A program made the translations under genes and the position numbers. Under the pieces are notes generated by a model. It did no database searches and was not told where the DNA came from. It worked only from the letters and a program-made list of their open reading frames with translations. This document shows positions 1 to 64,000 of a DNA stretch of 64,000 nt, piece by piece. The stretch's first letter is position 1. Every line of letters begins with the position of its first letter. Source of the stretch: Anaerolineae bacterium (lineage in GTDB: Bacteria > Chloroflexota > Anaerolineae > JAADDB01); NCBI GenBank assembly GCA_015490995.1, contig WFWT01000138.1:1-64000 (forward strand), read 5' to 3'.

Positions 1-555
1 CGAGAACCCCCCTTCGTTTCCCCTGTAACCCCACCTACAGGAGAGGTCATTTATGACTTCGTCAGGCGCGCGCCTGAAGCTCTGTGGACCAACGATACTG
101 CGGAGCTGCCCTTTGGCGGCAAGGATGCCGACAAGCGAGGATTCGTGCTCTGGCAGGAGAAAGCATTAATGGAGGACGGCACAAGATACCCTCGCGTCCT
201 GGTCACATACCCGGAATGGGTACCTTTTGGTGTTATTGTAGGTACATATTACGACACTTTGACGTTGAAGTTGACCACTGACGACGTTCTTTATCTGAAA
301 GTCGGTCTGCTCGCCAAGGCACGGGCAGGGAACGTGACCTTTATCGTTTCATTCGCCCCGGCCTGTCAGGTTTTGCCTGTTCCCCTGGTGAAGGTCAACG
401 ATCTCTACGATCAGCAGCTGCGGGAGGCACGTATTTCCTTAGCTTCACTGGCCGGGCAGACGGGATGTTTTGTCCTCATCGCAGATGCGGGGGAGAGCCC
501 AGATGAGGACTGGGCAACGTGGGTTGAGGCTGTAATCGTACGGGAGTCACCTTAA
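1..555 (+). CDS. Hypothetical protein, 5'-truncated by window edge
   Basis: Frame 1 is open from base 1 (REPPFVSPVTPPTGEVIYDF...) to TAA at 555; ORF 145..555 is the internal-Met part. Confidence 0.6.
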   Translation, partial: REPPFVSPVTPPTGEVIYDFVRRAPEALWTNDTAELPFGGKDADKRGFVLWQEKALMEDGTRYPRVLVTYPEWVPFGVIVGTYYDTLTLKLTTDDVLYLKVGLLAKARAGNVTFIVSFAPACQVLPVPLVKVNDLYDQQLREARISLASLAGQTGCFVLIADAGESPDEDWATWVEAVIVRESP

Positions 556-578
556 GCCGGTGAAAGGAGGCAAGTCGC

Positions 579-1046
579 ATGAACACGGAAAAACAACAGC
601 CAACTCCTCAGGAGGGAGAAACGCATCAAAGTGAACAATACGAGGTCCACATCACGGGCAATGTAAGCGGTCAGATAGCCGTTGGTCATCATATCCATCA
701 GACATATCAGCCTCGAGAACAAACGTCAATATCGTCGGAAGAGCTGGCAACTTTGCAAGCGCTCTTGAAGGACCTGAAAACCCGTGTCGCAACGGATGCA
801 CCCCCGGAGTTAAAAGACGCGGCTCTGGAACGGGTAAACGAACTGGAGGAGGCTATCCTCACAGATCAGCCGGACCTTACTACCATGGAGTACGTTATGC
901 GATGGTTTGCCAAACGCCTACCTGCTCTGGCAGGCACCGTGGCTAGTGTGGTCGTCCATCCTATTGTGGGTAAACTGGTGGAAGCTGCAGGTGATGCATT
1001 GGCAGACGAATTCCGTAGACGTTTTGGAGGTACATCAACACCATGA
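579..1046 (+). CDS. Hypothetical protein with N-terminal 'ITGNVSGQIAVGHHI' motif, coiled-coil middle and C-terminal amphipathic/hydrophobic helices
   Basis: 155 aa ORF, SD-like aaaggagg upstream, 4-nt overlap with next gene (ATGA). Confidence 0.75.
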   Translation: MNTEKQQPTPQEGETHQSEQYEVHITGNVSGQIAVGHHIHQTYQPREQTSISSEELATLQALLKDLKTRVATDAPPELKDAALERVNELEEAILTDQPDLTTMEYVMRWFAKRLPALAGTVASVVVHPIVGKLVEAAGDALADEFRRRFGGTSTP

Positions 1047-1351
1047 GCGAAGACAGGACACCCGAACGCGAGGTTACCTGTCTACGAGCACACGTCTTCA
1101 TCAGTGGACGTGTGCAGGGTGTGTACTTTCGGGAATACACCCGCCGTGAGGCTCAAAAGGTGGGGGTTGTGGGATGGGTGCGCAACTTGTGGGATGGCCG
1201 TGTGGAAGCCGTGTTTGAGGGTTCTCCGGATGCAGTACGCCACATGGTGCGGTGGTGCCATCGGGGGTCACCGCGGGCCCGCGTAGAGCGGGTAGAGGTC
1301 CGTTATGAGGAATGCTCAGGCGAGTTCGATTCCTTTCGAGTGATATGGTGA
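1043..1351 (+). CDS. acyP: Acylphosphatase
   Basis: AHVFISGRVQGVYFREYTRREA...GWVRNLWDGRVEAVFEG signature of the acylphosphatase family. Confidence 0.93.
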   Translation: MSEDRTPEREVTCLRAHVFISGRVQGVYFREYTRREAQKVGVVGWVRNLWDGRVEAVFEGSPDAVRHMVRWCHRGSPRARVERVEVRYEECSGEFDSFRVIW

Positions 1352-1401
1352 CATAACACTTGGGTGCGGTACGGGTGGAATAACCGACCGACGTAAATGC
1401 T

Positions 1402-2136
1402 TTGCCGGAGGGTGGCGTGCCGATCTGGGTGGGGTGTTGTGGCTTTCCTGTTAAGCGAGCCCGTTATTATGAGCACTTCCCTGTGGTGGAGGTCCAGCAG
1501 ACATTTTACCAGCCACCACGGGAAACTACCCTACGTCGCTGGCGAGAAGAAGCGCCCCCGACGTTTCACTTCGCTATCAAAGCCTGGCAGCTCATCACCC
1601 ATCCTCCGACCTCACCGACATACCGGCGCCTGCGGACGCCCTTAACGGGCGAGAAGGAAGCATATGGCTTCTTCCGTCCTACGAAAGAGGTATGGGCTGC
1701 CTGGGAGGTTACTGCTCACGCAGCCACTGTCCTGAACGCCCGCTGGATAATTTTTCAGTGTCCGCCCAGCTTTACACCCACCGAAGAACACATCACATAT
1801 CTGAGAGATTTCTTCCAACGCCTCCCTCGTGGTCCCTGGCGGCTGGGCTGGGAACCCCGGGGGGCATGGCCTAGGGACATCGTGGCAATGCTGTGTGAGG
1901 AACTCTCCTTAGTTCATGTGGTTGACCCCTTCCAGCAGCAGCCGGTCACTCGTGGGGTGGCTTATTTTCGCCTGCATGGCAAAGGAGGATATCGATATCA
2001 ATACACTGAGGAGGACCTTCGCTCCTTGTACGCCATGTGCCAACCCTTTGCAGAAACGTGGGTCCTCTTTAACAACGCGCACATGTGGCACGACGCGCAA
2101 ACGTTTACTACTCTCACAGCCATCATCCAGGAGTAG
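1402..2136 (+). CDS. DUF72 domain-containing protein (TTG start)
   Basis: WVGCCGFPVKRARYYEHFPVVEVQQTFYQPP...FHFAIKAWQLITH...YFRLHGKGGYRYQYTEEDL typical of DUF72. Confidence 0.9.
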   Translation: MPEGGVPIWVGCCGFPVKRARYYEHFPVVEVQQTFYQPPRETTLRRWREEAPPTFHFAIKAWQLITHPPTSPTYRRLRTPLTGEKEAYGFFRPTKEVWAAWEVTAHAATVLNARWIIFQCPPSFTPTEEHITYLRDFFQRLPRGPWRLGWEPRGAWPRDIVAMLCEELSLVHVVDPFQQQPVTRGVAYFRLHGKGGYRYQYTEEDLRSLYAMCQPFAETWVLFNNAHMWHDAQTFTTLTAIIQE

Positions 2137-3499
2137 TCTCCGGTTCGTTCCCTTCCCGTCCGGATACCGGTTTGACCCGAACTTCCACCTCTATCGGCAG
2201 TTGAGAGCCAGATTCCACCGAAGGCAAGGGTGGCTCAACCGGTGTAGGGGCAGGATAGGTAGGTCCCCCTGGTGGCTCTGCCGGTTCCGGGAGCAATTCA
2301 GGAAAGGGGGGATGGTCCAACAGGCGGGCGTGCACGTAGTGGGCAAGAATACGCAGAGTCGCCAGGGTAGGTGCAGCTAACAGGGCCCCCAAGACACCGT
2401 ACAGCTGCGTGCCCACTACAATACCAACCAGGACTAAAAATGGATGCACATTTACCGCGCTGCCGATCACGCGGGGCACGAGCAAGTTGTTCTCCAGTTG
2501 CTGGATGATCACGTAGAGCCCAAGGGTGACCAGGGCGAACTGCCAATTGGGTATATTCAACACCGTCGAGCCCTGGATAAGCGCAGCTATCACCGCGGGC
2601 ATGGTGGCCAAGATCGGTCCCAGGTTAGGAACGATTTCCAGGATACCGGCAATCAAGGCAAGGGTAAACGCTCCCGGCATGCCGATAAGGGTCAAACCGA
2701 CCCATGACAAAGCAAAAATGACAAAGCAGAGAAACACCTGACCTCGCAAGTAACTGCGCCACGTTCGGGCGATCTGGTCGATGAGGTAGGCAATCTCGGC
2801 GTGATACGAAGGAGGGAACAACTCCGCGATGCTCAACCGCAAGCGTGGCGCCACCAACAAGAGGTAGAAGGTATAGATCATGGTTAAGAACAAAGCAAAC
2901 ACGCCTGCCACAAACTGGTATACCAGCGCGCCGGCAAAGCCTGTAGCTCCTACCACCAAGGAGGTAGCCATGTTCAATGCGCTTTGCAGGCTGCCTACGA
3001 TCTGGCTCATGTTAGGGACGCTAGCGATCCATTGTCCGCTCTGGAACCACTCTAACCACATGCCCATGTAAGGGCGAAGGTCGTACCTGTAACCTAGAAC
3101 GACGCCTTGAGAGTACTGCTCTACCAGTTGGAGCCCCCAGGCGTAAAACTTCAACGCCCAGTCTCGTGGGTCTAGGGGCAACGCCATAATTTGCTGGATC
3201 ACCAGGGGAATGACCAGGGTCGGAATCAGCGCCAAACCGGTTAAGAAGAGCACATATACCACCAACGTGGCAATTACCCGGGGAATATACAAGCGGGTAA
3301 GCAAGGTGACGAAAGGGTTCAACAGGAAAGCAATGATAGCTGCCCACAACACTAAGGGAAGCACCCCACGGGCGAGATAAAGCAACCCCACAACGACCAG
3401 GAGGCTCAGGGTGAGAACATATCGTTTCGTTTCCGGGGACCAACGTTCCCACCGCGGAGGAACTTCAGGCGTTCCGAGGTCCCAATCCCTTGCGCTCAT
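2123..3499 (-). CDS. AI-2E family transporter / predicted permease
   Basis: 458 aa multi-TM protein; GMPGAFTLALIAGILEIVPNLGPILATMPAVIAAL and IGSAVNVHPFLVLVGIVVG motifs. Confidence 0.9.
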   Translation of the reverse strand: MSARDWDLGTPEVPPRWERWSPETKRYVLTLSLLVVVGLLYLARGVLPLVLWAAIIAFLLNPFVTLLTRLYIPRVIATLVVYVLFLTGLALIPTLVIPLVIQQIMALPLDPRDWALKFYAWGLQLVEQYSQGVVLGYRYDLRPYMGMWLEWFQSGQWIASVPNMSQIVGSLQSALNMATSLVVGATGFAGALVYQFVAGVFALFLTMIYTFYLLLVAPRLRLSIAELFPPSYHAEIAYLIDQIARTWRSYLRGQVFLCFVIFALSWVGLTLIGMPGAFTLALIAGILEIVPNLGPILATMPAVIAALIQGSTVLNIPNWQFALVTLGLYVIIQQLENNLLVPRVIGSAVNVHPFLVLVGIVVGTQLYGVLGALLAAPTLATLRILAHYVHARLLDHPPFPELLPEPAEPPGGPTYPAPTPVEPPLPSVESGSQLPIEVEVRVKPVSGREGNEPETTPG

Positions 3500-4808
3500 A
3501 CCACCTGTCCTCCAGGCTCAAGTACCCCTTAACCAGGTGACTAACAAGCCATCGAGCAGGTTCGGGTGGCCATGGCCATACCCGACGTCTCACAAACCAT
3601 AAAGCGGTGTGTTGGGTTTCCTGTTCCAAGGCTAGGGCCGCCAAAATGCGACCGTTGCTGGGCATAAGCGACACGCCATGGCCAATACACCCCACATTAT
3701 ATATCCCTCGTCGATCCTGCACATAACCGATGGCCGGTACCAAGTCCAGTGTTGCGGAGAAGGGACCACCCCAGTGATGCGTGAGTCGTAGTGGGGTCAG
3801 GGAAGGGAAAAGGGTATGAATAAACTGCTCAAGATGGCGCAACGCAGATGCATCCCGGTCAGGCGCGGGACGCGAACCAAAGCTCAGGCGCACCGGTCCT
3901 CCTCCCATTAATAACCGGCCATCCGGTGAAGGACGAAAATAGTGAATCAGATTACGGGCATCTTCAATGCCCATTCCTTTTTCCCATCCCAGGGTCTGCC
4001 ACTGTTCCGGCGTGAGAGGCTCTGTTGCCACCATGTATGTCCACGCTGGCACTTGAAGTCGACGTACCCACGGGAAATGATGGCTCCACGCGTTGGTAGC
4101 GAAAACGACCTTCTCGGCTAGGACTCGGCCCTGGTTTGTTTCCACGGTGACTCCGCCATGCCGACGTCGCACCGCGATCACCGGCGAGCGCTCGTACACC
4201 CGCGCGCCTTTTGCCTCTGCCAGACGTTTTAGCTCGCGCACAAGCTTGATGGGATTCACCAGCGCACAACGGGGCTCCCACCAGCCTCCCAGAAAGCGAG
4301 AGGAATGTACCGCGTCCTGCACCTGCCGTTTATCCCACCACTCTATACCGTCTAAGCCTAGACGAAGGGCAAGGTCTATCTCCTCCTGAATGCGCCGCAC
4401 ATAGCCCGGTGTAGTGGCCACGCGCAAGAAGCCGGAACGTCGGAAATCACAGTTCAGCCGGTGTTCTTGGACCAGTTGCTCCAAGTAAGTGACCGCGTCC
4501 ACCATGTAGTGATAAGCCTCGCGCGTGCGTTCGGTGCCGTGCAACATGTGGGTGACCGTGAGGGAAACTCCAAATACGGTCATAGCAAAGCCTCCATTGC
4601 GCCCGCTGGCACCGTACCCGACGTACTCAGCTTCGAGGACAATGACTTCACAGCCGGGATCGGCCTGTTTAAGGTGAAACGCGGTGGACAAGCCGCTAAA
4701 CCCCGCGCCTATGATGACCACATCTCCACGGTGCTCCCCCACCAGCGGCTGATTAGGCGTGTATGGTGTCGCGGTCGCTGCCCAAAAAGACAGTTCGTGG
4801 GCCTTCAT
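3465..4808 (-). CDS. FAD-dependent oxidoreductase (DAO family)
   Basis: GDVVIIGAGFSGLSTAFHLKQ Rossmann motif; GCIGHGVSLMPSNGRILAAL C-term. Confidence 0.9.
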   Translation of the reverse strand: MKAHELSFWAATATPYTPNQPLVGEHRGDVVIIGAGFSGLSTAFHLKQADPGCEVIVLEAEYVGYGASGRNGGFAMTVFGVSLTVTHMLHGTERTREAYHYMVDAVTYLEQLVQEHRLNCDFRRSGFLRVATTPGYVRRIQEEIDLALRLGLDGIEWWDKRQVQDAVHSSRFLGGWWEPRCALVNPIKLVRELKRLAEAKGARVYERSPVIAVRRRHGGVTVETNQGRVLAEKVVFATNAWSHHFPWVRRLQVPAWTYMVATEPLTPEQWQTLGWEKGMGIEDARNLIHYFRPSPDGRLLMGGGPVRLSFGSRPAPDRDASALRHLEQFIHTLFPSLTPLRLTHHWGGPFSATLDLVPAIGYVQDRRGIYNVGCIGHGVSLMPSNGRILAALALEQETQHTALWFVRRRVWPWPPEPARWLVSHLVKGYLSLEDRWYERKGLGPRNA

Positions 4809-5839
4809 CGATGCTTTCGTTTCGTCCGATGCTTCAATCCGTTCACCAGTTCACGCCACCACGGCGCGTCCTCCGGGCGGAAAGGATAATAGAGGGCAAT
4901 TCGGTCTAGCACGCCACCATACCGTGCGGCCAGGGCATCGGGCAGTCGATCCCAAGGTGCTTCTACCGCGTAGACGGCTAGCATCTCGTCGCTGATCAGC
5001 GCGGGCATCTCATCCCATCGCTTGCGCGCGGCGAGATAGGAAAGACGTTCTCCCACCGCTTCCCAACCGTGTACCGCCAACACAACGCGATAGGAAGGGG
5101 TACTGGCATAGAACGCGATTTGCCGCCGCACTATCTCTCTCATCGTATCCATCTCTTGGGACGTTTGTCCGGTGATGACAAACGCGGTAGTGGCCAGCTG
5201 GATATCCTTACGAGACCGACCGGCCTGTGCGAGGGCTCCTTCCATAGCAGGAAGGAACACCCGTTGCAAGTAGGTGGGGGAGTGGAAGGGGTGGATGTGA
5301 AACCCATCGGCCAGTTCGCCGGCCAAGCGGATGAGGCCTGTGTTCACCCCCGCAATGAAGATAGGGATATGAGGATGCTCAATAGGGCCTGGATCGAAGA
5401 AGTCGGTCATTAGGGTGTGCTTGTAAAAGCGGCCGCGAAAGTTAAGACGGCGACGGTGTTGCCACGCATTCCAAATGGCTCGTAAGGCAAGGATGTACTC
5501 CCGCAATTTGGCCACCGGTGCCTCCCATGACACGCCAAACCGACGCTCAATGTGGGCCTTTACCTGGGTGCCCAGGCCAAGGATAAAGCGACCGTTGGAG
5601 AACCGCTGCAAGTCCCACGCGATGTGTGCCATGACCAGGGGGCTGCGCGGGAATGCTATGGCTACAGCGGTGCCGAGCTTGAGCGCCGTCGAATGTTCGG
5701 CGGCCAGCAGGAGAGGGAAAAAGGGGTTATACTTTGTCTCGCTGGTCCAGAGCGCATCAAAGCCGACCTCTTCTGCAGCGCGGGCCAACGCGGGCATAAG
5801 CGAAAGGTCGGGGACGAGGAGACTGGCATCCACGTACAT
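4805..5839 (-). CDS. LLM-class F420-dependent oxidoreductase
   Basis: EEVGFDALWTSETKYNPFFPLLLAAEHSTALKLGTAVAIAFPRSPLVMAHIAWDLQRFSNGRFILGLGTQVKAHIERRF. Confidence 0.9.
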   Translation of the reverse strand: MYVDASLLVPDLSLMPALARAAEEVGFDALWTSETKYNPFFPLLLAAEHSTALKLGTAVAIAFPRSPLVMAHIAWDLQRFSNGRFILGLGTQVKAHIERRFGVSWEAPVAKLREYILALRAIWNAWQHRRRLNFRGRFYKHTLMTDFFDPGPIEHPHIPIFIAGVNTGLIRLAGELADGFHIHPFHSPTYLQRVFLPAMEGALAQAGRSRKDIQLATTAFVITGQTSQEMDTMREIVRRQIAFYASTPSYRVVLAVHGWEAVGERLSYLAARKRWDEMPALISDEMLAVYAVEAPWDRLPDALAARYGGVLDRIALYYPFRPEDAPWWRELVNGLKHRTKRKHR

Positions 5840-5917
5840 CGGTCACCTCAGTGTGAGTGCTGCCATGTCGATGGCCTTTTAGGTAAGAGCATAACCCAGG
5901 CAAGAACAACGTGTCAA

Positions 5918-7501
5918 TTACACCTTCCTTCCCCATCCACCACCGCCGGGTGTGCGGATACTGAGCACATCGCCTGGGCGTAAATGCACCGTGCCTTTGC
6001 CGGGCAACCGAATTTCCTCATTGTCTCGAATAAGCACGTTCTCGCCTGTCGCGCCGGGATCTCCTTCGGCTAAGCCGTAGGGAGCCAAGCGTCGGCGTTC
6101 GGTCAGAAGGCTTACCTGACATTCGGTGAGTACCTCAATGTCTCGCCGAATGCCGTCCCCACCACGATAGCGGCCCTCACCTCCGGAATTACGACGTACT
6201 TCATATCGCACCACCCGGAAAGGATAGGTGTACTCCAGAGCTTCCACCGGAGTGTTAAGGGTGTTCGTCATATGGGTGTGAACGGCGGAAACACCGTCTT
6301 TCCCCGGTCGGGCGCCCATGCCACCGCCGATGGTTTCATAATAGGCAAACGACCGACGGCGGAAAGGATCCCAACCACCAATGGTCACGTTGTTCATTGT
6401 ACCTTGACTGGCAGCCGGAACTTTGTCCGGACAGGCTTGAGCCAGCGCGCCCAGGAGCACATCTACGATGCGCTGGGACGTCTCCACGTTTCCCCCCGCT
6501 ACCGGCGCCGGAGGTCGGGCATTCACCACCGTCCCCTCCGGGGCAATAACTTGGATAGGCACAAGACACCCTGAGTTATTAGGTACGTCTAGACCGATGA
6601 GGCAGCGAAATACGTAATACACGGCAGAAAGGGTTATGGCATATACTGCGTTGATACTTCCCTGTTGCTGTGGGGCAGAGCCGGTGAAATCCACGGTTGC
6701 CGTGTCTCCGGCGATGGTAATGGCCACTGTAATGGGAACCGGCTTATCATCGATACCGTCGTCATCCATGTAATCGGTAAAGCGGTACGTCCCATCTGGG
6801 AGAGATGCCAACAGGCGGCGGGTCATACGTTCGGTATAGCGTAGTAGTTCCTCCATGTGTTGTCGTACTTCATCCGCGCCGTAACGGGCTACAATTTCCT
6901 GAACGCGCTCCATTCCTCGCCGGTTCGCGGCCATCTGCGCGCGGAGATCACCTGCCCGTTCTTCCGGCGTGCGCACGTTGGAGAGGATCATCTCCATCAC
7001 CCCCTGGTTAAGTCGTCCCCCTTCCACCAGCTTCACGGGTGGAATAATGATCCCCTCCTGGTAGATTTCCCGTGCCACGGGCATGGATCCCGGCGTCATG
7101 CCCCCTACATCCGCGTGGTGTGCCCGATTAGCTACAAAGCCGAACAGGCGTTGCTCACCGCTTTCTTCGATAAATACTGGTGAGATCAGGGTGATATCCG
7201 GCAGGTGAGTGCCTCCACGGTACGGGTCGTTCAGGATAACTACATCCCCCGGGGTAAAGGTGAGATCCTTTACCGCTTGTGCAACGGAAAGAGGCATAGA
7301 ACCCAAATGTACCGGAATGTGGGCTGCCTGGGCAATCATGCGACCTTCAGCGTCAAACACCGCGCATGAGAAGTCCCGCCGCTCTTTAATGTTGGGTGAA
7401 TAGCTGGCCTTGCGCAGCACAACACCCATCTCTTCCGCCACGGCGGCGAATAAGTGCTTAAAAACTTCCAGCCGGATAGGGTCATGTTCGGTGCGTGCCA
7501 T
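5918..7501 (-). CDS. hyuB: Hydantoinase B/oxoprolinase family protein
   Basis: ILNDPYRGGTHLPDITLISPVF; NVETSQRIVDVLLGAL; GGGMGARPGKDGVSAVHTHMTNTLNTPVEALE. Confidence 0.95.
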   Translation of the reverse strand: MARTEHDPIRLEVFKHLFAAVAEEMGVVLRKASYSPNIKERRDFSCAVFDAEGRMIAQAAHIPVHLGSMPLSVAQAVKDLTFTPGDVVILNDPYRGGTHLPDITLISPVFIEESGEQRLFGFVANRAHHADVGGMTPGSMPVAREIYQEGIIIPPVKLVEGGRLNQGVMEMILSNVRTPEERAGDLRAQMAANRRGMERVQEIVARYGADEVRQHMEELLRYTERMTRRLLASLPDGTYRFTDYMDDDGIDDKPVPITVAITIAGDTATVDFTGSAPQQQGSINAVYAITLSAVYYVFRCLIGLDVPNNSGCLVPIQVIAPEGTVVNARPPAPVAGGNVETSQRIVDVLLGALAQACPDKVPAASQGTMNNVTIGGWDPFRRRSFAYYETIGGGMGARPGKDGVSAVHTHMTNTLNTPVEALEYTYPFRVVRYEVRRNSGGEGRYRGGDGIRRDIEVLTECQVSLLTERRRLAPYGLAEGDPGATGENVLIRDNEEIRLPGKGTVHLRPGDVLSIRTPGGGGWGRKV

Positions 7502-7564
7502 TGCTTTGCCTTTAAATATCCCCCAAGTGTCCGGAGTCTCTGGACTTCTACCGTAATGTAATCC

Positions 7565-9535
7565 TTAACGTCCCACCGCGACCAGGATATTTCCCCACTC
7601 GTCAATCTTCCCCACGTCCTGGGGTCCGATGAGAATCGTGGTGTCTCGTCGGACGATGATAGCAGGGCCTGGAATGCGATTACCGGGTTGGAGCATTTCT
7701 CCTTGGTAAAACGGCACCATGACCGCTTCTCCGTGAAGGATAACAGGCCGACGGTCCAGCAACGCAGGGGAAGGATCTGTGTCACCTTTGGGCAACTTGG
7801 GAATAACCGGTCGTGGTACCTGGCCGATGACTCGTACCCGCACGTTGACGACTTCCACAGGAGCGTCCAGGACAGCGTACCCGTACGCCTGGTGATGGGC
7901 CGTGTGAAATGCGTCCACAGGATCACCGTTGAGGGGTACCGTTAACTCGTACGACTGGCCTTCGTAGCGCATGTCCAGGAGTTCTTCCACCAGAATGCGG
8001 GAGGGTGGAATGCCTTCAGCTGCCACTTCTGTGATGCCCTGTTCCACGAGCGGGCGCAGGTGCTGTCGCAGTTCAGGGATCGGCGTAGTGCCGGGCAGCA
8101 TTACGGTGCGGGCGTAATCTTTGATTACATCGGTCACCAGCATTCCGAACGCGGAAAGGGTAGCAGCATACGGGGAGATGAACACCCGTGGAATACCCAG
8201 GCGTCGCGCGAGGTCGGCCGCGTGCAAGCCACCGGCCCCGCCAAAGGATACGAGCACGAAGTCTCGGGGGTCGTATCCCCGTTCCACGGAAATAACCCGT
8301 AAGGCCCGTTCCATGTGCGCGTTAACCACCTCGATGACCCCGATAGCTGCTTCCTCCGCGCCCAAGCCCAGGTGATGTCCCAACCGTTCCAGTGCTGTCC
8401 ATGCTCGCGCGGCATCCAAGGACATTTCACCGCCCAGAAAGTAATCCACTGGCAGGCGCCCCAGTACCACGTTCGCGTCGGTTACTGTGGCATGATCCCC
8501 TTTGCCGTAGCATGCTGGACCGGGATCGGCCCCCGCGCTTTGGGGCCCAACCCGCAACGCGCCTCCTAAGTCCACATGGGCGATGGAACCACCCCCGGAG
8601 CCGACTGTGTGGATGTCAATGATAGGAATACGCAAGGGATAACCGCCGACCTCCGATTCCGTGGTCACGCGAACATCCCCATCACACAGGGAGACATCCG
8701 TGGAAGTCCCCCCCATGTCAAAGGTAATAATGCGCTGAAAGCCGGCCATCTGGGCGATGTGGCGGGCACCGACCACCCCACCTGCTGGACCGGAAAGAAT
8801 GCAGCGCACCGCGTGACGGCGAGCTTCCGCCGTGCCGATACTGCCACCGTTGGATTGCATGATGCGTAATTCATCACCAGCGAGCGCGTGTTCCAGATCT
8901 CTCAGGTAACGTTCCATCACAGGTGACACGTATGCGTTTACTACTGTCGTGCTGGTGCGTTCATACTCCCGGTATTCGGGCAAAATTTCCGAGGAAAGTG
9001 AAACAGAGAAGCCTGCTGCCCGTAATTTCTCGCCGATAACCCGTTCATGTTCTGGGTAGAGGAAGGAGAACAAGAGTACAACCGCGACCGAAGCAACACC
9101 CTCTGCCTTAAGGAACGTGATGAGCGAATCCACGGCTGCTGGGTCCAATGGTTGTAACACCTCTCCGGTGGCGGTTACCCTTTCCGCCACCTCCAGGCGC
9201 CACCGGTCCGGTATCAGCGGCGGAGGTGGGTCGGCAAAGAAGTCGTAGAGTTGAGGGCGGTTCTGGCGACGGATAACCAGTACATCCCGAAAGCCACGTG
9301 TCGTGATCAAGGCTGTTGGCGCTCCTTTGCGTTCTAGGAGCGCGTTGGTGGCCACCGTGGAACCGTGTACAATGTGGCGGCGTTCAGGGGAAGGGATACG
9401 GGACAGACCGTGTAAGACCGCATCCGCAGGCGCACGGGGGGTGGAGAGCACTTTAAACGTCTCCACCGGTGCGCCCTCCTCCCGCACCACGACAAAGTCC
9501 GTAAACGTGCCGCCTATGTCAACGCCGACGCGCAT
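7565..9535 (-). CDS. hyuA: Hydantoinase/oxoprolinase family protein (subunit A)
   Basis: MRVGVDIGGTFTDFVVVREEG start; MQSNGGSIGTAEARRHAVRCILSGPAGGVVGA; FDMGGTSTDVSL. Start moved to 9535 from ORF start 9589. Confidence 0.95.
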   Translation of the reverse strand: MRVGVDIGGTFTDFVVVREEGAPVETFKVLSTPRAPADAVLHGLSRIPSPERRHIVHGSTVATNALLERKGAPTALITTRGFRDVLVIRRQNRPQLYDFFADPPPPLIPDRWRLEVAERVTATGEVLQPLDPAAVDSLITFLKAEGVASVAVVLLFSFLYPEHERVIGEKLRAAGFSVSLSSEILPEYREYERTSTTVVNAYVSPVMERYLRDLEHALAGDELRIMQSNGGSIGTAEARRHAVRCILSGPAGGVVGARHIAQMAGFQRIITFDMGGTSTDVSLCDGDVRVTTESEVGGYPLRIPIIDIHTVGSGGGSIAHVDLGGALRVGPQSAGADPGPACYGKGDHATVTDANVVLGRLPVDYFLGGEMSLDAARAWTALERLGHHLGLGAEEAAIGVIEVVNAHMERALRVISVERGYDPRDFVLVSFGGAGGLHAADLARRLGIPRVFISPYAATLSAFGMLVTDVIKDYARTVMLPGTTPIPELRQHLRPLVEQGITEVAAEGIPPSRILVEELLDMRYEGQSYELTVPLNGDPVDAFHTAHHQAYGYAVLDAPVEVVNVRVRVIGQVPRPVIPKLPKGDTDPSPALLDRRPVILHGEAVMVPFYQGEMLQPGNRIPGPAIIVRRDTTILIGPQDVGKIDEWGNILVAVGR

Positions 9536-9549
9536 GAACACTCTCCTGT

Positions 9550-9795
9550 TCACAAGCAATTGCCAATCGCGCAAGGGTTTACGTAGCACGAACTTAATAG
9601 CAAGAGTAGGTTACCCTCGAGGAGCCGGTCGGTCGCACCGGAGATATCGACAACCGGAGGCCAGTCGACGTCACGCTTCAGACTGTCCTCTGCCCCGATC
9701 ACCCGGACCCCTTTGAGGAAAGGGATGTCCTCTAACACCCGTCGAAATGTGACTATGGCGCACCTCAAATTATGGGGACGGCGCGTCAACAGCAC
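9550..9795 (-). pseudogene. PucR N-terminal-domain-like fragment, truncated regulator remnant (or stand-alone domain)
   Basis: TFRRVLEDIPFLKGVRVIGAEDSLKRDVDWPPVVDISGATDRLLEGNLLLLLS resembles PucR N-terminal consensus; no helicase/HTH part follows. Confidence 0.5.
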
Positions 9796-9905
9796 ACCTA
9801 ATTAATTATACATCGCGTGCACGGGATAAAAAACGGAGCTCCACGCTTCATGGCCCTTTGGGATATCGGGTTGTGAAGTGTTCCCAGCTAATCGCGGAGG
9901 GCGTT

Positions 9906-9933
9906 TTGACAACCCACCGGGACTACGTATAAT
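9906..9933 (+). promoter_or_regulatory. Consensus sigma70-type promoter of tRNA-Glu
   Basis: TTGACA (9906-9911), 16-bp spacer, TATAAT (9928-9933). Confidence 0.85.
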
Positions 9934-9946
9934 GAAGGCCAAGGTT

Positions 9947-10022
9947 GGCCCATTCGTCTAGTGGACTAGGACACCGGCCTCTCAAGCCGGAAACAGGGGT
10001 TCGAATCCCCTATGGGCCACCA
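9947..10022 (+). tRNA. tRNA-Glu (anticodon CTC), CCA encoded
   Basis: Acceptor GGCCCAT/ATGGGCC, anticodon arm CCGGC-CTCTCAA-GCCGG, T-arm AGGGG-TTCGAAT-CCCCT, ACCA 3' end. Confidence 0.95.
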
Positions 10023-10023
10023 G

Positions 10024-10055
10024 AGCCGGGCCCCACAGGTGGGTCCGGCTTTTTT
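10024..10055 (+). terminator. Rho-independent terminator downstream of tRNA-Glu
   Basis: AGCCGGGCCCCAC-AG-GTGGGTCCGGCT followed by TTTTTT. Confidence 0.85.
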
Positions 10056-10119
10056 AGTTGGAATCTTGCTGGGCCATACAGGAGTCCATCACAGGATACG
10101 TTCTAAGACGAGGGTGAGA

Positions 10120-11397
10120 ATGCTGCTGAGAATATTGTCTCGATGGCGGCTGTTAACACTTTTAGCAATCATTGCCCTTGGAGGGGTGGCCCTTCGCCTA
10201 TTTTCCCCCTGGCGTCCTGCCGACCCCTATGAAGCCCGTGTGTATGAGCTTGTTGCCCCTTATCGCTTTCAACTTGCACGGTGGGAGGTCCAGGCCGTTT
10301 GGGCCGAAGCCCAGGAGCGTATCCGTGTCCGGACGGTGGATATCGAGAGCCTGAGCGCTCGCACACTGGTCCTTGATTACCTCGAGGTGGGGCGGGAAAT
10401 TGGTGCGTTGAAAGGGGAAGTAGAGCGCTTGGTGGCAGAGGATAGGGAAGGAAATCGGGAGCGCGTGGCGCAGTTACAAGCACGTCTGCAGACACTGCGT
10501 GCCCTACAGGAGGCCCGACGTCCGGTCGTAGAGCGCATCTTGGCCGAGCAGGTCACCGTGGTCTTGCGAGAACTGGACCTGGGGTGGCTCGGTCAACCCT
10601 TACCCCCTGTTGCCTTTCAGTTCACCGAGCCTCCGTATTACCTCATCCTTTCCCCGCGGGATCGCATCGAACTGCGCCTGGGCGTTCATCTGAGTCCAGG
10701 CCTCTCCCTGGACACACGAGAAGCCATTGAAGCCCAGGCTGAAGCAGAGCTCCCTAACACCAGTGCTCTGGTGGAGGGCATTGGTGGTTTCGCTACGTGG
10801 CCGACGATGGTTATCGACAGTGCAGACATTCGCTGGGTTGTCAACACTATCGCTCACGAGTGGGTTCATACTTACTTGGTCGCGTATCCCCTGGGTCGGA
10901 AATATTACGATAGTCCTGACTTGTCCGCGATTAATGAGACGGTAGCGGACATTGCCGGCGAAGAAATTGGACGTGCAGTGCTGGCCCGCTTTTATCCGGA
11001 GCAGCTGCCTCCTACGCCTACGCCGACGCCGACCCAGGTGCGTCCTACAGGGACACCCACTCCTACCCCTACGCCAACCTTTGATTTTGTAAGAGAGATG
11101 CGCATCACCCGTGAGACCGTGGACCGTCTGCTGGCGGATGGCAAGGTCGAGGAGGCGGAAGCTTACATGGAGGCCCGGCGTCGATTTTTCGTGGCCCATG
11201 GGTACTACATCCGCAAGTTAAACCAGGCTTACTTCGCCTTTCATGGTACATACCGTACTGGGCCAGCAGCGCCGGCCGAGGATCCCATCGCGCCCCGATT
11301 ACGTGCTTTACGGCAGCAGAGCTCGTCACTGGCCGACTTTCTACGCACCGTGCGCGGGATCACCCGTCTGGAGGATCTCTTCGCTCTGGTACCGTGA
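10120..11397 (+). CDS. Membrane-anchored putative zinc metallopeptidase (HEWVH)
   Basis: N-terminal TM; NTIAHEWVHTYLV then NETVADIAGEEIG; Thr-Pro repeat insert. Start reassigned to 10120. Confidence 0.75.
   Translation: MLLRILSRWRLLTLLAIIALGGVALRLFSPWRPADPYEARVYELVAPYRFQLARWEVQAVWAEAQERIRVRTVDIESLSARTLVLDYLEVGREIGALKGEVERLVAEDREGNRERVAQLQARLQTLRALQEARRPVVERILAEQVTVVLRELDLGWLGQPLPPVAFQFTEPPYYLILSPRDRIELRLGVHLSPGLSLDTREAIEAQAEAELPNTSALVEGIGGFATWPTMVIDSADIRWVVNTIAHEWVHTYLVAYPLGRKYYDSPDLSAINETVADIAGEEIGRAVLARFYPEQLPPTPTPTPTQVRPTGTPTPTPTPTFDFVREMRITRETVDRLLADGKVEEAEAYMEARRRFFVAHGYYIRKLNQAYFAFHGTYRTGPAAPAEDPIAPRLRALRQQSSSLADFLRTVRGITRLEDLFALVP
11015..11085 (+). repeat. Thr-Pro (PTPTPTPT) coding microsatellite
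   Basis: PPTPTPTPTQVRPTGTPTPTPTPTF encoded by ACx/CCx repeats. Confidence 0.8.
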
Positions 11398-11406
11398 CCG
11401 AACAGC

Positions 11407-11868
11407 CTAGGGGGGTACTGGAGCTAATAGCTGCACACCGTTGGCCGTGCGTTCCGCCATCCATCCTTGGCGCTCCTGCCACTGCACTTGCCACCAGCGC
11501 AGTCCGTCCACTTCTTCCGGACCGCCAATCACGGTGACAATGCTCTGCGGGGGCACCACGGTGATGATGTCCTCAGGGGGCTTGTTGCGGTAGCCCGGCG
11601 ACGCGCGTAACCGCACCCCTACCGCGCTCACCACCTGGGCCTGTCCACCTACGTAGATACCTTCTGGAGGTGGCGTGGGCGTTTGCGGAGCTACGGTCGG
11701 TGTAGGGGGACGAGTGGGTGTGGGAGTAATAGGGCTCCATCGTAACGGTGGGGTGCTCTCTGCAATCATGCTGCGTACCACTAGGTAGAACAATACCAGC
11801 ACTATCACCCCCGCGGTGAACACACCGGATATTAAACCGACGGTGACTATAGCAACGCGCCCCCTCAT
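11407..11868 (-). CDS. Membrane-anchored SH3-like domain protein with TP-rich linker
   Basis: N-terminal TM, TPTPTRPPTPTVAPQTPTPPP linker, AVGVRLRASPGYRNKP...WWQVQWQERQGWMAE SH3b-like. Confidence 0.75.
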   Translation of the reverse strand: MRGRVAIVTVGLISGVFTAGVIVLVLFYLVVRSMIAESTPPLRWSPITPTPTRPPTPTVAPQTPTPPPEGIYVGGQAQVVSAVGVRLRASPGYRNKPPEDIITVVPPQSIVTVIGGPEEVDGLRWWQVQWQERQGWMAERTANGVQLLAPVPP

Positions 11869-12545
11869 TGCGAGCCCTCCTCCGGTGGGGCCGAACGCGT
11901 CGAGGGTAGATGCAGTACCTCTTTGCCCGCTAACCGCTCACGGATGCGATCGATGATGATATCCAGGTGTTGGGGTTCGTGTACAAAGTCCAAATTATCG
12001 GTGGGAATGACCAGTACAGGACAGCGATCGAAGCGCGCAGCCCACGCCTCATACAGGTCGTTCAGGCGTGCCAGGTAGGAAGGATCGATGACCTGTTCGT
12101 ACTCGCGACCTCGTTGGCGGATGCGTTGTAACAAGGTGGGCACGGAAGCGCGCAGGTAGACGATCAGGTCCGGCGGAGGCAAGATGCGCACCACCGTCTC
12201 GTACAACTCCCGGTATACCCGATAGTCCCGCTCGCTCATCGCCCCTTGATGATACAAGTTGCTGGCAAAAATCTCCGCATCCTCGTATACACACCGGTCT
12301 TGAATCACCGAGTGGGGCCGCTGTAACAGGTCGTAGTGATGCCGCAGCCGTCGACTGAGAAAGAAAATCTGGGAATGAAAGGCCCAGCGAGGCATGTCGC
12401 GATAAAAATCGGCCAGATAGGGATTTTCATCCACTGCTTCGTAGAAGGGTTCCCAACCCAGCCGCTGGCTCAGAAGGGCGGTAAGGGAGGACTTGCCAAC
12501 CCCAATATTGCCCGCGATTGCGATGAACCACCGTCCCGGCGTCAT
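11865..12545 (-). CDS. Deoxynucleoside kinase
   Basis: IAIAGNIGVGKSSLTALLSQRLGWEPFYEAVDENPYLADFYRD; VIQDRCVYEDAEIFA. Confidence 0.92.
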   Translation of the reverse strand: MTPGRWFIAIAGNIGVGKSSLTALLSQRLGWEPFYEAVDENPYLADFYRDMPRWAFHSQIFFLSRRLRHHYDLLQRPHSVIQDRCVYEDAEIFASNLYHQGAMSERDYRVYRELYETVVRILPPPDLIVYLRASVPTLLQRIRQRGREYEQVIDPSYLARLNDLYEAWAARFDRCPVLVIPTDNLDFVHEPQHLDIIIDRIRERLAGKEVLHLPSTRSAPPEEGSQ

Positions 12546-13564
12546 GAGGTGCGTTCCTCCGGCGCAGTTTCCCGTATCACGCTTATCAGCGCTTGTTCCA
12601 GGTCAATACCACTGTTGTTGGCCAGCTGTAACAGCGCAGCCAGCGTGTGGGCGAGGTGTTGCTGTAAAGCCTGACGGTGGGCTTCCACCGCGTGGGTTTG
12701 TGCTTCGGATCGGTTGCCCCTCGTGGCCTGAAGCGATGCAATGTCACGCCACACCACAGTTAGTTGGGCGGCCAATTCGCCCAGGTGTCGGCTCAGGGTC
12801 AGAAAAGCGTGTATCAAGTCCTCACTTTGGGTCACAGCGAGCTGTCGGCTCCACACTTGCCAATCACTCAATCTACGACCTATCGGCGGCTGAGGCGCCG
12901 ATGAACGTACTCCTTCCGGGAGTAAGAGGCCGGGTAGGGGTTGGTCAATCAGCCCTTCCCGAAGGGCGGCCCGTACCCGCCCAATGACATGCTCCCGGTG
13001 GTCTGAGTTCGACACAATGTTCAAGTGGGTGGTATCAATGGTCAGCACCGGCGCCTCCGTGTATCGAGTAAAGAAGTTTTCATATGCCTGACGTAATGCC
13101 TCAATGTAATCGCGGGACATGTTGCGCTCGTAGGGACGATCTCGAAACGCAATGCGTTCCATCAATACGTCGGTGGTTGCTTTCAAGTAGACGACCAGGT
13201 CCGGTACGGGGATACGCTCCGCCAGCGCGCGGTGCACTTGCTCGTAAACGGCCAGCTCGTCACCGCTAAGGTTCAAGTGGGCGAAGATCCGATCCTTGGC
13301 AAACAGGTAGTCCGAGACCAGAGGGCGTTGACGGAGCACCTGTGGGATGACCTCCCGTTGTTGACGATAGCGGCTGAGCAAGAAGAATATCTGTGTTTGG
13401 AAGGCATACCGTTCCCGGTCCATGTAAAACCGGGGCAGGAAGGGGTTCTCCTCAAACACTTCCAAGAGCAACTCGGTGTGAAGTGCCTCACTCAACAGGC
13501 GTGCCAAGGTGGTCTTGCCAACCCCGATAGGCCCTTCCACGGCGATGTAGAACGGGCGTGTCAT
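12542..13564 (-). CDS. Deoxynucleoside kinase with C-terminal MazG-like helical extension
   Basis: IAVEGPIGVGKTTLARLLSEAL...VFEENPFLPRFYMDRERYAFQTQIFFLLSRY; C-term LSRHLGELAAQL...LAHTLAALLQLANNSGIDLEQAL. Confidence 0.9.
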   Translation of the reverse strand: MTRPFYIAVEGPIGVGKTTLARLLSEALHTELLLEVFEENPFLPRFYMDRERYAFQTQIFFLLSRYRQQREVIPQVLRQRPLVSDYLFAKDRIFAHLNLSGDELAVYEQVHRALAERIPVPDLVVYLKATTDVLMERIAFRDRPYERNMSRDYIEALRQAYENFFTRYTEAPVLTIDTTHLNIVSNSDHREHVIGRVRAALREGLIDQPLPGLLLPEGVRSSAPQPPIGRRLSDWQVWSRQLAVTQSEDLIHAFLTLSRHLGELAAQLTVVWRDIASLQATRGNRSEAQTHAVEAHRQALQQHLAHTLAALLQLANNSGIDLEQALISVIRETAPEERTS

Positions 13565-13712
13565 GTGTGATTACCTCCTACGTATCAGCCGCACAGTTCT
13601 GCCTTCATTGTAGCGGGGGAAGGGCTAGAGGACCAGTTCGTAACTCATGGTGCATTCTTTCGTACATGATCACGCAAAGTGGACACGGGCCCACAGAGGC
13701 CGGGAGGAAAGT

Positions 13713-14411
13713 ATGCACCACGGGGCGGGTTCGACTACACTGAAAATGGCCGTCTACCCTCAGGTCACTTCGCGTGTCTCGGTGCCTGAGCCTGCCACGT
13801 CATCTCGCGATCTTCGTGTGCCTACAGGTAGCTCACCGGCAGGAGACTTACCGGTGGACGCGTTACCCGAAAGTGCGTTGATCGAACGGGCCCGTCAGGG
13901 TGACCACGCGGCCTTTGGCGAGTTGGTCCATCGTTACCAAAACGCGGTGTATAACTTGTGTTATCGCATGTTAGGTGATCCTCACGAAGCGGAGGATGCC
14001 AGTCAGGAAGTGTTCCTGCGCGTGTATCGTCACCTTGACCGGTATGACCAAAAGCGCCGTTTCAGCACGTGGGTGCTTAGCATCGCTTCACATCACTGTA
14101 TCGATCGCCTGCGCAGTCGACGAGCAAAGTGGCTTTCATGGGAGCAAGTACCCTCCCGGGCAGTGTCCCCGACCGATCCGTTGCCGGAGGACCATGTCAT
14201 TCGTCAAGAAGTGTGTGACCATGTCCAACAACTGTTGGAGCATCTCTCCCCGGAGGACCGTCTGGTGCTGGTACTGCACTATTGGTATAACCTTTCGTAC
14301 CGTGAAATCGCTCACATCATGCAAGTGTCCGAAGGAGCTGTGAAAACGCGTGCTCATCGGGCACGACAGCGACTGGGCGAGATGTTATTGGCGGAGGGCT
14401 GGACACCATGA
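13713..14411 (+). CDS. ECF-type RNA polymerase sigma factor
   Basis: AAFGELVHRYQNAVYNLCYRMLGDPHEAEDASQEVFLRVYRHL; LSYREIAHIMQVSEGAVKTRAHRARQRL; GGAGG SD upstream of 13713. Confidence 0.93.
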   Translation: MHHGAGSTTLKMAVYPQVTSRVSVPEPATSSRDLRVPTGSSPAGDLPVDALPESALIERARQGDHAAFGELVHRYQNAVYNLCYRMLGDPHEAEDASQEVFLRVYRHLDRYDQKRRFSTWVLSIASHHCIDRLRSRRAKWLSWEQVPSRAVSPTDPLPEDHVIRQEVCDHVQQLLEHLSPEDRLVLVLHYWYNLSYREIAHIMQVSEGAVKTRAHRARQRLGEMLLAEGWTP

Positions 14412-14965
14412 CTGGCTTCACCGGTGAAAAACGGTTTCAGGATACACGACATCACCTGGATCCCGACATGATAGAACGTCTGCTCAACGGGGAGGATGTA
14501 CCGGCGGCGCGGGATCACCTGGAGGTCTGTACTTCCTGTCAGCAGATATGGGAACGCGCTTATCGGGCCTACCACTGGCTTCGACAGGTGCCCACCCTCA
14601 CCGCGCCACCGGAGTTGTACCCACGGGTGATGCAGGCGATAACCGACAAAACCTCTCAACCGCTTTCCTGGCGGTGGCGCGCGTTGCTGGTGACGGCTCT
14701 TGTGCTGTGCTGGGGTGGAATCCTCGGCTTGATGGTAGGGGTAGGCTTGAATCTGAGCACGCATTGGTGGCCGGCGGCTACCATGACCTTCCGTCTGGTG
14801 CAGGATCTCATCGGGGCTACATGGAGTATCGGCTGGGCGATACTGCGTGCGGTGCTCCTTAGCCCGTGGCTTCTTTTCCTGGGTTTATTGGCAATGATCG
14901 GTTTGGGGTTATGGGGCTGGCTTTTGACATGGACACGACATCGACTGCTTGTGGCCGGGAGATGA
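14408..14965 (+). CDS. Anti-sigma factor, membrane-anchored, HLxxCxxC zinc-finger-like N-term
   Basis: RDHLEVCTSCQQIW plus two C-terminal TM segments; ATGA overlap with sigma gene. Confidence 0.8.
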   Translation: MTGFTGEKRFQDTRHHLDPDMIERLLNGEDVPAARDHLEVCTSCQQIWERAYRAYHWLRQVPTLTAPPELYPRVMQAITDKTSQPLSWRWRALLVTALVLCWGGILGLMVGVGLNLSTHWWPAATMTFRLVQDLIGATWSIGWAILRAVLLSPWLLFLGLLAMIGLGLWGWLLTWTRHRLLVAGR

Positions 14966-15013
14966 GGACAATGATTTACTAACCATTGTTCACTCTGGTT
15001 GGAGGTGCAAACG

Positions 15014-16015
15014 ATGAAAGTAGCACGGATGATGTTTCTTTTCCTTGTCGTGTGGATGACTTTAGCAGGGACCGCCCTGGCTATTCCCGCATCCCTTCCC
15101 AACCGACAGGGAGGAATAGTGCAAGTCGGACAGGATTGGACCCTTCCCAGTGGTGGGCGTGAGCGAGGGGATGTGCTGATTATCAGCGCGGATGCGGTCA
15201 TCCAGGAAAGGGCTGTCCTGGACGGCACATTGACGGTCATTTCCGGGAACGCTGTCATCGCGGGGACGGTGAACGGGGATGTTAACGTGATTAGTGGGGA
15301 TGTGATCCTGCGGGAAACAGGAGTTGTAGGCGGGGACGTGAATATCGTATCGGGGAAGGTGACCCAGGCGCCAGGAGCTCGCGTGGAAGGGGACATTGTG
15401 CGTGGGAACGTACGCCTGGGTAATCTGACGTGGAGTGCGTGGTTCCCCGCGTTTTTCCAGGGCCTAGGCCCTTGGACCTTCCCAGGGTCTGGGACACTGA
15501 CGGGAGTTGCCGCAATTCTATTAGAGCTGGTGTTCTCCTTCCTGCGCGCCTTTGGGATCTCAGTGGGTGTGGCAGCTATTGGTGCTGTTCTGGTTCTCGT
15601 GTGGCCTGAAGGTATCCAGCGCATTGCCCACACTGTGGAACAGGCTTTCCTGCCTTCCTTGGGGATCGGTTTTCTCACCTGGTTTGCCGGTGGCCTAATT
15701 ATTCTTCTGCTGGTCATCACCATCTGCTTCGCTATTATAGGCGTTGCCGGTCTGGTAGCCCTGATCGTGTTGAGCTTGTTGGGGTGGACCGCGATAGGCC
15801 GCATCGTTGGTGAGCGGTTGTGGCAAGCCATGGGGATGGAGGCCACCTCTCCCCTGTGGCCTACCGTTGGTGGCACTTTCCTAATCACGCTGCTGTCCCG
15901 GATCCCGTGCGTGGGCACTATCTTTGGCTTGATTCTGGGCTCGGTAGGCCTCGGTGCTACCTTGGTGACCTTATACACTCGGTACAACGAGCGACGGGCG
16001 TTACCTGCCGGCTAA
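15014..16015 (+). CDS. Bactofilin/polymer-forming-like beta-helix protein with C-terminal TM region
   Basis: DVLIISADAVIQERAVLDGTLTVISGNAVIAGTVNGDVNVISGDVILRETGVVGGDVNIVSG repeats. Confidence 0.8.
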   Translation: MKVARMMFLFLVVWMTLAGTALAIPASLPNRQGGIVQVGQDWTLPSGGRERGDVLIISADAVIQERAVLDGTLTVISGNAVIAGTVNGDVNVISGDVILRETGVVGGDVNIVSGKVTQAPGARVEGDIVRGNVRLGNLTWSAWFPAFFQGLGPWTFPGSGTLTGVAAILLELVFSFLRAFGISVGVAAIGAVLVLVWPEGIQRIAHTVEQAFLPSLGIGFLTWFAGGLIILLLVITICFAIIGVAGLVALIVLSLLGWTAIGRIVGERLWQAMGMEATSPLWPTVGGTFLITLLSRIPCVGTIFGLILGSVGLGATLVTLYTRYNERRALPAG

Positions 16016-16093
16016 TCCCTCGCGGTCGTCCGGTCCCTCGTTGCCCTCTTCCTCCCCGCTGGGTTACAATGAACGGGGAGGAGAAGAAGGGCA

Positions 16094-16867
16094 ATGGGTT
16101 ATGGAAACGGTTTTATGGCGCTGCGACAAGGTCTTTACCTCGATGTACACGGGACCACTTGGCCTTGGCAACTCTCCGCGGGCTGGACAGGTATCCTGGG
16201 GTATCTCCTGGGCGGGGGGGATGGCTCTGTTGGTCAACTGGCACTGGTGGTGCTTCTGATGGATGGGCTCTGGGGGGCATGGTGGCGCCTGTTTCAGCCT
16301 CCTCTTGCCCCCCGGGAACCTGCGTTCTCCTGGCTGCCTTATGCCACAGCTGATGCACCTTGGTCTCAGATAAACCGTGTTTTGGTGCCTCACTTTTTCT
16401 CCAGGCTGATACTTGTTACCCTGGGTGTTCTGATAATTGCACGTGCTTTGTCCCCAGCAGCTGTGTGGGCCAGCGGGCTTGCGCTGGTCATTGCGTTGCT
16501 GGGTGGGTGGACCGCGCGTGTGTGGCGTTCGCTCACCCCCTTTGTGGCTACGGGGTACAGTATAGGGCTCCCCTTGTGGGCCGGTGCGTACCTTGCTGGC
16601 GAATGGGGTATGGCCGTGGCGCTAAGCGGTGCTCTCACGGCAGCGTCCTGGGCTTACCACTGCGGCAGCCGCTGGGCCTGGCTGTGGCGAGGTCTTGCGG
16701 TAGGAGGATGGGTGGGCATTGTAAGCGCCTGGGTGCCCCCCTGGCTTACGGCCCTCACAGCTATTGCCATGTTGCTCTCCACCGTAACCCCAAAGGAAGG
16801 GCACGCGGCAACGCTCTGGTGGGGAAGTCTGGGGAGCGTCGTGGTCTACTACCTGCTGCGCGGGTAG
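16094..16867 (+). CDS. Hypothetical multi-pass membrane protein
   Basis: 257 aa, many hydrophobic segments. Confidence 0.65.
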   Translation: MGYGNGFMALRQGLYLDVHGTTWPWQLSAGWTGILGYLLGGGDGSVGQLALVVLLMDGLWGAWWRLFQPPLAPREPAFSWLPYATADAPWSQINRVLVPHFFSRLILVTLGVLIIARALSPAAVWASGLALVIALLGGWTARVWRSLTPFVATGYSIGLPLWAGAYLAGEWGMAVALSGALTAASWAYHCGSRWAWLWRGLAVGGWVGIVSAWVPPWLTALTAIAMLLSTVTPKEGHAATLWWGSLGSVVVYYLLRG

Positions 16868-16928
16868 TGCCTTGAACACAACTAGAGTCAACGTAAAGCA
16901 TCCACGATAATGTAGCAAGGAGGCGTGC

Positions 16929-17885
16929 ATGGGCGGAGGGGTGGTCAACCGTAAACACATCAAAGACTTTCTCAGCATCGCCGACGTACCCGCGGGTGTG
17001 CTTTGGGAGTGGCTCCGCTTGGCCAGGGCCCTTAAGGAGGAATGGCTGGCCGGGGGTAATAAACCGGTGCTCCAGGGCAAGGTATTGGGCATGATCTTTC
17101 AAAAGCCTTCCCTGCGCACCCGGGTCTCTTTCGATGTGGCCATGCGTCACCTGGGGGGCTCCGCAATCTACCTTTCTCCCCAGGAGATTCGACTGGGTGA
17201 GCGCGAAAGCATCGCGGACGCGGCTGCGGTGCTCTCGGGATATGTACACGGTATCATGGCTCGCGTGTTCGCACACCGTGAAGTGGAAGAGTTAGCCCGG
17301 CACGCTTCGGTGCCGGTGATCAATGGCCTGTCGGATTTCAATCACCCTTGCCAGGCCTTCTGTGACATGTTCACCCTGTACGAGCATTGGCACTGGCAGG
17401 ACTTGGCCGGACGTCACCTGGTGTTTGTCGGCGACGGCAACAACGTAGCGCGTTCATTGCTTTTCGCGTGCAGCAAGTTGGGCATCCACATCACTCTATG
17501 TACTCCACCGGGATACGAGGTTGAGGCGGAAGTGCTGGCCCAGGCTCGCGCGTTTGCCACTCAGAGTGGTAGTCTCATCCGCACGTCCCACGACCCCCAG
17601 GAAGCGGTGCAGGGAGCTGACGTGATTTACACCGACGTGTGGGCGAGTATGGGTCAGGAGGCTGAGGTGGAACAGCGTCGACGGATCTTTCGTCCGTATC
17701 AGGTCAACAGCACGTTGTTGGCAGCCACCGGGAACCCGAACGTGGTGGTCATGCATTGTTTGCCAGCCCATCGGGGGGAGGAGATCACCGATGAAGTGAT
17801 GGATGGCCCCCACAGCATTGTGTACCGCCAAGCCCACAACCGATTACACGGTCAAAAGGCCATTCTGGTTGCCCTGTTGGGGTAA
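16929..17885 (+). CDS. argF: Ornithine carbamoyltransferase
   Basis: [52 protein letters not shown]. Confidence 0.95.
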
Positions 17886-17966
17886 CCGATGTACCCTTCC
17901 GGCAAATGATCGAGGCACCATATCCCTTGCCGGCTATCCGTTGAAGGCAAAGGCAAGGAGGAAAGC

Positions 17967-18776
17967 GTGAGTGTGCAGGACATCCTGACCCTGCTTGGGC
18001 GGGTGGATGCGTGGACAGTTATGGATATCTTTCTGGTCACGCTGGTGTTTTACAGCGTGTTACGTCTGTTTCAGGGTACCCAGGCCGTGACCCTGGTGCG
18101 CGGATTGCTCCTCATCAGTGTGGTAATGTTTATCGTGACCAACTTTGTGGAAGGGTTGACGGCTTTTCGCTGGTTGGTCCGCAGCAGTTTGCCCGCTATC
18201 CTTGTGGCTTTGCCCGTCATTTTTCAGCCAGAATTGCGGCGTATGCTGGAGCGTCTCGGCCGGACAACTCCTTTCCTTGCTCGTTCGGTGGATGTAGGGC
18301 CGGTAGACGAACTGATCGACACCCTTGTCTCCGCTACCATGCGCCTGTCCGCCCATCGGTACGGGGCGATCATCGTCCTAGAAGGAACTGTGGGTCTGGA
18401 AGAGTACGTGGAAACGGGCATTCGCATTGATGGTTTGGTGAGTGAGCGGCTGTTGTTGGCCATCTTTTATCCCAACGCGGCCCTGCACGATGGGGCAGTC
18501 ATCCTGCGCGGAAACCGAGTCGTTGCCGCCGCGTGTGTGTTACCCCTCTCCCCGCGACCCTTGGAAGCCCATCTGGGCACACGCCACCGGGCTGGACTGG
18601 GGATCACGGAGCACGGAGATGCGTTGGCCATCATTGTTTCTGAGGAGACGGGTACGATTTCGGTGGCCCGATATGGGCGTTTAGTGCGTCGGTTAGACGA
18701 TAAACGGCTGCGCCGTGTGCTTCAGAACTTCTACGCGCCTCAACTCCAGCGACAACAGAAGAGGCTTGCTGCATGA
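17967..18776 (+). CDS. cdaA: Diadenylate cyclase CdaA (DisA_N domain)
   Basis: Three N-term TMs; LFYPNAALHDGAVIL-type DGA motif and GTRHRAGLGITE RHR motif. Confidence 0.95.
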   Translation: MSVQDILTLLGRVDAWTVMDIFLVTLVFYSVLRLFQGTQAVTLVRGLLLISVVMFIVTNFVEGLTAFRWLVRSSLPAILVALPVIFQPELRRMLERLGRTTPFLARSVDVGPVDELIDTLVSATMRLSAHRYGAIIVLEGTVGLEEYVETGIRIDGLVSERLLLAIFYPNAALHDGAVILRGNRVVAAACVLPLSPRPLEAHLGTRHRAGLGITEHGDALAIIVSEETGTISVARYGRLVRRLDDKRLRRVLQNFYAPQLQRQQKRLAA

Positions 18777-20134
18777 GATACCTGCGCTTGTGGCTTCAGG
18801 ACGTCATCGCCAACTGGGACGCGTTCCTCCTGGCACTCTTCCTGTCCGTGGTTGTTTGGATCATTGCTGTCCAGCAGGAAGATCCCATCATCACGCGTGA
18901 AGTGCCGGAGCCGGTGCCCGTAAACTATGTGGACTTGGAGCCGAGGTTAACTATTCTTGGTGATCCGGTTGACACGGTCAAGGTGTGGGTACGTGGGCCG
19001 AAGAGCGTGGTAGAAGCCTTGGACGCGGACGCATTTCAGGCACAGGTGAGCTTAAAAGGACTGGGACCCGACGTGCACACCCTCCCGGTTCAGGTCCGCG
19101 GTCCCCAAAACGTCACCGTTGAGCGCGTTGAGCCCGCGCACGCAGTCGTTTACCTGGAGGAAGTGACAACCAAAGCGGTCCCTGTACAGGTGGAAGTCTT
19201 GGATTCACCGCCTTTGGGTTACATGGTACGCACAGAGGACATTACGGTGGACCCAATGACGGTCACCGTGCAAGGGCCGGCAAGTCAAGTCCGCACGGTG
19301 GAACGGGCCGTGGCCGAGGTATTTGTCCAGGGACAACGAGCAACCCTTCGCACGGAGGTTATTCTTAGCCCGCGCAACGCGCGGGACTTACCGGTATTCG
19401 ATGTGACCCTGGATCCGCCTACGGCGGTTATCACCGTGCCCATTGAACAACAACCAGGATACTTGGAAGTGCCTGTTGTGCCTCAGACACGAGGACAACC
19501 CGCGGAAGGTTACCGGGTAAGCAGTATTAGCGTCGATCCGGCTACGGTAACCTTACGGGGCAGTCCCCAGGTGCTTCAGTCCTTGCCAGGGTACGTGGAA
19601 ACGGAGCCCCTGGACATCTCAGGGGCCACCCAGGATATTGTAGAACGCTTGCCCCTGCGTGTGCCGGAGAATGTAGCCGTGCTGGGCAGCAAGAGCGTCA
19701 TCGTTACCGTGCGCATTACGCCCCTGGAAGGGGGGAAGACCGTTGTTCGTCCCTTGCGGCTACAAGGGATCCCGGAGGATATGGTGGTGACCTTGCCCAT
19801 ACGCAGCGTTCAAATCATTTTGGCCGGCCCCCTGCCCAAGTTGAACAACCTCCAACCGGAAGAGGTACAGGCCATTCTTGACCTTTCCCAAATCTCCGGG
19901 GAAGGGGTGTTTACCCTGCGACCACAAATTCTTACCCCCGCGGACGTGCGAGTAGAGGCGGTTATCCCCGAAGAGGTCCAGGTGGAAGTACGGTCGCCTA
20001 CACCGACTCCCACACCAACTCCCACTCCCACGCCTACAGGCACGCCCACCCCAACCGCCACACCGGTCACACCCACGCCTGCCCCTCGAGCGGGTACGCC
20101 CACGGCTGTTCCAACCCCCACGCCGGTGCCGTAA
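18773..20134 (+). CDS. cdaR: YbbR-like domain protein CdaR
   Basis: Downstream of cdaA with ATGA overlap; tandem YbbR-like repeats; C-terminal TP repeat tail. Confidence 0.88.
   Translation: MRYLRLWLQDVIANWDAFLLALFLSVVVWIIAVQQEDPIITREVPEPVPVNYVDLEPRLTILGDPVDTVKVWVRGPKSVVEALDADAFQAQVSLKGLGPDVHTLPVQVRGPQNVTVERVEPAHAVVYLEEVTTKAVPVQVEVLDSPPLGYMVRTEDITVDPMTVTVQGPASQVRTVERAVAEVFVQGQRATLRTEVILSPRNARDLPVFDVTLDPPTAVITVPIEQQPGYLEVPVVPQTRGQPAEGYRVSSISVDPATVTLRGSPQVLQSLPGYVETEPLDISGATQDIVERLPLRVPENVAVLGSKSVIVTVRITPLEGGKTVVRPLRLQGIPEDMVVTLPIRSVQIILAGPLPKLNNLQPEEVQAILDLSQISGEGVFTLRPQILTPADVRVEAVIPEEVQVEVRSPTPTPTPTPTPTPTGTPTPTATPVTPTPAPRAGTPTAVPTPTPVP
19996..20131 (+). repeat. Thr-Pro coding repeat at the CdaR C-terminus
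   Basis: SPTPTPTPTPTPTPTGTPTPTATPVTPTPAPRAGTPTAVPTPTPVP. Confidence 0.85.
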
Positions 20135-20270
20135 CATTCAAGGGGCGTCTAAAACCCTGACCGGGGATTTTTTTGGAGAACCCGAATTCTCCACGCACAA
20201 TATGGTCACCATTCCCTTGTTGTACGGAAGTAATATTACAGGATACAGAGTGCACGGATAAACAGCCGCG

Positions 20271-21662
20271 ATGGGCAAGAAGCACAAGAGCAAACCGATC
20301 GTTGCCATTGTCGGCAGGCCAAACGTGGGCAAATCTACTCTGTTTAACCGGCTGATCGGCCAGCAGTGGGCTATTGTGGAGGACCGGCCGGGCACCACGC
20401 GCGATCGCATTTACGGGGATACCCACTGGGGAGGACGGGAATTTGTGATCGTGGACACCGGAGGCCTGGAGGTGATTCCCCGGACGCGCGATGGGCGATT
20501 CAAGAAGCCGCCGTTGGCTGAGGACTCGCGCGACTTCATCCAAGAGATGCAGCAGCAAGTTACAGTGGCGTTGCAGGAGGCGGACGTTATTATCTTTCTC
20601 ACCAACGTCCAGGACGGAGTAACTACAGCCGATCGTCAAGTGGCCGATCTCCTACGGGCTCAGAAAAAGCCGGTCATTCTGGCCGTCAACAAAGTGGATC
20701 ACCCCCAGTACGAAGCGGAAGCCTTAACGTTCTACGAATTAGGTATTGGGGAGCCTATTTCCATCTCGGCCCTACATGGAAAAGGTACAGGTGATCTTCT
20801 GGATCGGGTTGTTGCGGCTTTGCCGCCTCACTCTGCCGAGGAGGCAGAAGAGGAGGGTATTCGCGTAGCCATAGTTGGGCGTCCCAACGTGGGCAAATCA
20901 TCACTCTTCAACCGACTGGCACGCGCTGAGCGAGCCATTGTCAGTCCTGTTGCAGGCACTACGCGTGATGTCGTGGACACTCGGGTCCGCTGGGAGGAAA
21001 AGTCGTTTATTTTCCTGGATACGGCCGGTATTCGGCGTAAGGGGCGCATCGAGCGGGGGGTGGAGTACTACAGTGTGTTGCGTGCACTCCGTGCCATTGA
21101 GCGCAGCGATGTAGTTTTGCTGGTTCTGGATGCTACAGAGGGAGTAACTGCCCAGGATACGCACATTGCGGGGTACGCTCTGGACCGTTTCCGAAGCATC
21201 ATCATTGTGGTCAACAAATGGGACTTGGTGGAAAAGGACGCGTATACTATGGTGGAGTATACCCGCCGTATCCGACAGGAGCTAAACTTCATCGACTTTG
21301 CGCCGGTGCTTTTTGTATCTGCCAAGACCGGCCAACGGGTTTCCCGCATTTTCCCGTTGGTAGAGCACGTATACCACGAGCGCTTTGTGCGGTTGCCCAC
21401 CAGCAAGTTGAACCGAATAATGCAGGCCGCTATGGAACGGCACACTCCACCGGTGAAAGGAACTCGCCAATTGCGGCTGTACTACGTGACACAGCCCGCG
21501 CTTGATCCTCCCACGTTCGTTTTCTTCGTGAACGATGCTGAACTTGTTCACTTCTCTTACCAGCGCTACCTGGAAAACCGCATCCGAGAGCAGCATCCTT
21601 ATGAAGGTACTCCCTTGCGCCTGATTTTTAAGAGCCATGAGGGACGGCGCTCCAACCGCTGA
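20271..21662 (+). CDS. der: Ribosome biogenesis GTPase Der
   Basis: Two GTPase domains: VGRPNVGKSTLFNRL and VGRPNVGKSSLFNRL, KH-like C-term. Confidence 0.96.
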   Translation: MGKKHKSKPIVAIVGRPNVGKSTLFNRLIGQQWAIVEDRPGTTRDRIYGDTHWGGREFVIVDTGGLEVIPRTRDGRFKKPPLAEDSRDFIQEMQQQVTVALQEADVIIFLTNVQDGVTTADRQVADLLRAQKKPVILAVNKVDHPQYEAEALTFYELGIGEPISISALHGKGTGDLLDRVVAALPPHSAEEAEEEGIRVAIVGRPNVGKSSLFNRLARAERAIVSPVAGTTRDVVDTRVRWEEKSFIFLDTAGIRRKGRIERGVEYYSVLRALRAIERSDVVLLVLDATEGVTAQDTHIAGYALDRFRSIIIVVNKWDLVEKDAYTMVEYTRRIRQELNFIDFAPVLFVSAKTGQRVSRIFPLVEHVYHERFVRLPTSKLNRIMQAAMERHTPPVKGTRQLRLYYVTQPALDPPTFVFFVNDAELVHFSYQRYLENRIREQHPYEGTPLRLIFKSHEGRRSNR

Positions 21663-21671
21663 GGTTGATGC

Positions 21672-22616
21672 ATGAACAGAAATCCGCGGGATATCGGGAT
21701 TCAAATCTTGCTTGTGGTTTTCTTCATTTTGGCCGTGGGATACCTAGGCCAGGTAGGTTGGGGGGTGCGACCTGTTCCCACGCCCTCTCCCACCCCCGCA
21801 CCCACGGTGGGCCGGACTTGGTTTGAGGGACAACGAGCGTATAAGCACGTTTTGGCCCAAATGGCCTTCGGTCCACGGGTGCCCGGCACCGAGGCTGCTG
21901 CCCGTACCCGGCTGTTCATTCGCAATGAGCTCTTGCGTGTGGGATGGCTTGCCGAACAGGAAGCGTTCGTTTACGAGGGGGTACGGGTGGTCAACCTGGT
22001 AGCTCGACAAGGCCAGGGTCCGGTGATTATCCTGGGGGCTCACTATGATACCCGCCGTGTGGCCGAATTGGACCCCTCCGCAGACAAACGTTCTCAGCCC
22101 GTCCCTGGGGCCAACGATGGTGCCAGCGGCGTGGCCGTGCTTCTTGAACTGGCCCGTGTACTCCGGTGGGATACCACACGGTACGCAGTGTGGCTTTACT
22201 TCTTCGACGCGGAAGACCAGGGCCGCCTTGACGGGTGGCCTTGGGCTGTAGGGGCCCGTTATGCTGCCCGTAACCTGCCGCCTGACATCGACGTCCAGGC
22301 AGTCATTATCGTGGACATGGTCGGTGACGCGGACCAGCAACTTTACTGGGAGGCCAATTCTACCCCCGAGCTCCGCGCCGCCTTGTGGGACATCGCCGCT
22401 ACGCTGGGATATGGGGCTTATTTTATACCCAAGGAGAAATACCGCATCATCGATGATCATGTGCCTTTTCTGGAACGCGGGATTCCAGCGGTTGACATCA
22501 TCGACTTCGATTACCCGTACTGGCACACTACAGAAGATACGGCCGACAAAGTGAGCCCTGAGAGCTTGGAACGGGTAGGGCGGGTAGTCCAGCAATGGGT
22601 GGAGACCCGGCGGTAA
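21672..22616 (+). CDS. M28 family metallopeptidase
   Basis: VIILGAHYDTRR...PGANDGASGVAVLLELARVL; VDIIDFDYPYWHTTEDTADKVS; TP linker after TM. Confidence 0.92.
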   Translation: MNRNPRDIGIQILLVVFFILAVGYLGQVGWGVRPVPTPSPTPAPTVGRTWFEGQRAYKHVLAQMAFGPRVPGTEAAARTRLFIRNELLRVGWLAEQEAFVYEGVRVVNLVARQGQGPVIILGAHYDTRRVAELDPSADKRSQPVPGANDGASGVAVLLELARVLRWDTTRYAVWLYFFDAEDQGRLDGWPWAVGARYAARNLPPDIDVQAVIIVDMVGDADQQLYWEANSTPELRAALWDIAATLGYGAYFIPKEKYRIIDDHVPFLERGIPAVDIIDFDYPYWHTTEDTADKVSPESLERVGRVVQQWVETRR

Positions 22617-22661
22617 GGTTTTCCTGGCTCATCTTCGCGTCTCCTGGGGAAGGAAGGTATC

Positions 22662-23834
22662 GTGACGAAGATTACACTAGCCGAACGTTTAGAGCGAGTC
22701 CCTCCTTATCCTTTCGTCGTACTGGCTGAACGGGTGCGTCATTTGCAGGAGCGGGGTGTAGATGTCATCCGCATGGACATTGGCGCACCGGATATGCCCC
22801 CTCCTCCTCACGTGGTGGACAGTCTGATAGCGGCTGTCCGGCAACCGGAGATGCATGGGTATCCTGGTTACCGTGGCACACCGGAGTTAAAAGCAGCTTT
22901 CGCTTCCTATTACCAGGATCGTTTTGGGGTCACTTTAGATCCCGAACAAGAAGTGCTGCCACTTATCGGGTCCAAAGAGGGCCTGCACCATATCACCCTA
23001 GCTCTAGTCAACCCAGGGGATATTGTGCTGGTGCCGGATCCCGGCTACCCGGCTTACCGAGCGTCCGCACGCCTTGCGGGTGCCGAGGTTGTGCCCATGC
23101 GTCTGTGCCGGGAGAACGGTTTTCTTCCAGACCTGGACACATTATCCCCTTCGGTCCTTCGGCGGGCAAAGCTATTGTGGCTTAATTACCCTAATAACCC
23201 AACCGGCGCGGTCGCGTCGTACTCATTTTTTGAGGATGTGGTGCGCTTTGCTCAGAAGTGGGGGGTGCTTGTGTGTCACGATGCGCCGTACACAGATGTC
23301 ACCTTTGACGGTTATACTGCCCCTAGTCTTCTGGCCGTCCCAGGTGCGCGGGAAATAGCGGTGGAGTTCAATTCTCTCTCCAAAGCGTTTAACATGGCGG
23401 GATGGCGAGTAGGAGTGGCGGTAGGGTGTCGGGAGGCGATTGCCGCGCTGTTGCGAATGAAGAGCAACGTGGATACCGGAATTTTCCTGCCCCTGCAACA
23501 CGCGGCTGCTGTGGCCTTGCGCACTACCTCTCGGGAATGGATACATGCCCGTAACGCGGCGTACGCGCACCGAAGGGATATTATCTTGGACACCCTCACC
23601 CGGCTAGGAATGGAGGCCCACCGCCCCCGCGGTGGACTGTACATTTGGACCCGTGTACCCTCTGGTTATACCGGTGACACTTTTGCTATGTATGTCCTGG
23701 AGAACGCGGGCGTGGCTTTTGCTCCCGGGAGCATTTATGGCCAGGAAGGCAAATACTACGTCCGGATCTCCCTGGGGGTGCCGACTGAGCGGGTTCAGGA
23801 AGCCATGCGTCGCCTGCAGAACCTCACTCTATGA
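22662..23834 (+). CDS. Class I/II pyridoxal-phosphate aminotransferase (LL-DAP aminotransferase-like), GTG start
   Basis: DIGAPDMPPPPHV; LWLNYPNNPTGAVAS; EFNSLSKAFNMAGWRVGVAVG. Confidence 0.92.
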   Translation: MTKITLAERLERVPPYPFVVLAERVRHLQERGVDVIRMDIGAPDMPPPPHVVDSLIAAVRQPEMHGYPGYRGTPELKAAFASYYQDRFGVTLDPEQEVLPLIGSKEGLHHITLALVNPGDIVLVPDPGYPAYRASARLAGAEVVPMRLCRENGFLPDLDTLSPSVLRRAKLLWLNYPNNPTGAVASYSFFEDVVRFAQKWGVLVCHDAPYTDVTFDGYTAPSLLAVPGAREIAVEFNSLSKAFNMAGWRVGVAVGCREAIAALLRMKSNVDTGIFLPLQHAAAVALRTTSREWIHARNAAYAHRRDIILDTLTRLGMEAHRPRGGLYIWTRVPSGYTGDTFAMYVLENAGVAFAPGSIYGQEGKYYVRISLGVPTERVQEAMRRLQNLTL

Positions 23835-24438
23835 AAGACCGCTCCATGAAGAGCACGCCCAGAAGATTTCGCAGCACACGAGCAGTGAGCCCCCAAATCA
23901 CTTCACCGTCGTAAGGCTCATAGAAGTACACCGGATAGCGTATCCTTGCCCATTGACGGTATTCCACACGTACTCTGTGGGGCTGGGCTAACCACGAAAG
24001 AGGAACATCAAACACGCGCGCGATCTCATCAGGGGCGGGCGAGAGGGGAAAGCCGGCAGGGATGATGCCTACTACCGGGTGAACAAGATAGCCGGTAATC
24101 ACCGGTTGGGGATCCAGCACGCCGATTACATCCACCACGTTCGGTGTGATTCCCAACTCCTCATGTGCTTCGCGTAGTGCAACGGCCACAATGTCCACAT
24201 CACCAGGTTCTTGAACACCTCCGGGTAGAGCCACCTGTCCACGGTGACGGGGTACCGTGTCTGTGCGCCGGGTCAGCAGGACATGCCATTCCCCATCCCG
24301 CCAGAACAGGGGAACAAGCACCGCAGCAGGGCGGAGAGAACGCAGGAGTGAAGGCGGCAGGGTCGGTGGTCGGGGTTTGTGCGCCTGCAATCGGCGGATT
24401 AGAACCTCCCTTGGCATCTCTGACAATGGATTACGCAT
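23824..24438 (-). CDS. NUDIX hydrolase (CoA pyrophosphatase-like)
   Basis: GQVALPGGVQEPGDVDIVAVALREAHEELGI Nudix box; start reassigned. Confidence 0.9.
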   Translation of the reverse strand: MRNPLSEMPREVLIRRLQAHKPRPPTLPPSLLRSLRPAAVLVPLFWRDGEWHVLLTRRTDTVPRHRGQVALPGGVQEPGDVDIVAVALREAHEELGITPNVVDVIGVLDPQPVITGYLVHPVVGIIPAGFPLSPAPDEIARVFDVPLSWLAQPHRVRVEYRQWARIRYPVYFYEPYDGEVIWGLTARVLRNLLGVLFMERSFIE

Positions 24439-24602
24439 TGCTGGACGATCCTTGCTGCATCCGCGATATCTTCCTGTGTGATATGTCAGGATACCATCCT
24501 CGCCCAACGTTTTATGATACACTAAGTACACCTCAGGCCTTTAATGCTGGTATAATGATTTTGGAGTGCTGTTCTACTCAAACTGCGGGAGTAAGGAGGA
24601 CA

Positions 24603-25964
24603 ATGAGCGGGCGCAAACGTCTTTTGCCGACAGGAACACCCGAGGAGAGGGCCGTGCTGGTAGGTGTGGAGATTCACCGGCGACGGCGTTGGCAGGATGC
24701 CTTCCCTCTCGAGGAGAGCCTGGCAGAGCTGAAGCGCCTTGCAGAAACCGCAGGCTTACAGGTGGTAGGCACTCTTACCCAGAAACTTGATCGTCCCTTC
24801 CCGGCCACTCTCATCGGTAAGGGGAAATTGGAAGAGCTGAAAGCCCTGATAGCCGCTACCGGCGCGAACGTGGTTGTGTTTGATGAGGAGCTCTCCCCAC
24901 GTCAACAACGGGAACTGGAGGAAGCACTGGGCGAAGACGTCAAAGTTTTGGACCGCACGGCCTTGATCTTGGACATTTTCGCCCAACGGGCCCGTACTAA
25001 GGAAGGGGTGTTGCAAGTAGAGCTGGCTCAATATATCTACCGGCTGCCACGGTTAACGCGTGCTTGGACCCACTTGGCCCGTCAGGTCGGGGGATCAGCC
25101 GGCCGTGGCGGCATTGGTGGAGTGGGACTACGCGGTCCCGGTGAAACTCAGCTAGAAGTGGATCGCCGGGAGATTAAACGGCGTATCGCCCAACTCCGGA
25201 AAGAACTGGCCGAAGTGCGCGCCCATCGGGAACTATACCGCCAGCAACGACGGGAAGTGCCGGTTCCTGTCGTCTCGTTGGTGGGATATACCAACGCAGG
25301 GAAGTCTACCCTCCTTAACGCGCTAACGAACGCGCAAGTTTACGCAGACGACAAACTCTTTGCCACTCTAGATCCCACCACTCGGCGGGTCAAGTTACCG
25401 GGGGGCCAGGAGATTCTCCTGACCGATACAGTAGGGTTCATTCAGAAACTGCCCCCACAACTGGTAGCGGCCTTTCGGGCTACGCTGGAGGAAATATTGG
25501 AGGCGAATGTTATCATCCACGTAGTTGACATAACACATCCGGCCGTGGAACGACAGGTACGCACAGTAGAAGCTGTCCTCCGACAGCTGGGAGCAGGTGA
25601 AAAGCCGGTGGTAATGGCCTTGAACAAAATTGATCGGTTCAGCGAAGAGGCGTTACAGGCACGGCGGCGACACTTTCCGCAGGGCGTACCGATCTCGGCC
25701 CTTAAGGGATGGGGATTGGAGGAGCTGTTGAGTCGAGTAGAAGACGTGTTGCGGGAACAGATGGTGCCCATTACCGTGCATGTTCCGTACGGGAAGGATA
25801 ACCTGGTGGCTCTATTTCATCGAATGGGGATAGTGGAAGACGAACGTTACACGGAACACGGCACATTGCTGATAGGGCGTGTGCCTCCGAACATAGCGGG
25901 GCAGTTGGAAGCGTACCGTGTGGACGGTGCTAAGGACGAACGTTCCAGGATAGAGGGCGTTTAA
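24603..25964 (+). CDS. hflX: GTPase HflX
   Basis: GGIGGVGLRGPGETQLEVDRREIKRRI; VSLVGYTNAGKSTLLNALT; AAGGAGGA SD before 24603. Confidence 0.95.
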   Translation: MSGRKRLLPTGTPEERAVLVGVEIHRRRRWQDAFPLEESLAELKRLAETAGLQVVGTLTQKLDRPFPATLIGKGKLEELKALIAATGANVVVFDEELSPRQQRELEEALGEDVKVLDRTALILDIFAQRARTKEGVLQVELAQYIYRLPRLTRAWTHLARQVGGSAGRGGIGGVGLRGPGETQLEVDRREIKRRIAQLRKELAEVRAHRELYRQQRREVPVPVVSLVGYTNAGKSTLLNALTNAQVYADDKLFATLDPTTRRVKLPGGQEILLTDTVGFIQKLPPQLVAAFRATLEEILEANVIIHVVDITHPAVERQVRTVEAVLRQLGAGEKPVVMALNKIDRFSEEALQARRRHFPQGVPISALKGWGLEELLSRVEDVLREQMVPITVHVPYGKDNLVALFHRMGIVEDERYTEHGTLLIGRVPPNIAGQLEAYRVDGAKDERSRIEGV

Positions 25965-26118
25965 CAGCATTTTGGGGCACGGGAATTCCTGTTAAGGGGG
26001 GCAGTGAGGGATAGAACTTGATTAACACTAGGGATATTATGTCAAGTTATGGGTGTCCACAAATCCTGGCCGACCTGAAGGGAATCCCTGCCCAGACCAC
26101 CACGTGCAACTTCGGCAT

Positions 26119-26228
26119 AAGGTCATTGCGAAGACCACAAACAAGCCCGAGGACGCTGCTTATGGGGGCTGGTTGATGGCATAACGGCCGACCTGATCCC
26201 GGAGGGAGCCGAGGTAATCGCCATTTAG
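26119..26228 (+). pseudogene. Putative degraded 3' end of an unidentified gene
   Basis: KVIAKTTNKPEDAAYGGWLMA* (26119-26184) continues in another frame as GITADLIPEGAEVIAI* (26178-26228). Confidence 0.3.
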
Positions 26229-26384
26229 CCCTAGGCCCCCCTTTTCAGGTAACACTATCGGTGCCGTGTTCTGTGACCTGAGGTCAGATGTCTGTTCATG
26301 TATCGGAGAATCTGAGGATAAAAGAACAGGCGTTGGCCTGCCCCTCTATCTTCCGCTTCCCACCTATCTTACGACCGTACACAC

Positions 26385-26414
26385 TTGCTCTCCCCCCTTG
26401 TTGTTCGCTATAAT
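26385..26414 (+). promoter_or_regulatory. Candidate promoter of the toxin-antitoxin operon
   Basis: TTGCTC - 18 bp - TATAAT about 47 bp upstream of the GTG start. Confidence 0.5.
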
Positions 26415-26460
26415 GTTCAAAAAATAGCTCAACCATTTGTGCCGGAAAGGGAGGGGACAC

Positions 26461-26793
26461 GTGGCCAAAGTAATTTCCGCCACCGAGGCCAAGGTCCGCT
26501 GGGGCAAGGTGATGGACTGGGTGGCCGACGAAGGAGAGGAGGTGATCATCGAGACGCGAGGGCGCCCCAGGGCCGTCCTGCTCAGCTATGAAGCATACCG
26601 GGAGTTCCGGCGTCTGCGAGAGGAAGCCCACCGCCGGGAGGCACTGAGGCGGTTGGAAGCGCTGGCCCGGGAGGTGAAGGAGCGCAACCGCGACCTGAGC
26701 GCCGAGGAGGCCGAGGCCCTGGCCGACCGCTTCGTGCGGGAAGTGATTGAGGAGATGGTCGCGGAGGGCAAAATAGCCTTCCAGGAAGAGTGA
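26461..26793 (+). CDS. Phd/YefM family type II antitoxin
   Basis: VAKVISATEAKVRWGKVMDWVADEGEEVIIETRGRPRAVLLSYEAYREFRRLRE. Confidence 0.85.
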   Translation: MAKVISATEAKVRWGKVMDWVADEGEEVIIETRGRPRAVLLSYEAYREFRRLREEAHRREALRRLEALAREVKERNRDLSAEEAEALADRFVREVIEEMVAEGKIAFQEE

Positions 26794-26794
26794 A

Positions 26795-27238
26795 ATGCGG
26801 GCGCTCCTGGACGCCAACCTGTTCGTCAGCTATCTCCTGCATCCGGAATGGGACAGCCCCAGCGCGCAGATTATCCACGCGGCCGTCAAGGGTGAGTTCA
26901 CCCTGTTGCTGCCCGAAGCGTTACTCGACGAACTCGTGCAGGCCATTGGCAGGAAGCCTTACCTGAACCGGCGCATCCGACGGGAGGAGATGGCAGTCCT
27001 GGCGGAGGTGTTGAAAGGGGTGGCGGAAATCATCCCGCGGATTACGGCGCCCATCCCACGGGTGACCCGGGACCCTAAGGATGACTACCTTATCGCCTAC
27101 GCTCTGGTGGGCAGGGCGGATTACCTGGTCACGGGCGACAAGGATCTGCTGGTCCTGGAGCAGGTGGACGACCTGCGCATCCTGACCCCGCGGGCGTTTC
27201 TGACGCTGCTGGAGGCGCGACGTTCCGGCGGTGAGTAG
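26795..27238 (+). CDS. PIN-domain toxin (putative TA toxin component)
   Basis: MRALLDANLFVSYLLHPEWDSPSAQIIHAA...DPKDDYLIAYALVGRADYLVTGDKDLLVL. Confidence 0.92.
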   Translation: MRALLDANLFVSYLLHPEWDSPSAQIIHAAVKGEFTLLLPEALLDELVQAIGRKPYLNRRIRREEMAVLAEVLKGVAEIIPRITAPIPRVTRDPKDDYLIAYALVGRADYLVTGDKDLLVLEQVDDLRILTPRAFLTLLEARRSGGE

Positions 27239-27329
27239 GAACATGCTTCCCCTCGGGTGACATCCCTCACGCGCCCACGTGCTCTGATGCAGCCGCCAGC
27301 GACGGCGCCAAATATGCCCACACCGTTTT

Positions 27330-27800
27330 TCACTCCGCTGCCACGGTTGCACCTGCCTCCGGGCCATTTGAGGGGGCCGGCCCACCCGCCGGAGGAATAC
27401 CGGGCGACCGGGAGATTGTCCCGTGCCAGTCGCAAGCCTTCTCCTTTTCCACCCACTCCCGCTCCTCTTGGACCGTCTCCCGGCAGCGGCGCACAAGCGC
27501 CACCTCCCCCTCTCCGCCCGCAACTCCCCTCGCGTCGCGCGTTCTACTTCCTCCACTCGGGTCGCGGCCATCATCCAGTACTTCTGAAAGCGCCCGATCA
27601 CGTCCTGTTGGCGGCATGTCTTGGTGAACCAGCGAAGCAGACGCTTCCACCGGTCGGTGTGACGGTGGGGAATGGAGATGCGGCGGAAGAACTGAACGTT
27701 CAAGGTCAGCACCCTGTCCGCGCATCTCATCGTAGAGGAACCGGCCATCTCCCTCCTGTCCGGCCGATGGTGGCCGGTAGGAACGTTCCAGCACCTCATT
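27330..27800 (-). pseudogene. Possible decayed/frameshifted gene
   Basis: Protein-like segments split over two minus frames (LNVQFFRRISIPHRHTDRWKRLLRWFTKTCR... ATRVEEVERATRGEL / EVALVRRCRETVQEEREWVEKEKA). Confidence 0.3.
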
Positions 27801-28260
27801 CTGGAATCGGCACCCCAATGAGTGTCAACAGGAACGCAACCACAACGGTCAGAGAGAGAAAAAGCCCCGACATTACCAGGCCGATCAGGCACCCGCCAGA
27901 CCAGTGGGCACTCTGTACTTCTCGCTCGCCCGCCCTAAATGCCTCTATGTCCTTCTCCATCTGTTTTTTCAGGTAGAACAGCACACCGATATTCACGGCG
28001 AAAGCGAGCAACCGCCCCGTATTGGCCGGCAGAAGCAAAAGCACGGCAAACACTGGCGCTGCGGCCGCGCCTGCCAGGAGATGCGTGAGGACTTTCTTTT
28101 TCAGGCCCATGCGCATCCAGTTAAGCGCGGCCAGGCCAAGGCCGCCAGGAAAGCCGAGGAAAAAGGTGATATAACCGATGGCGCGTGGTGTCCATAACTT
28201 TACAGGCGGCGGGGAGGACACCGGGAGCCGATCGGACGTGGTGGAAAGTGGGTCTGACAT
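27796..28260 (-). CDS. Hypothetical membrane protein
   Basis: MSDPLSTTSDRLPVSSPPPVKLWTPRAIGYITFFLGFPGGLGLAALNWMRMG plus several TMs; start reassigned to 28260. Confidence 0.75.
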   Translation of the reverse strand: MSDPLSTTSDRLPVSSPPPVKLWTPRAIGYITFFLGFPGGLGLAALNWMRMGLKKKVLTHLLAGAAAAPVFAVLLLLPANTGRLLAFAVNIGVLFYLKKQMEKDIEAFRAGEREVQSAHWSGGCLIGLVMSGLFLSLTVVVAFLLTLIGVPIPE

Positions 28261-28432
28261 GGCCACCTCCATGTGTTGCTCAATCGGGGGGTGCTGTGTG
28301 GGATAGATCCATGGTGGAGGAGTATACCATCGATCCCCCAAACGAAAAAAGTCCCCTAGGCCCGGTCGGAAGCGTTGCTCCCCATAACTCACTTCCACCA
28401 TGGCACGCTTTAGTCGAGCAAGTGTGATTGCC

Positions 28433-29950
28433 CTATGCCTTTGGTATTGTGCTCCCCTCAAAATAAAGGGCTGTCAACTCTTCTAGAGTAATGTCCGTAT
28501 CCGGGGCAGGACGTTGAAAATAGGGATGAAGGGGTATTCGAGGATGGGTGACAGCCCTTTTCTTGTCTTGAACGATGGCTTGGAATGTTGCCAGGTAGCG
28601 TGCTGCCGTGTGTTGCCATTGAAATGATGACCAAACGCGACTTTGCGCCAGGTGGGCCATTTGTTCCCACAGGTCGGTATTCGCGATCAACGTGTGGATG
28701 TGGTGGCCCATCTCCTCTGGACGTTCGGGATCACACAACACCCCATATAGAACACCGTTTTCTTGGAAGATCTCGGCTGGTCCCCCGTTTTGGGTCACTA
28801 CCACCGGCAGGCCACATGCGGCAGCCTCCAACGGGGCTAAGCCGAAGGGTTCGTACAGGGACGGAAGCACAAACACTGAGCGACGGTCACGAAAGTACCT
28901 GTAAGCCGCAGCCAGCGCGCGCTGCCCCTTAAGTGAAAACGCGCTTATTTTGCCCTTTAATTGGTACGTTTGCACGAGATGCCGTAACTTCCGCATGATC
29001 TCGCGTTCCCCTGCGCTGAGACCCTCGTCGCTCTGTAGTGGATCATCGGCTCCGGCGGTGATAAGGACCAGGTTAGCCTTGGCCTGTAAGTGTGGGGTCA
29101 AAGCATATGCCTTTACGAGCCCTACGTGGTTCTTTTTGGGATCCAGGCGGGCCGACATAAGGATAGCAGGCAATGGGCGTCGGTGCGGTGGCAAATCGCG
29201 CGCAAGGCGCTGTTCTATGTGTTGATGTATCGCATGCTCCTCCTGTCCCCCTCCTTGGGGATGGAACACTGCGGTGTCAACCCCTGGCGGTATAAGTACG
29301 AACCGACGGTCGTCGTGCACGTCTACAGCCCCGTGGTATGCCCGATGTGCGTACTGCTGAAATCGCTCCTGCCGGGTACTGACCACAATACGGGTGGCCC
29401 AATTCATGCTCAAGCGCTCTGCTATTAGTCGTCGTCCAAAGCGATAACGGGCGTCCATGGCCGCGATGTTTGTTCGGTTTACACCCAAGCGATCCATCTT
29501 CTGGGCACCGAGGGAATGGGCGGTGAAGGTAAACGGCCTGTCGGTAGCTTCAGCCAGCAGCACTCCTGCAATGCCCCCGTCCCCGTAATGGGCCGAGAAG
29601 ACCTCCGGTAATCTGCCTTCTTCCCGGTAAAATGACAGAATGTGGGGCACCCAATCGCGTGGGATGTGGGGCCAGAGAGCTTCTTTGGGAAGAAAGTGAG
29701 GAGGACCGGCCGGGAGTCGTACGATGCGCACGTTAGGCGCGTTGGGATAACGATCAAAACGAGCTGCGAATTCCGGCCAGGCAGGGTCTATAATCTGCCG
29801 GGTCAGGATATCCACTTGACAGCCCAGTTTGCCCAGTTCCAGGGCCAGATGTTTAACGTATACCAGCTGTCCACCGAAATCAGGATGGGCTGTCCAATAA
29901 CTGTCATTTGGGTCGAAATTGCCTTGGGGGTTAAGAAGCGCAATGTGCAT
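28433..29950 (-). CDS. Sucrose-phosphate synthase-like glycosyltransferase (GT4)
   Basis: MHIALLNPQGNFDPNDSYWTAHPDFGGQLVYVKHLALELGKLGCQVDILTR; SLYEPFGLAPLEAAACGLPVVVTQNGGPAEI. Confidence 0.88.
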   Translation of the reverse strand: MHIALLNPQGNFDPNDSYWTAHPDFGGQLVYVKHLALELGKLGCQVDILTRQIIDPAWPEFAARFDRYPNAPNVRIVRLPAGPPHFLPKEALWPHIPRDWVPHILSFYREEGRLPEVFSAHYGDGGIAGVLLAEATDRPFTFTAHSLGAQKMDRLGVNRTNIAAMDARYRFGRRLIAERLSMNWATRIVVSTRQERFQQYAHRAYHGAVDVHDDRRFVLIPPGVDTAVFHPQGGGQEEHAIHQHIEQRLARDLPPHRRPLPAILMSARLDPKKNHVGLVKAYALTPHLQAKANLVLITAGADDPLQSDEGLSAGEREIMRKLRHLVQTYQLKGKISAFSLKGQRALAAAYRYFRDRRSVFVLPSLYEPFGLAPLEAAACGLPVVVTQNGGPAEIFQENGVLYGVLCDPERPEEMGHHIHTLIANTDLWEQMAHLAQSRVWSSFQWQHTAARYLATFQAIVQDKKRAVTHPRIPLHPYFQRPAPDTDITLEELTALYFEGSTIPKA

Positions 29951-29957
29951 CAGCTTG

Positions 29958-30905
29958 TCACTCCTGTAAGGCCTGAACGTATAGGGTGTTGCGGTCAAGG
30001 GGAGAGGTGAGCAAGCCCAGTTGTTGAAGCTTACACTCTGCCAGATGTTGGCCGACCTGAGCTGCCTCATAAGGAGAGAGGCCGTCCAACCAAGCCATGA
30101 GGAGTCCTCCCCAAAATGTATCCCCCGCGCCGGTCACATCTACCACCGGTATGTTCCGGGCTGGAATATGAGATCGCGCGCCGTTCGCCTCAAACCACCA
30201 CGTGCCCGCGGATCCGGCAGTCACATACACGTGCTGGGTCCCCCATGCCAGAAAACGCCGTGCACATTCCTGTGGGTCCCGGATGTTGAAGAGGCGTTCA
30301 CAGTCGTCCAAAGATGGCTTCACAATGTGGGCGAGAGCAACCGCTTGGGGAATGATGCTGGCCGCTTCCGCGGGGTTAGCCCAAAGCTGCGGGTGATAGT
30401 TAGGATCGAAGGAAACCAAACGGTGGGCCTTCCGCGCTTCGCGCATGGCGTGGAACACAAGCTCCCGCAATGGGGACGCGGAAAGGGCGAAAGCTGATGT
30501 GTGCACGGCTCGTGCTTGATGGAATAGGGCGTCCGGGATATGGGTAACATCCAGAAAACGGTCCGCACCCCGGTACACAAGAAAGCGAGGTGTGGTTGTG
30601 TGACGGGTGATGAGGATAAGTGTGGTTGGGTGGGGTAAGGCAATCACGTAGTCGGTGTTAACACCTGTGCGTTGTAAGGCCGTTCGCGCCCAGGCTCCCA
30701 GTTCGTCTGTCCCCACCGCGGCAACCAAACCGCTGTGTCCACCAAGGATTGCTACGGTACGAGCTACGTTGGCAGGCGCGCCGCCAAGATAGCGGCGAAA
30801 GGTTGTCGTTTCCTGCAAGGAGCGTGCAGGTTCTACGCTGATAAGGTCGATCACAACCTCTCCTACACAGAGAACGTCGTAAGGAGGCGGAGAGGATGAA
30901 GGCAT
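29958..30905 (-). CDS. PfkB-family carbohydrate kinase (fructokinase-like)
   Basis: YLGGAPANVARTVAILGG; VVDVTGAGDTFWGGLL. Confidence 0.93.
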   Translation of the reverse strand: MPSSSPPPYDVLCVGEVVIDLISVEPARSLQETTTFRRYLGGAPANVARTVAILGGHSGLVAAVGTDELGAWARTALQRTGVNTDYVIALPHPTTLILITRHTTTPRFLVYRGADRFLDVTHIPDALFHQARAVHTSAFALSASPLRELVFHAMREARKAHRLVSFDPNYHPQLWANPAEAASIIPQAVALAHIVKPSLDDCERLFNIRDPQECARRFLAWGTQHVYVTAGSAGTWWFEANGARSHIPARNIPVVDVTGAGDTFWGGLLMAWLDGLSPYEAAQVGQHLAECKLQQLGLLTSPLDRNTLYVQALQE

Positions 30906-30946
30906 GACACGTCTCCTTCGTGATGGCAGAGGCATTCAAGGTTGCC

Positions 30947-30974
30947 ATTTTAGTTCCGATTTTTCCCCTGTCAA
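30947..30974 (-). promoter_or_regulatory. Promoter of the kinase/glycosyltransferase operon
   Basis: Minus strand TTGACA - 16 bp - TAAAAT, about 40 bp before the 30905 start. Confidence 0.75.
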
Positions 30975-31234
30975 GTGTTCACAAAGCTTGTTGAGCGACG
31001 GTGTGCGAATGGTGTTCGCCAGAGAGCTTGAGTTCGTACTTTCGTGATTGTGGCGGCACAATTACTACGCGAATCACCCCCTGTTCCCATTCAATTGCCG
31101 TTGCAATCTATCACAGCGCCTACCTGCCTAACAGAAATGTCCGTCGAGGCTTTTGTCCCTCAAGCAGAACTATTCCTTCTTTTGAAGAGGACCTCCCCCC
31201 TTTATCGAGGACGTCCGGGGATACGCCGTCAAAT

Positions 31235-31263
31235 TTGACAGTACTCCTTGAATGTGGTACTAT
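31235..31263 (+). promoter_or_regulatory. Promoter of gntR
   Basis: TTGACA (31235-31240) - 17 bp - TACTAT (31258-31263); palindrome GTCAAATTTGAC at 31228-31239 overlaps the -35. Confidence 0.7.
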
Positions 31264-31272
31264 CTGGTCCAC

Positions 31273-31288
31273 AGTGGTCTATACCAAT
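31273..31288 (+). promoter_or_regulatory. Candidate GntR/DasR-NagR-type operator
   Basis: AGTGGTCTATACCAAT, close to the established dre-type consensus TGGTCTAGACCA, between promoter and gntR start. Confidence 0.6.
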
Positions 31289-31301
31289 ATGGAGCGGTTT
31301 T

Positions 31302-32111
31302 ATGTATCTCCCCCCTATCGATAAAAACAGCGCCGAACCTCTCTACTTGCAAATACGGCACGCCATCCTTCAGGCTATTCAGGATGGCGAACTTCCCCCC
31401 CATCAGCGTGTGCCTTCCGAGCGTGAGCTCAGTGAGCTCATGGGAGTTAGTCGGATGACCGTACGGCAAGCGCTGCAGGCACTGATCAATGACGGTTATC
31501 TCTACACCGTACCTGGCAAGGGTACGTTCGTCGCCTGTGGTCCTAAGATCGAGCAGAACTTGCAACGTCTCTCCGGGTTCACCGAGGAGGTGCGAAAACA
31601 GGGGTTCATGCCGGGATCCCGAGTGCTTTCGGTAGAACAGATCACGGCTGGTGAAGAAGAAGCCCACGCGTTGCAGGTGAGCCCTGGCACGTTGTTGCTG
31701 TGTATCACTCGACAGCGCCTCGTGGACAACGTGCCGGTTGCCTTAGAGAGTGCTTATCTGGTCTACGCCCGGTTCCCCGGTTTGGACAGGATAGATTTCA
31801 ACCGACATTCTCTATACGAAGTGTTGCAAACCCGCTACGGGATTCGCCTGGTGCACGCCCGTCAATGTATCGAAGCTCAAGAGGCTAACGACGATGTCGC
31901 CCGTCTTCTGGGCATTGCCCCCCACCAACCCGTTCTAGCTATGGAGCGCACTACTTACGCGGATGATGAACAACCGGTGGAGTATGTGCGCTCTTATTAC
32001 CGAGCTGACCGCTTTCGTTTAAAGGTTGAACTCCACGTTCAAGGGCCATCCCCTAAGAGTGAAATCGCCAACGTGTACCGACCGTACGACGTTCCGGAGG
32101 TGGACGCGTAA
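31302..32111 (+). CDS. GntR family (HutC/NagR-type, UTRA) transcriptional regulator
   Basis: PLYLQIRHAILQAIQDGELPPHQRVPSERELSELMGVSRMTVRQALQALINDGYLYTVPGKGTFV. Confidence 0.93.
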   Translation: MYLPPIDKNSAEPLYLQIRHAILQAIQDGELPPHQRVPSERELSELMGVSRMTVRQALQALINDGYLYTVPGKGTFVACGPKIEQNLQRLSGFTEEVRKQGFMPGSRVLSVEQITAGEEEAHALQVSPGTLLLCITRQRLVDNVPVALESAYLVYARFPGLDRIDFNRHSLYEVLQTRYGIRLVHARQCIEAQEANDDVARLLGIAPHQPVLAMERTTYADDEQPVEYVRSYYRADRFRLKVELHVQGPSPKSEIANVYRPYDVPEVDA

Positions 32112-32190
32112 GTAAACCACCACCTATAACACCGGCTCGGGAAGGTCCAGCCTTAAACTATACTATGAGGATGTCTTTATTCGTCCGTTT

Positions 32191-32207
32191 GTTTACATGT
32201 TGTAAAC
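32191..32207 (+). promoter_or_regulatory. Perfect inverted repeat upstream of namZ; possible operator
   Basis: GTTTACA-TGT-TGTAAAC. Confidence 0.5.
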
Positions 32208-32230
32208 TACCCTAAGGAGCAAAACCTGTC

Positions 32231-33406
32231 ATGTCGGCACAGGGGGCCAAGGTTCGCTCCGGCCTGGATGTAATTGTCCGTTCAATTCCGCCGTCCTGGC
32301 GGAAGGGACGTGTGGGTCTAGTAAGCAACACAGCCGCGACCACCGCGGACCTGGTGGACGCGGCCCGTGCTTTGAAGGAGGCAGGAGCCAATGTGGTGGC
32401 CCTCTTTGCACCGGAACACGGTTACCGGGTGGCACAGGCCGCCGGAGAGCCGGTGGGGCCGACCTACGAGCCACGCACAGGCCTGCCTGTGTACAGTTTG
32501 TACAACGGTGACTTTGCCCCTCCCTCGGGAGTATTGAACACCCTAACGCATCTAGTAGTGGACTTGCCAGATGTGGGGGCGCGCTTTTATACCTACATGA
32601 GTACGCTCATTCACACTCTTAGAAGCGCTGCAGCTGCCGGGATACCGGTCACCGTGCTGGACCGACCCAACCCCCTCACCGGCGTGCACGTGGAGGGCCC
32701 CGTACTCCGACCCGCCTTTCGCTCTTTTGTGGGCATGTTGCCGGTGCCGATACGCCACGGGCTTACCCTTGGCGAACTCGCGCGTCTGGCCAACAGCACG
32801 GTGACCGATCTCAACGGAGAGGTCGAGGTTATTCCGGCCCAGGGGTGGCGTCGACACATGTGGTTTGACGCTACAGGCCGAATATGGGTCCCTCCCTCGC
32901 CCAACATGCCACACTTTGACACCGCCTTGGTGTATCCTGGTACCTGCTTGTTCGAAGGAACTACCTTGTCCGAAGGTCGAGGTACCCCTACCCCCTTTCA
33001 GGTTATCGGCGCGCCCTGGATGGACGGCGATACCTGGGAAGAACGGCTCAACCGTTTAACCTTGCCCGGCGTACGCTTTCGCTCCGTCACCTTCATACCA
33101 TGTGCTGGCAAATACGCGCACCAGACTTGTTACGGCGTTCAGGTCCATGTCACCGATCGGGACGTTTTCCAACCGGTACGCACGGCCATTGCTATGCTGG
33201 TCACGGCTCGTGACATTGCAGGTGAACGTGTGGCTTTTGTCCGGGATACCGTCACAACATATGTGTTTGACCACCTGGTCGGCACGGATCAAGTGCGCCA
33301 AGGGATTGAAGCAGGTCATTCGTGGGAAACAATTGTCTCCTCCTGGCAAGAGGAAGAGGCCGCGTTCCGACGCAAAGCAGAGGTGTATCACCTTTATCCG
33401 GAGTAA
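32231..33406 (+). CDS. namZ: DUF1343 exo-beta-N-acetylmuramidase NamZ-like
   Basis: RVGLVSNTAATTADLVDAARAL...FAPEHGYR; VDLPDVGARFYTYMSTLIHTLRSAAAAGIPVTVLDRPNPL; FEGTTLSEGRGTPTPFQVIGAPWMD. Confidence 0.93.
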   Translation: MSAQGAKVRSGLDVIVRSIPPSWRKGRVGLVSNTAATTADLVDAARALKEAGANVVALFAPEHGYRVAQAAGEPVGPTYEPRTGLPVYSLYNGDFAPPSGVLNTLTHLVVDLPDVGARFYTYMSTLIHTLRSAAAAGIPVTVLDRPNPLTGVHVEGPVLRPAFRSFVGMLPVPIRHGLTLGELARLANSTVTDLNGEVEVIPAQGWRRHMWFDATGRIWVPPSPNMPHFDTALVYPGTCLFEGTTLSEGRGTPTPFQVIGAPWMDGDTWEERLNRLTLPGVRFRSVTFIPCAGKYAHQTCYGVQVHVTDRDVFQPVRTAIAMLVTARDIAGERVAFVRDTVTTYVFDHLVGTDQVRQGIEAGHSWETIVSSWQEEEAAFRRKAEVYHLYPE

Positions 33407-33412
33407 TCGATA

Positions 33413-35284
33413 ATGGCCGGATATGCTATTGGTGTGGATGGGGGTGGCACTAAAACCGAAGCAGTGGTGATGGACTGGGAAGGACGAGTTCGGGCACGGG
33501 CTCGTGGCCCCAGTTGTAACCCTTATCACGTGGGGTGGGATACGGCTACCCACAGGGTGGCCGCCGTAGTGGACGAGGTGCTCCAAAAGGCACACCTCAC
33601 CATAACGGACGTCATCACCGCTACCCTGGCATTGGCAGGTGTGCATCGAGATCCCGAACGTGAGGCATGGCGTCGCTGGGCTCGACGGCAATGGCCCACC
33701 ATTGCCCTTCGGGTGGAAAACGACGCATTGGCAGCATTAGTGGGCGGGGCAGGCTCACCTTACGGCATCGTCATCGTGGCTGGCACCGGCATGATAGCGT
33801 ATGGGGTAAACGCAGCAGGGCATCACGCGCGAGCTGGGGGGTGGGGATACAGGCTGGACCGGGGAAGTGGATACGCTCTGGGAGAGGCAGCTGTACGTGC
33901 GGTGTTGGCGGGAGCGGAGGGCATGGACCTGTGTACCCGCCTGCAACAGGTAGTCCTGAACGCTCTCGGACTTGACACGCCAGAGGCCCTTATCCCCTGG
34001 TTTCACCATCCGAACACCACGGTGGACACCATCGCGGCCCTGGCGCCCCACGTGGTACGCGCGGCAGAGGCAGGTGACCCGGTAGCTGCCGGCATCGTAG
34101 CCGAGGGCGCCGACGCCCTTGCGCAGGCTGCCACCCAGGTGGCCGAGAAGATCGGGTTGACCGCGGAACAATTCCCGCTCGTCCTCAGTGGTGGGCTCTT
34201 GACCCACTTGCCCTTTTACCGGGAAGTGGTCCTACAAGCACTGCACCTTCACCTGCCCACCGCACAGCCCACACTGCCCCAAGCCGATGCTGCTGTGGGT
34301 GCTGCCTGGCTGGCGTGGGACCATGTGGGACATACCTTAGCCAAGCGGCCCGTTGCACAACCCGACGACAGCCCTTGTTCTACCTGGAGTACCGAGGAGC
34401 CCAATGTGCTCTCGCGGGATTTGGACACTCGTTCCGCCTTTGAGATTGTGGGAATTATGCACGTAGAGGATTACCGTGCAGTAAGTGCGGTACGTCGTAC
34501 TTTACCTGCCATCGCGGCTGCGGTTGAGGCCATCACCTCGCGATTGGCGCGAGGAGGACGACTTATCTACGTAGGCGCAGGGACATCCGGGCGCCTGGGT
34601 GTGTTGGACGCGTCCGAATGTCCTCCCACGTTTAACACACCGCCGGACATGGTAGTCGGTCTCATGGCAGGAGGGGGGGATGCCTTTCAGCACGCCAACG
34701 AAGCGGCTGAAGACGACGAAGCCGCGGGGTATCAGGCGGCCATGGGTCTGGATCTGAACGCACAGGATGTGATGGTGGGCGTCAGCGCCAGTGGACGCAC
34801 ACCATACGTGATCGGCGCGATGAAAGCTGCCCGTCATCAGGGGGCGTTCACCATTGCCCTGGTATGCAATCGCGATACCCCCCTCAGCAGGTTAGCCGAC
34901 CACACGATTGCTCCCCTTGTGGGACCTGAAGTCATTGCCGGGTCCACGCGATTGAAGGCCGGCACAGCCCAAAAGCTGATACTCAACATGCTCAGCACGG
35001 CTACTATGGTGCGGCTTGGCAAAGTATATGACAACCTGATGGTGGATGTGCGTCCTGAAAACCGTAAACTCCAAAAAAGGGCCCGATACATTATTATGCG
35101 GGCCTGTCGTGTCGACGAAGAGACCGCGGCAACAGCCCTGCGCCGTAGTGGAGGAAACGTAAAGGTGGCACTGGTCAGTCTACTGACCGGCTGCTCTCCT
35201 GAAGAGGCCAGGCAACGGTTGAACATGTGTCATGGTCGGGTAAGGGATGCAGTACGTGCACAAGGAGGAGGGACCGCTGCATGA
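33413..35284 (+). CDS. Fusion: BadF/BadG-type amino-sugar kinase (MurK-like) + N-acetylmuramic acid 6-phosphate etherase (MurQ)
   Basis: N-term GVDGGGTKTEAVVMD...VAGTGMIAYG; C-term LIYVGAGTSGRLGVLDASECPPTF, GSTRLKAGTAQKLILNMLSTATMVRLGKVYDNLMVDV. Confidence 0.93.
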   Translation: MAGYAIGVDGGGTKTEAVVMDWEGRVRARARGPSCNPYHVGWDTATHRVAAVVDEVLQKAHLTITDVITATLALAGVHRDPEREAWRRWARRQWPTIALRVENDALAALVGGAGSPYGIVIVAGTGMIAYGVNAAGHHARAGGWGYRLDRGSGYALGEAAVRAVLAGAEGMDLCTRLQQVVLNALGLDTPEALIPWFHHPNTTVDTIAALAPHVVRAAEAGDPVAAGIVAEGADALAQAATQVAEKIGLTAEQFPLVLSGGLLTHLPFYREVVLQALHLHLPTAQPTLPQADAAVGAAWLAWDHVGHTLAKRPVAQPDDSPCSTWSTEEPNVLSRDLDTRSAFEIVGIMHVEDYRAVSAVRRTLPAIAAAVEAITSRLARGGRLIYVGAGTSGRLGVLDASECPPTFNTPPDMVVGLMAGGGDAFQHANEAAEDDEAAGYQAAMGLDLNAQDVMVGVSASGRTPYVIGAMKAARHQGAFTIALVCNRDTPLSRLADHTIAPLVGPEVIAGSTRLKAGTAQKLILNMLSTATMVRLGKVYDNLMVDVRPENRKLQKRARYIIMRACRVDEETAATALRRSGGNVKVALVSLLTGCSPEEARQRLNMCHGRVRDAVRAQGGGTAA

Positions 35285-36351
35285 GCACGGTAACGCTAGC
35301 TCGGGAAGGTCTTACCCGTCTCTCGCCGGGTGCTTGGTTACGCCGCTTGGCGCGTAACTACGTGTTACGCCGTTTTCTGGTAGCATTGGCCAAAATCTAC
35401 GTGGTAGTGACCCTCACCTTCTTTATCGTGCGTTTGATGCCCACCAATCCCATAGAAGCGTACATCAACGAACTGATTGATCAGTACGGTTTCACCTACC
35501 AAGAGGCGCGTGATCAGGCCGCTGCCCTCTTCGGCCTTGATTTGGATACCCCTCTGTGGCAGCAATACCTCCAATACATGGGACAATTGATTCGCGGGGA
35601 TTTGGGCACCTCTTACCGATCCAAAGGCACCCCGGTATCCGCCATGATCGCCAAATTCCTGCCCTGGACCCTCTTCAGTGTGGGGGTATCGCTTCTCATT
35701 AGCTTCACACTGGGTATCCTGCTCGGTATGGTGATGGCCTACCGCCGGGAGAGCCTGCTGGACCATGTCCTCTCCGCGTTGGCCTCCATACTGACCGCCA
35801 TTCCTAATTACCTGGTGGGGATGATGATCCTCGTGTTCCTGGGAGTGCAGTGGAAGGTTTTCCCCATTACCCAAATGCGGGGAGCCATGTCCCCCGGCAT
35901 GAAACCTGGGTTCACGTGGGAGTTCATAAAGGACATCTTCTACCATGCCACTCTTCCCATCATGACATACGTGCTTACCACCGTGGGCAGCTGGATGTTG
36001 GCAATGAAGAGCAGCACCATCAGCACCCTTGGGGAGGATTACGTGATGGTTGCCAAGGCACGGGGCCTGCCTGAACGGCGCATTGTCACAGCATATGTGG
36101 GTCGCAATGCCTCTTTGCCCCTGTTTACCCAACTGGCTATCAGCATCGGCTTTGTCGTGGGGGGCTCCGCGCTGATAGAGTTCATCTTCGTGTACCAAGG
36201 GATCGGACAGTTGCTCTTGAACAGCATTAACTACCGGGATTACCCTGTCATGCAAGGCGTCTTCCTGGTTATCACCGTTGCTGTGATTTTGGCGAATTTC
36301 TTAGCCGACTTCGTGTACAGCTGGCTGGATCCGCGCATTCGCATCCAGTGA
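35281..36351 (+). CDS. ABC transporter permease (OppB/DppB family)
   Basis: FIVRLMPTNPIEAYINELIDQYGFTYQEARDQAAALFGLDLDTPLWQQYLQYMGQLIRGDLGTSY; ATGA overlap with upstream gene. Confidence 0.92.
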   Translation: MSTVTLAREGLTRLSPGAWLRRLARNYVLRRFLVALAKIYVVVTLTFFIVRLMPTNPIEAYINELIDQYGFTYQEARDQAAALFGLDLDTPLWQQYLQYMGQLIRGDLGTSYRSKGTPVSAMIAKFLPWTLFSVGVSLLISFTLGILLGMVMAYRRESLLDHVLSALASILTAIPNYLVGMMILVFLGVQWKVFPITQMRGAMSPGMKPGFTWEFIKDIFYHATLPIMTYVLTTVGSWMLAMKSSTISTLGEDYVMVAKARGLPERRIVTAYVGRNASLPLFTQLAISIGFVVGGSALIEFIFVYQGIGQLLLNSINYRDYPVMQGVFLVITVAVILANFLADFVYSWLDPRIRIQ

Positions 36352-36364
36352 AGAGGAGAAGATC

Positions 36365-37231
36365 ATGGAGACGGTAAGCCTGAGCCTCAAGCGCACGTGG
36401 CGGCTTCTCACTTACAACAAAATGGGATTTCTGGGCCTTCTCGGGGTGCTCTTTTTCATCCTCATGTCCTTTGTTGGTCCATATGTGGTCCCGCTGGACA
36501 CGCAAACGAAGGTGGACAAGATTTATCAACCGCCCTCTATGGAATTTTGGCTGGGAACGGATTCCGAAGGTCGGGATATCTTCTCTCAAATTGTGCACGG
36601 CGGCAAGGACGTGCTCATGGTGGCCTTTCTGGCCGGGTTTATCTCCACGGCCATTGCCGTAATCCTGGGCTCATTGAGCGCTCTGGCCGGTGGGTGGGTG
36701 GACAATGCTATCATGGCACTGGCCGACATCGTGCTGACTATCCCACAATTCCCGCTCTTGGCCGTTTTGGCCGGGTTGGTGAAATTCAACAACATCACGC
36801 TACTGGCCGTCATTTTAGGCGTTCTCTCTTGGCCCTCTCTGACCCGGGCTATTCGTGCCCAAGTGCTTTCCCTCCGGGAACGGGAGTTTGTAGAAGCGGC
36901 ACGAGCGTTGGATTTGGGCACCCGACATATCATTCTGCGGGAGATCATGCCGAACATGATGAGCTACATCGCCATCAACCTTATCTTCGCCATGACATCT
37001 GCTATTTACGCTCAGGTGGGCCTAGTTTTCCTGGGGCTTGTTCCCTTCTCCGGACAAAATTGGGGAGTCATGCTCAGCCTAGCATGGACCCGTGGGGCTA
37101 TCTTCTACAAGGATAGTATTTGGTACATCATGTCGCCGGTAGCTGCTATTGCGCTCTTCCAGCTGGCATTGGTTTCCCTGTCCCGGCTCCTGGAGGAAAT
37201 CTTTAACCCACGCCTGCGCACCAGCGTGTAA
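36365..37231 (+). CDS. ABC transporter permease (OppC/DppC family)
   Basis: WLGTDSEGRDIFSQIVHGGKDVLMVAFLAGFIS; LREREFVEAARALDLGTRHIILREIMPNM. Confidence 0.92.
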   Translation: METVSLSLKRTWRLLTYNKMGFLGLLGVLFFILMSFVGPYVVPLDTQTKVDKIYQPPSMEFWLGTDSEGRDIFSQIVHGGKDVLMVAFLAGFISTAIAVILGSLSALAGGWVDNAIMALADIVLTIPQFPLLAVLAGLVKFNNITLLAVILGVLSWPSLTRAIRAQVLSLREREFVEAARALDLGTRHIILREIMPNMMSYIAINLIFAMTSAIYAQVGLVFLGLVPFSGQNWGVMLSLAWTRGAIFYKDSIWYIMSPVAAIALFQLALVSLSRLLEEIFNPRLRTSV

Positions 37232-37268
37232 AGCTGGCGGAGAATCTGGAATACAGGGATGAGGGGCA

Positions 37269-38321
37269 ATGACGGAACAAAGATTGGACGGTCACCTAAA
37301 TGAGGAATACATCCTGCAAGTGGAAGACCTCTGGGTGAGCTATCAAGCGGAACGGGGCACGGTGAAGGCGGTGTGTGGGGTGTCCTTTAACCTGCGTGCC
37401 GGAGAAACGCTGGCTTTCATCGGTGAAAGCGGTTGTGGGAAAACTACTTTGGGGCTCACGTTTATCCGCCTGCTGCCGGCTACAGCCCGCGTAGAACGGG
37501 GCCGTATCTGGTATAGCCGGGGGACAGAAGCCGTCGATGTACTGGCCATGCACGAACAGGAGTTACGTCATTTCCGCTGGCGCGAATGTGCCATGATCTT
37601 CCAGGGCGCGCAGAACGCGTTTAATCCGGTCCTTCGCATCTGGGATCAGGTGCTGGACACCGCGCGGGCCCACGGGGAGACAGACAAAAAGAAAATCCGC
37701 CAGCGGATGGAGGAATTGTTTCAACTGGTACAACTGGAACCGCGACGTGTCCTTCGAGCTTACCCGCACCAGCTGAGCGGTGGCATGCGACAGCGTGTGC
37801 TTATTGCCTTAGGCCTGCTTTTGAACCCTTCTCTAGTCATCCTGGATGAACCCACCACCGCTTTGGACATTCTCACTCAACGGTCGGTGATTGATGTGCT
37901 GCGAGGGCTGAAAGAACGGTTGCAATTTTCGTTAATTCTGATCTCGCACGACCTCTCGCTGGCCGCGGAGCTCGCGGACCGGGTCGCGACCATGTACGCG
38001 GGGAAGATCGTCGAACTGGCCAGTGTGTGGGATATCTATTATCGGCCGCACCATCCCTACACTGTAGGGTTGATACGCGCGGTGCCTACGCTGTCTGGCG
38101 ACCGGGGACGTCTGATTTCCATTCCTGGTTCACCGCCTGACCTCATTAACCCACCCACGGGTTGTCCTTTTCACCCGCGTTGTCCTTACACCACCGAACG
38201 ATGTCAAGAGGAAGAGCCCCCCCTCCAGGCTGTTAGCCCCACCCATCACGTCGCCTGCTGGCATTGGGAGAAGGTAATTGCCGAAGGAGGGGAGCGGATG
38301 CTGACAAAGGCGGAGGCGTAA
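37269..38321 (+). CDS. ABC transporter ATP-binding protein (OppD/DppD)
   Basis: [63 protein letters not shown]. Confidence 0.93.
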
Positions 38322-38327
38322 TTGGCC

Positions 38328-39326
38328 ATGAGCACACAGCCCAATGGTTTGCTTGAACTCCACCGGATAGAACGGACGTTCAAAGTCGGACGTAATCTTA
38401 TCCGCGTGTTGGACGATGTGTCCTTCTCGGTGCAGGCAGGGGAGGTATTATGTCTTGTCGGTGAGAGTGGCTGTGGCAAAACCACTACCGGAAAGATCGC
38501 CGCGGGGTTGTTACCACCGACTCAGGGGGAAGTCCGGTACAAGGGCCAGAACGTGTGGGCCATGCCTAAAGCGGCGTTTCGGGAGTATCGTCGAGCAGTG
38601 CAAATTATCCATCAAGACCCATACGCTTCTTTAAACCCCACACAGCGGGTGGTGAACATTCTTACGGCTCCCTTGCTCCGACACAAACTGGTTCGTAATC
38701 GGCGAGAAGCAGTGGAGAAAGCGTTGGAGCTGTTACAAGTGGTTGACCTGACCCCGCCGGAGGACTTCCTGAACAAGTATCCCCACCAGCTGAGCGGTGG
38801 CCAACGGCAGCGTGTCTCGGTGGCCCGCGCGTTGACGGTACAACCCCAATTTCTGGTCGCGGATGAAGCTGTCTCGATGCTGGACGTGTCTATCCGGGTC
38901 AGTTTGCTCCAAATGCTGGAACGCCTTCGCGAGGAAATGCATGTCGCTTATCTGTTCATCACCCACGACCTAGCCGTGGCCAAATACTTCGCCTGGGATG
39001 GCCGCATCGCCGTGATGTACTTAGGGCGTATTGTGGAGATTGGCCCCACACCACAGATTATTCACCGTCCCCGACATCCTTACACACAGGCGCTCCTTTC
39101 CGCGTTGCCGGAGGCAGATCCGAAGGCCACACGGACCAAGGAGCGCATTCAACTTCGAAGCCTGGACGTGCCCAGTTTGCTCAACATTCCGCCTGGATGC
39201 CCATTTCACCCGCGATGTCCGCTTTTCCAACCTGGCCTTTGTGACACACGGATCCCCAGCCTCGCACCGGTGGATGGGGGTGTGAAAGTGGCATGTCATG
39301 TGGTTACAGAAGGAGCGGCCCAGTGA
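38328..39326 (+). CDS. ABC transporter ATP-binding protein (OppF/DppF)
   Basis: [68 protein letters not shown]. Confidence 0.93.
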   Translation: MSTQPNGLLELHRIERTFKVGRNLIRVLDDVSFSVQAGEVLCLVGESGCGKTTTGKIAAGLLPPTQGEVRYKGQNVWAMPKAAFREYRRAVQIIHQDPYASLNPTQRVVNILTAPLLRHKLVRNRREAVEKALELLQVVDLTPPEDFLNKYPHQLSGGQRQRVSVARALTVQPQFLVADEAVSMLDVSIRVSLLQMLERLREEMHVAYLFITHDLAVAKYFAWDGRIAVMYLGRIVEIGPTPQIIHRPRHPYTQALLSALPEADPKATRTKERIQLRSLDVPSLLNIPPGCPFHPRCPLFQPGLCDTRIPSLAPVDGGVKVACHVVTEGAAQ

Positions 39327-39502
39327 GTCCGGAAATCGGCAAAGCAGCCACCCGCATAGCAATGTTTCTCATCGTGGGGGCTTTGCTCGCCCTCTGGTGG
39401 GCTCCCCGCGATAGTGCTGAGTTTGTGGTTTCCGTCTTGGTCATCCTTATCGGTCTTATCCTGCTGGGGCTGGTTGCCCTTGTTGCCCGATGGGCACGCT
39501 AA
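39323..39502 (+). CDS. Small hypothetical membrane protein (59 aa, GTG start)
   Basis: GTGA overlap with the upstream gene; two predicted TM segments. Confidence 0.6.
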   Translation: MSPEIGKAATRIAMFLIVGALLALWWAPRDSAEFVVSVLVILIGLILLGLVALVARWAR

Positions 39503-39656
39503 GCTGACGTCATCCCCCACCAGCCACCGAGAAGGGAGGTGAAAGGACACCACAACAACCTGTCGGAACAGGCAACCTGGACACGTGAAGCATACCGGGA
39601 ACGTAGTGTTTCCGGCCCATTTGCCAGCAATTTCAGCAGAATAAGGAGGGGACACC

Positions 39657-41504
39657 ATGAAGCGGTGGTATCTGGTCCTGGTGTTGGTAGCAGTGGTGAG
39701 TTTGGTGGTTGTCGCGTGTGCGCCGCAGGCTCAGCCCACGCCAGCGCCTGCGGAAAAACCCGCCGAAAAGCCTACCGAAGCCCCTGCCAAACCCACCGAA
39801 GCCCCTGAACCCACACCCACAGAGGCCCCTAAACCCATGGCGGGCGGTGAATTCCACGGCGCATGGCCGTACAAAGTGCCTCCAGAGGGTCATTACAACA
39901 CCTACGTGCCCAACTCCATCAACCTGGGCATTTACTGGGACGTGATGGAAATGCCGGGAGCTATGTACATCTGGTCAAGGGCAGAGTGGTTCCCGCTGAT
40001 GTACACCGAATGGGAATTCGTCCCCGAAGAAGATCTCTTCGTGGTCAAACTTCGCCAAGGGGCGAAGTGGTCGGACGGGACAGAATTCACCGCGGAAGAC
40101 GTGGTAGCTACCTTCAATGTGGGCCGCCTTTTCAAGTGGACCGTGTTCAAGTACGTGGATGAGATCAAGGCAGTTGACAAGTACACTGTGCAATTCCGCA
40201 TGAAGGTCCCGTCCACGGTGGTGGAGCGCTACGTGGTCCGTGAACGCATCCGGGCTGCATCCACCTACGGCGAGTTTGCCAAGAGGGTAGAAGAGCTCCT
40301 GGCTGCTGGGAAGGGGCCCGATTCGGATGAATGGAAGGCTCTTCAAAAGGAAGTAACCGACTTCCGGCCGGAGAAGATGGTGGTCACCGGACCGTACATG
40401 ATCGATCCCGACTCCATCACTGAAGCCCAGCTCACCCTGGTGAAGAACCCGAACTCTTGGCTGGCAGACCAGGTGAAGTTCGACAAGCTGGTCATCTATA
40501 ACGGGGAGACCCCGACGGTCACGCCGTTGGTGCTGGCTGGGGACATCGATTACGCAACCCATGGCTTTCCGCCGGCTACAGAGAAACAGTTTGTAGAGCA
40601 AGGCATCCGCATCGCCCGACCGCCCATTTACTCTGGTCCGGCCATCTACTTCAATCACGACATTTACCCCTTAAATCGCGCGGAATTTCGTCAGGCGGTA
40701 GCGTACGCTATCAACCGTGACGAGAACGCCACGGTGTCCCTGGGTGATTCTGCCAAGGCCGTAAAATACATGGTGGGCTTCAGCGACACCCTGGTGCCGC
40801 TCTGGCTCACTCAGGACCAAATCGGCCAACTGGACACCTACCCCTACGACCCGCAGAAGGCCGAAGAAATTCTCATGGGCATTGGCTTCAAGCGGGATTC
40901 GGATGGGGTCTGGATGGATGATAAAGGCAACCGTCTGGAATTCGAATTGACCTTCCCGGCCGAATACGCGGACTGGTCCGCGGCAGGCCAAAACGCGGCC
41001 GAACAGTTGACCAAGTTCGGCATCAAGATCACCCCACGCGGCGTGCAGTTCCAGCAGCATCCCACTGAAGTCCGTCAGGGTAAGTTCCAGATGGCCATTC
41101 GTCATTGGGGTTCCAGCACTAACCCGCACCCCCACTTCGCCTACCAGGGCGTGCTCTTCCTTTACAACTACGTGGGCAGCCCTGAAGGCAAGGGCATGAA
41201 CTTCCCAATGCAGCAGACCGTCGACGGCAAGGAGGTCGATCTGGAACAGCTGATTGTCCAGTCGGCCGAGGGCCTGGACGAGGAAGCCCAAAAGGCGATG
41301 GTGGCTGAAGTTGCTGCGGTCTTCAACAAGCTCCTGCCGGTGGTTCCCTTGTGGGAGCGCTTCGGCAATAACCCGGTGAACGAAACCGCTCGCGTGACCG
41401 GCTGGCCAAGCGACGATCACTACCTGCTCCAAAATTCGGCCTACGGAGACAACTGGGTGATCATCGCTCTCCTCCAGGGCATGTTAAAGCCCATCGGGCA
41501 GTAA
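39657..41504 (+). CDS. ABC transporter substrate-binding lipoprotein, SBP family 5
   Basis: Lipobox VVACAPQ; PTP/AEKP linker; LRQGAKWSDGTEFTAEDVVATFN. Confidence 0.93.
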   Translation: MKRWYLVLVLVAVVSLVVVACAPQAQPTPAPAEKPAEKPTEAPAKPTEAPEPTPTEAPKPMAGGEFHGAWPYKVPPEGHYNTYVPNSINLGIYWDVMEMPGAMYIWSRAEWFPLMYTEWEFVPEEDLFVVKLRQGAKWSDGTEFTAEDVVATFNVGRLFKWTVFKYVDEIKAVDKYTVQFRMKVPSTVVERYVVRERIRAASTYGEFAKRVEELLAAGKGPDSDEWKALQKEVTDFRPEKMVVTGPYMIDPDSITEAQLTLVKNPNSWLADQVKFDKLVIYNGETPTVTPLVLAGDIDYATHGFPPATEKQFVEQGIRIARPPIYSGPAIYFNHDIYPLNRAEFRQAVAYAINRDENATVSLGDSAKAVKYMVGFSDTLVPLWLTQDQIGQLDTYPYDPQKAEEILMGIGFKRDSDGVWMDDKGNRLEFELTFPAEYADWSAAGQNAAEQLTKFGIKITPRGVQFQQHPTEVRQGKFQMAIRHWGSSTNPHPHFAYQGVLFLYNYVGSPEGKGMNFPMQQTVDGKEVDLEQLIVQSAEGLDEEAQKAMVAEVAAVFNKLLPVVPLWERFGNNPVNETARVTGWPSDDHYLLQNSAYGDNWVIIALLQGMLKPIGQ

Positions 41505-41575
41505 ACGGTGCGGGTGGGCGCCGGGTCTTTTGCTCGGGCCCACCGCCCCCTGCCCACTTCAGGACTGGTAAAAGT

Positions 41576-41608
41576 GTATGGCAGGCGGCAGGAAACCGCC
41601 TGCCATAC
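41576..41608. terminator. Perfect 13-bp stem hairpin between SBP and GH20 genes (attenuator/terminator-like)
   Basis: GTATGGCAGGCGG-CAGGAAA-CCGCCTGCCATAC; no strong T-run. Confidence 0.6.
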
Positions 41609-41648
41609 GTTGCTCCCTATCAGCACGGGGTACTCCAGGAGCACAATC

Positions 41649-43508
41649 ATGTCTCAACCGTTCATCCTGCTACCACAACCACAAGTTATAGAAACAAAGG
41701 AGGGCTTCTACTCCCTAATTGACAACTGTCTCCTTCTTCTGGATAGCCCATCTCCCCAGGCCCTTTGCTTCACCGCACAGCGGCTTCAGAGGGCCCTGAC
41801 CACTTATGCCTCCGTTACCTGGGAGATCGTTGCCGGTACGGCCGTACCCGCAGATCAGGTAGGTGCTACCTTGAGTGTTATTCCGGGCAGTGTACGTCAT
41901 CCCCAAGGATATGAGCTGTCCATTCATCCCTCAGGAGTTCATTTGGTAGCCGGTACACCGGCAGGCCTGTTCTACGGGGTAATGACACTTATCCAAATCA
42001 TCCAACAATGTGGCCACCAACTCCCTGCTTTGCGCATTCGGGACTGGCCCGACTTTCCCCATCGTGGGGTTATGTTGGACATCAGCCGGGACAAAGTGCC
42101 CACCATGGAGACCCTCTTTGCCCTGATTGACCTGTTAGCTTCGTGGAAGGTCAATCAGTTCCAACTGTACACCGAGCACACCTTTGCCTATCGTCATCAC
42201 CCTGACGTGTGGGCCCAGGCTTCTCCCCTCACAGGTGAGGAGATCCTGGCACTGGATGCCTATTGCCGGGAACGGTTTATCGACCTTGTGCCCAACCAGA
42301 ATTCCTTTGGGCACATGCGCCGCTGGCTTATTCACGACCGGTACCGGGATTTAGCGGAATGTCCACAAGGATGTGATACCTCTTGGGGCTATTTTGATGA
42401 ACCCTTTAGCCTGAACCCGCTAGATCCTCGCAGCCTGGACCTGCTACGGAGTTTGTACGATGAGCTGTTACCCCACTTTACCAGCCACTACTTCAACGTT
42501 GGTTGTGATGAAACCGTGGACCTCGGTCAGGGACGTAGCAAGGAGGTCGTGGAGAAGTACGGTGTCGGTCGCGTGTACCTGGATTTCTTGATGAAAATAT
42601 ACCGAGAAGTAAAGTCACGCGGGCGTACCATGATGTTTTGGGGGGACATTATTGTGCAGCACCCTAACCTAGTACCTGAACTGCCCCGAGATGTTATTGC
42701 CCTTGCATGGGGATATGAAGCCGACCATCCCTTTGATCGTCACGGTGCTCTGTTTGCGGCCTCCGGCGTACCCTTCTACGTCTGTCCAGGCACGTCCACG
42801 TGGAATAGCATCGCAGGCCGAACGGACAACGCGTTGGGTAACCTGCGTAACGCGGCGGAAAATGGCCTCAAACACGGTGCGCTAGGTTTTCTGAACACGG
42901 ATTGGGGGGATAACGGTCACTGGCAACCGCTGCCGGTCAGTTACCTGGGATACGCTTATGGGGCAGCCGTTTCCTGGGCCTATGAAGCTAACCGCGATCT
43001 AGACGTAGTGGCCGTTCTCAACCGGTACGCATTTCGAGATCGAGCGGAAGTAATGGGGCGCATCGCGTACGATCTGGGTAATGCATATCAGGTACCGGGC
43101 GTACAGAATTTCAACGGTTCTATTCTCTTCCGCATTCTCCAGTGGTCCCCCGGGGAGATCGCCCAACACCAAGGACTCACCGAAGAGGGCTTACACCGTA
43201 CCCTGAGATACATCGATGAGGTTATGTCTCATTTAGAACGGGCAAACATGGACCGTCAAGACGCCGATCTTGTCCGTCAAGAATTCGCGTGGGCGGCAGA
43301 TATGCTCCGCCACGCTGCCAAGCGGGGCCTCTGGGCCTTGAAAAAAGCGCGAGGAGCTGTGGATAGCACCTTGCAGGGTATGTTGGCCGAAGAGGCAAAA
43401 CGCCTGATGGCAGAATTTCACCACATCTGGCATGCGCGCAACCGGCCTGGCGGTTTCAAGGACAGCCTCGCCCGTATGGAACGAATGATGAAGGACTACC
43501 AAACGTAA
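41649..43508 (+). CDS. GH20 beta-N-acetylhexosaminidase, no obvious signal peptide
   Basis: LRIRDWPDFPHRGVMLDISRDKVPTMETLFALIDLLASWKVNQFQLYTEHTFAYRHHP; YFNVGCDETVDLG (DE pair); start reassigned to 41649. Confidence 0.9.
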   Translation: MSQPFILLPQPQVIETKEGFYSLIDNCLLLLDSPSPQALCFTAQRLQRALTTYASVTWEIVAGTAVPADQVGATLSVIPGSVRHPQGYELSIHPSGVHLVAGTPAGLFYGVMTLIQIIQQCGHQLPALRIRDWPDFPHRGVMLDISRDKVPTMETLFALIDLLASWKVNQFQLYTEHTFAYRHHPDVWAQASPLTGEEILALDAYCRERFIDLVPNQNSFGHMRRWLIHDRYRDLAECPQGCDTSWGYFDEPFSLNPLDPRSLDLLRSLYDELLPHFTSHYFNVGCDETVDLGQGRSKEVVEKYGVGRVYLDFLMKIYREVKSRGRTMMFWGDIIVQHPNLVPELPRDVIALAWGYEADHPFDRHGALFAASGVPFYVCPGTSTWNSIAGRTDNALGNLRNAAENGLKHGALGFLNTDWGDNGHWQPLPVSYLGYAYGAAVSWAYEANRDLDVVAVLNRYAFRDRAEVMGRIAYDLGNAYQVPGVQNFNGSILFRILQWSPGEIAQHQGLTEEGLHRTLRYIDEVMSHLERANMDRQDADLVRQEFAWAADMLRHAAKRGLWALKKARGAVDSTLQGMLAEEAKRLMAEFHHIWHARNRPGGFKDSLARMERMMKDYQT

Positions 43509-43580
43509 CAAGGGCTCGTGTAGCATCCTTGGGTTCTTAGCGTACGCCGTCATAGTGATAACAACAATGAGGAGAGTGCC

Positions 43581-44867
43581 ATGCCCAAATCACCAATTAC
43601 CGCTGTCATGGTGGGTGCCGGTCAGCGGGGTTATTACTCATACGGTCCTTACGCGCTGATCCACCCGGACGAACTCACCTTTGTTGCCGTGGCTGAACCG
43701 AACCCAGAACGGCGGGAACGTTTCGCTCGCGCTCATAACATCCCGCCGGAATATCAGTTTGCCTCATGGGAAGAACTGATGGCCAAAGGACAGATTGCCG
43801 ATGTGCTGTTCAACATGACCATGGACCAAGACCACTTTGCCTCTACAGTTGCTGCCCTAGAAACCGGCTACGACGTGCTGTTGGAGAAGCCGATGGCCCA
43901 CACGCTAGAATACAACGTGGCCCTAGTGCGTACGGCGGAACGAACGGGGCGTCTGCTGCAGGTATGTCATGTGCTACGCTACACACCCTTTTTCTCTACC
44001 TTGCACGACATCCTCACTTCTGGCCGGTTAGGGGATATTATCACTGTGGAACACCGGGAGAACGTGGTGTACTGGCATATGGCCCACAGTTTTGTGCGAG
44101 GCAACTGGCGCAACGTGGCCACCTCTGCGCCGATGATCTTGGCCAAGTGCTGCCATGACTTTGACATCCTTTATTGGAACTTGGGGGAACGTATAAAACG
44201 CCTGCATTCCTTCGGTTCTCTCAGGCACTTCCGGCCAGAAAACGCGCCGCCTGGTGCTCCTCAACGGTGTACCGACGGGTGTCCAGTAGCCGAGGAATGC
44301 CCTTTTGACGCTCGGCGCATTTACCTGAACATGAACAATACCGGCTGGCCTGTGACCGTCATCACCGACGATCTTTCCTTTGAAGGTCGCTTACGTGCCT
44401 TACAGGAAGGCCCTTACGGCCGTTGTGTGTACTATTGCGACAACGATGTGGTAGATCACCAAGTTGTGAACATGGAGACCGAAAGCGGCACGTCCGTGGT
44501 CCTTGTCATGCACGGTCATTCTCACGAAGAAGCACGTACTATGCGCTACGACGGCACGCGGGCCACGTTACGCGGAAAGTTTAATTATGCAAGCGGGTGG
44601 ATAGAAATATGGGACCATGTCACTAACCGGCGCATTGATGTGGACATTCCTCCCGCGGAAGGGGGACACGGCGGGGGCGACTTCGGGGTAGTCCGGGCCT
44701 TCTTGAAAGCCGTACGTGGGGAAACAGATGCCCTGACACCGGCCCGTGAAGCGCTGGAGAGTCACCTGCTCGCCTTCGCCGCGGAGGAAGCTCGTCTTAC
44801 CGGAACCGTCATCAACATGGACGAATTTCGCGAACGGGCAGAGAGGAGCGTGACACACCATGCATAG
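43581..44867 (+). CDS. Gfo/Idh/MocA family oxidoreductase with Cys cluster
   Basis: VMVGAGQRGYYSYGPYAL; DVLLEKPMAHTLEYNVALV; CTDGCPVAEECPF. Confidence 0.9.
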   Translation: MPKSPITAVMVGAGQRGYYSYGPYALIHPDELTFVAVAEPNPERRERFARAHNIPPEYQFASWEELMAKGQIADVLFNMTMDQDHFASTVAALETGYDVLLEKPMAHTLEYNVALVRTAERTGRLLQVCHVLRYTPFFSTLHDILTSGRLGDIITVEHRENVVYWHMAHSFVRGNWRNVATSAPMILAKCCHDFDILYWNLGERIKRLHSFGSLRHFRPENAPPGAPQRCTDGCPVAEECPFDARRIYLNMNNTGWPVTVITDDLSFEGRLRALQEGPYGRCVYYCDNDVVDHQVVNMETESGTSVVLVMHGHSHEEARTMRYDGTRATLRGKFNYASGWIEIWDHVTNRRIDVDIPPAEGGHGGGDFGVVRAFLKAVRGETDALTPAREALESHLLAFAAEEARLTGTVINMDEFRERAERSVTHHA

Positions 44868-44997
44868 CACCCACTTTATACCCCGGCTTCTAAAACAGAT
44901 GTTTTACCTCTTTGCCGAGGCGGATAACGAGGGCAAAGCACAGGAACGTATTGTCTGGGCTCGTTATTTTATCGTCCTGGAGGCACTCCCATCGTGA
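44860..44997 (+). CDS. Small ORF, 45 aa, unlisted: MHSTHFIPRLLKQMFYLFAEADNEGKAQERIVWARYFIVLEALPS
   Basis: ATG overlaps upstream stop (ATGCATAG) and TGA overlaps downstream GTG (GTGA); fills the 126-bp gap completely. Confidence 0.6.
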   Translation: MHSTHFIPRLLKQMFYLFAEADNEGKAQERIVWARYFIVLEALPS

Positions 44998-46199
44998 GAT
45001 ATCAACACGAACATCCCGGCCTGGGCCACGCCCTTGATTCACCGGTGGCATCTCGGGCAGGGTTTTCTCCCTGGCAAGTAAATGAGCTTCTTCAAGCCGG
45101 GGTGGGCACCGTTTACACCGCTGCTGTGGTGCACGTTCGCCAGGGGGGACAAACGGTGTACGAGCAGGCGGCGGGTTACATACACCCGGAGGTCGTCCCC
45201 TTCCCGGCGACTTCAGAAACCCAATTTGATCTGGCTTCCCTTACCAAACTCTTCGTGGCCACGGCGTTCTTGCTTCAGGTAGCATCAGGGCACGTTACCC
45301 TAGAAACGCCGGTGCATACCATTCTGCCCGAATTCCGAGGACTGCGTCCGATTCAGCCCTATGAGGACCCCCTCCAACCGGGACGTTGGGTAACGGTCAG
45401 TGAGGAGAAAGGTCCCGTGAACGCAGACGAGGTGACATTCCGCCACGTGCTTACCCACACAAGCGGTTTGCCAGCCTGGCGACCGCTATACATGGCTCCA
45501 CCCCGGCACCGACGCATGCGCGTGCTCCACACTGCTTTTGCTTATCCGCCGGGACGACGGGTGGTCTACTCCGATTTGGGGTTCATGATTTTAGGCTGGG
45601 CCCTGGAAGCCATCATGGGGGCTTCTCTGTCTTCTGTGCTTGACACCCTTGTGTGTAAGCCTTTGGGACTGCAATCAGTACGCTTCCGAACAGCGGGCAA
45701 CTATCGGGGTATTACGCACATTGCGGCCACAGAGCGCTGCGCTTGGCGGCAACGTCGGGTGTGGGGTGAAGTGCACGACGAAAACGCTTGGGCTCTAGGA
45801 GGTGTAGCCGGTCACGCGGGGCTCTTTGCCACTGCACGTGACGTGGCCGCCTTTGGTCAGGCTTGGCTAGACGCCCTACGCGGGCGTGGCCCCTTCGCCA
45901 CCTTGGGCTCCCTCGCCCAGGAAGCTGTACGCCTTCACGCGGAAGACCATCACGTGCGTCGTGGGCTGGGATGGGCCCTCTGGTCTCCGGCCCCAGAGAG
46001 CCCCTCTCGTCCGTTCGGTCCTCGTGCGTTTGGTCACACCGGGTTCACCGGCACCTCCCTGTACGTGGACCCTGAACGGAATCTGGTTGTGGCCGCGTTG
46101 ACCAACCGTGTGTACTACGGCCGCATGAGCCAGCCCATTGCCCGGTGGCGCTACCAGTTGCACCACATCCTTTCCCAACATTCACTACCTGAGACCTAA
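44994..46199 (+). CDS. Serine hydrolase, beta-lactamase family (AmiE/YbbE-like)
   Basis: FDLASLTKLFVATAFLLQ (SxxK), HVLTHTSGLPAWRP, VAGHAGLFATARDVAAFGQ. Confidence 0.88.
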   Translation: MRYQHEHPGLGHALDSPVASRAGFSPWQVNELLQAGVGTVYTAAVVHVRQGGQTVYEQAAGYIHPEVVPFPATSETQFDLASLTKLFVATAFLLQVASGHVTLETPVHTILPEFRGLRPIQPYEDPLQPGRWVTVSEEKGPVNADEVTFRHVLTHTSGLPAWRPLYMAPPRHRRMRVLHTAFAYPPGRRVVYSDLGFMILGWALEAIMGASLSSVLDTLVCKPLGLQSVRFRTAGNYRGITHIAATERCAWRQRRVWGEVHDENAWALGGVAGHAGLFATARDVAAFGQAWLDALRGRGPFATLGSLAQEAVRLHAEDHHVRRGLGWALWSPAPESPSRPFGPRAFGHTGFTGTSLYVDPERNLVVAALTNRVYYGRMSQPIARWRYQLHHILSQHSLPET

Positions 46200-47342
46200 A
46201 TGTTACCGATGCTTGTTATTGGTGTCATCTCCGGCACGTCAGCGGATGGTACAGATGTTGCTGTTGTGGACCTCACGGGTGCACCGCCCCACCTCCGGTG
46301 GCGCCTTGTGCATGCGACCACGGTTCCCCATCCCCCGGACCTGCGCGCCGCTATTCTGGACGCGATGACCCCAGAGAAGGGGACGGTTGATCGGTTATGT
46401 GAATTAAACGTGTGGTTGGGTGAACAATTCGCCGAAGCGGTGCTTATGGCCCTCAGAGAGGCTGGCTTACAACCCCGTGATGTTGACTTGATCGGATCAC
46501 ACGGCCAGACCGTATGGCACCATCCTCATCCACCGTATCCTGGTACCCTGCAACTGGGCGAACCGGCCATCCTTGCGGAACGGACCGGGCTGCCGGTAAT
46601 TAGCAACTTTCGGGCCCGGGATATCGCAGCGGGGGGACAAGGCGCTCCCTTAGTTGCCTACGTAGATGTGCTCCTGCTTACTCATGATCGTCACGTTCGG
46701 GCAGCACAGAACATCGGCGGCATTGCTAACGTCACTTTTCTCCCACCGCGTGGGACACAATGGCATCCCTTTGCTTTTGACACCGGGCCAGGCAACGCAC
46801 TTATCGACGAAGCAGCTTATCGGGCCACTCATGGGAAATGGGCCTACGATCAGGAAGGAGAGCTTGCTCGCCTTGGTAGAGTGGACGAAGCGTTGCTGGC
46901 GACGTGGTTATCCCATCCTTTTTTCAGGCAACCTCCCCCGAAATCTACAGGACGCGAGGTATTTGGGCGTTCCTTTGTGGAACAGGCGTGGAGGCAAGGA
47001 AAAGCTAAAGGGCTTTCGCCTGCAGATATCGTTGCCACCTTAACCGCCCTTACAGCTCACAGCATCGCTCAGGCCTATCGTCAATTTTTACCTGTGTTCC
47101 CTGATGAGGTCATCATCAGCGGGGGCGGGGTACACAATCCTACGCTGATGGCGATGTTACGTGACTTCCTTGCCCCAGCGCACGTCCTCTCCTCTGACGA
47201 CTTAGGTATTCCCGCGGATGCCAAAGAGGCACTGGCCTTTGCTGTGCTCGCCTATGAAACATGGCATCAGCGGCCAGGTAATTTGCCATCCGCCACAGGT
47301 GCTAATCGAGCCGTTATTCTGGGGGACATCACGCCGGCATGA
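46200..47342 (+). CDS. anmK: Anhydro-N-acetylmuramic acid kinase
   Basis: VIGVISGTSADGTDVAVVDLTG; IGSHGQTVWHHP; NIGGIANVTFLPP; FDTGPGNALID. Confidence 0.95.
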   Translation: MLPMLVIGVISGTSADGTDVAVVDLTGAPPHLRWRLVHATTVPHPPDLRAAILDAMTPEKGTVDRLCELNVWLGEQFAEAVLMALREAGLQPRDVDLIGSHGQTVWHHPHPPYPGTLQLGEPAILAERTGLPVISNFRARDIAAGGQGAPLVAYVDVLLLTHDRHVRAAQNIGGIANVTFLPPRGTQWHPFAFDTGPGNALIDEAAYRATHGKWAYDQEGELARLGRVDEALLATWLSHPFFRQPPPKSTGREVFGRSFVEQAWRQGKAKGLSPADIVATLTALTAHSIAQAYRQFLPVFPDEVIISGGGVHNPTLMAMLRDFLAPAHVLSSDDLGIPADAKEALAFAVLAYETWHQRPGNLPSATGANRAVILGDITPA

Positions 47343-47430
47343 TATATTTACAGATGCCAAAAGGTGAAAAATGCCCTAAAACCCGAAGCGGCTATCCCGT
47401 CAATTTACTGCGTCGCCGAGGGAGTGAACG

Positions 47431-48612
47431 ATGGCACACTATTTGACGCACGCACGTATCTACACACCGTTTGTATGTATTGAACCGGGCACCCTTGTCA
47501 TCTCTGATGGTCGTATCGTGGCGGTCGATCATGTCACCGCGCTTCCTCCTCCTCGAAACGCTCAGGTGACCAACCTGGAGGGCTTTTGGATTACTCCCGG
47601 TCTGATCGATGTTCACATTCACGGCTTGTTGGGATACGATGTTATGGGAGAAGGGTTGGTAGAGGTATGTCGGTTATTGCCCCGGTATGGGGTTACGGCT
47701 TTTGCCCCTACTACGTTAACCCTTCCGTGGGAAGAGACCCTTATCCGTTTACGTCATATGGCCCGTCTGCTAGCAAGGTCTTCTCAAGGCGCACAACCGA
47801 TAGGCATTCACATCGAAGGTCCCCATCTCTCGCCCAAGCGCCCGGGCATGGCCAACCCACGCTGGATGCGCCCCTTAACGTTGGAGGATTGGCAGGCCAT
47901 GCAGCAGGCTGCTCAAGGTCACATTCGGCTTATCACTTTTGCCCCAGAAGAAGGGCATGGAGCTGTTCTGATTCCTAAGTTGCGGGCAGAAGGTGTGATT
48001 CCCGTTATCGGCCATTCAGATGCCCGTTTCGATCAAGTAGCAGATTGGGTCCAACATGGTCTGACCATGGCCACGCACACCTTCAACGCTATGCGTGGTC
48101 TCCACCACCGTGAACCAGGTGTTGTGGGCGCGGTCCTTCACTTTGAGGACATTGTGGCCCAGCTAATCGCGGATGGACATCACGTGCACCCGGTTGCCAT
48201 GAAGATCCTCTTACAAGCGAAAGGCCCAACAGGTGTAGCCCTTATTTCCGACGCGGCCCCGCTTGCCGGTATGCCTCCCGGTGAATACACTTGGGGAACA
48301 TACCGGGTCATTGTGGACGGCTCAACGGTGCGCTTGCCGGACGGAACCCTGGCCGGTGCTTACGCTCTGTTGGATACCGGCCTGCGCAACCTCATAAATC
48401 TGGTCGGTCTTTCCTTCCAGGAAGCGCTCATCACAGCAACGGTCACGCCTGCACGCGCGCTTGGAGTGCCCAAAGGGATTATTCGTCCTGGGTACGACGC
48501 GGACCTGGTAGTGTGGACGCCCGACTTGCACGTAGCCTTCACTTTTGTCCAGGGAAAAGTAGTGTATACTTCCCCTGCCCACGATACTGTCCTGGCTCCC
48601 AAATTACCGTGA
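47431..48612 (+). CDS. nagA: N-acetylglucosamine-6-phosphate deacetylase
   Basis: WITPGLIDVHIHGLLGYDVM; IGIHIEGPHLSPKRPGMAN; THTFNAMRGLHHREPGVVGA. Confidence 0.94.
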   Translation: MAHYLTHARIYTPFVCIEPGTLVISDGRIVAVDHVTALPPPRNAQVTNLEGFWITPGLIDVHIHGLLGYDVMGEGLVEVCRLLPRYGVTAFAPTTLTLPWEETLIRLRHMARLLARSSQGAQPIGIHIEGPHLSPKRPGMANPRWMRPLTLEDWQAMQQAAQGHIRLITFAPEEGHGAVLIPKLRAEGVIPVIGHSDARFDQVADWVQHGLTMATHTFNAMRGLHHREPGVVGAVLHFEDIVAQLIADGHHVHPVAMKILLQAKGPTGVALISDAAPLAGMPPGEYTWGTYRVIVDGSTVRLPDGTLAGAYALLDTGLRNLINLVGLSFQEALITATVTPARALGVPKGIIRPGYDADLVVWTPDLHVAFTFVQGKVVYTSPAHDTVLAPKLP

Positions 48613-48668
48613 CATTCCAAAACATCGCAATAACAGTTATCCGTGCTGCGATGTAAGGAACGCTTACC

Positions 48669-49538
48669 GTGAAAGTGGCTGTTATCTCCGACATTCACGC
48701 CAACCTGGCAGCCTTGGAGGCCGTCCTGGAGCATGTGAACCGGTGGCAACCGGACATTGTTGTGGTTGCTGGCGACGTGATCAACCGAGGGCCCGAGCCG
48801 GTTGCCTGCCTGCGGCTGATCCGCGATCGGGTGCAAGCCGGCTGGCAAGTCCTTATCGGCAATCACGAAGAATATGTGCTTTTTCACGACAGTCCGGATG
48901 CTCCGCGTGAGGGGCCTCGGTTTGAGCTTTTCCGCTATTCTTACTGGACTTACACCCGTTTGCTGGCCGAAGAAAGGGCCTATGTGCGCACATGGCCATT
49001 TCACGTTACGCACGCGAGCCCAGATGGCCGTGTGCTCTACGTTACCCATGCATCACCCCTGGGAACCCGCGATGGCATCTACCCCGAAACTCCAGAGGTA
49101 GAGCTTCGTAAAAAGATTCCCCCTGGCGTCTCAGTTCTGGCCGTGGGCCACACTCACCGTCCCCTTATTCGTAACGTTGACGGTTGTCTCGTCATTAATG
49201 CAGGTGCAGTAGGTCTTCCTTTTGACGGTAATCCCCACGCACGCTACGCGCAGATCACCTACAGCCGCCGAGGCTGGCAGGCTCGTGTGGTAGAAGTCCC
49301 TTATGACCGCGCGCGTTCCGTACAAGCGTTTTTCACCACCGGTTACGTAGAAAACGGTGGCCCTCTCACATGGCTAATCTTGGCCGAGCTTCGTTTCGCC
49401 CGTTCTCTACTGTATCCATGGACCAGTCGGTATGAACATGCAGTACTGCAGGGCGAAATTACGTTAGAAAAAGCCGTACGCGAGTTTCTAGATGAGCAGG
49501 GATGGCCCATCCAAGATATTTTAAGGCCGCGACTATAA
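48669..49538 (+). CDS. Metallophosphoesterase (YfcE/calcineurin-like)
   Basis: MKVAVISDIHANLAALEAVLEHV; VVAGDVINRGPEP; GNHE; VGHTHRPLI. Confidence 0.93.
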   Translation: MKVAVISDIHANLAALEAVLEHVNRWQPDIVVVAGDVINRGPEPVACLRLIRDRVQAGWQVLIGNHEEYVLFHDSPDAPREGPRFELFRYSYWTYTRLLAEERAYVRTWPFHVTHASPDGRVLYVTHASPLGTRDGIYPETPEVELRKKIPPGVSVLAVGHTHRPLIRNVDGCLVINAGAVGLPFDGNPHARYAQITYSRRGWQARVVEVPYDRARSVQAFFTTGYVENGGPLTWLILAELRFARSLLYPWTSRYEHAVLQGEITLEKAVREFLDEQGWPIQDILRPRL

Positions 49539-49555
49539 CCGATAAAAATATATCT

Positions 49556-49892
49556 ATGCGTAGTGCACTGGCCATAGCACTTGGCGGGTTACTCCTGGGG
49601 TTAGGATATCTCCTGAGCGGCGAGCTTGCCTTCCCCATCGGCCTTCATCTGACCTGGAATTGGGTTTCAAGGGGCCGTTTTGGGATTTCGGGTAAGCGGA
49701 TTACGCATCACCGAAACTTCCTTGGTACACATTGAGATGACCGGTCCACCTGAATGGACTGGTGGCGTGTTTGGCCCCGAAGGGGGATGGTGGGGGATTT
49801 TTGCGGTCAGCGTAGGATTGTTGCTGGTCTGGCTGTGGGGATGTTACCGGGGATATTCCCTCCAGGACAAGCTAGCACGGTTTAGCGGGTGA
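49556..49892 (+). pseudogene. Remnant of CPBP intramembrane metalloprotease (5'-truncated and frameshifted)
   Basis: LGGLLLGLGYLLSGELAFPIGLHLTWNWV then +1 shift to QGAVLGFRVSGLRITETSLVHIEMTGPPEWTGGVFGPEGGWWGIFAV. Confidence 0.75.
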
Positions 49893-52257
49893 GCTCCACC
49901 GTACTTATGCGTTCTCGGGCCAGTTGCACAAGCGTTACTGAGGTCAGGTCGATGTCTGAACGTCCCCGTGGCCAGTGAAACAAGGTCAGCGTGTTTTCCC
50001 CTTGATAATTCAACACTTCCGGAGGTAACCAAAGGGCGTTCTCCCGAGAACGTCCGGCCCACCAGCGCCCTACCAATACACCGTTCACAAATAGCCACGC
50101 CAACTCTCCCAAATCACCTAAACTCAACCCCAATTGTGTCCACACGCCCGATGGTAGGTCCAAAACAACCGAAGTGGTGTGACACCAGAAAGCGATCCCT
50201 TCGTCCTCAGCTGGGGAGGCGTGGTCTATTATAGTGGCAAACTTCTGATGTCCTCTCTCTTCTGTGTGCCATCCCGGCATACCTCGACGGTATTGCCATT
50301 GCAGTGGTTCCTCGATGGGCACATGAACCTGCCAGTACCCCGCCGTTGACAAGGATGCCGAGTGGAGGGGAGGAGGTACCCAAATCACCACGGCTAATTC
50401 CGCTTCGCCCAGCTCTTGAGGCAACGCTACTTGCCGTTGATGCCGCTCTTCTACTGCTCGCAACCCTGCCACACGTTGGCCACGAACCCACACGTCAACA
50501 ACACCTTGAACGTCCAAAATGATCTCACGACAATAAGAGGGAAGTCTTGTCCGAAACCAGTGCCATCCTGGAGTCAGATAAGTCCCCCTGCTCTCCTGGA
50601 AGGAGACCCACCCCCAGGGCGTGAACGGCCCCTCCCAGGGTATAGAATGCCACTGCAAGGCAGGCAAGGTTACACGAGGTGCCCCCCATTCTTTAGGGCC
50701 CGGAAGTGGAAGTCCCCCAATGCCCGACCGCTCTCCCCATACCGCTTCCTTGGCCGTTTCCAACGCTCTCATACGCCAAGGTGCTTGGTCCACCGCCACA
50801 AAGGCTGTGGGTGTATCGACACTTACTCGTAATCGGTGCTGATGGGTATTATCTACCTGATGAGATAGCACCTGGTTTGGGCCCATAAACAAGGGCAAGG
50901 TGTCGTCTAGACCTCTAGGCCACACACGGGCAGCCATGTGCTCGTTGACTCCTATCAAGTGTAGCTCCCCATGTTTGGATCGCCATAGGACCTGTCCCGG
51001 TTGCCCTGGGTGAAAGGTTACTCGCCAGTGGTTGTCTTCTCGATGTATTGTCGTGCTTGTGTAGTATACCAATTGAGCGTCTAGTTCTACTTCCCAATTG
51101 CCGCCAGCTTGGGTGTTTGTGATCCATATTTCTCTTTGGTTTGTAATTTCATGCCAGGTGATAGGCATATTGACTATGCGAATAGCTCCCCCCACCAAAG
51201 ACAACCGGCACCCAACCGGCACAAATCCCGCATCCGGACCAATAACTTCCATAGAAATTACCCCCGACAAAGACAACGTACGCTCCCCCTCGCCAAGGAA
51301 GCGCCAGGCCCAAATCTCCTCCCCTCTCCCACGACCTCGGGCCAAAACATCTGTACTGTCCGGGTCACTGCCAGCGGTATGCCACGTCAGATGTCCAACA
51401 CGCAAGGCATGTGCCTGCTGGAGAACCTGACGCAGCCGACGCCACGTAGCCGTCGGCTGCCCCCAGCTACGGAAAGGCGCCCCTCCGTCAAGTGAGCTCT
51501 GGCGAGTCTCCGGTGGCTCCACTCCCCACAGCACACCGGTTCGCACCGGATCCCACCAAACGTGGCGTATCCCGCGCGCCCAGAGAGTAACCAATACCGT
51601 GGCAACCCACCCTGGACCTACCCGCTCGTGCACCACCTCGGGAGTGGGCACATCCGGGCCAGAGACGTTTTCCCACCAAAAACGCACCCGTACAGGCGAA
51701 TCGCTCGGCAAATGGTCCAGGCGAGCCCACCATAATGCATCCGTCTCCCATTCCTGCCAAGTGAGCTCCGTTACATCCACCAAAGGCCATTCGTCTATTG
51801 CCCAGGCGGGATGTCCCTGCCAGAAAACAGGGGCCCAATCATGGATGTCAAGAAAGGGGGTGCGCATACGATATACCACCCCGTCGTGAGGCAGCCGAAC
51901 GAGGCACTCCCACCAGGCCTGCAACGTACGTTGACGCTCGTCCGTGGAAAGCGCCCACCAAACAGGAGGAACCCCATACCAAGGTATCCCCAGCTCATAT
52001 GTAGGCCCTACCTCTAGAATTACCCCGAGCCCTACCTCCTGTGCAGCCCTAACCCAAGGCTCAAGAGTGTCCCTAAGGGATGAACCAGACATCGCCGTAT
52101 AAGGCCATGGCGGCACCGGCAGGACCACACCGGTAAATCCTGCTGCAGCCAGATGATACATCATTACCGAGGGCGCGTCCTTGTCCGGTATCGCAAAGGG
52201 CAGTACAGTACCCCAAACGGTGAGTCCAGACGTTTGAGAAGGTATACCATGAGGCAT
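49882..52257 (-). CDS. Divergent glycoside-hydrolase-like protein (GH35-like architecture)
   Basis: 791 aa; GVVLPVPPWPY..., GIPWYGVPPVWWAL, SSLDGGAPFRSWGQPTATWRRLRQVL; C-terminal jelly-roll-like segments (WLFVNGVLVGRWWAG). Confidence 0.65.
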   Translation of the reverse strand: MPHGIPSQTSGLTVWGTVLPFAIPDKDAPSVMMYHLAAAGFTGVVLPVPPWPYTAMSGSSLRDTLEPWVRAAQEVGLGVILEVGPTYELGIPWYGVPPVWWALSTDERQRTLQAWWECLVRLPHDGVVYRMRTPFLDIHDWAPVFWQGHPAWAIDEWPLVDVTELTWQEWETDALWWARLDHLPSDSPVRVRFWWENVSGPDVPTPEVVHERVGPGWVATVLVTLWARGIRHVWWDPVRTGVLWGVEPPETRQSSLDGGAPFRSWGQPTATWRRLRQVLQQAHALRVGHLTWHTAGSDPDSTDVLARGRGRGEEIWAWRFLGEGERTLSLSGVISMEVIGPDAGFVPVGCRLSLVGGAIRIVNMPITWHEITNQREIWITNTQAGGNWEVELDAQLVYYTSTTIHREDNHWRVTFHPGQPGQVLWRSKHGELHLIGVNEHMAARVWPRGLDDTLPLFMGPNQVLSHQVDNTHQHRLRVSVDTPTAFVAVDQAPWRMRALETAKEAVWGERSGIGGLPLPGPKEWGAPRVTLPALQWHSIPWEGPFTPWGWVSFQESRGTYLTPGWHWFRTRLPSYCREIILDVQGVVDVWVRGQRVAGLRAVEERHQRQVALPQELGEAELAVVIWVPPPLHSASLSTAGYWQVHVPIEEPLQWQYRRGMPGWHTEERGHQKFATIIDHASPAEDEGIAFWCHTTSVVLDLPSGVWTQLGLSLGDLGELAWLFVNGVLVGRWWAGRSRENALWLPPEVLNYQGENTLTLFHWPRGRSDIDLTSVTLVQLARERISTVELTR

Positions 52258-52485
52258 AGCACACCCTCATCGCGTCCACCAGAACCGGCAGACCACCGTA
52301 CTCGCGAACAACGCTCGCTGGCTCTGGCTGTGGTGGTGTTCTTTCTAGGCGTAGGCAGTGTGGCCATCGGTTTTACCTATGGCCCACTGGCCATGGGAAT
52401 GGCTTTTCTGTGCCTGGGCAGCTTTAGTTTACTTTTTGCCCTGGTGTGGGGGATCTTAACGCTCATGGAACGAATAAGCAATTGA
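52249..52485 (+). CDS. Small hypothetical membrane protein (78 aa)
   Basis: MRHSTPSSRPPEPADHRTREQRSLALAVVVFFLGVGSVAIGFTYGPLAMGMAF. Confidence 0.6.
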   Translation: MRHSTPSSRPPEPADHRTREQRSLALAVVVFFLGVGSVAIGFTYGPLAMGMAFLCLGSFSLLFALVWGILTLMERISN

Positions 52486-52631
52486 GAACCGTAATCAAGC
52501 CCTGAACCCACGAAGGTCCTCACGAAACCTTTGTCAAGCGCTCACACTTCCTTCACAATAAGCAGATAGACTCGAAGTGGATAAACCAAGAGGGTACAAT
52601 CCAGAAAGACATATTGGAGAGGAGGTGAACC

Positions 52632-52880
52632 ATGATGATGGGTGGATTTGGCATGTTTGGCTTGTTTTTTGGCCTGTTGTTCATGCTGTTCTTCTTTGTC
52701 GCTATCGGAGCCGTGGGGGTGTGGGTATTACGTCAAATTACATCCACCGGCGTACAACCCACGCGTGGAGTAGGATCCAACATATCGGCAACAGTGTCTC
52801 GCCAATGCCCTACCTGTGGCCGATCCATGCAGCCGGAATGGGCCGTATGTCCGTATGATGGAACGCCCTTGACCAGTTAG
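52632..52880 (+). CDS. Small TM protein with C-terminal zinc ribbon
   Basis: MMMGGFGMFGLFFGLLFMLFFFVAIG...CPTCGRSMQPEWAVCPYDG; SD gaggaggtg. Confidence 0.75.
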   Translation: MMMGGFGMFGLFFGLLFMLFFFVAIGAVGVWVLRQITSTGVQPTRGVGSNISATVSRQCPTCGRSMQPEWAVCPYDGTPLTS

Positions 52881-52914
52881 ATATCATCCTTACCGGAAAG
52901 GGCAGGAGGCAGGA

Positions 52915-53604
52915 GTGACCGAGGAGACACCCTTTTCCCTAACCTCCACACGGCACATCCGGGTTCTGCTGGTGGATGATCACGCTGTAGTCCGTAAAGG
53001 CATTCGAGATTTTCTTGAAGCCGAAGAGGACATGCTGGTGTTGGGTGAGGCGGCGGACGGTGATACCGCGAAGGTACTTATCCGCCGCCACCTACCCGAC
53101 GTGGTCATTGTCGATGTGCGGATGCCGCGGAGCAACGGTATCGAGTTGACCCGGTGGATTCGCGTTCATTATCCCAGTATAGGTGTTCTCATACTGTCCG
53201 CTTACGATGATGAACCGTTTCTCCGGGCGGCCCTGGAGGCGGGAGCCAACGGCTACGTGCTGAAAACAGCACGCGGGGAAGAAATTGTGAACGCGGTCCG
53301 TACCGTTGCCCAAGGGCAATCCATGTTAGACCCCGCCATCGCGGAGAAATTGCTGCTTCGATTGAGCCACCGGGATGCGCCTCACCCAGTGGAACATCTT
53401 ACCCCCCGTGAGCGGGAAGTGCTTCTTCTAGCAGCTCGTGGCATGACGAACCGAGCCATCGCGCGCACGTTGGGGATCAGCGACCGCACCGTGCAAGGTC
53501 ATTTGGCCAACATTTACGAAAAACTTCACGTGAGCAGTCGCACGGAGGCTGTAACTAAAGCCCTTCAGCTAGGGTTTATTTCCCTTTCCCAGACGCTGGA
53601 GTAA
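52915..53604 (+). CDS. NarL/FixJ-family response regulator (REC + LuxR HTH), GTG start
   Basis: RVLLVDDHAVVRKGIRDFLEAEEDMLVLGEAADGD...VVIVDVRMP; LTPREREVLLLAARGMTNRAIARTLGISDRTVQGHLANIYEKL. Confidence 0.95.
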   Translation: MTEETPFSLTSTRHIRVLLVDDHAVVRKGIRDFLEAEEDMLVLGEAADGDTAKVLIRRHLPDVVIVDVRMPRSNGIELTRWIRVHYPSIGVLILSAYDDEPFLRAALEAGANGYVLKTARGEEIVNAVRTVAQGQSMLDPAIAEKLLLRLSHRDAPHPVEHLTPREREVLLLAARGMTNRAIARTLGISDRTVQGHLANIYEKLHVSSRTEAVTKALQLGFISLSQTLE

Positions 53605-53790
53605 AGGAACCGGCGCTCATAGGCGCCCCCCCGCCAAATGGCCTATACCCGAGCCCGCTAAGTTGCTCTTGTGTTCTGAGGGGGATGTGTTACATTGGAC
53701 ATAACGAGAATCCGGTAAGGTGTGTTTCACCTTCGCTGGCAAGGAGTGAACGCACCGGGATACACAACGACAAACAGGGGTTATAAAACA

Positions 53791-54030
53791 ATGGCAAGAC
53801 CAAAACGCAAACGCCGCCCTGGCGGGGGTTCCGCGACCCCCGCGGCGTCAAAGGATTGGTTACCCCTCACGGCATTTCTGGGGTTGATGGCCGGTTTTTT
53901 AATTGCTTACATGGGTGCCGAAGTGGCACTCTACCTGCGCCCCCACCCCATGCACTGGTTAGTAGCAGCCATTGGTGGCGGCGTCGGATATATTGGTGGC
54001 CTGGTATGGAATCGTTACAGTGTGCGGTAA
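53791..54030 (+). CDS. Small hypothetical membrane protein
   Basis: MARPKRKRRPGGGSATPAASKDWLPLTAFLGLMAGFLIAYMGAEVALYL. Confidence 0.65.
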   Translation: MARPKRKRRPGGGSATPAASKDWLPLTAFLGLMAGFLIAYMGAEVALYLRPHPMHWLVAAIGGGVGYIGGLVWNRYSVR

Positions 54031-54063
54031 CATGCTGAGCTGAATCGGTGAGGAAGCCTCTCC

Positions 54064-54414
54064 ATGCGTACAGTAGGTGATATAGAAATTCATGTGGCTG
54101 CTCCGTGCGATGTGGTGATGGAACGGTTGGCCGCGCTCTTCAGGGCGGAAGGCCTTCGCGTGTACCAAAGCTTTGACCTACAAACGGCCATGCAACGCCT
54201 GCCGAATTGTGGGTGTCCATATCACGGCCACGAGGAGTGTACCTGTCAGTATGCAGTGTGGCTAGTGTATCCACCGGACGAACCGCCCGTGCAGTTAGTA
54301 CTTCATGGGCGGGATGATGAAACGTGGATCACTCTACCGGCGGCGAAGACACAATCTACCCAAGTACACGACATTGTCATGCACCTAGCCACGTCACATA
54401 CACCGGTCAAATGA
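54064..54414 (+). CDS. Hypothetical protein (DUF302-like N-term) with CxCxxHxHxxCxC cluster
   Basis: 116 aa; NCGCPYHGHEECTCQYAVWLVYP. Confidence 0.65.
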   Translation: MRTVGDIEIHVAAPCDVVMERLAALFRAEGLRVYQSFDLQTAMQRLPNCGCPYHGHEECTCQYAVWLVYPPDEPPVQLVLHGRDDETWITLPAAKTQSTQVHDIVMHLATSHTPVK

Positions 54415-54566
54415 CGGATATATCCTCTCCACGCCCCACCGAATAGGCCGCGCGTAAGACGTTCCCTTTCAATCGTGCCTTGGGAGGGAACGTAATGCGG
54501 AAAGGCGGCAAAAGATGATGCGCGGACATTTTTAAAAATGACACACCGATGGACGCAGGAGGAACA

Positions 54567-55076
54567 ATGGCCAAACGGAAGAGCAAGCAAAAGCGTCGAT
54601 CCCGAGAACGTGCTGCGCGAGCGCGTGCTCAACGGCGCAAAAACAGTCCTGCTCTATGGCTAGGGCTGGCAACGGTTGTAGCTATCGTGTTCGTGATCGT
54701 GGCCATCCGGTACGGACGGGCCAGTCAGGGAACATACTTGCCTCCCACAGATGTAGCCGGCCATTCCGAGACCGTGCCCCCCAGTCGTATTCTCACCCAG
54801 CCTATGCCCATCTCTATGTTCAAACATATGCTGGAACATGCAGATGGCCGTGGTCTACCGGGCGTTATCATCTCCTATAATTGCGAGGACTTCGAATGTG
54901 AACCCGATCTGATCCCTCGCCTGGAGGCCATCGTGCAGGATTATCCTGATATCGCTTACTTGGCACCTTTTCCGGGTATGACGGCCAAACTGGTGGTTAC
55001 CCGGCGGGGGGCACAAATTGTACTCGACGAGTTTGACGAGGAGCGTATCCGAGACTTTATTGAGCGCGGGGGGTAA
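54567..55076 (+). CDS. DUF3105-related membrane-anchored protein
   Basis: MFKHMLEHADGRGLPGVIISYNCEDFECEPDLIPRLEAIVQDYPDIAYLAPFPGMTAKLVVTRRG. Confidence 0.6.
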   Translation: MAKRKSKQKRRSRERAARARAQRRKNSPALWLGLATVVAIVFVIVAIRYGRASQGTYLPPTDVAGHSETVPPSRILTQPMPISMFKHMLEHADGRGLPGVIISYNCEDFECEPDLIPRLEAIVQDYPDIAYLAPFPGMTAKLVVTRRGAQIVLDEFDEERIRDFIERGG

Positions 55077-55080
55077 GGCT

Positions 55081-55668
55081 ATGGTACGTCTAACGGTGGT
55101 CTTGTTCGTCATCTTGCTGGTCCTCACCGCCTGTGCAGCAGCGCTCAACCCTGTGGTCCAGCGGGTTAAAGAGGTGATACCCGGCCAGGAGGAACCGGCA
55201 AACGTGCCGGCAGCAGCTCCCCTGTCCGCACCTGACGTCGCCATCAGCCCTCCTCCTGACGACATTCCGGCCGACTTCACATTGCCCAAGCTAGGAGGGG
55301 GCGAAGTCACCCTTTCATCCTACTTCGGGCAAGCTATCTTCCTGAACTTCTGGGCGACATGGTGTCCTCCTTGCCGAGAGGAAATGCCCGCGATGCAGCG
55401 GGTATACGACCGCTACCGCCAAGATGGACTGGTCATTCTGGCCATCAACTTTCAGGAGGACGCGGAAACCGTGCAAGCATTTGTCGATGAACTAGGCCTG
55501 ACCTTCCCCGTCCTCCTGGACCGAAACGGAGAAGTGACCATGTTGTACCAAGTTATAGGGCTACCTACTTCGTACTTTATAAACCGGGAAGGACGGATTC
55601 ACCGTATCCGTATAGGGGCTATGACCGAAGACTTCATGGTGCAAACGGTTGAGGAGATCCTGCGATGA
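55081..55668 (+). CDS. TlpA-like thioredoxin-fold lipoprotein
   Basis: LTACAAALN lipobox; ADFTLPKLGGGEVTLSSYFGQAIFLNFWATWCPPCREEMPAMQ. Confidence 0.93.
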   Translation: MVRLTVVLFVILLVLTACAAALNPVVQRVKEVIPGQEEPANVPAAAPLSAPDVAISPPPDDIPADFTLPKLGGGEVTLSSYFGQAIFLNFWATWCPPCREEMPAMQRVYDRYRQDGLVILAINFQEDAETVQAFVDELGLTFPVLLDRNGEVTMLYQVIGLPTSYFINREGRIHRIRIGAMTEDFMVQTVEEILR

Positions 55669-56381
55669 TACCGGCCCAGGAAACGGTAGGAACCCATGCC
55701 TTCCTTGAGCGCGGCGTATCTTGGGTGGCCCGTCACTGGTTAGCCTTGGCCAACACGGCTTGGGGCATCCTGGTGACGGTCCCCTGGTTAGCTCCGGTGG
55801 CCATGAAAGCCGGCTGGGTCCAACTGGCAAATGCCATCTATTTCGTGTACGGTTTTCTGTGTCATCAGTTTGCCAACCGCTCTTTCTTCCTGTTCGGGCC
55901 TAAATGGATGTACGCCTACACCGAATTGCTCCCTTATGCTAGCGACGCAAACACATGGTGGGGGTTGCGCGCGTTTCGCGGCACACCAGAGCTGGGGTAC
56001 AAAATTGCCTGGTCGGACCGGATGGTCTGGCTTTACGGGATGATCTTCGTGGGTGGATTAGTATATGCCCTTCTGCGGCGGTGGATCCGCCCCCTCTCTC
56101 CCTGGCTTTTTATCGCCCTGCTGGTCCCTTTGGCCATAGACGGAGGCACACACGTGATCAGCGATCTCTTCGGTGTAGGCCGAGGTTTTCGCTACACGAA
56201 TGACTGGTTGGCTGCCCTCACCAACAACGCGTTGCCCTCCTCCTTTTACGTGGGCAACGCGCCCGGCTCATTTAACTTCCTGATGCGCCTGTTCACCGGT
56301 GTGCTTTCCGGTGCAGTTATAGTGTGGTTTACCTATCCCCGACTGGACGCTGCATTCCAGCGGTTCCTACCGGTGAAGTAA
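55665..56381 (+). CDS. DUF2085 domain membrane protein
   Basis: CHQFANRSFFLFGPKWMYAYTELLP...ALLVPLAIDGGTHVISDLFG. Confidence 0.85.
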   Translation: MIPAQETVGTHAFLERGVSWVARHWLALANTAWGILVTVPWLAPVAMKAGWVQLANAIYFVYGFLCHQFANRSFFLFGPKWMYAYTELLPYASDANTWWGLRAFRGTPELGYKIAWSDRMVWLYGMIFVGGLVYALLRRWIRPLSPWLFIALLVPLAIDGGTHVISDLFGVGRGFRYTNDWLAALTNNALPSSFYVGNAPGSFNFLMRLFTGVLSGAVIVWFTYPRLDAAFQRFLPVK

Positions 56382-56421
56382 CCCGGCAACGCATGCACTC
56401 ACAAGCCTACCAGGAGGACCT

Positions 56422-56820
56422 ATGTGGTGTCACCTGTTATTGACAGCACCGATATGGGGATTGGCCATTTTTCTCGTGTTACCCTGGCCGATAGCCCTGC
56501 CAATCTACCTGATCGTCGCCATCGGTTCCCTCGTGTTGTACCGATACATTTGGCGGGCAATGCAGCAACCACCTCACACCGGGCCGGAAGCACTTATCGG
56601 CCGGGAATGCGTGGCCCTGGAAGCAATTCGTGGGCGCGGTTTGGTTCGGTGCGGGTCCGAGATGTGGACCGCGCGGGCGCGGCAACCCTTAGCCCCAGGA
56701 GAACGAGCGCGTATTGTGGCAGTACATGGTGCGGTGCTGGAAGTTGAACCTGCCCGTGATCACAGCCCTACCGAGACAGAGGATTGCAAGATAGGTGCCG
56801 CGCCCACATGTCATTCATAA
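56422..56820 (+). CDS. NfeD-like (OB-fold C-terminal) membrane protein
   Basis: GPEALIGRECVALEAIRGRGLVRCGSEMWTARARQPLAPGERARIVAVHGAVLEVEP. Confidence 0.75.
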   Translation: MWCHLLLTAPIWGLAIFLVLPWPIALPIYLIVAIGSLVLYRYIWRAMQQPPHTGPEALIGRECVALEAIRGRGLVRCGSEMWTARARQPLAPGERARIVAVHGAVLEVEPARDHSPTETEDCKIGAAPTCHS

Positions 56821-56956
56821 ACCGGTGTAACGTGACTGCGTAGATGGCATCAAAGTTAACGGCCCCTCCACGAGGAGAGACACCAACGTGTATCCCAACG
56901 CACGCTGGGATGCCAGGAAATTCTCAAACTTGTCTGATGAAAGGAGGTACAGACGT

Positions 56957-57400
56957 ATGCTTGGTCGACGGAAATGGTGGTTGTTTGGTGTGCTGGCACT
57001 TGCTGTTCTCATCGCTGCCTGTGCCCCCCAAGGTGAAGCACCTCGGTCTGAAACCACGGGCGAATTTGTGAAGAACGCGGACGGGTACGTTGACATCACC
57101 GTGGATCAACTCCAGCAAATGCTCCAAAACAAGGACTTCCTTCTGGTCAACGTCCACATCCCATACGAGGGTGAAATCCCGGGCACCGATCTCTTCATCC
57201 CCTTCAACGAAATCGATGCCAACCTGGATAAACTTCCTGACAAAAACGCGAAGATTGTGGTATACTGCCGTAGCGGGGCCATGAGCACAGTGGCTGCAAA
57301 GCGTTTGGCCGAGCTAGGATACACCAATGTGTATGAGCTGGACGGTGGCTTTAAGGCCTGGCGGGCCGCGGGTTATCCTTTCGAGGTGAAGAATCAATAA
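56957..57400 (+). CDS. Rhodanese-like domain lipoprotein
   Basis: LIAACAPQ lipobox; DFLLVNVHIPYEGEIPGTDLFIPF; VVYCRSGAMSTVAAKRLAELGYTNVYELDGGFKAWRAAGYP. Confidence 0.92.
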   Translation: MLGRRKWWLFGVLALAVLIAACAPQGEAPRSETTGEFVKNADGYVDITVDQLQQMLQNKDFLLVNVHIPYEGEIPGTDLFIPFNEIDANLDKLPDKNAKIVVYCRSGAMSTVAAKRLAELGYTNVYELDGGFKAWRAAGYPFEVKNQ

Positions 57401-57461
57401 AGGGGACGCTACTAAATTTGTGGTACCTGAACACGAGGAAATGCTGTTAACCCGGAACCAC

Positions 57462-57499
57462 TTCGGCATGGGGGCCACATAAAAGGCCCCCATGCCGAA
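57462..57499. terminator. Long hairpin (15-bp perfect core, extended outer pairs 57446-57513)
   Basis: TTCGGCATGGGGGCC-ACATAAAA-GGCCCCCATGCCGAA, flanked by GTTAA/GGAAC and GTTCC/TTAAC. Confidence 0.65.
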
Positions 57500-57635
57500 A
57501 GTTCCCCTTAACTAACGGGTGAGCTGCGTCACGTTACGACGTAATCGTTGATGTGACCTTTCATGCTACCCATTTACTGTGAAGCCATCCACTGTGAGAC
57601 AGTTTTTGCATCAGTTATCCCAATGGAGTGTTCTC

Positions 57636-59897
57636 ATGAGCAAGCAGCATCACCCACATCACCACGACATGTCCCCTGAGTCCTCACACGGGGCTCACGA
57701 GGAAGATGTGCAGCACACGGCCTCCGGTGCCGTGGGATCTCATGCATCCGAGAAGGATGAACACACCCCTCATGGTGAACATCCCCACCACCACGAACCG
57801 CATGGGCCTTCAACCGAAGGACCACCCTCCTCGGCCCATGCTCACGCGCATGCCTCTCATGACGCGCACCCGTCTGGAGCGCATGAAGATCACGCGGGCC
57901 ACGGTGACCACGGCGGCCATGCCGGCCACGATCACCGTGCTCATCACCAAGCGATGGTCGCAGACTTCCGCCGACGCTTCTGGGTGTCCCTTGTGTTAAC
58001 CATCCCCATCATTCTAACCGCACCGTTGGTCCAACGTGTATTTGGCTTCAGCCTCTCCTTGCCCGGCGATCCGTGGACACGGTGGGTGCTTTCTTCCATC
58101 GTGTTCTTCTTTGGTGGCTGGCCCTTTTTGAAAGGGTTTATCGGAGAGCTCCGTCAACGCCAACCCGGCATGATGACCCTCATCGCCCTGGCCATTACTG
58201 TGGCCTATGTCTATTCTACTGCGGTAGTCTTCGGCTTACCGGGCAAGGTCTTTTTCTGGGAGTTGGCCAGCCTAATTGTGGTCATGCTTCTCGGTCACTG
58301 GATTGAAATGCGCTCCGTGCTAGGAGCTTCACGTGCGCTTGAAGAATTGGTCAAGCTTCTGCCGGCGGAAGCTCACCTTATTCTGCCTGATGGCACCGAA
58401 AAGGATGTCCCTGTTAGTGAGTTAAAACCGGGAGATCGGGTGCGAGTACGTCCAGGTGAACAAATACCAGTGGACGGTGTGGTTATCGAAGGGGCCTCCA
58501 GCGTCAATGAGGCCATGCTTACCGGCGAGTCAAAGCCAGTTTCGAAGGAACCTGGCGATCAGGTGATCGGTGGCGCGATTAACGGCGAAGGCACCTTAGT
58601 TATTGAAGTCCAACGGACAGGTGCCGATACGTACCTATCACAAGTTATCGAATTGGTCCGACAAGCTCAAGAAAGCCGTTCTCGTACGCAGGATTTGGCC
58701 AACCGGGCCGCATTCTGGTTAACCCTCATCGCCATTGGAGTAGGTACAGGCACGTTCGTCATCTGGCTCGTATTGGGACAGCCGCTTAGCTTCGCGCTGG
58801 AACGCATGGTCACCGTTATGGTTATCGCCTGTCCCCATGCGTTGGGCCTCGCCGTGCCCCTGGTAGTTGCGGTATCCACAGCGCTCTCCGCACAGAACGG
58901 TTTGCTGATTCGTGACCGCTCCGCGTTTGAGCGAGCAAAGGATGTGAACGTCATCCTCTTCGACAAGACAGGGACACTGACGGAGGGACGCTTTGGGGTG
59001 ACAGACGTGATTCCGTTGGACTCCTTGAAACCGGAAGAGGTGCTCCAACTGGCCGCATCCCTGGAGTGGGCCTCCGAACACCCCATCGCGCGTGGGATTG
59101 TAGAGACCGCCCAAGAACGCAACATCCGGCCTCTACCGGTGGAAGAATTTCGGGCCATTCCTGGGAAAGGGGTAGCCGGTCGCCTTAACGGCACCACTTA
59201 CTATGTTGTAAGCCCTGGCTACCTCACCGAAGCTGGCTTAGAGGTCACGGATGACCGTGTGGCTCAAGCCGCAGCCCAAGGAAAGACCGTAGTCTACCTG
59301 CTGGAGGATCGAAAGGTCATCGGGGCCATCGCCCTCGCCGATGTCATCCGAGCGGAATCCAGGGAAGCCGTTGCCCGCCTGAAAGAAATGGGTATTCAGG
59401 TCATGATGTTGACCGGCGACAGTTACCAAGTTGCCTCGTGGGTAGCGGGTGAGCTGGGCCTAGACGAATTCTTCGCTGAGGTTCTTCCCCACGAGAAGGC
59501 GGAAAAGGTCAAGGAAGTGCAAGCTCGCGGCTTAACGGTAGCCATGGTCGGAGATGGCGTCAACGACGCGCCTGCACTGGTCCAAGCAGACGTGGGCATC
59601 GCTATCGGCGCCGGGACAGATGTAGCCATCGAAGCAGCGGATATTGTGCTGGTCCGCAACGACCCGCGCGATGTGGTGGCTATTATCCGGCTGGCTCAGG
59701 CAACGTACCGAAAAATGCAGGAAAACTTGCTTTGGGCTACAGGGTACAACGCAGTGGCTATTCCGCTGGCCGCCGGCATCCTTTATCGGGCCGGCATTCT
59801 CCTCTCACCCGCCTTTGGCGCGTTATTAATGTCCCTTTCCACAGTGATTGTAGCCATCAACGCGCAACGTCTGTGGAATTTCCGGCGAGTCCAATAA
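57636..59897 (+). CDS. copB: CPH-type (CopB-like) heavy-metal/copper P-type ATPase with His-rich N-terminus
   Basis: [14 protein letters not shown]... His-rich; [48 protein letters not shown]. Confidence 0.94.
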
Positions 59898-59910
59898 GCC
59901 CACGAACACG

Positions 59911-59937
59911 GCGGGGGGAACTCACTGTTCCCCCCGC
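59911..59937. terminator. Bidirectional terminator-like hairpin between convergent genes
   Basis: GCGGGGGGAAC-TCACT-GTTCCCCCCGC. Confidence 0.7.
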
Positions 59938-60797
59938 TATCCTGGGACCTCAACGTCCAGGTCGATGACGGTAATTTCCGGTCGGCAATTCAATCGGATT
60001 GGGGGCGCTATTACCCCTAGCCCTCGGTTGGTATACACCCATGCCCCCCGCACGTTGTACAGCCCCATATCGTACTTGCGCCCCAAATAAGGCAACATGA
60101 GCGGTCCCAGGAAGGGCAAGCGCACCTGCCCCCCATGGCTATGTCCAGACAATTGCACCGTGCGCGGTGTCAGGGGCAACCAGTCAGCCGCATCGGGCTC
60201 GTGCATGAGGACCAGACGAAACGTGTCGGTAGGAACACCTTGAAATGCTCGGTCTACATCATCCGCCCCCACCCACGCATCATCCACACCGACCACCCAC
60301 AGCGTATATCCCCGATACGTCAAAGACACAGCAGCGTTGCGCAACACGCGAATGGGCGTATGTTGTTCTATGAGGTGCTGCACCCGGTCTGGATCAGTCC
60401 AGTGGTCGTGGTTACCCAGCACTCCCCATACCCCTAAGGGAGCTTGTAACCCCTTAAAGGGTTGCAAGGCCTCCGGGGTCAAGGGCGCGTCCCGCGTAAT
60501 CATGTCACCCGTAAACACAATGAGGTCTGGACGGGTACGTTGTAAAGCCTGCATCGCCCGTTCCAAAAACCACCCGTGACTGAAAGGGCCAATGTGCACG
60601 TCGCTGAACTGTACGATGCGCAGGCCACGCAATGCCGGAGGCAGACCACTCATCCGCAACCTTAACCGGGTAATGTCCAACCATACCGGTTCCAGGACCA
60701 GGGGATATGACGAAACGAGTAAAGCCACCGCGGGCGCAGCCAATGCCCGTGCTAACGCCACCCGCAGAAATTGTCGACGGGTCAGTTTATCGGTCAC
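59937..60797 (-). CDS. Metallophosphoesterase with Tat-like signal (YkuE/YaeI-type)
   Basis: MTDKLTRRQFLRVALARALAAP; IVQFSDVHIGPF; FTGDMITRDAPL; GNHDHW; SGHSHGGQVRLPFLGP. Confidence 0.92.
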   Translation of the reverse strand: MTDKLTRRQFLRVALARALAAPAVALLVSSYPLVLEPVWLDITRLRLRMSGLPPALRGLRIVQFSDVHIGPFSHGWFLERAMQALQRTRPDLIVFTGDMITRDAPLTPEALQPFKGLQAPLGVWGVLGNHDHWTDPDRVQHLIEQHTPIRVLRNAAVSLTYRGYTLWVVGVDDAWVGADDVDRAFQGVPTDTFRLVLMHEPDAADWLPLTPRTVQLSGHSHGGQVRLPFLGPLMLPYLGRKYDMGLYNVRGAWVYTNRGLGVIAPPIRLNCRPEITVIDLDVEVPG

Positions 60798-60981
60798 CTA
60801 TCTCTCCTCTTTGTTGCGGATCGTTACGTGAATATTGTAACGCAGCGACCTTGCGGAGGGAGAAGCCTGACCATGCTCCGGAGTGTAGCCCTGATGACCG
60901 GCAAGATTCTCCGGACCAAATATCCTAGGTTACAATATATTGCTCCCCACGGCGACAGGATGCCAGCACAGGAACGTTATC

Positions 60982-61761
60982 ATGAACACATCCCCGGTAA
61001 AACCGATCCGCTACTGGGATGTTCGACACGAAGCTCCGCGCGAAGTACCAGGCCACATTGTGGCCGAAACCATCCTGTGTGTACACGTGAACGGTCAAGA
61101 ATGGGTGACCCTAGTATGCTCTCCCCACGCAGTAGAGGACCTCATTGTGGGATTTCTCTTCTTGGAGGGTGTGATTCACACCTTTGAGGACCTTCTAGGG
61201 GTAGTGCCCACCCACAACGAACACTGTGTGGATGTGTGGTTACGCAAATCGGCTCAACCATTACCCCGCAAAGCGGTGATTACCTCCGGGTGTGGGGGTG
61301 GAATAACGTTTGAAGAGGCAACCGGCACCATCCCTCCGGTCACCCGAGAGATCCGGCTACCCCCGACAACGATTTACGAACTCATGCGACAGCTCCATCA
61401 GGCAGCACACGCGTATCGTCAAGCACGAGGCATCCACGCTGCCGGTCTTAGTGACGGTCGACAACTGCTCTTCAGCGCCGAGGACGTGGGACGCCACAAC
61501 ACAATTGACCGGGTATGTGGCCAGGCGTTTCGCGCAGGCATGCTACCCGCGAGCAGGGTTTTGCTCACCACAGGACGGATCAGTTTCGAAATGGTGCGTA
61601 AAGCAGCCAAGATGAACATCCCCATCGTGGTCAGTCGCACCTCACCCACCGAACTGGCCGTGCGTCTAGCCCAAGTGTGGAAGATCACAATTGTTGGATA
61701 CGCACGTGGTCATCGTTTGCGGATATACACACACCCTGAACGCATCATCCAGGAAGACTAA
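60982..61761 (+). CDS. fdhD: Formate dehydrogenase accessory sulfurtransferase FdhD
   Basis: VEDLIVGFLFLEGVI; ITSGCGGGITFEEA; HAAGLSDGRQLLFSAEDVGRHNTIDRVCG; ILLTTGRISFEMVRKAAKMNIPIVVSRTSPTELAV-type. Confidence 0.93.
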   Translation: MNTSPVKPIRYWDVRHEAPREVPGHIVAETILCVHVNGQEWVTLVCSPHAVEDLIVGFLFLEGVIHTFEDLLGVVPTHNEHCVDVWLRKSAQPLPRKAVITSGCGGGITFEEATGTIPPVTREIRLPPTTIYELMRQLHQAAHAYRQARGIHAAGLSDGRQLLFSAEDVGRHNTIDRVCGQAFRAGMLPASRVLLTTGRISFEMVRKAAKMNIPIVVSRTSPTELAVRLAQVWKITIVGYARGHRLRIYTHPERIIQED

Positions 61762-61780
61762 GCCACCATCGGTAAATGCT

Positions 61781-61813
61781 CCCCAGGGAGGCAGGATCCC
61801 TGCCTCCCTGGGG
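61781..61813. terminator. Strong bidirectional terminator hairpin between fdhD and pepA
   Basis: CCCCAGGGAGGCAGG-ATC-CCTGCCTCCCTGGGG then TTATTTCTT. Confidence 0.8.
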
Positions 61814-61829
61814 TTATTTCTTGGGTCTT

Positions 61830-63335
61830 TTACTCGGCCCATTGACGCAGTAACTCGACAAACAAACGCACCCCATAGCCCGTCGGGCCTTTAGGGTGGT
61901 AATCGCGGGGGCTATCGGTCCACACCATAGAAGCCACATCCAAATGCGCCCAGGCATAACCTTCAGTGAAGTGCTCTAGGAACTTGGCCGTGGTAGGCAG
62001 GCCACTGTAACGCCCACCGGTGTTTTTGACCTCGGCTACGTCGCTCTTCAGAGCCTCCTTGTACTCATCCCACAAGGGTAAACGCCACACCCGTTCTCCT
62101 GTACGTCGTCCAGCCTCTTCTAAACGAGCGGCCAGTCCGTCATCGTTACTGAAGAGAGCCGCCGCGTGGGGACCCAGGGCGATCATCTGAGCACCGGTCA
62201 AGGTGGCGATGTCCACGACCGCGTCAGGCCGGAACCGCGCGGCATAGCCTAGGGCATCGGCAAGGATCAGGCGTCCTTCGGCATCGGTGTTGATAATTTC
62301 CACCGTCTTACCGGTGAGGCCCCGTAACACATCCGACGGTCGATACGCCTTCCCACCAGGCATGTTCTCGACAAAGGGTGCTAATCCCACCACCCGGAGA
62401 GGCACATTGAGCAACGCTGCAGCCCGTAAAGCACCCAGTACCGCCGCTGCCCCGGCCATATCGTGCTTCATCTTCCACATATCTTCGCCGCGCTTCAAGT
62501 TAATTCCACCTGTGTCGAAGGTGATACCCTTACCGACCAACACAACGGTCGGTACATCATCACCTCCTCCGTTGTGCTCCAAGACAACGAAATGGGGACG
62601 GTGGACAGACCCTTGAGCAACACCCAATAGAATCCCCATACCCAGGGACTCCAGCTCTGGATCGGTCAGGACCTCGCACCGGAGCCCGACCTCTTCTGCC
62701 ATGGCCTGTGCTCGCCGTGCGAGCTCCGCCGGGGTTGCAATGTTGGGCGGTTCCATGACCAAATTCCGAGCGAAATTGACGCTTTCCGCGATGAGTTGCC
62801 CGGCTCTCGCACCTTCCTGCAAAAGGGGAACTTTCTCCTCACTAAACTCCACCAACGTTAAGCGTCGGAGACCGGCTTCCTGCGCGGTATCCTGTGCAGG
62901 CTGGTACTTGGGAAACCGGTACAGTGCCAACAGGGTACCTTCTACCACCGCCTGCGCCGCCTCCGCCGGACGCAAGCCTCCCACACCCGCGCCGTGCACA
63001 ATGGTCGCGATATCCTTAGCCCCAACCTCACGTGCCCGTTTTGCTGCCGCCGCCGCTGCCTTGCGGACAGCCTCTAGATCGAACTTGTCCTGTTCTCCCA
63101 GCCCTACCACGATCACGCGGCGGGCCGGAATAGCACCGCGCGGATAAAGCACCACGGTCTTGCCTAACTTGCCATCAAAATCTCCTTGCTGAACGAGCTC
63201 TTGAATGGCTCCGCCAAGGGCTTTATCCAACGCGCCGGTCGCCCCTCCAGGACGCGTCACACCTGAGAAGAGATTAACCACGAGAGCATCAGCAGTTATG
63301 TCCACCACATTGCCTTGTTGAACTACCACCTCCAT
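61830..63335 (-). CDS. pepA: Leucyl aminopeptidase (M17)
   Basis: VLVGKGITFDTGGINLKRGEDMWKMKHDMAGAAAVLGAL; INTDAEGRLILADAL; start reassigned to 63335. Confidence 0.95.
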   Translation of the reverse strand: MEVVVQQGNVVDITADALVVNLFSGVTRPGGATGALDKALGGAIQELVQQGDFDGKLGKTVVLYPRGAIPARRVIVVGLGEQDKFDLEAVRKAAAAAAKRAREVGAKDIATIVHGAGVGGLRPAEAAQAVVEGTLLALYRFPKYQPAQDTAQEAGLRRLTLVEFSEEKVPLLQEGARAGQLIAESVNFARNLVMEPPNIATPAELARRAQAMAEEVGLRCEVLTDPELESLGMGILLGVAQGSVHRPHFVVLEHNGGGDDVPTVVLVGKGITFDTGGINLKRGEDMWKMKHDMAGAAAVLGALRAAALLNVPLRVVGLAPFVENMPGGKAYRPSDVLRGLTGKTVEIINTDAEGRLILADALGYAARFRPDAVVDIATLTGAQMIALGPHAAALFSNDDGLAARLEEAGRRTGERVWRLPLWDEYKEALKSDVAEVKNTGGRYSGLPTTAKFLEHFTEGYAWAHLDVASMVWTDSPRDYHPKGPTGYGVRLFVELLRQWAE

Positions 63336-63451
63336 CGCTACGCCTCCTTCCACAAACAAACGTTTGACATACTTCATCCCAGCCCGCACAAGGCTACCAA
63401 ATCCAGGAAATCCCCCGATGACCGATGCCCATCCCCTCTGATCCAATGGGT

Positions 63452-64000
63452 TTATTCATCGAGGAGGATGACCGGCTCTTGATAATACCGGACTCGACGT
63501 CTGGCCATGCGTTCCTGGAGGAAGGCCTGCAAGCGCCGGTTCTTCTCCACCAGCGGGGCATCACTGCACAACAAATCGAGAGGACAGTTCAAACGCAACA
63601 CCCGTCCCGGTACCACAAAACGGGTAATCCCTGCAGGTAAACGTTGTCCCGTCATGACAAAATCCATGACCTCCTGAGGAGTGTAAGCGGGGAACAGGAC
63701 CAGCATAGCCGCGTCGGGGTACTCCTTGCGCAAGGTGGGCCAATCGGTCGCCAGCGTGCGTTCCACCTGGGCTTGTGCCATATACGTGTCCACCAGCCGA
63801 TTCAGGGCGTGCACCTGACCCTGGAGGCTCATATCCTCACTCCGCACGGCATACACCTTTTCTTCACCGAAAATCAATCCCGCGATCACGGTACGGTTTG
63901 CCAGCCCCTCCCGCGCTTGAGCGAGGTCGACAGCACGTACCTCCACATCCGCCAGGCGTTGTAATTGGCCAATGAGCACATGAGCGGCGGTTTCCAGCAC
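63452..64000 (-). CDS. Hypothetical protein, possibly truncated by window edge
   Basis: 182 aa ORF open to window end. Confidence 0.55.
   Translation of the reverse strand: MLETAAHVLIGQLQRLADVEVRAVDLAQAREGLANRTVIAGLIFGEEKVYAVRSEDMSLQGQVHALNRLVDTYMAQAQVERTLATDWPTLRKEYPDAAMLVLFPAYTPQEVMDFVMTGQRLPAGITRFVVPGRVLRLNCPLDLLCSDAPLVEKNRRLQAFLQERMARRRVRYYQEPVILLDE

Follow-up and report, generated by a model that had tools for sequence, protein, structure and literature searches.

A candidate PTS-free operon for peptidoglycan-fragment uptake and cytoplasmic degradation in Anaerolineae

How might a member of the Chloroflexota take up and dismantle fragments of peptidoglycan? Detailed accounts of peptidoglycan recycling are, to our knowledge, limited to a handful of Proteobacteria, Bacillota and Bacteroidota, and our literature search found no paper on the subject in Chloroflexota. 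In a 64,000-nucleotide stretch of an Anaerolineae genome (the window), a first-pass annotation had proposed a locus that imports muropeptides independently of a phosphotransferase system (PTS) and digests them in the cytoplasm. Following up this proposal, we consider it probable, and hold this with some confidence, that the locus is a GlcNAc-6-phosphate-controlled, PTS-free operon for peptidoglycan-fragment import and cytoplasmic breakdown.

Gene content and genomic background

Pfam and NCBIfam profile searches found each of the genes that had been named, in the same order and on the plus strand (Table 1). The OppB start is the ATG at 35281, in an ATGA overlap with the stop of the kinase-MurQ fusion gene; comparison with relatives set the GH20 start at ATG 41649, and alignment with solved relatives places the GntR start better at 31302. 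The ORF for the 59-aa membrane protein is conserved in relatives and is a genuine gene. A 45-aa ORF (44860-44997) that had been placed between the Gfo/Idh and S12 genes showed no conservation among related loci and is probably not a gene. Promoter and terminator scans of the locus were near chance overall, and only the gntR promoter was retained because its position adjoins the operator. We infer that the locus is co-transcribed as one operon.

Table 1. Features of the locus, with positions in the window
Feature	Position	Strand	Basis or remark
Candidate promoter TTGACA-17-TACTAT, extended TG	31235..31263	+	10/12 consensus matches
NagR/DasR-type operator TGGTCTATACCA, directly 3' of the -10 hexamer	31275..31286	+	
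GntR/HutC (UTRA) regulator, NagR/YvoA-like	31302..32111	+	profiles; solved-structure relatives
NamZ exo-beta-N-acetylmuramidase (predicted), without signal peptide	32231..33406	+	NamZ_N and NamZ_C
Fusion of MurNAc/GlcNAc kinase (predicted; residues 1-305) and MurNAc-6-P etherase MurQ (residues 324-616)	33413..35284	+	
OppB-type permease, start corrected	35281..36351	+	BPD_transp_1
OppC-type permease	36365..37231	+	BPD_transp_1
OppD-type ATPase	37269..38321	+	ABC_tran and oligo_HPY
OppF-type ATPase	38322..39326	+	ABC_tran and oligo_HPY
59-aa two-helix membrane protein, conserved; putative accessory subunit of importer	39323..39502	+	
SBP_5 lipoprotein, oligosaccharide-type substrate-binding protein (predicted)	39657..41504	+	SBP_bac_5
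GH20 beta-N-acetylhexosaminidase, predicted cytoplasmic, catalytic Asp-Glu kept	41649..43508	+	
Gfo/Idh/MocA oxidoreductase	43581..44867	+	profile match
AmiE/YfeW-like S12 serine hydrolase, without signal peptide; putative MurNAc-peptide amidase	44994..46199	+	
AnmK, 1,6-anhydro-MurNAc kinase	46200..47342	+	equivalog profile
NagA, GlcNAc-6-P deacetylase	47431..48612	+	equivalog profile
Calcineurin-like phosphoesterase (metallophosphoesterase), possible last gene of unit	48669..49538	+	57 nt after NagA

No PTS gene had been seen in the locus and the profile search found none there; at the level of enzyme I (PF05524) this is true of the whole genome, since the assembly, which is 99% complete, gives 0 matches where 7 of 14 controls do match. 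Likewise, GH20 does stand where the GH3 enzyme NagZ would be, and no recognisable NagZ was found genome-wide. The single GH3 protein is large and exported, and its motif KHFPGQGSADRRPDED is the GH3 KHFPG motif without the following DSH that we take to be typical of NagZ. No classical NagB was found in the genome either; the sole PF01182 match adjoins an OpcA-like ORF, was rejected as NagB and is probably a 6-phosphogluconolactonase, and an SIS-type NagB-II/GlmS-like gene elsewhere scores below the cut-off. Mur ligases are present, and the organism therefore makes its own wall.

Enzymes and regulator

NamZ is covered over its full length by NamZ_N (E 1e-69, 234 bits, cut-off 26.9) and NamZ_C (E 1e-55, 189 bits, cut-off 25), and aligns end to end with structures 4k05 and 4jja. 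The kinase domain is fused to MurQ, as had been read, in a single 623-aa ORF comprising a BcrAD_BadFG kinase and a MurQ etherase. The MurQ half matches the TIGR00274 equivalog (364 bits, cut-off 302), and E402 and E433, which we take to be the two conserved acidic positions of MurQ etherases, are invariant in an alignment of 11 fusions. The kinase half has the BcrAD_BadFG fold, with a DGGGTKT loop (DxGxT) and D104 as catalytic Asp, and its nearest solved relative is the MurNAc/GlcNAc kinase 8zo3. As criteria for lactyl-ether room we took the lack of a bulky Glu or His near MurK positions 133-135 and a Thr (Thr94) before the catalytic Asp. In the former region the kinase half has small residues, in an AGGWG stretch, as does 8zo3; at the position of Tannerella MurK Thr94 both carry Asn (here Asn103), a residue said to disfavour MurNAc there (PMC10465942), and several relatives have Thr. 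The predicted specificity is dual, for MurNAc and probably GlcNAc.

The fusion is not unique to this genome: at least 11 others of the class carry kinase and MurQ in a single ORF, as do the Verrucomicrobiota-type loci L056, L057 and L059. One locus (L048) has the reverse domain order, and kinase and MurQ are commonly separate neighbouring genes elsewhere. Several apparent one-HSP fusions (e.g. L055) proved to be two genes once stops were checked.

GH20 has domain 2 and the catalytic domain in Pfam, with D287-E288 invariant in 10 sequences, and its model is nearest to streptococcal GcnA/GH20C. The S12 protein belongs to the Beta-lactamase family with PBP4B/YfeW as best equivalog, is 28% identical to E. 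coli YfeW, and shows the motifs ASLTK (SxxK), YSD (YxD/N) and HTG in its translation; it may be a MurNAc-peptide amidase. AnmK scores 498 bits where the cut-off is 387, and NagA 288 bits where it is 226; the Gfo/Idh gene adjoins the same transporter in other families. NamZ and GH20 had been noted as lacking an obvious signal peptide, and this holds both here and in relatives: by a hydrophobicity test none was found in 23 NamZ relatives and no convincing case among nine GH20 proteins. The AmiE-like protein begins inside its domain, also without a signal peptide.

The regulator has NagR/YvoA (E 1e-47) and DasR (E 6e-38) as best solved relatives, and its PSER, SRMTVRQ, ITRxRL and S-x-Y motifs align with NagR. 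It keeps both operator-reading arginines and the phosphate-binding motif named for NagR (PMC4333415). The consensus TGGTNTANACCA matches only twice in the 3.04 Mb genome, and the second match, which lies inside a coding ORF, was rejected as an operator. A dre-type operator is kept before gntR in 11 related loci; none was found upstream of gntR in a locus of the same genus (L032). The usual effector of NagR/DasR-type regulators, GlcNAc-6-P, is the product of MurQ, and may be the effector of this regulator also.

The importer and its likely cargo

The peptide/oligosaccharide-type ABC transporter that had been recognised is present with two permeases, two ATPases and an SBP_5 protein. By sequence and by model comparison (model pLDDT 90) the SBP falls closer to sugar binders than to any peptide binder, and its best 17 PDB matches all bind mannobiose, chito-oligosaccharides or cellobiose. 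The model thus places it closest to β-1,4-oligosaccharide binders rather than peptide binders, which makes a GlcNAc/MurNAc disaccharide, bare or peptide-bearing, the probable cargo in place of plain peptides. The SBP N-terminus is hydrophobic in 33 of 33 relatives. The 59-aa protein, for which no named family was found in Pfam or NCBIfam, has two helices and comes after oppF in 35 of 36 related loci; it is a putative importer part.

Synteny had been set beforehand as the refuting test, and the same gene set is kept in several families of the class Anaerolineae: NamZ, MurQ, kinase, AnmK and AmiE-like genes recur with the OppBCDF-SBP block in rearranged orders. In 20 of 62 genomes from seven families, where about 1 would be expected, the NamZ and SBP genes are no more than 20 kb apart. 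MurQ is found within 15 kb of NamZ in 38 of 74 genomes that have the two. SBP and NamZ occur together in 46 genomes (Fisher 8e-20), and the SBP also co-occurs with MurQ (Fisher 1e-17). Loci L032 and L033, from the same genus and family, preserve the entire front half from GntR through GH20; more distant families show the orders GntR-NagA-AnmK-MurQ-NamZ-OppBCDF-SBP-AmiE-kinase (L171) and SBP-OppBCDF-GntR-NamZ-AmiE-AnmK-kinase-MurQ (L168, L175). The second half (Gfo to NagA) is absent behind GH20 in a same-family genome (G081), GH20 is present in only part of the related loci, and one family (f23) has the SBP block and a NamZ-AmiE-AnmK-MurQ locus at separate places. That these genes travel together in many distantly related members of the class suggests that this little-studied group of Chloroflexota has a distinctive manner of recycling cell walls or feeding on them.

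We propose that the SBP_5 lipoprotein catches small β-1,4-linked GlcNAc/MurNAc oligosaccharides. These are probably disaccharides, which may or may not carry a stem peptide, and OppBCDF, aided by the two-helix protein, would bring them in unphosphorylated. In the cytoplasm, GH20 would take GlcNAc off GlcNAc-MurNAc ends and NamZ would take MurNAc off MurNAc-GlcNAc ends, with the AmiE-like hydrolase stripping peptide. The kinase half would phosphorylate MurNAc and probably GlcNAc, AnmK would handle anhydro-MurNAc, the fused MurQ would convert MurNAc-6-P to GlcNAc-6-P and NagA would deacetylate the latter; GlcNAc-6-P would also free the NagR-like repressor from the operator at the gntR promoter.

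The original proposal of muropeptide import with cytoplasmic digestion is supported, with qualifications. Conserved synteny, SBP/NamZ co-occurrence, the lack of signal peptides and the NagR-type regulator and operator favour it; the sugar-type SBP and the occurrence of the transporter without MurQ and NamZ qualify it. Since the SBP sides with oligosaccharide binders, only the cytoplasmic AmiE-like protein argues for peptide-bearing cargo. It is conceivable, though we doubt it, that only disaccharides enter and peptides are cut off outside, the S12 protein being an esterase or other hydrolase, a variant compatible with the rest of our scheme. The activities of S12 proteins are varied, and the locus holds no murein peptidase, epimerase or Mpl gene. 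However, the S12 protein is devoid of a signal peptide, and its gene adjoins those for NamZ, AnmK, MurQ or the importer across many families as well as in Alphaproteobacteria; its best equivalog, YfeW, is encoded by the E. coli murQ-murP-yfeW operon.

It is unlikely that the importer and GH20, as the enzyme belonging to it, mainly serve chito-oligosaccharides or other GlcNAc-containing glycans (chitin, N-glycans), and that the MurNAc genes are nearby through a common GlcNAc-6-P regulator and shared last steps. The SBP fold does lie nearest to proteins that bind chito-oligosaccharides and mannosides, GlcNAc use is the classical target of NagR/DasR-type regulators (PMC4333415), and a paralogous transporter in the same genome adjoins a GH130-like ORF. 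Moreover, in one genus of the class (g126, nine genomes) this OppBCDF-SBP block occurs beside a PhyH dioxygenase and a Gfo/Idh gene, with neither MurQ nor NamZ; the transporter family is therefore not exclusive to peptidoglycan and can serve other sugars. Nevertheless, SBP presence tracks NamZ and MurQ, and in three families (f19, f46, f39) the block accompanies NamZ, AmiE-like, AnmK, kinase and MurQ genes with no GH20 detected, which fits MurNAc cargo better than chitin. A plain oligopeptide transporter sitting by chance in an amino-sugar cluster, as the Opp family name and the SBP_bac_5 and oligo_HPY domains might suggest, is highly improbable given the linkage kept through rearranged orders over several families and the sugar-binder affinity of the SBP.

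Relation to known systems

Judged from its sequence, the locus would be a new variant of peptidoglycan recycling and would give Chloroflexota a complete, testable scheme with uptake via neither PTS nor AmpG. A stronger claim, on which we are evenly divided, is that Chloroflexota own a separate class of ABC importers that take up GlcNAc-MurNAc (muropeptide) units and are composed of a family-5 SBP, OppBCDF and a dedicated, undescribed two-helix subunit of about 60 residues, feeding a fully cytoplasmic NamZ/GH20/amidase/kinase-MurQ pathway with a NagR-type repressor under GlcNAc-6-P control. Ligand predictions follow for a large, as yet unassigned, family of "oligopeptide" binding proteins; the small membrane protein is named as a likely importer part. 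Anaerolineae are common in sludge and sediments, and the locus bears on whether they live partly on dead cell walls, an ecological suggestion of ours.

In Bacillus subtilis, murQ-murR-murP-amiE-nagZ-namZ recycles cell-wall sugars. Both loci unite NamZ, MurQ, an AmiE-like S12 hydrolase and an exo-hexosaminidase. Here, however, an ABC importer replaces MurP with no other PTS, GH20 stands for GH3 NagZ, a distinct predicted kinase activity is fused to MurQ, the regulator is of the GntR/NagR type rather than RpiR/MurR, AnmK and NagA are included, and the hydrolases are predicted to be cytoplasmic, whereas in B. subtilis NagZ and NamZ (PMC13204101), and AmiE as well, are secreted.

MurT of Tannerella forsythia carries free MurNAc and does not belong to the Opp-type ABC importers. 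The T. forsythia murTKQ genes encode this transporter, the kinase MurK and MurQ (PMC10465942), and likewise run PTS-independently from transport through an ATP-dependent kinase to MurQ; there, kinase and etherase are separate and the muramidases periplasmic, whereas here they are fused and predicted cytoplasmic, respectively. The NagR/DasR regulon shares the GntR/HutC repressor and dre-type palindrome, with GlcN-6-P/GlcNAc-6-P as effector (PMC4333415), but comprises nagP/nagAB or chitin genes where control of a MurNAc/muropeptide operon is predicted here. The Vibrio chitin-oligosaccharide SBP and Thermotoga TM1223/TM1226 share the family-5 fold for β-1,4-linked oligosaccharides at about 20% identity, while the present SBP is linked to peptidoglycan genes.

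ABC muropeptide import is already known from Alphaproteobacteria through YejBEF-YepA of Agrobacterium tumefaciens (PMC9790009), which likewise joins a family-5 SBP to Opp-like permeases and ATPase and supplies wall fragments for cytoplasmic digestion. That system has a broad peptide transporter core with the SBP encoded apart; set beside YepA by description, ours is a dedicated operon that encodes two ATPases, includes a small membrane protein in addition and has an oligosaccharide-type SBP. Devosia epidermidihirudinis (L127) and other Alphaproteobacteria also carry MurQ, SBP_5, OppB, OppC, Opp ATPases, AmiE-like and AnmK genes in one run, but their regulator is of the RpiR family, Devosia has OppD and OppF in one fusion, neither NamZ nor GH20 was detected, and the transporter is only 29-45% identical; these loci look like an independent assembly.

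Conservation of the gene set across the class

The 3.04-Mb genome carrying the window (G000, 99% complete; window in contig C138) holds the proposed import and breakdown genes in a single-strand run (see table). Intergenic gaps are short, the kinase-MurQ fusion overlaps oppB by ATGA and oppF overlaps the gene for a small membrane protein; given these short gaps and several overlaps, the run fits one putative transcription unit.

Features of the putative operon, its surroundings and related loci
Feature	Sequence	Coordinates	Strand	Remark
Operon	window	31235-49538	+	promoter-like site, operator, gntR, namZ, kinase-murQ fusion, oppBCDF, small membrane protein gene, SBP_5 lipoprotein (SBP) gene, GH20, Gfo/Idh, S12 hydrolase, anmK, nagA, phosphoesterase
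Operator TGGTCTATACCA	window	31275-31286		12 nt downstream of the -10 hexamer of the promoter-like site
Kinase-MurQ fusion	window	33413-35284	+	single ORF
Small membrane protein	window	39323-39502	+	59 aa
GH20 start	window	41649	+	fixed by comparison with relatives
S12 protein	window	44994-46199	+	AmiE/YfeW-like serine hydrolase
Diadenylate cyclase (DAC domain), then YbbR protein	window	17967-20134	+	~11 kb upstream of the operon
Exported GH3 protein	G000, C38 (L162)	66727		
Reversed MurQ-kinase fusion	L048	2931 and 1911	-	one 669-aa ORF
Transporter neighbourhood in genus g126	L181	10839-13025		PhyH dioxygenase and Gfo/Idh genes next to the transporter
Nucleotidyltransferase-phosphohexomutase fusion	L142	6995-9187		adjoins the same transporter
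Nucleotidyltransferase-phosphohexomutase fusion	L143	6884-9064		adjoins the same transporter
Nucleotidyltransferase-phosphohexomutase fusion	L155	6124-8310		adjoins the same transporter

Searches of 298 genomes of the class used the SBP, NamZ and the fusion as separate queries. An SBP was accompanied by NamZ in 46 genomes (Fisher 8e-20) and by MurQ in 50 (1e-17), and NamZ by MurQ in 74 (1e-41); the P values are indicative only, as the counts take in related genomes. The first-pass annotation had tentatively assigned NamZ, the MurQ fusion and the SBP to one pathway, and their synteny proved to be conserved: of 62 genomes, 20, belonging to seven families, had NamZ within 20 kb of the SBP, against ~1 expected from genome length and even though many contigs are short. 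The order GntR-NamZ-fusion-OppBCDF-SBP-GH20 is kept in one locus of the same genus (L032) and one of the same family (L033), and more distant families carry the same genes rearranged (L142, L156, L167, L168, L171, L174, L175, L180). The strongest sign of a common function is that the set persists while its order changes.

The importer and its cargo

By sequence, the SBP is nearest to Thermotoga TM1223 and Vibrio chitin-oligosaccharide binders, and the best 17 PDB matches of its predicted structure (pLDDT 90) are sugar binders, ahead of any nickel or peptide binder. This likeness suits muropeptides because the β-1,4 GlcNAc-MurNAc unit resembles chitobiose, but chitin would fit it too. A tree of 35 SBPs places the loci that adjoin peptidoglycan genes in several separate, well-supported groups; families f23 and f38/f15 are without such linkage. 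Genus g126 has the importer (L161, L181) and lacks MurQ and NamZ in its genomes, so that its transporter likely carries other cargo. A paralogous OppBCDF-SBP-small-protein transporter on contig C58 of G000 (L166), its SBP 30% identical to that of the operon, adjoins a LacI-type regulator, an SIS (NagB-II/GlmS-like) protein and a GH130-like ORF (LacI and GH130 read by eye); its cargo is perhaps mannosyl-GlcNAc glycans. Based on the sugar-binder likeness, g126 and the C58 paralogue, the family is taken to comprise oligosaccharide importers, of which the operon's branch probably serves peptidoglycan. The genome encodes Mur ligases, and the fragments may come from the bacterium's own wall or from other bacteria.

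Directly after oppF, as in the window, 35 of 36 related transporter loci encode a two-helix membrane protein of ~60 residues with an [ST]AEF[VI]-type motif, for which no family was found in Pfam or NCBIfam. Of 301 genomes from across the phylum, 21 matched its profile, with an OppF-like gene adjacent in all 20 loci inspected; the protein probably serves the importer as a subunit or an assembly factor.

In other members of the class (L034, L036, L038, L041), an ABC importer of another type, made up of SBP_1 and two permeases, lies beside GntR, AmiE-like and fusion genes with the same operator type, which gives the class at least two predicted PTS-free uptake routes.

ABC import of muropeptides has been established for YejBEF-YepA in Alphaproteobacteria (PMC9790009). 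Alphaproteobacterial loci L055, L081, L085 and L127 also hold runs of MurQ-SBP_5-OppB-OppC-Opp ATPases-AmiE-like-AnmK; the Devosia locus among them has fused Opp ATPases and a divergent RpiR gene. As their transporters share only 29-45% identity with those of the window operon, these runs were apparently assembled independently; they may encode a dedicated importer of wall fragments in addition to YejBEF-YepA. In view of both systems, ABC uptake of wall fragments is not new as a principle; what is new is the phylum, the gene combination, the predicted cytoplasmic location of NamZ and GH20, the small membrane protein and the putative control by a NagR-type regulator.

The nucleotidyltransferase-phosphohexomutase fusion seen beside the transporter in three loci might channel salvaged sugar phosphates to UDP-sugars.

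Predicted breakdown and its control

The first-pass annotation saw no obvious signal peptide on NamZ or GH20, and this held in relatives. In a simple hydrophobicity test, a hydrophobic N-terminus was present in none of 23 NamZ proteins and all 33 SBPs, with no convincing case among nine GH20 proteins, and S12 proteins begin directly within their domain. These N-termini fit import first and digestion afterwards as the order of events. NamZ and NagZ of B. subtilis act outside the cell (PMC13204101), whereas NamZ and GH20 of the Chloroflexota operon are predicted to be cytoplasmic. The predicted GH20 structure (pLDDT 92) is nearest to streptococcal GcnA and GH20C. Elsewhere in the genome, a large exported GH3 protein has the KHFPG motif and lacks the DSH part of NagZ; it is perhaps a non-NagZ or inactive hexosaminidase.

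The kinase half of the fusion is nearest to the MurNAc/GlcNAc kinase 8zo3. No separate GlcNAc kinase was seen in the locus, which would make dual specificity useful, one kinase handling both MurNAc and GlcNAc; residue evidence on MurNAc acceptance, read against PMC10465942, points both ways. In several class members kinase and MurQ are unfused neighbours. In the reversed fusion of L048, MurQ precedes the kinase. A galactokinase-like GHMP kinase lies close to NamZ, the fusion or the transporter in L032, L042 and L143 (TIGR00131 above cut-off in L042).

The GntR regulator matches NagR/YvoA (E 1e-47) and DasR, with operator-reading and phosphate-binding motifs kept. Eleven related loci have operator-like sites with 0-2 mismatches, 36-73 nt upstream of the aligned gntR start. 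Besides the gntR operator, TGGTNTANACCA has a single match in the whole genome, which was rejected as an operator, being inside a coding ORF. NagR binds GlcNAc-6-P and GlcN-6-P (PMC4333415); as these ligands are products of MurQ and NagA, they may act on the NagR-like regulator in a simple induction loop. A classical NagB to deaminate GlcN-6-P was not found in the genome, and an SIS-type candidate for this step fell below the cut-off. Upstream of the operon lie genes for DAC and YbbR proteins, the usual c-di-AMP pair.
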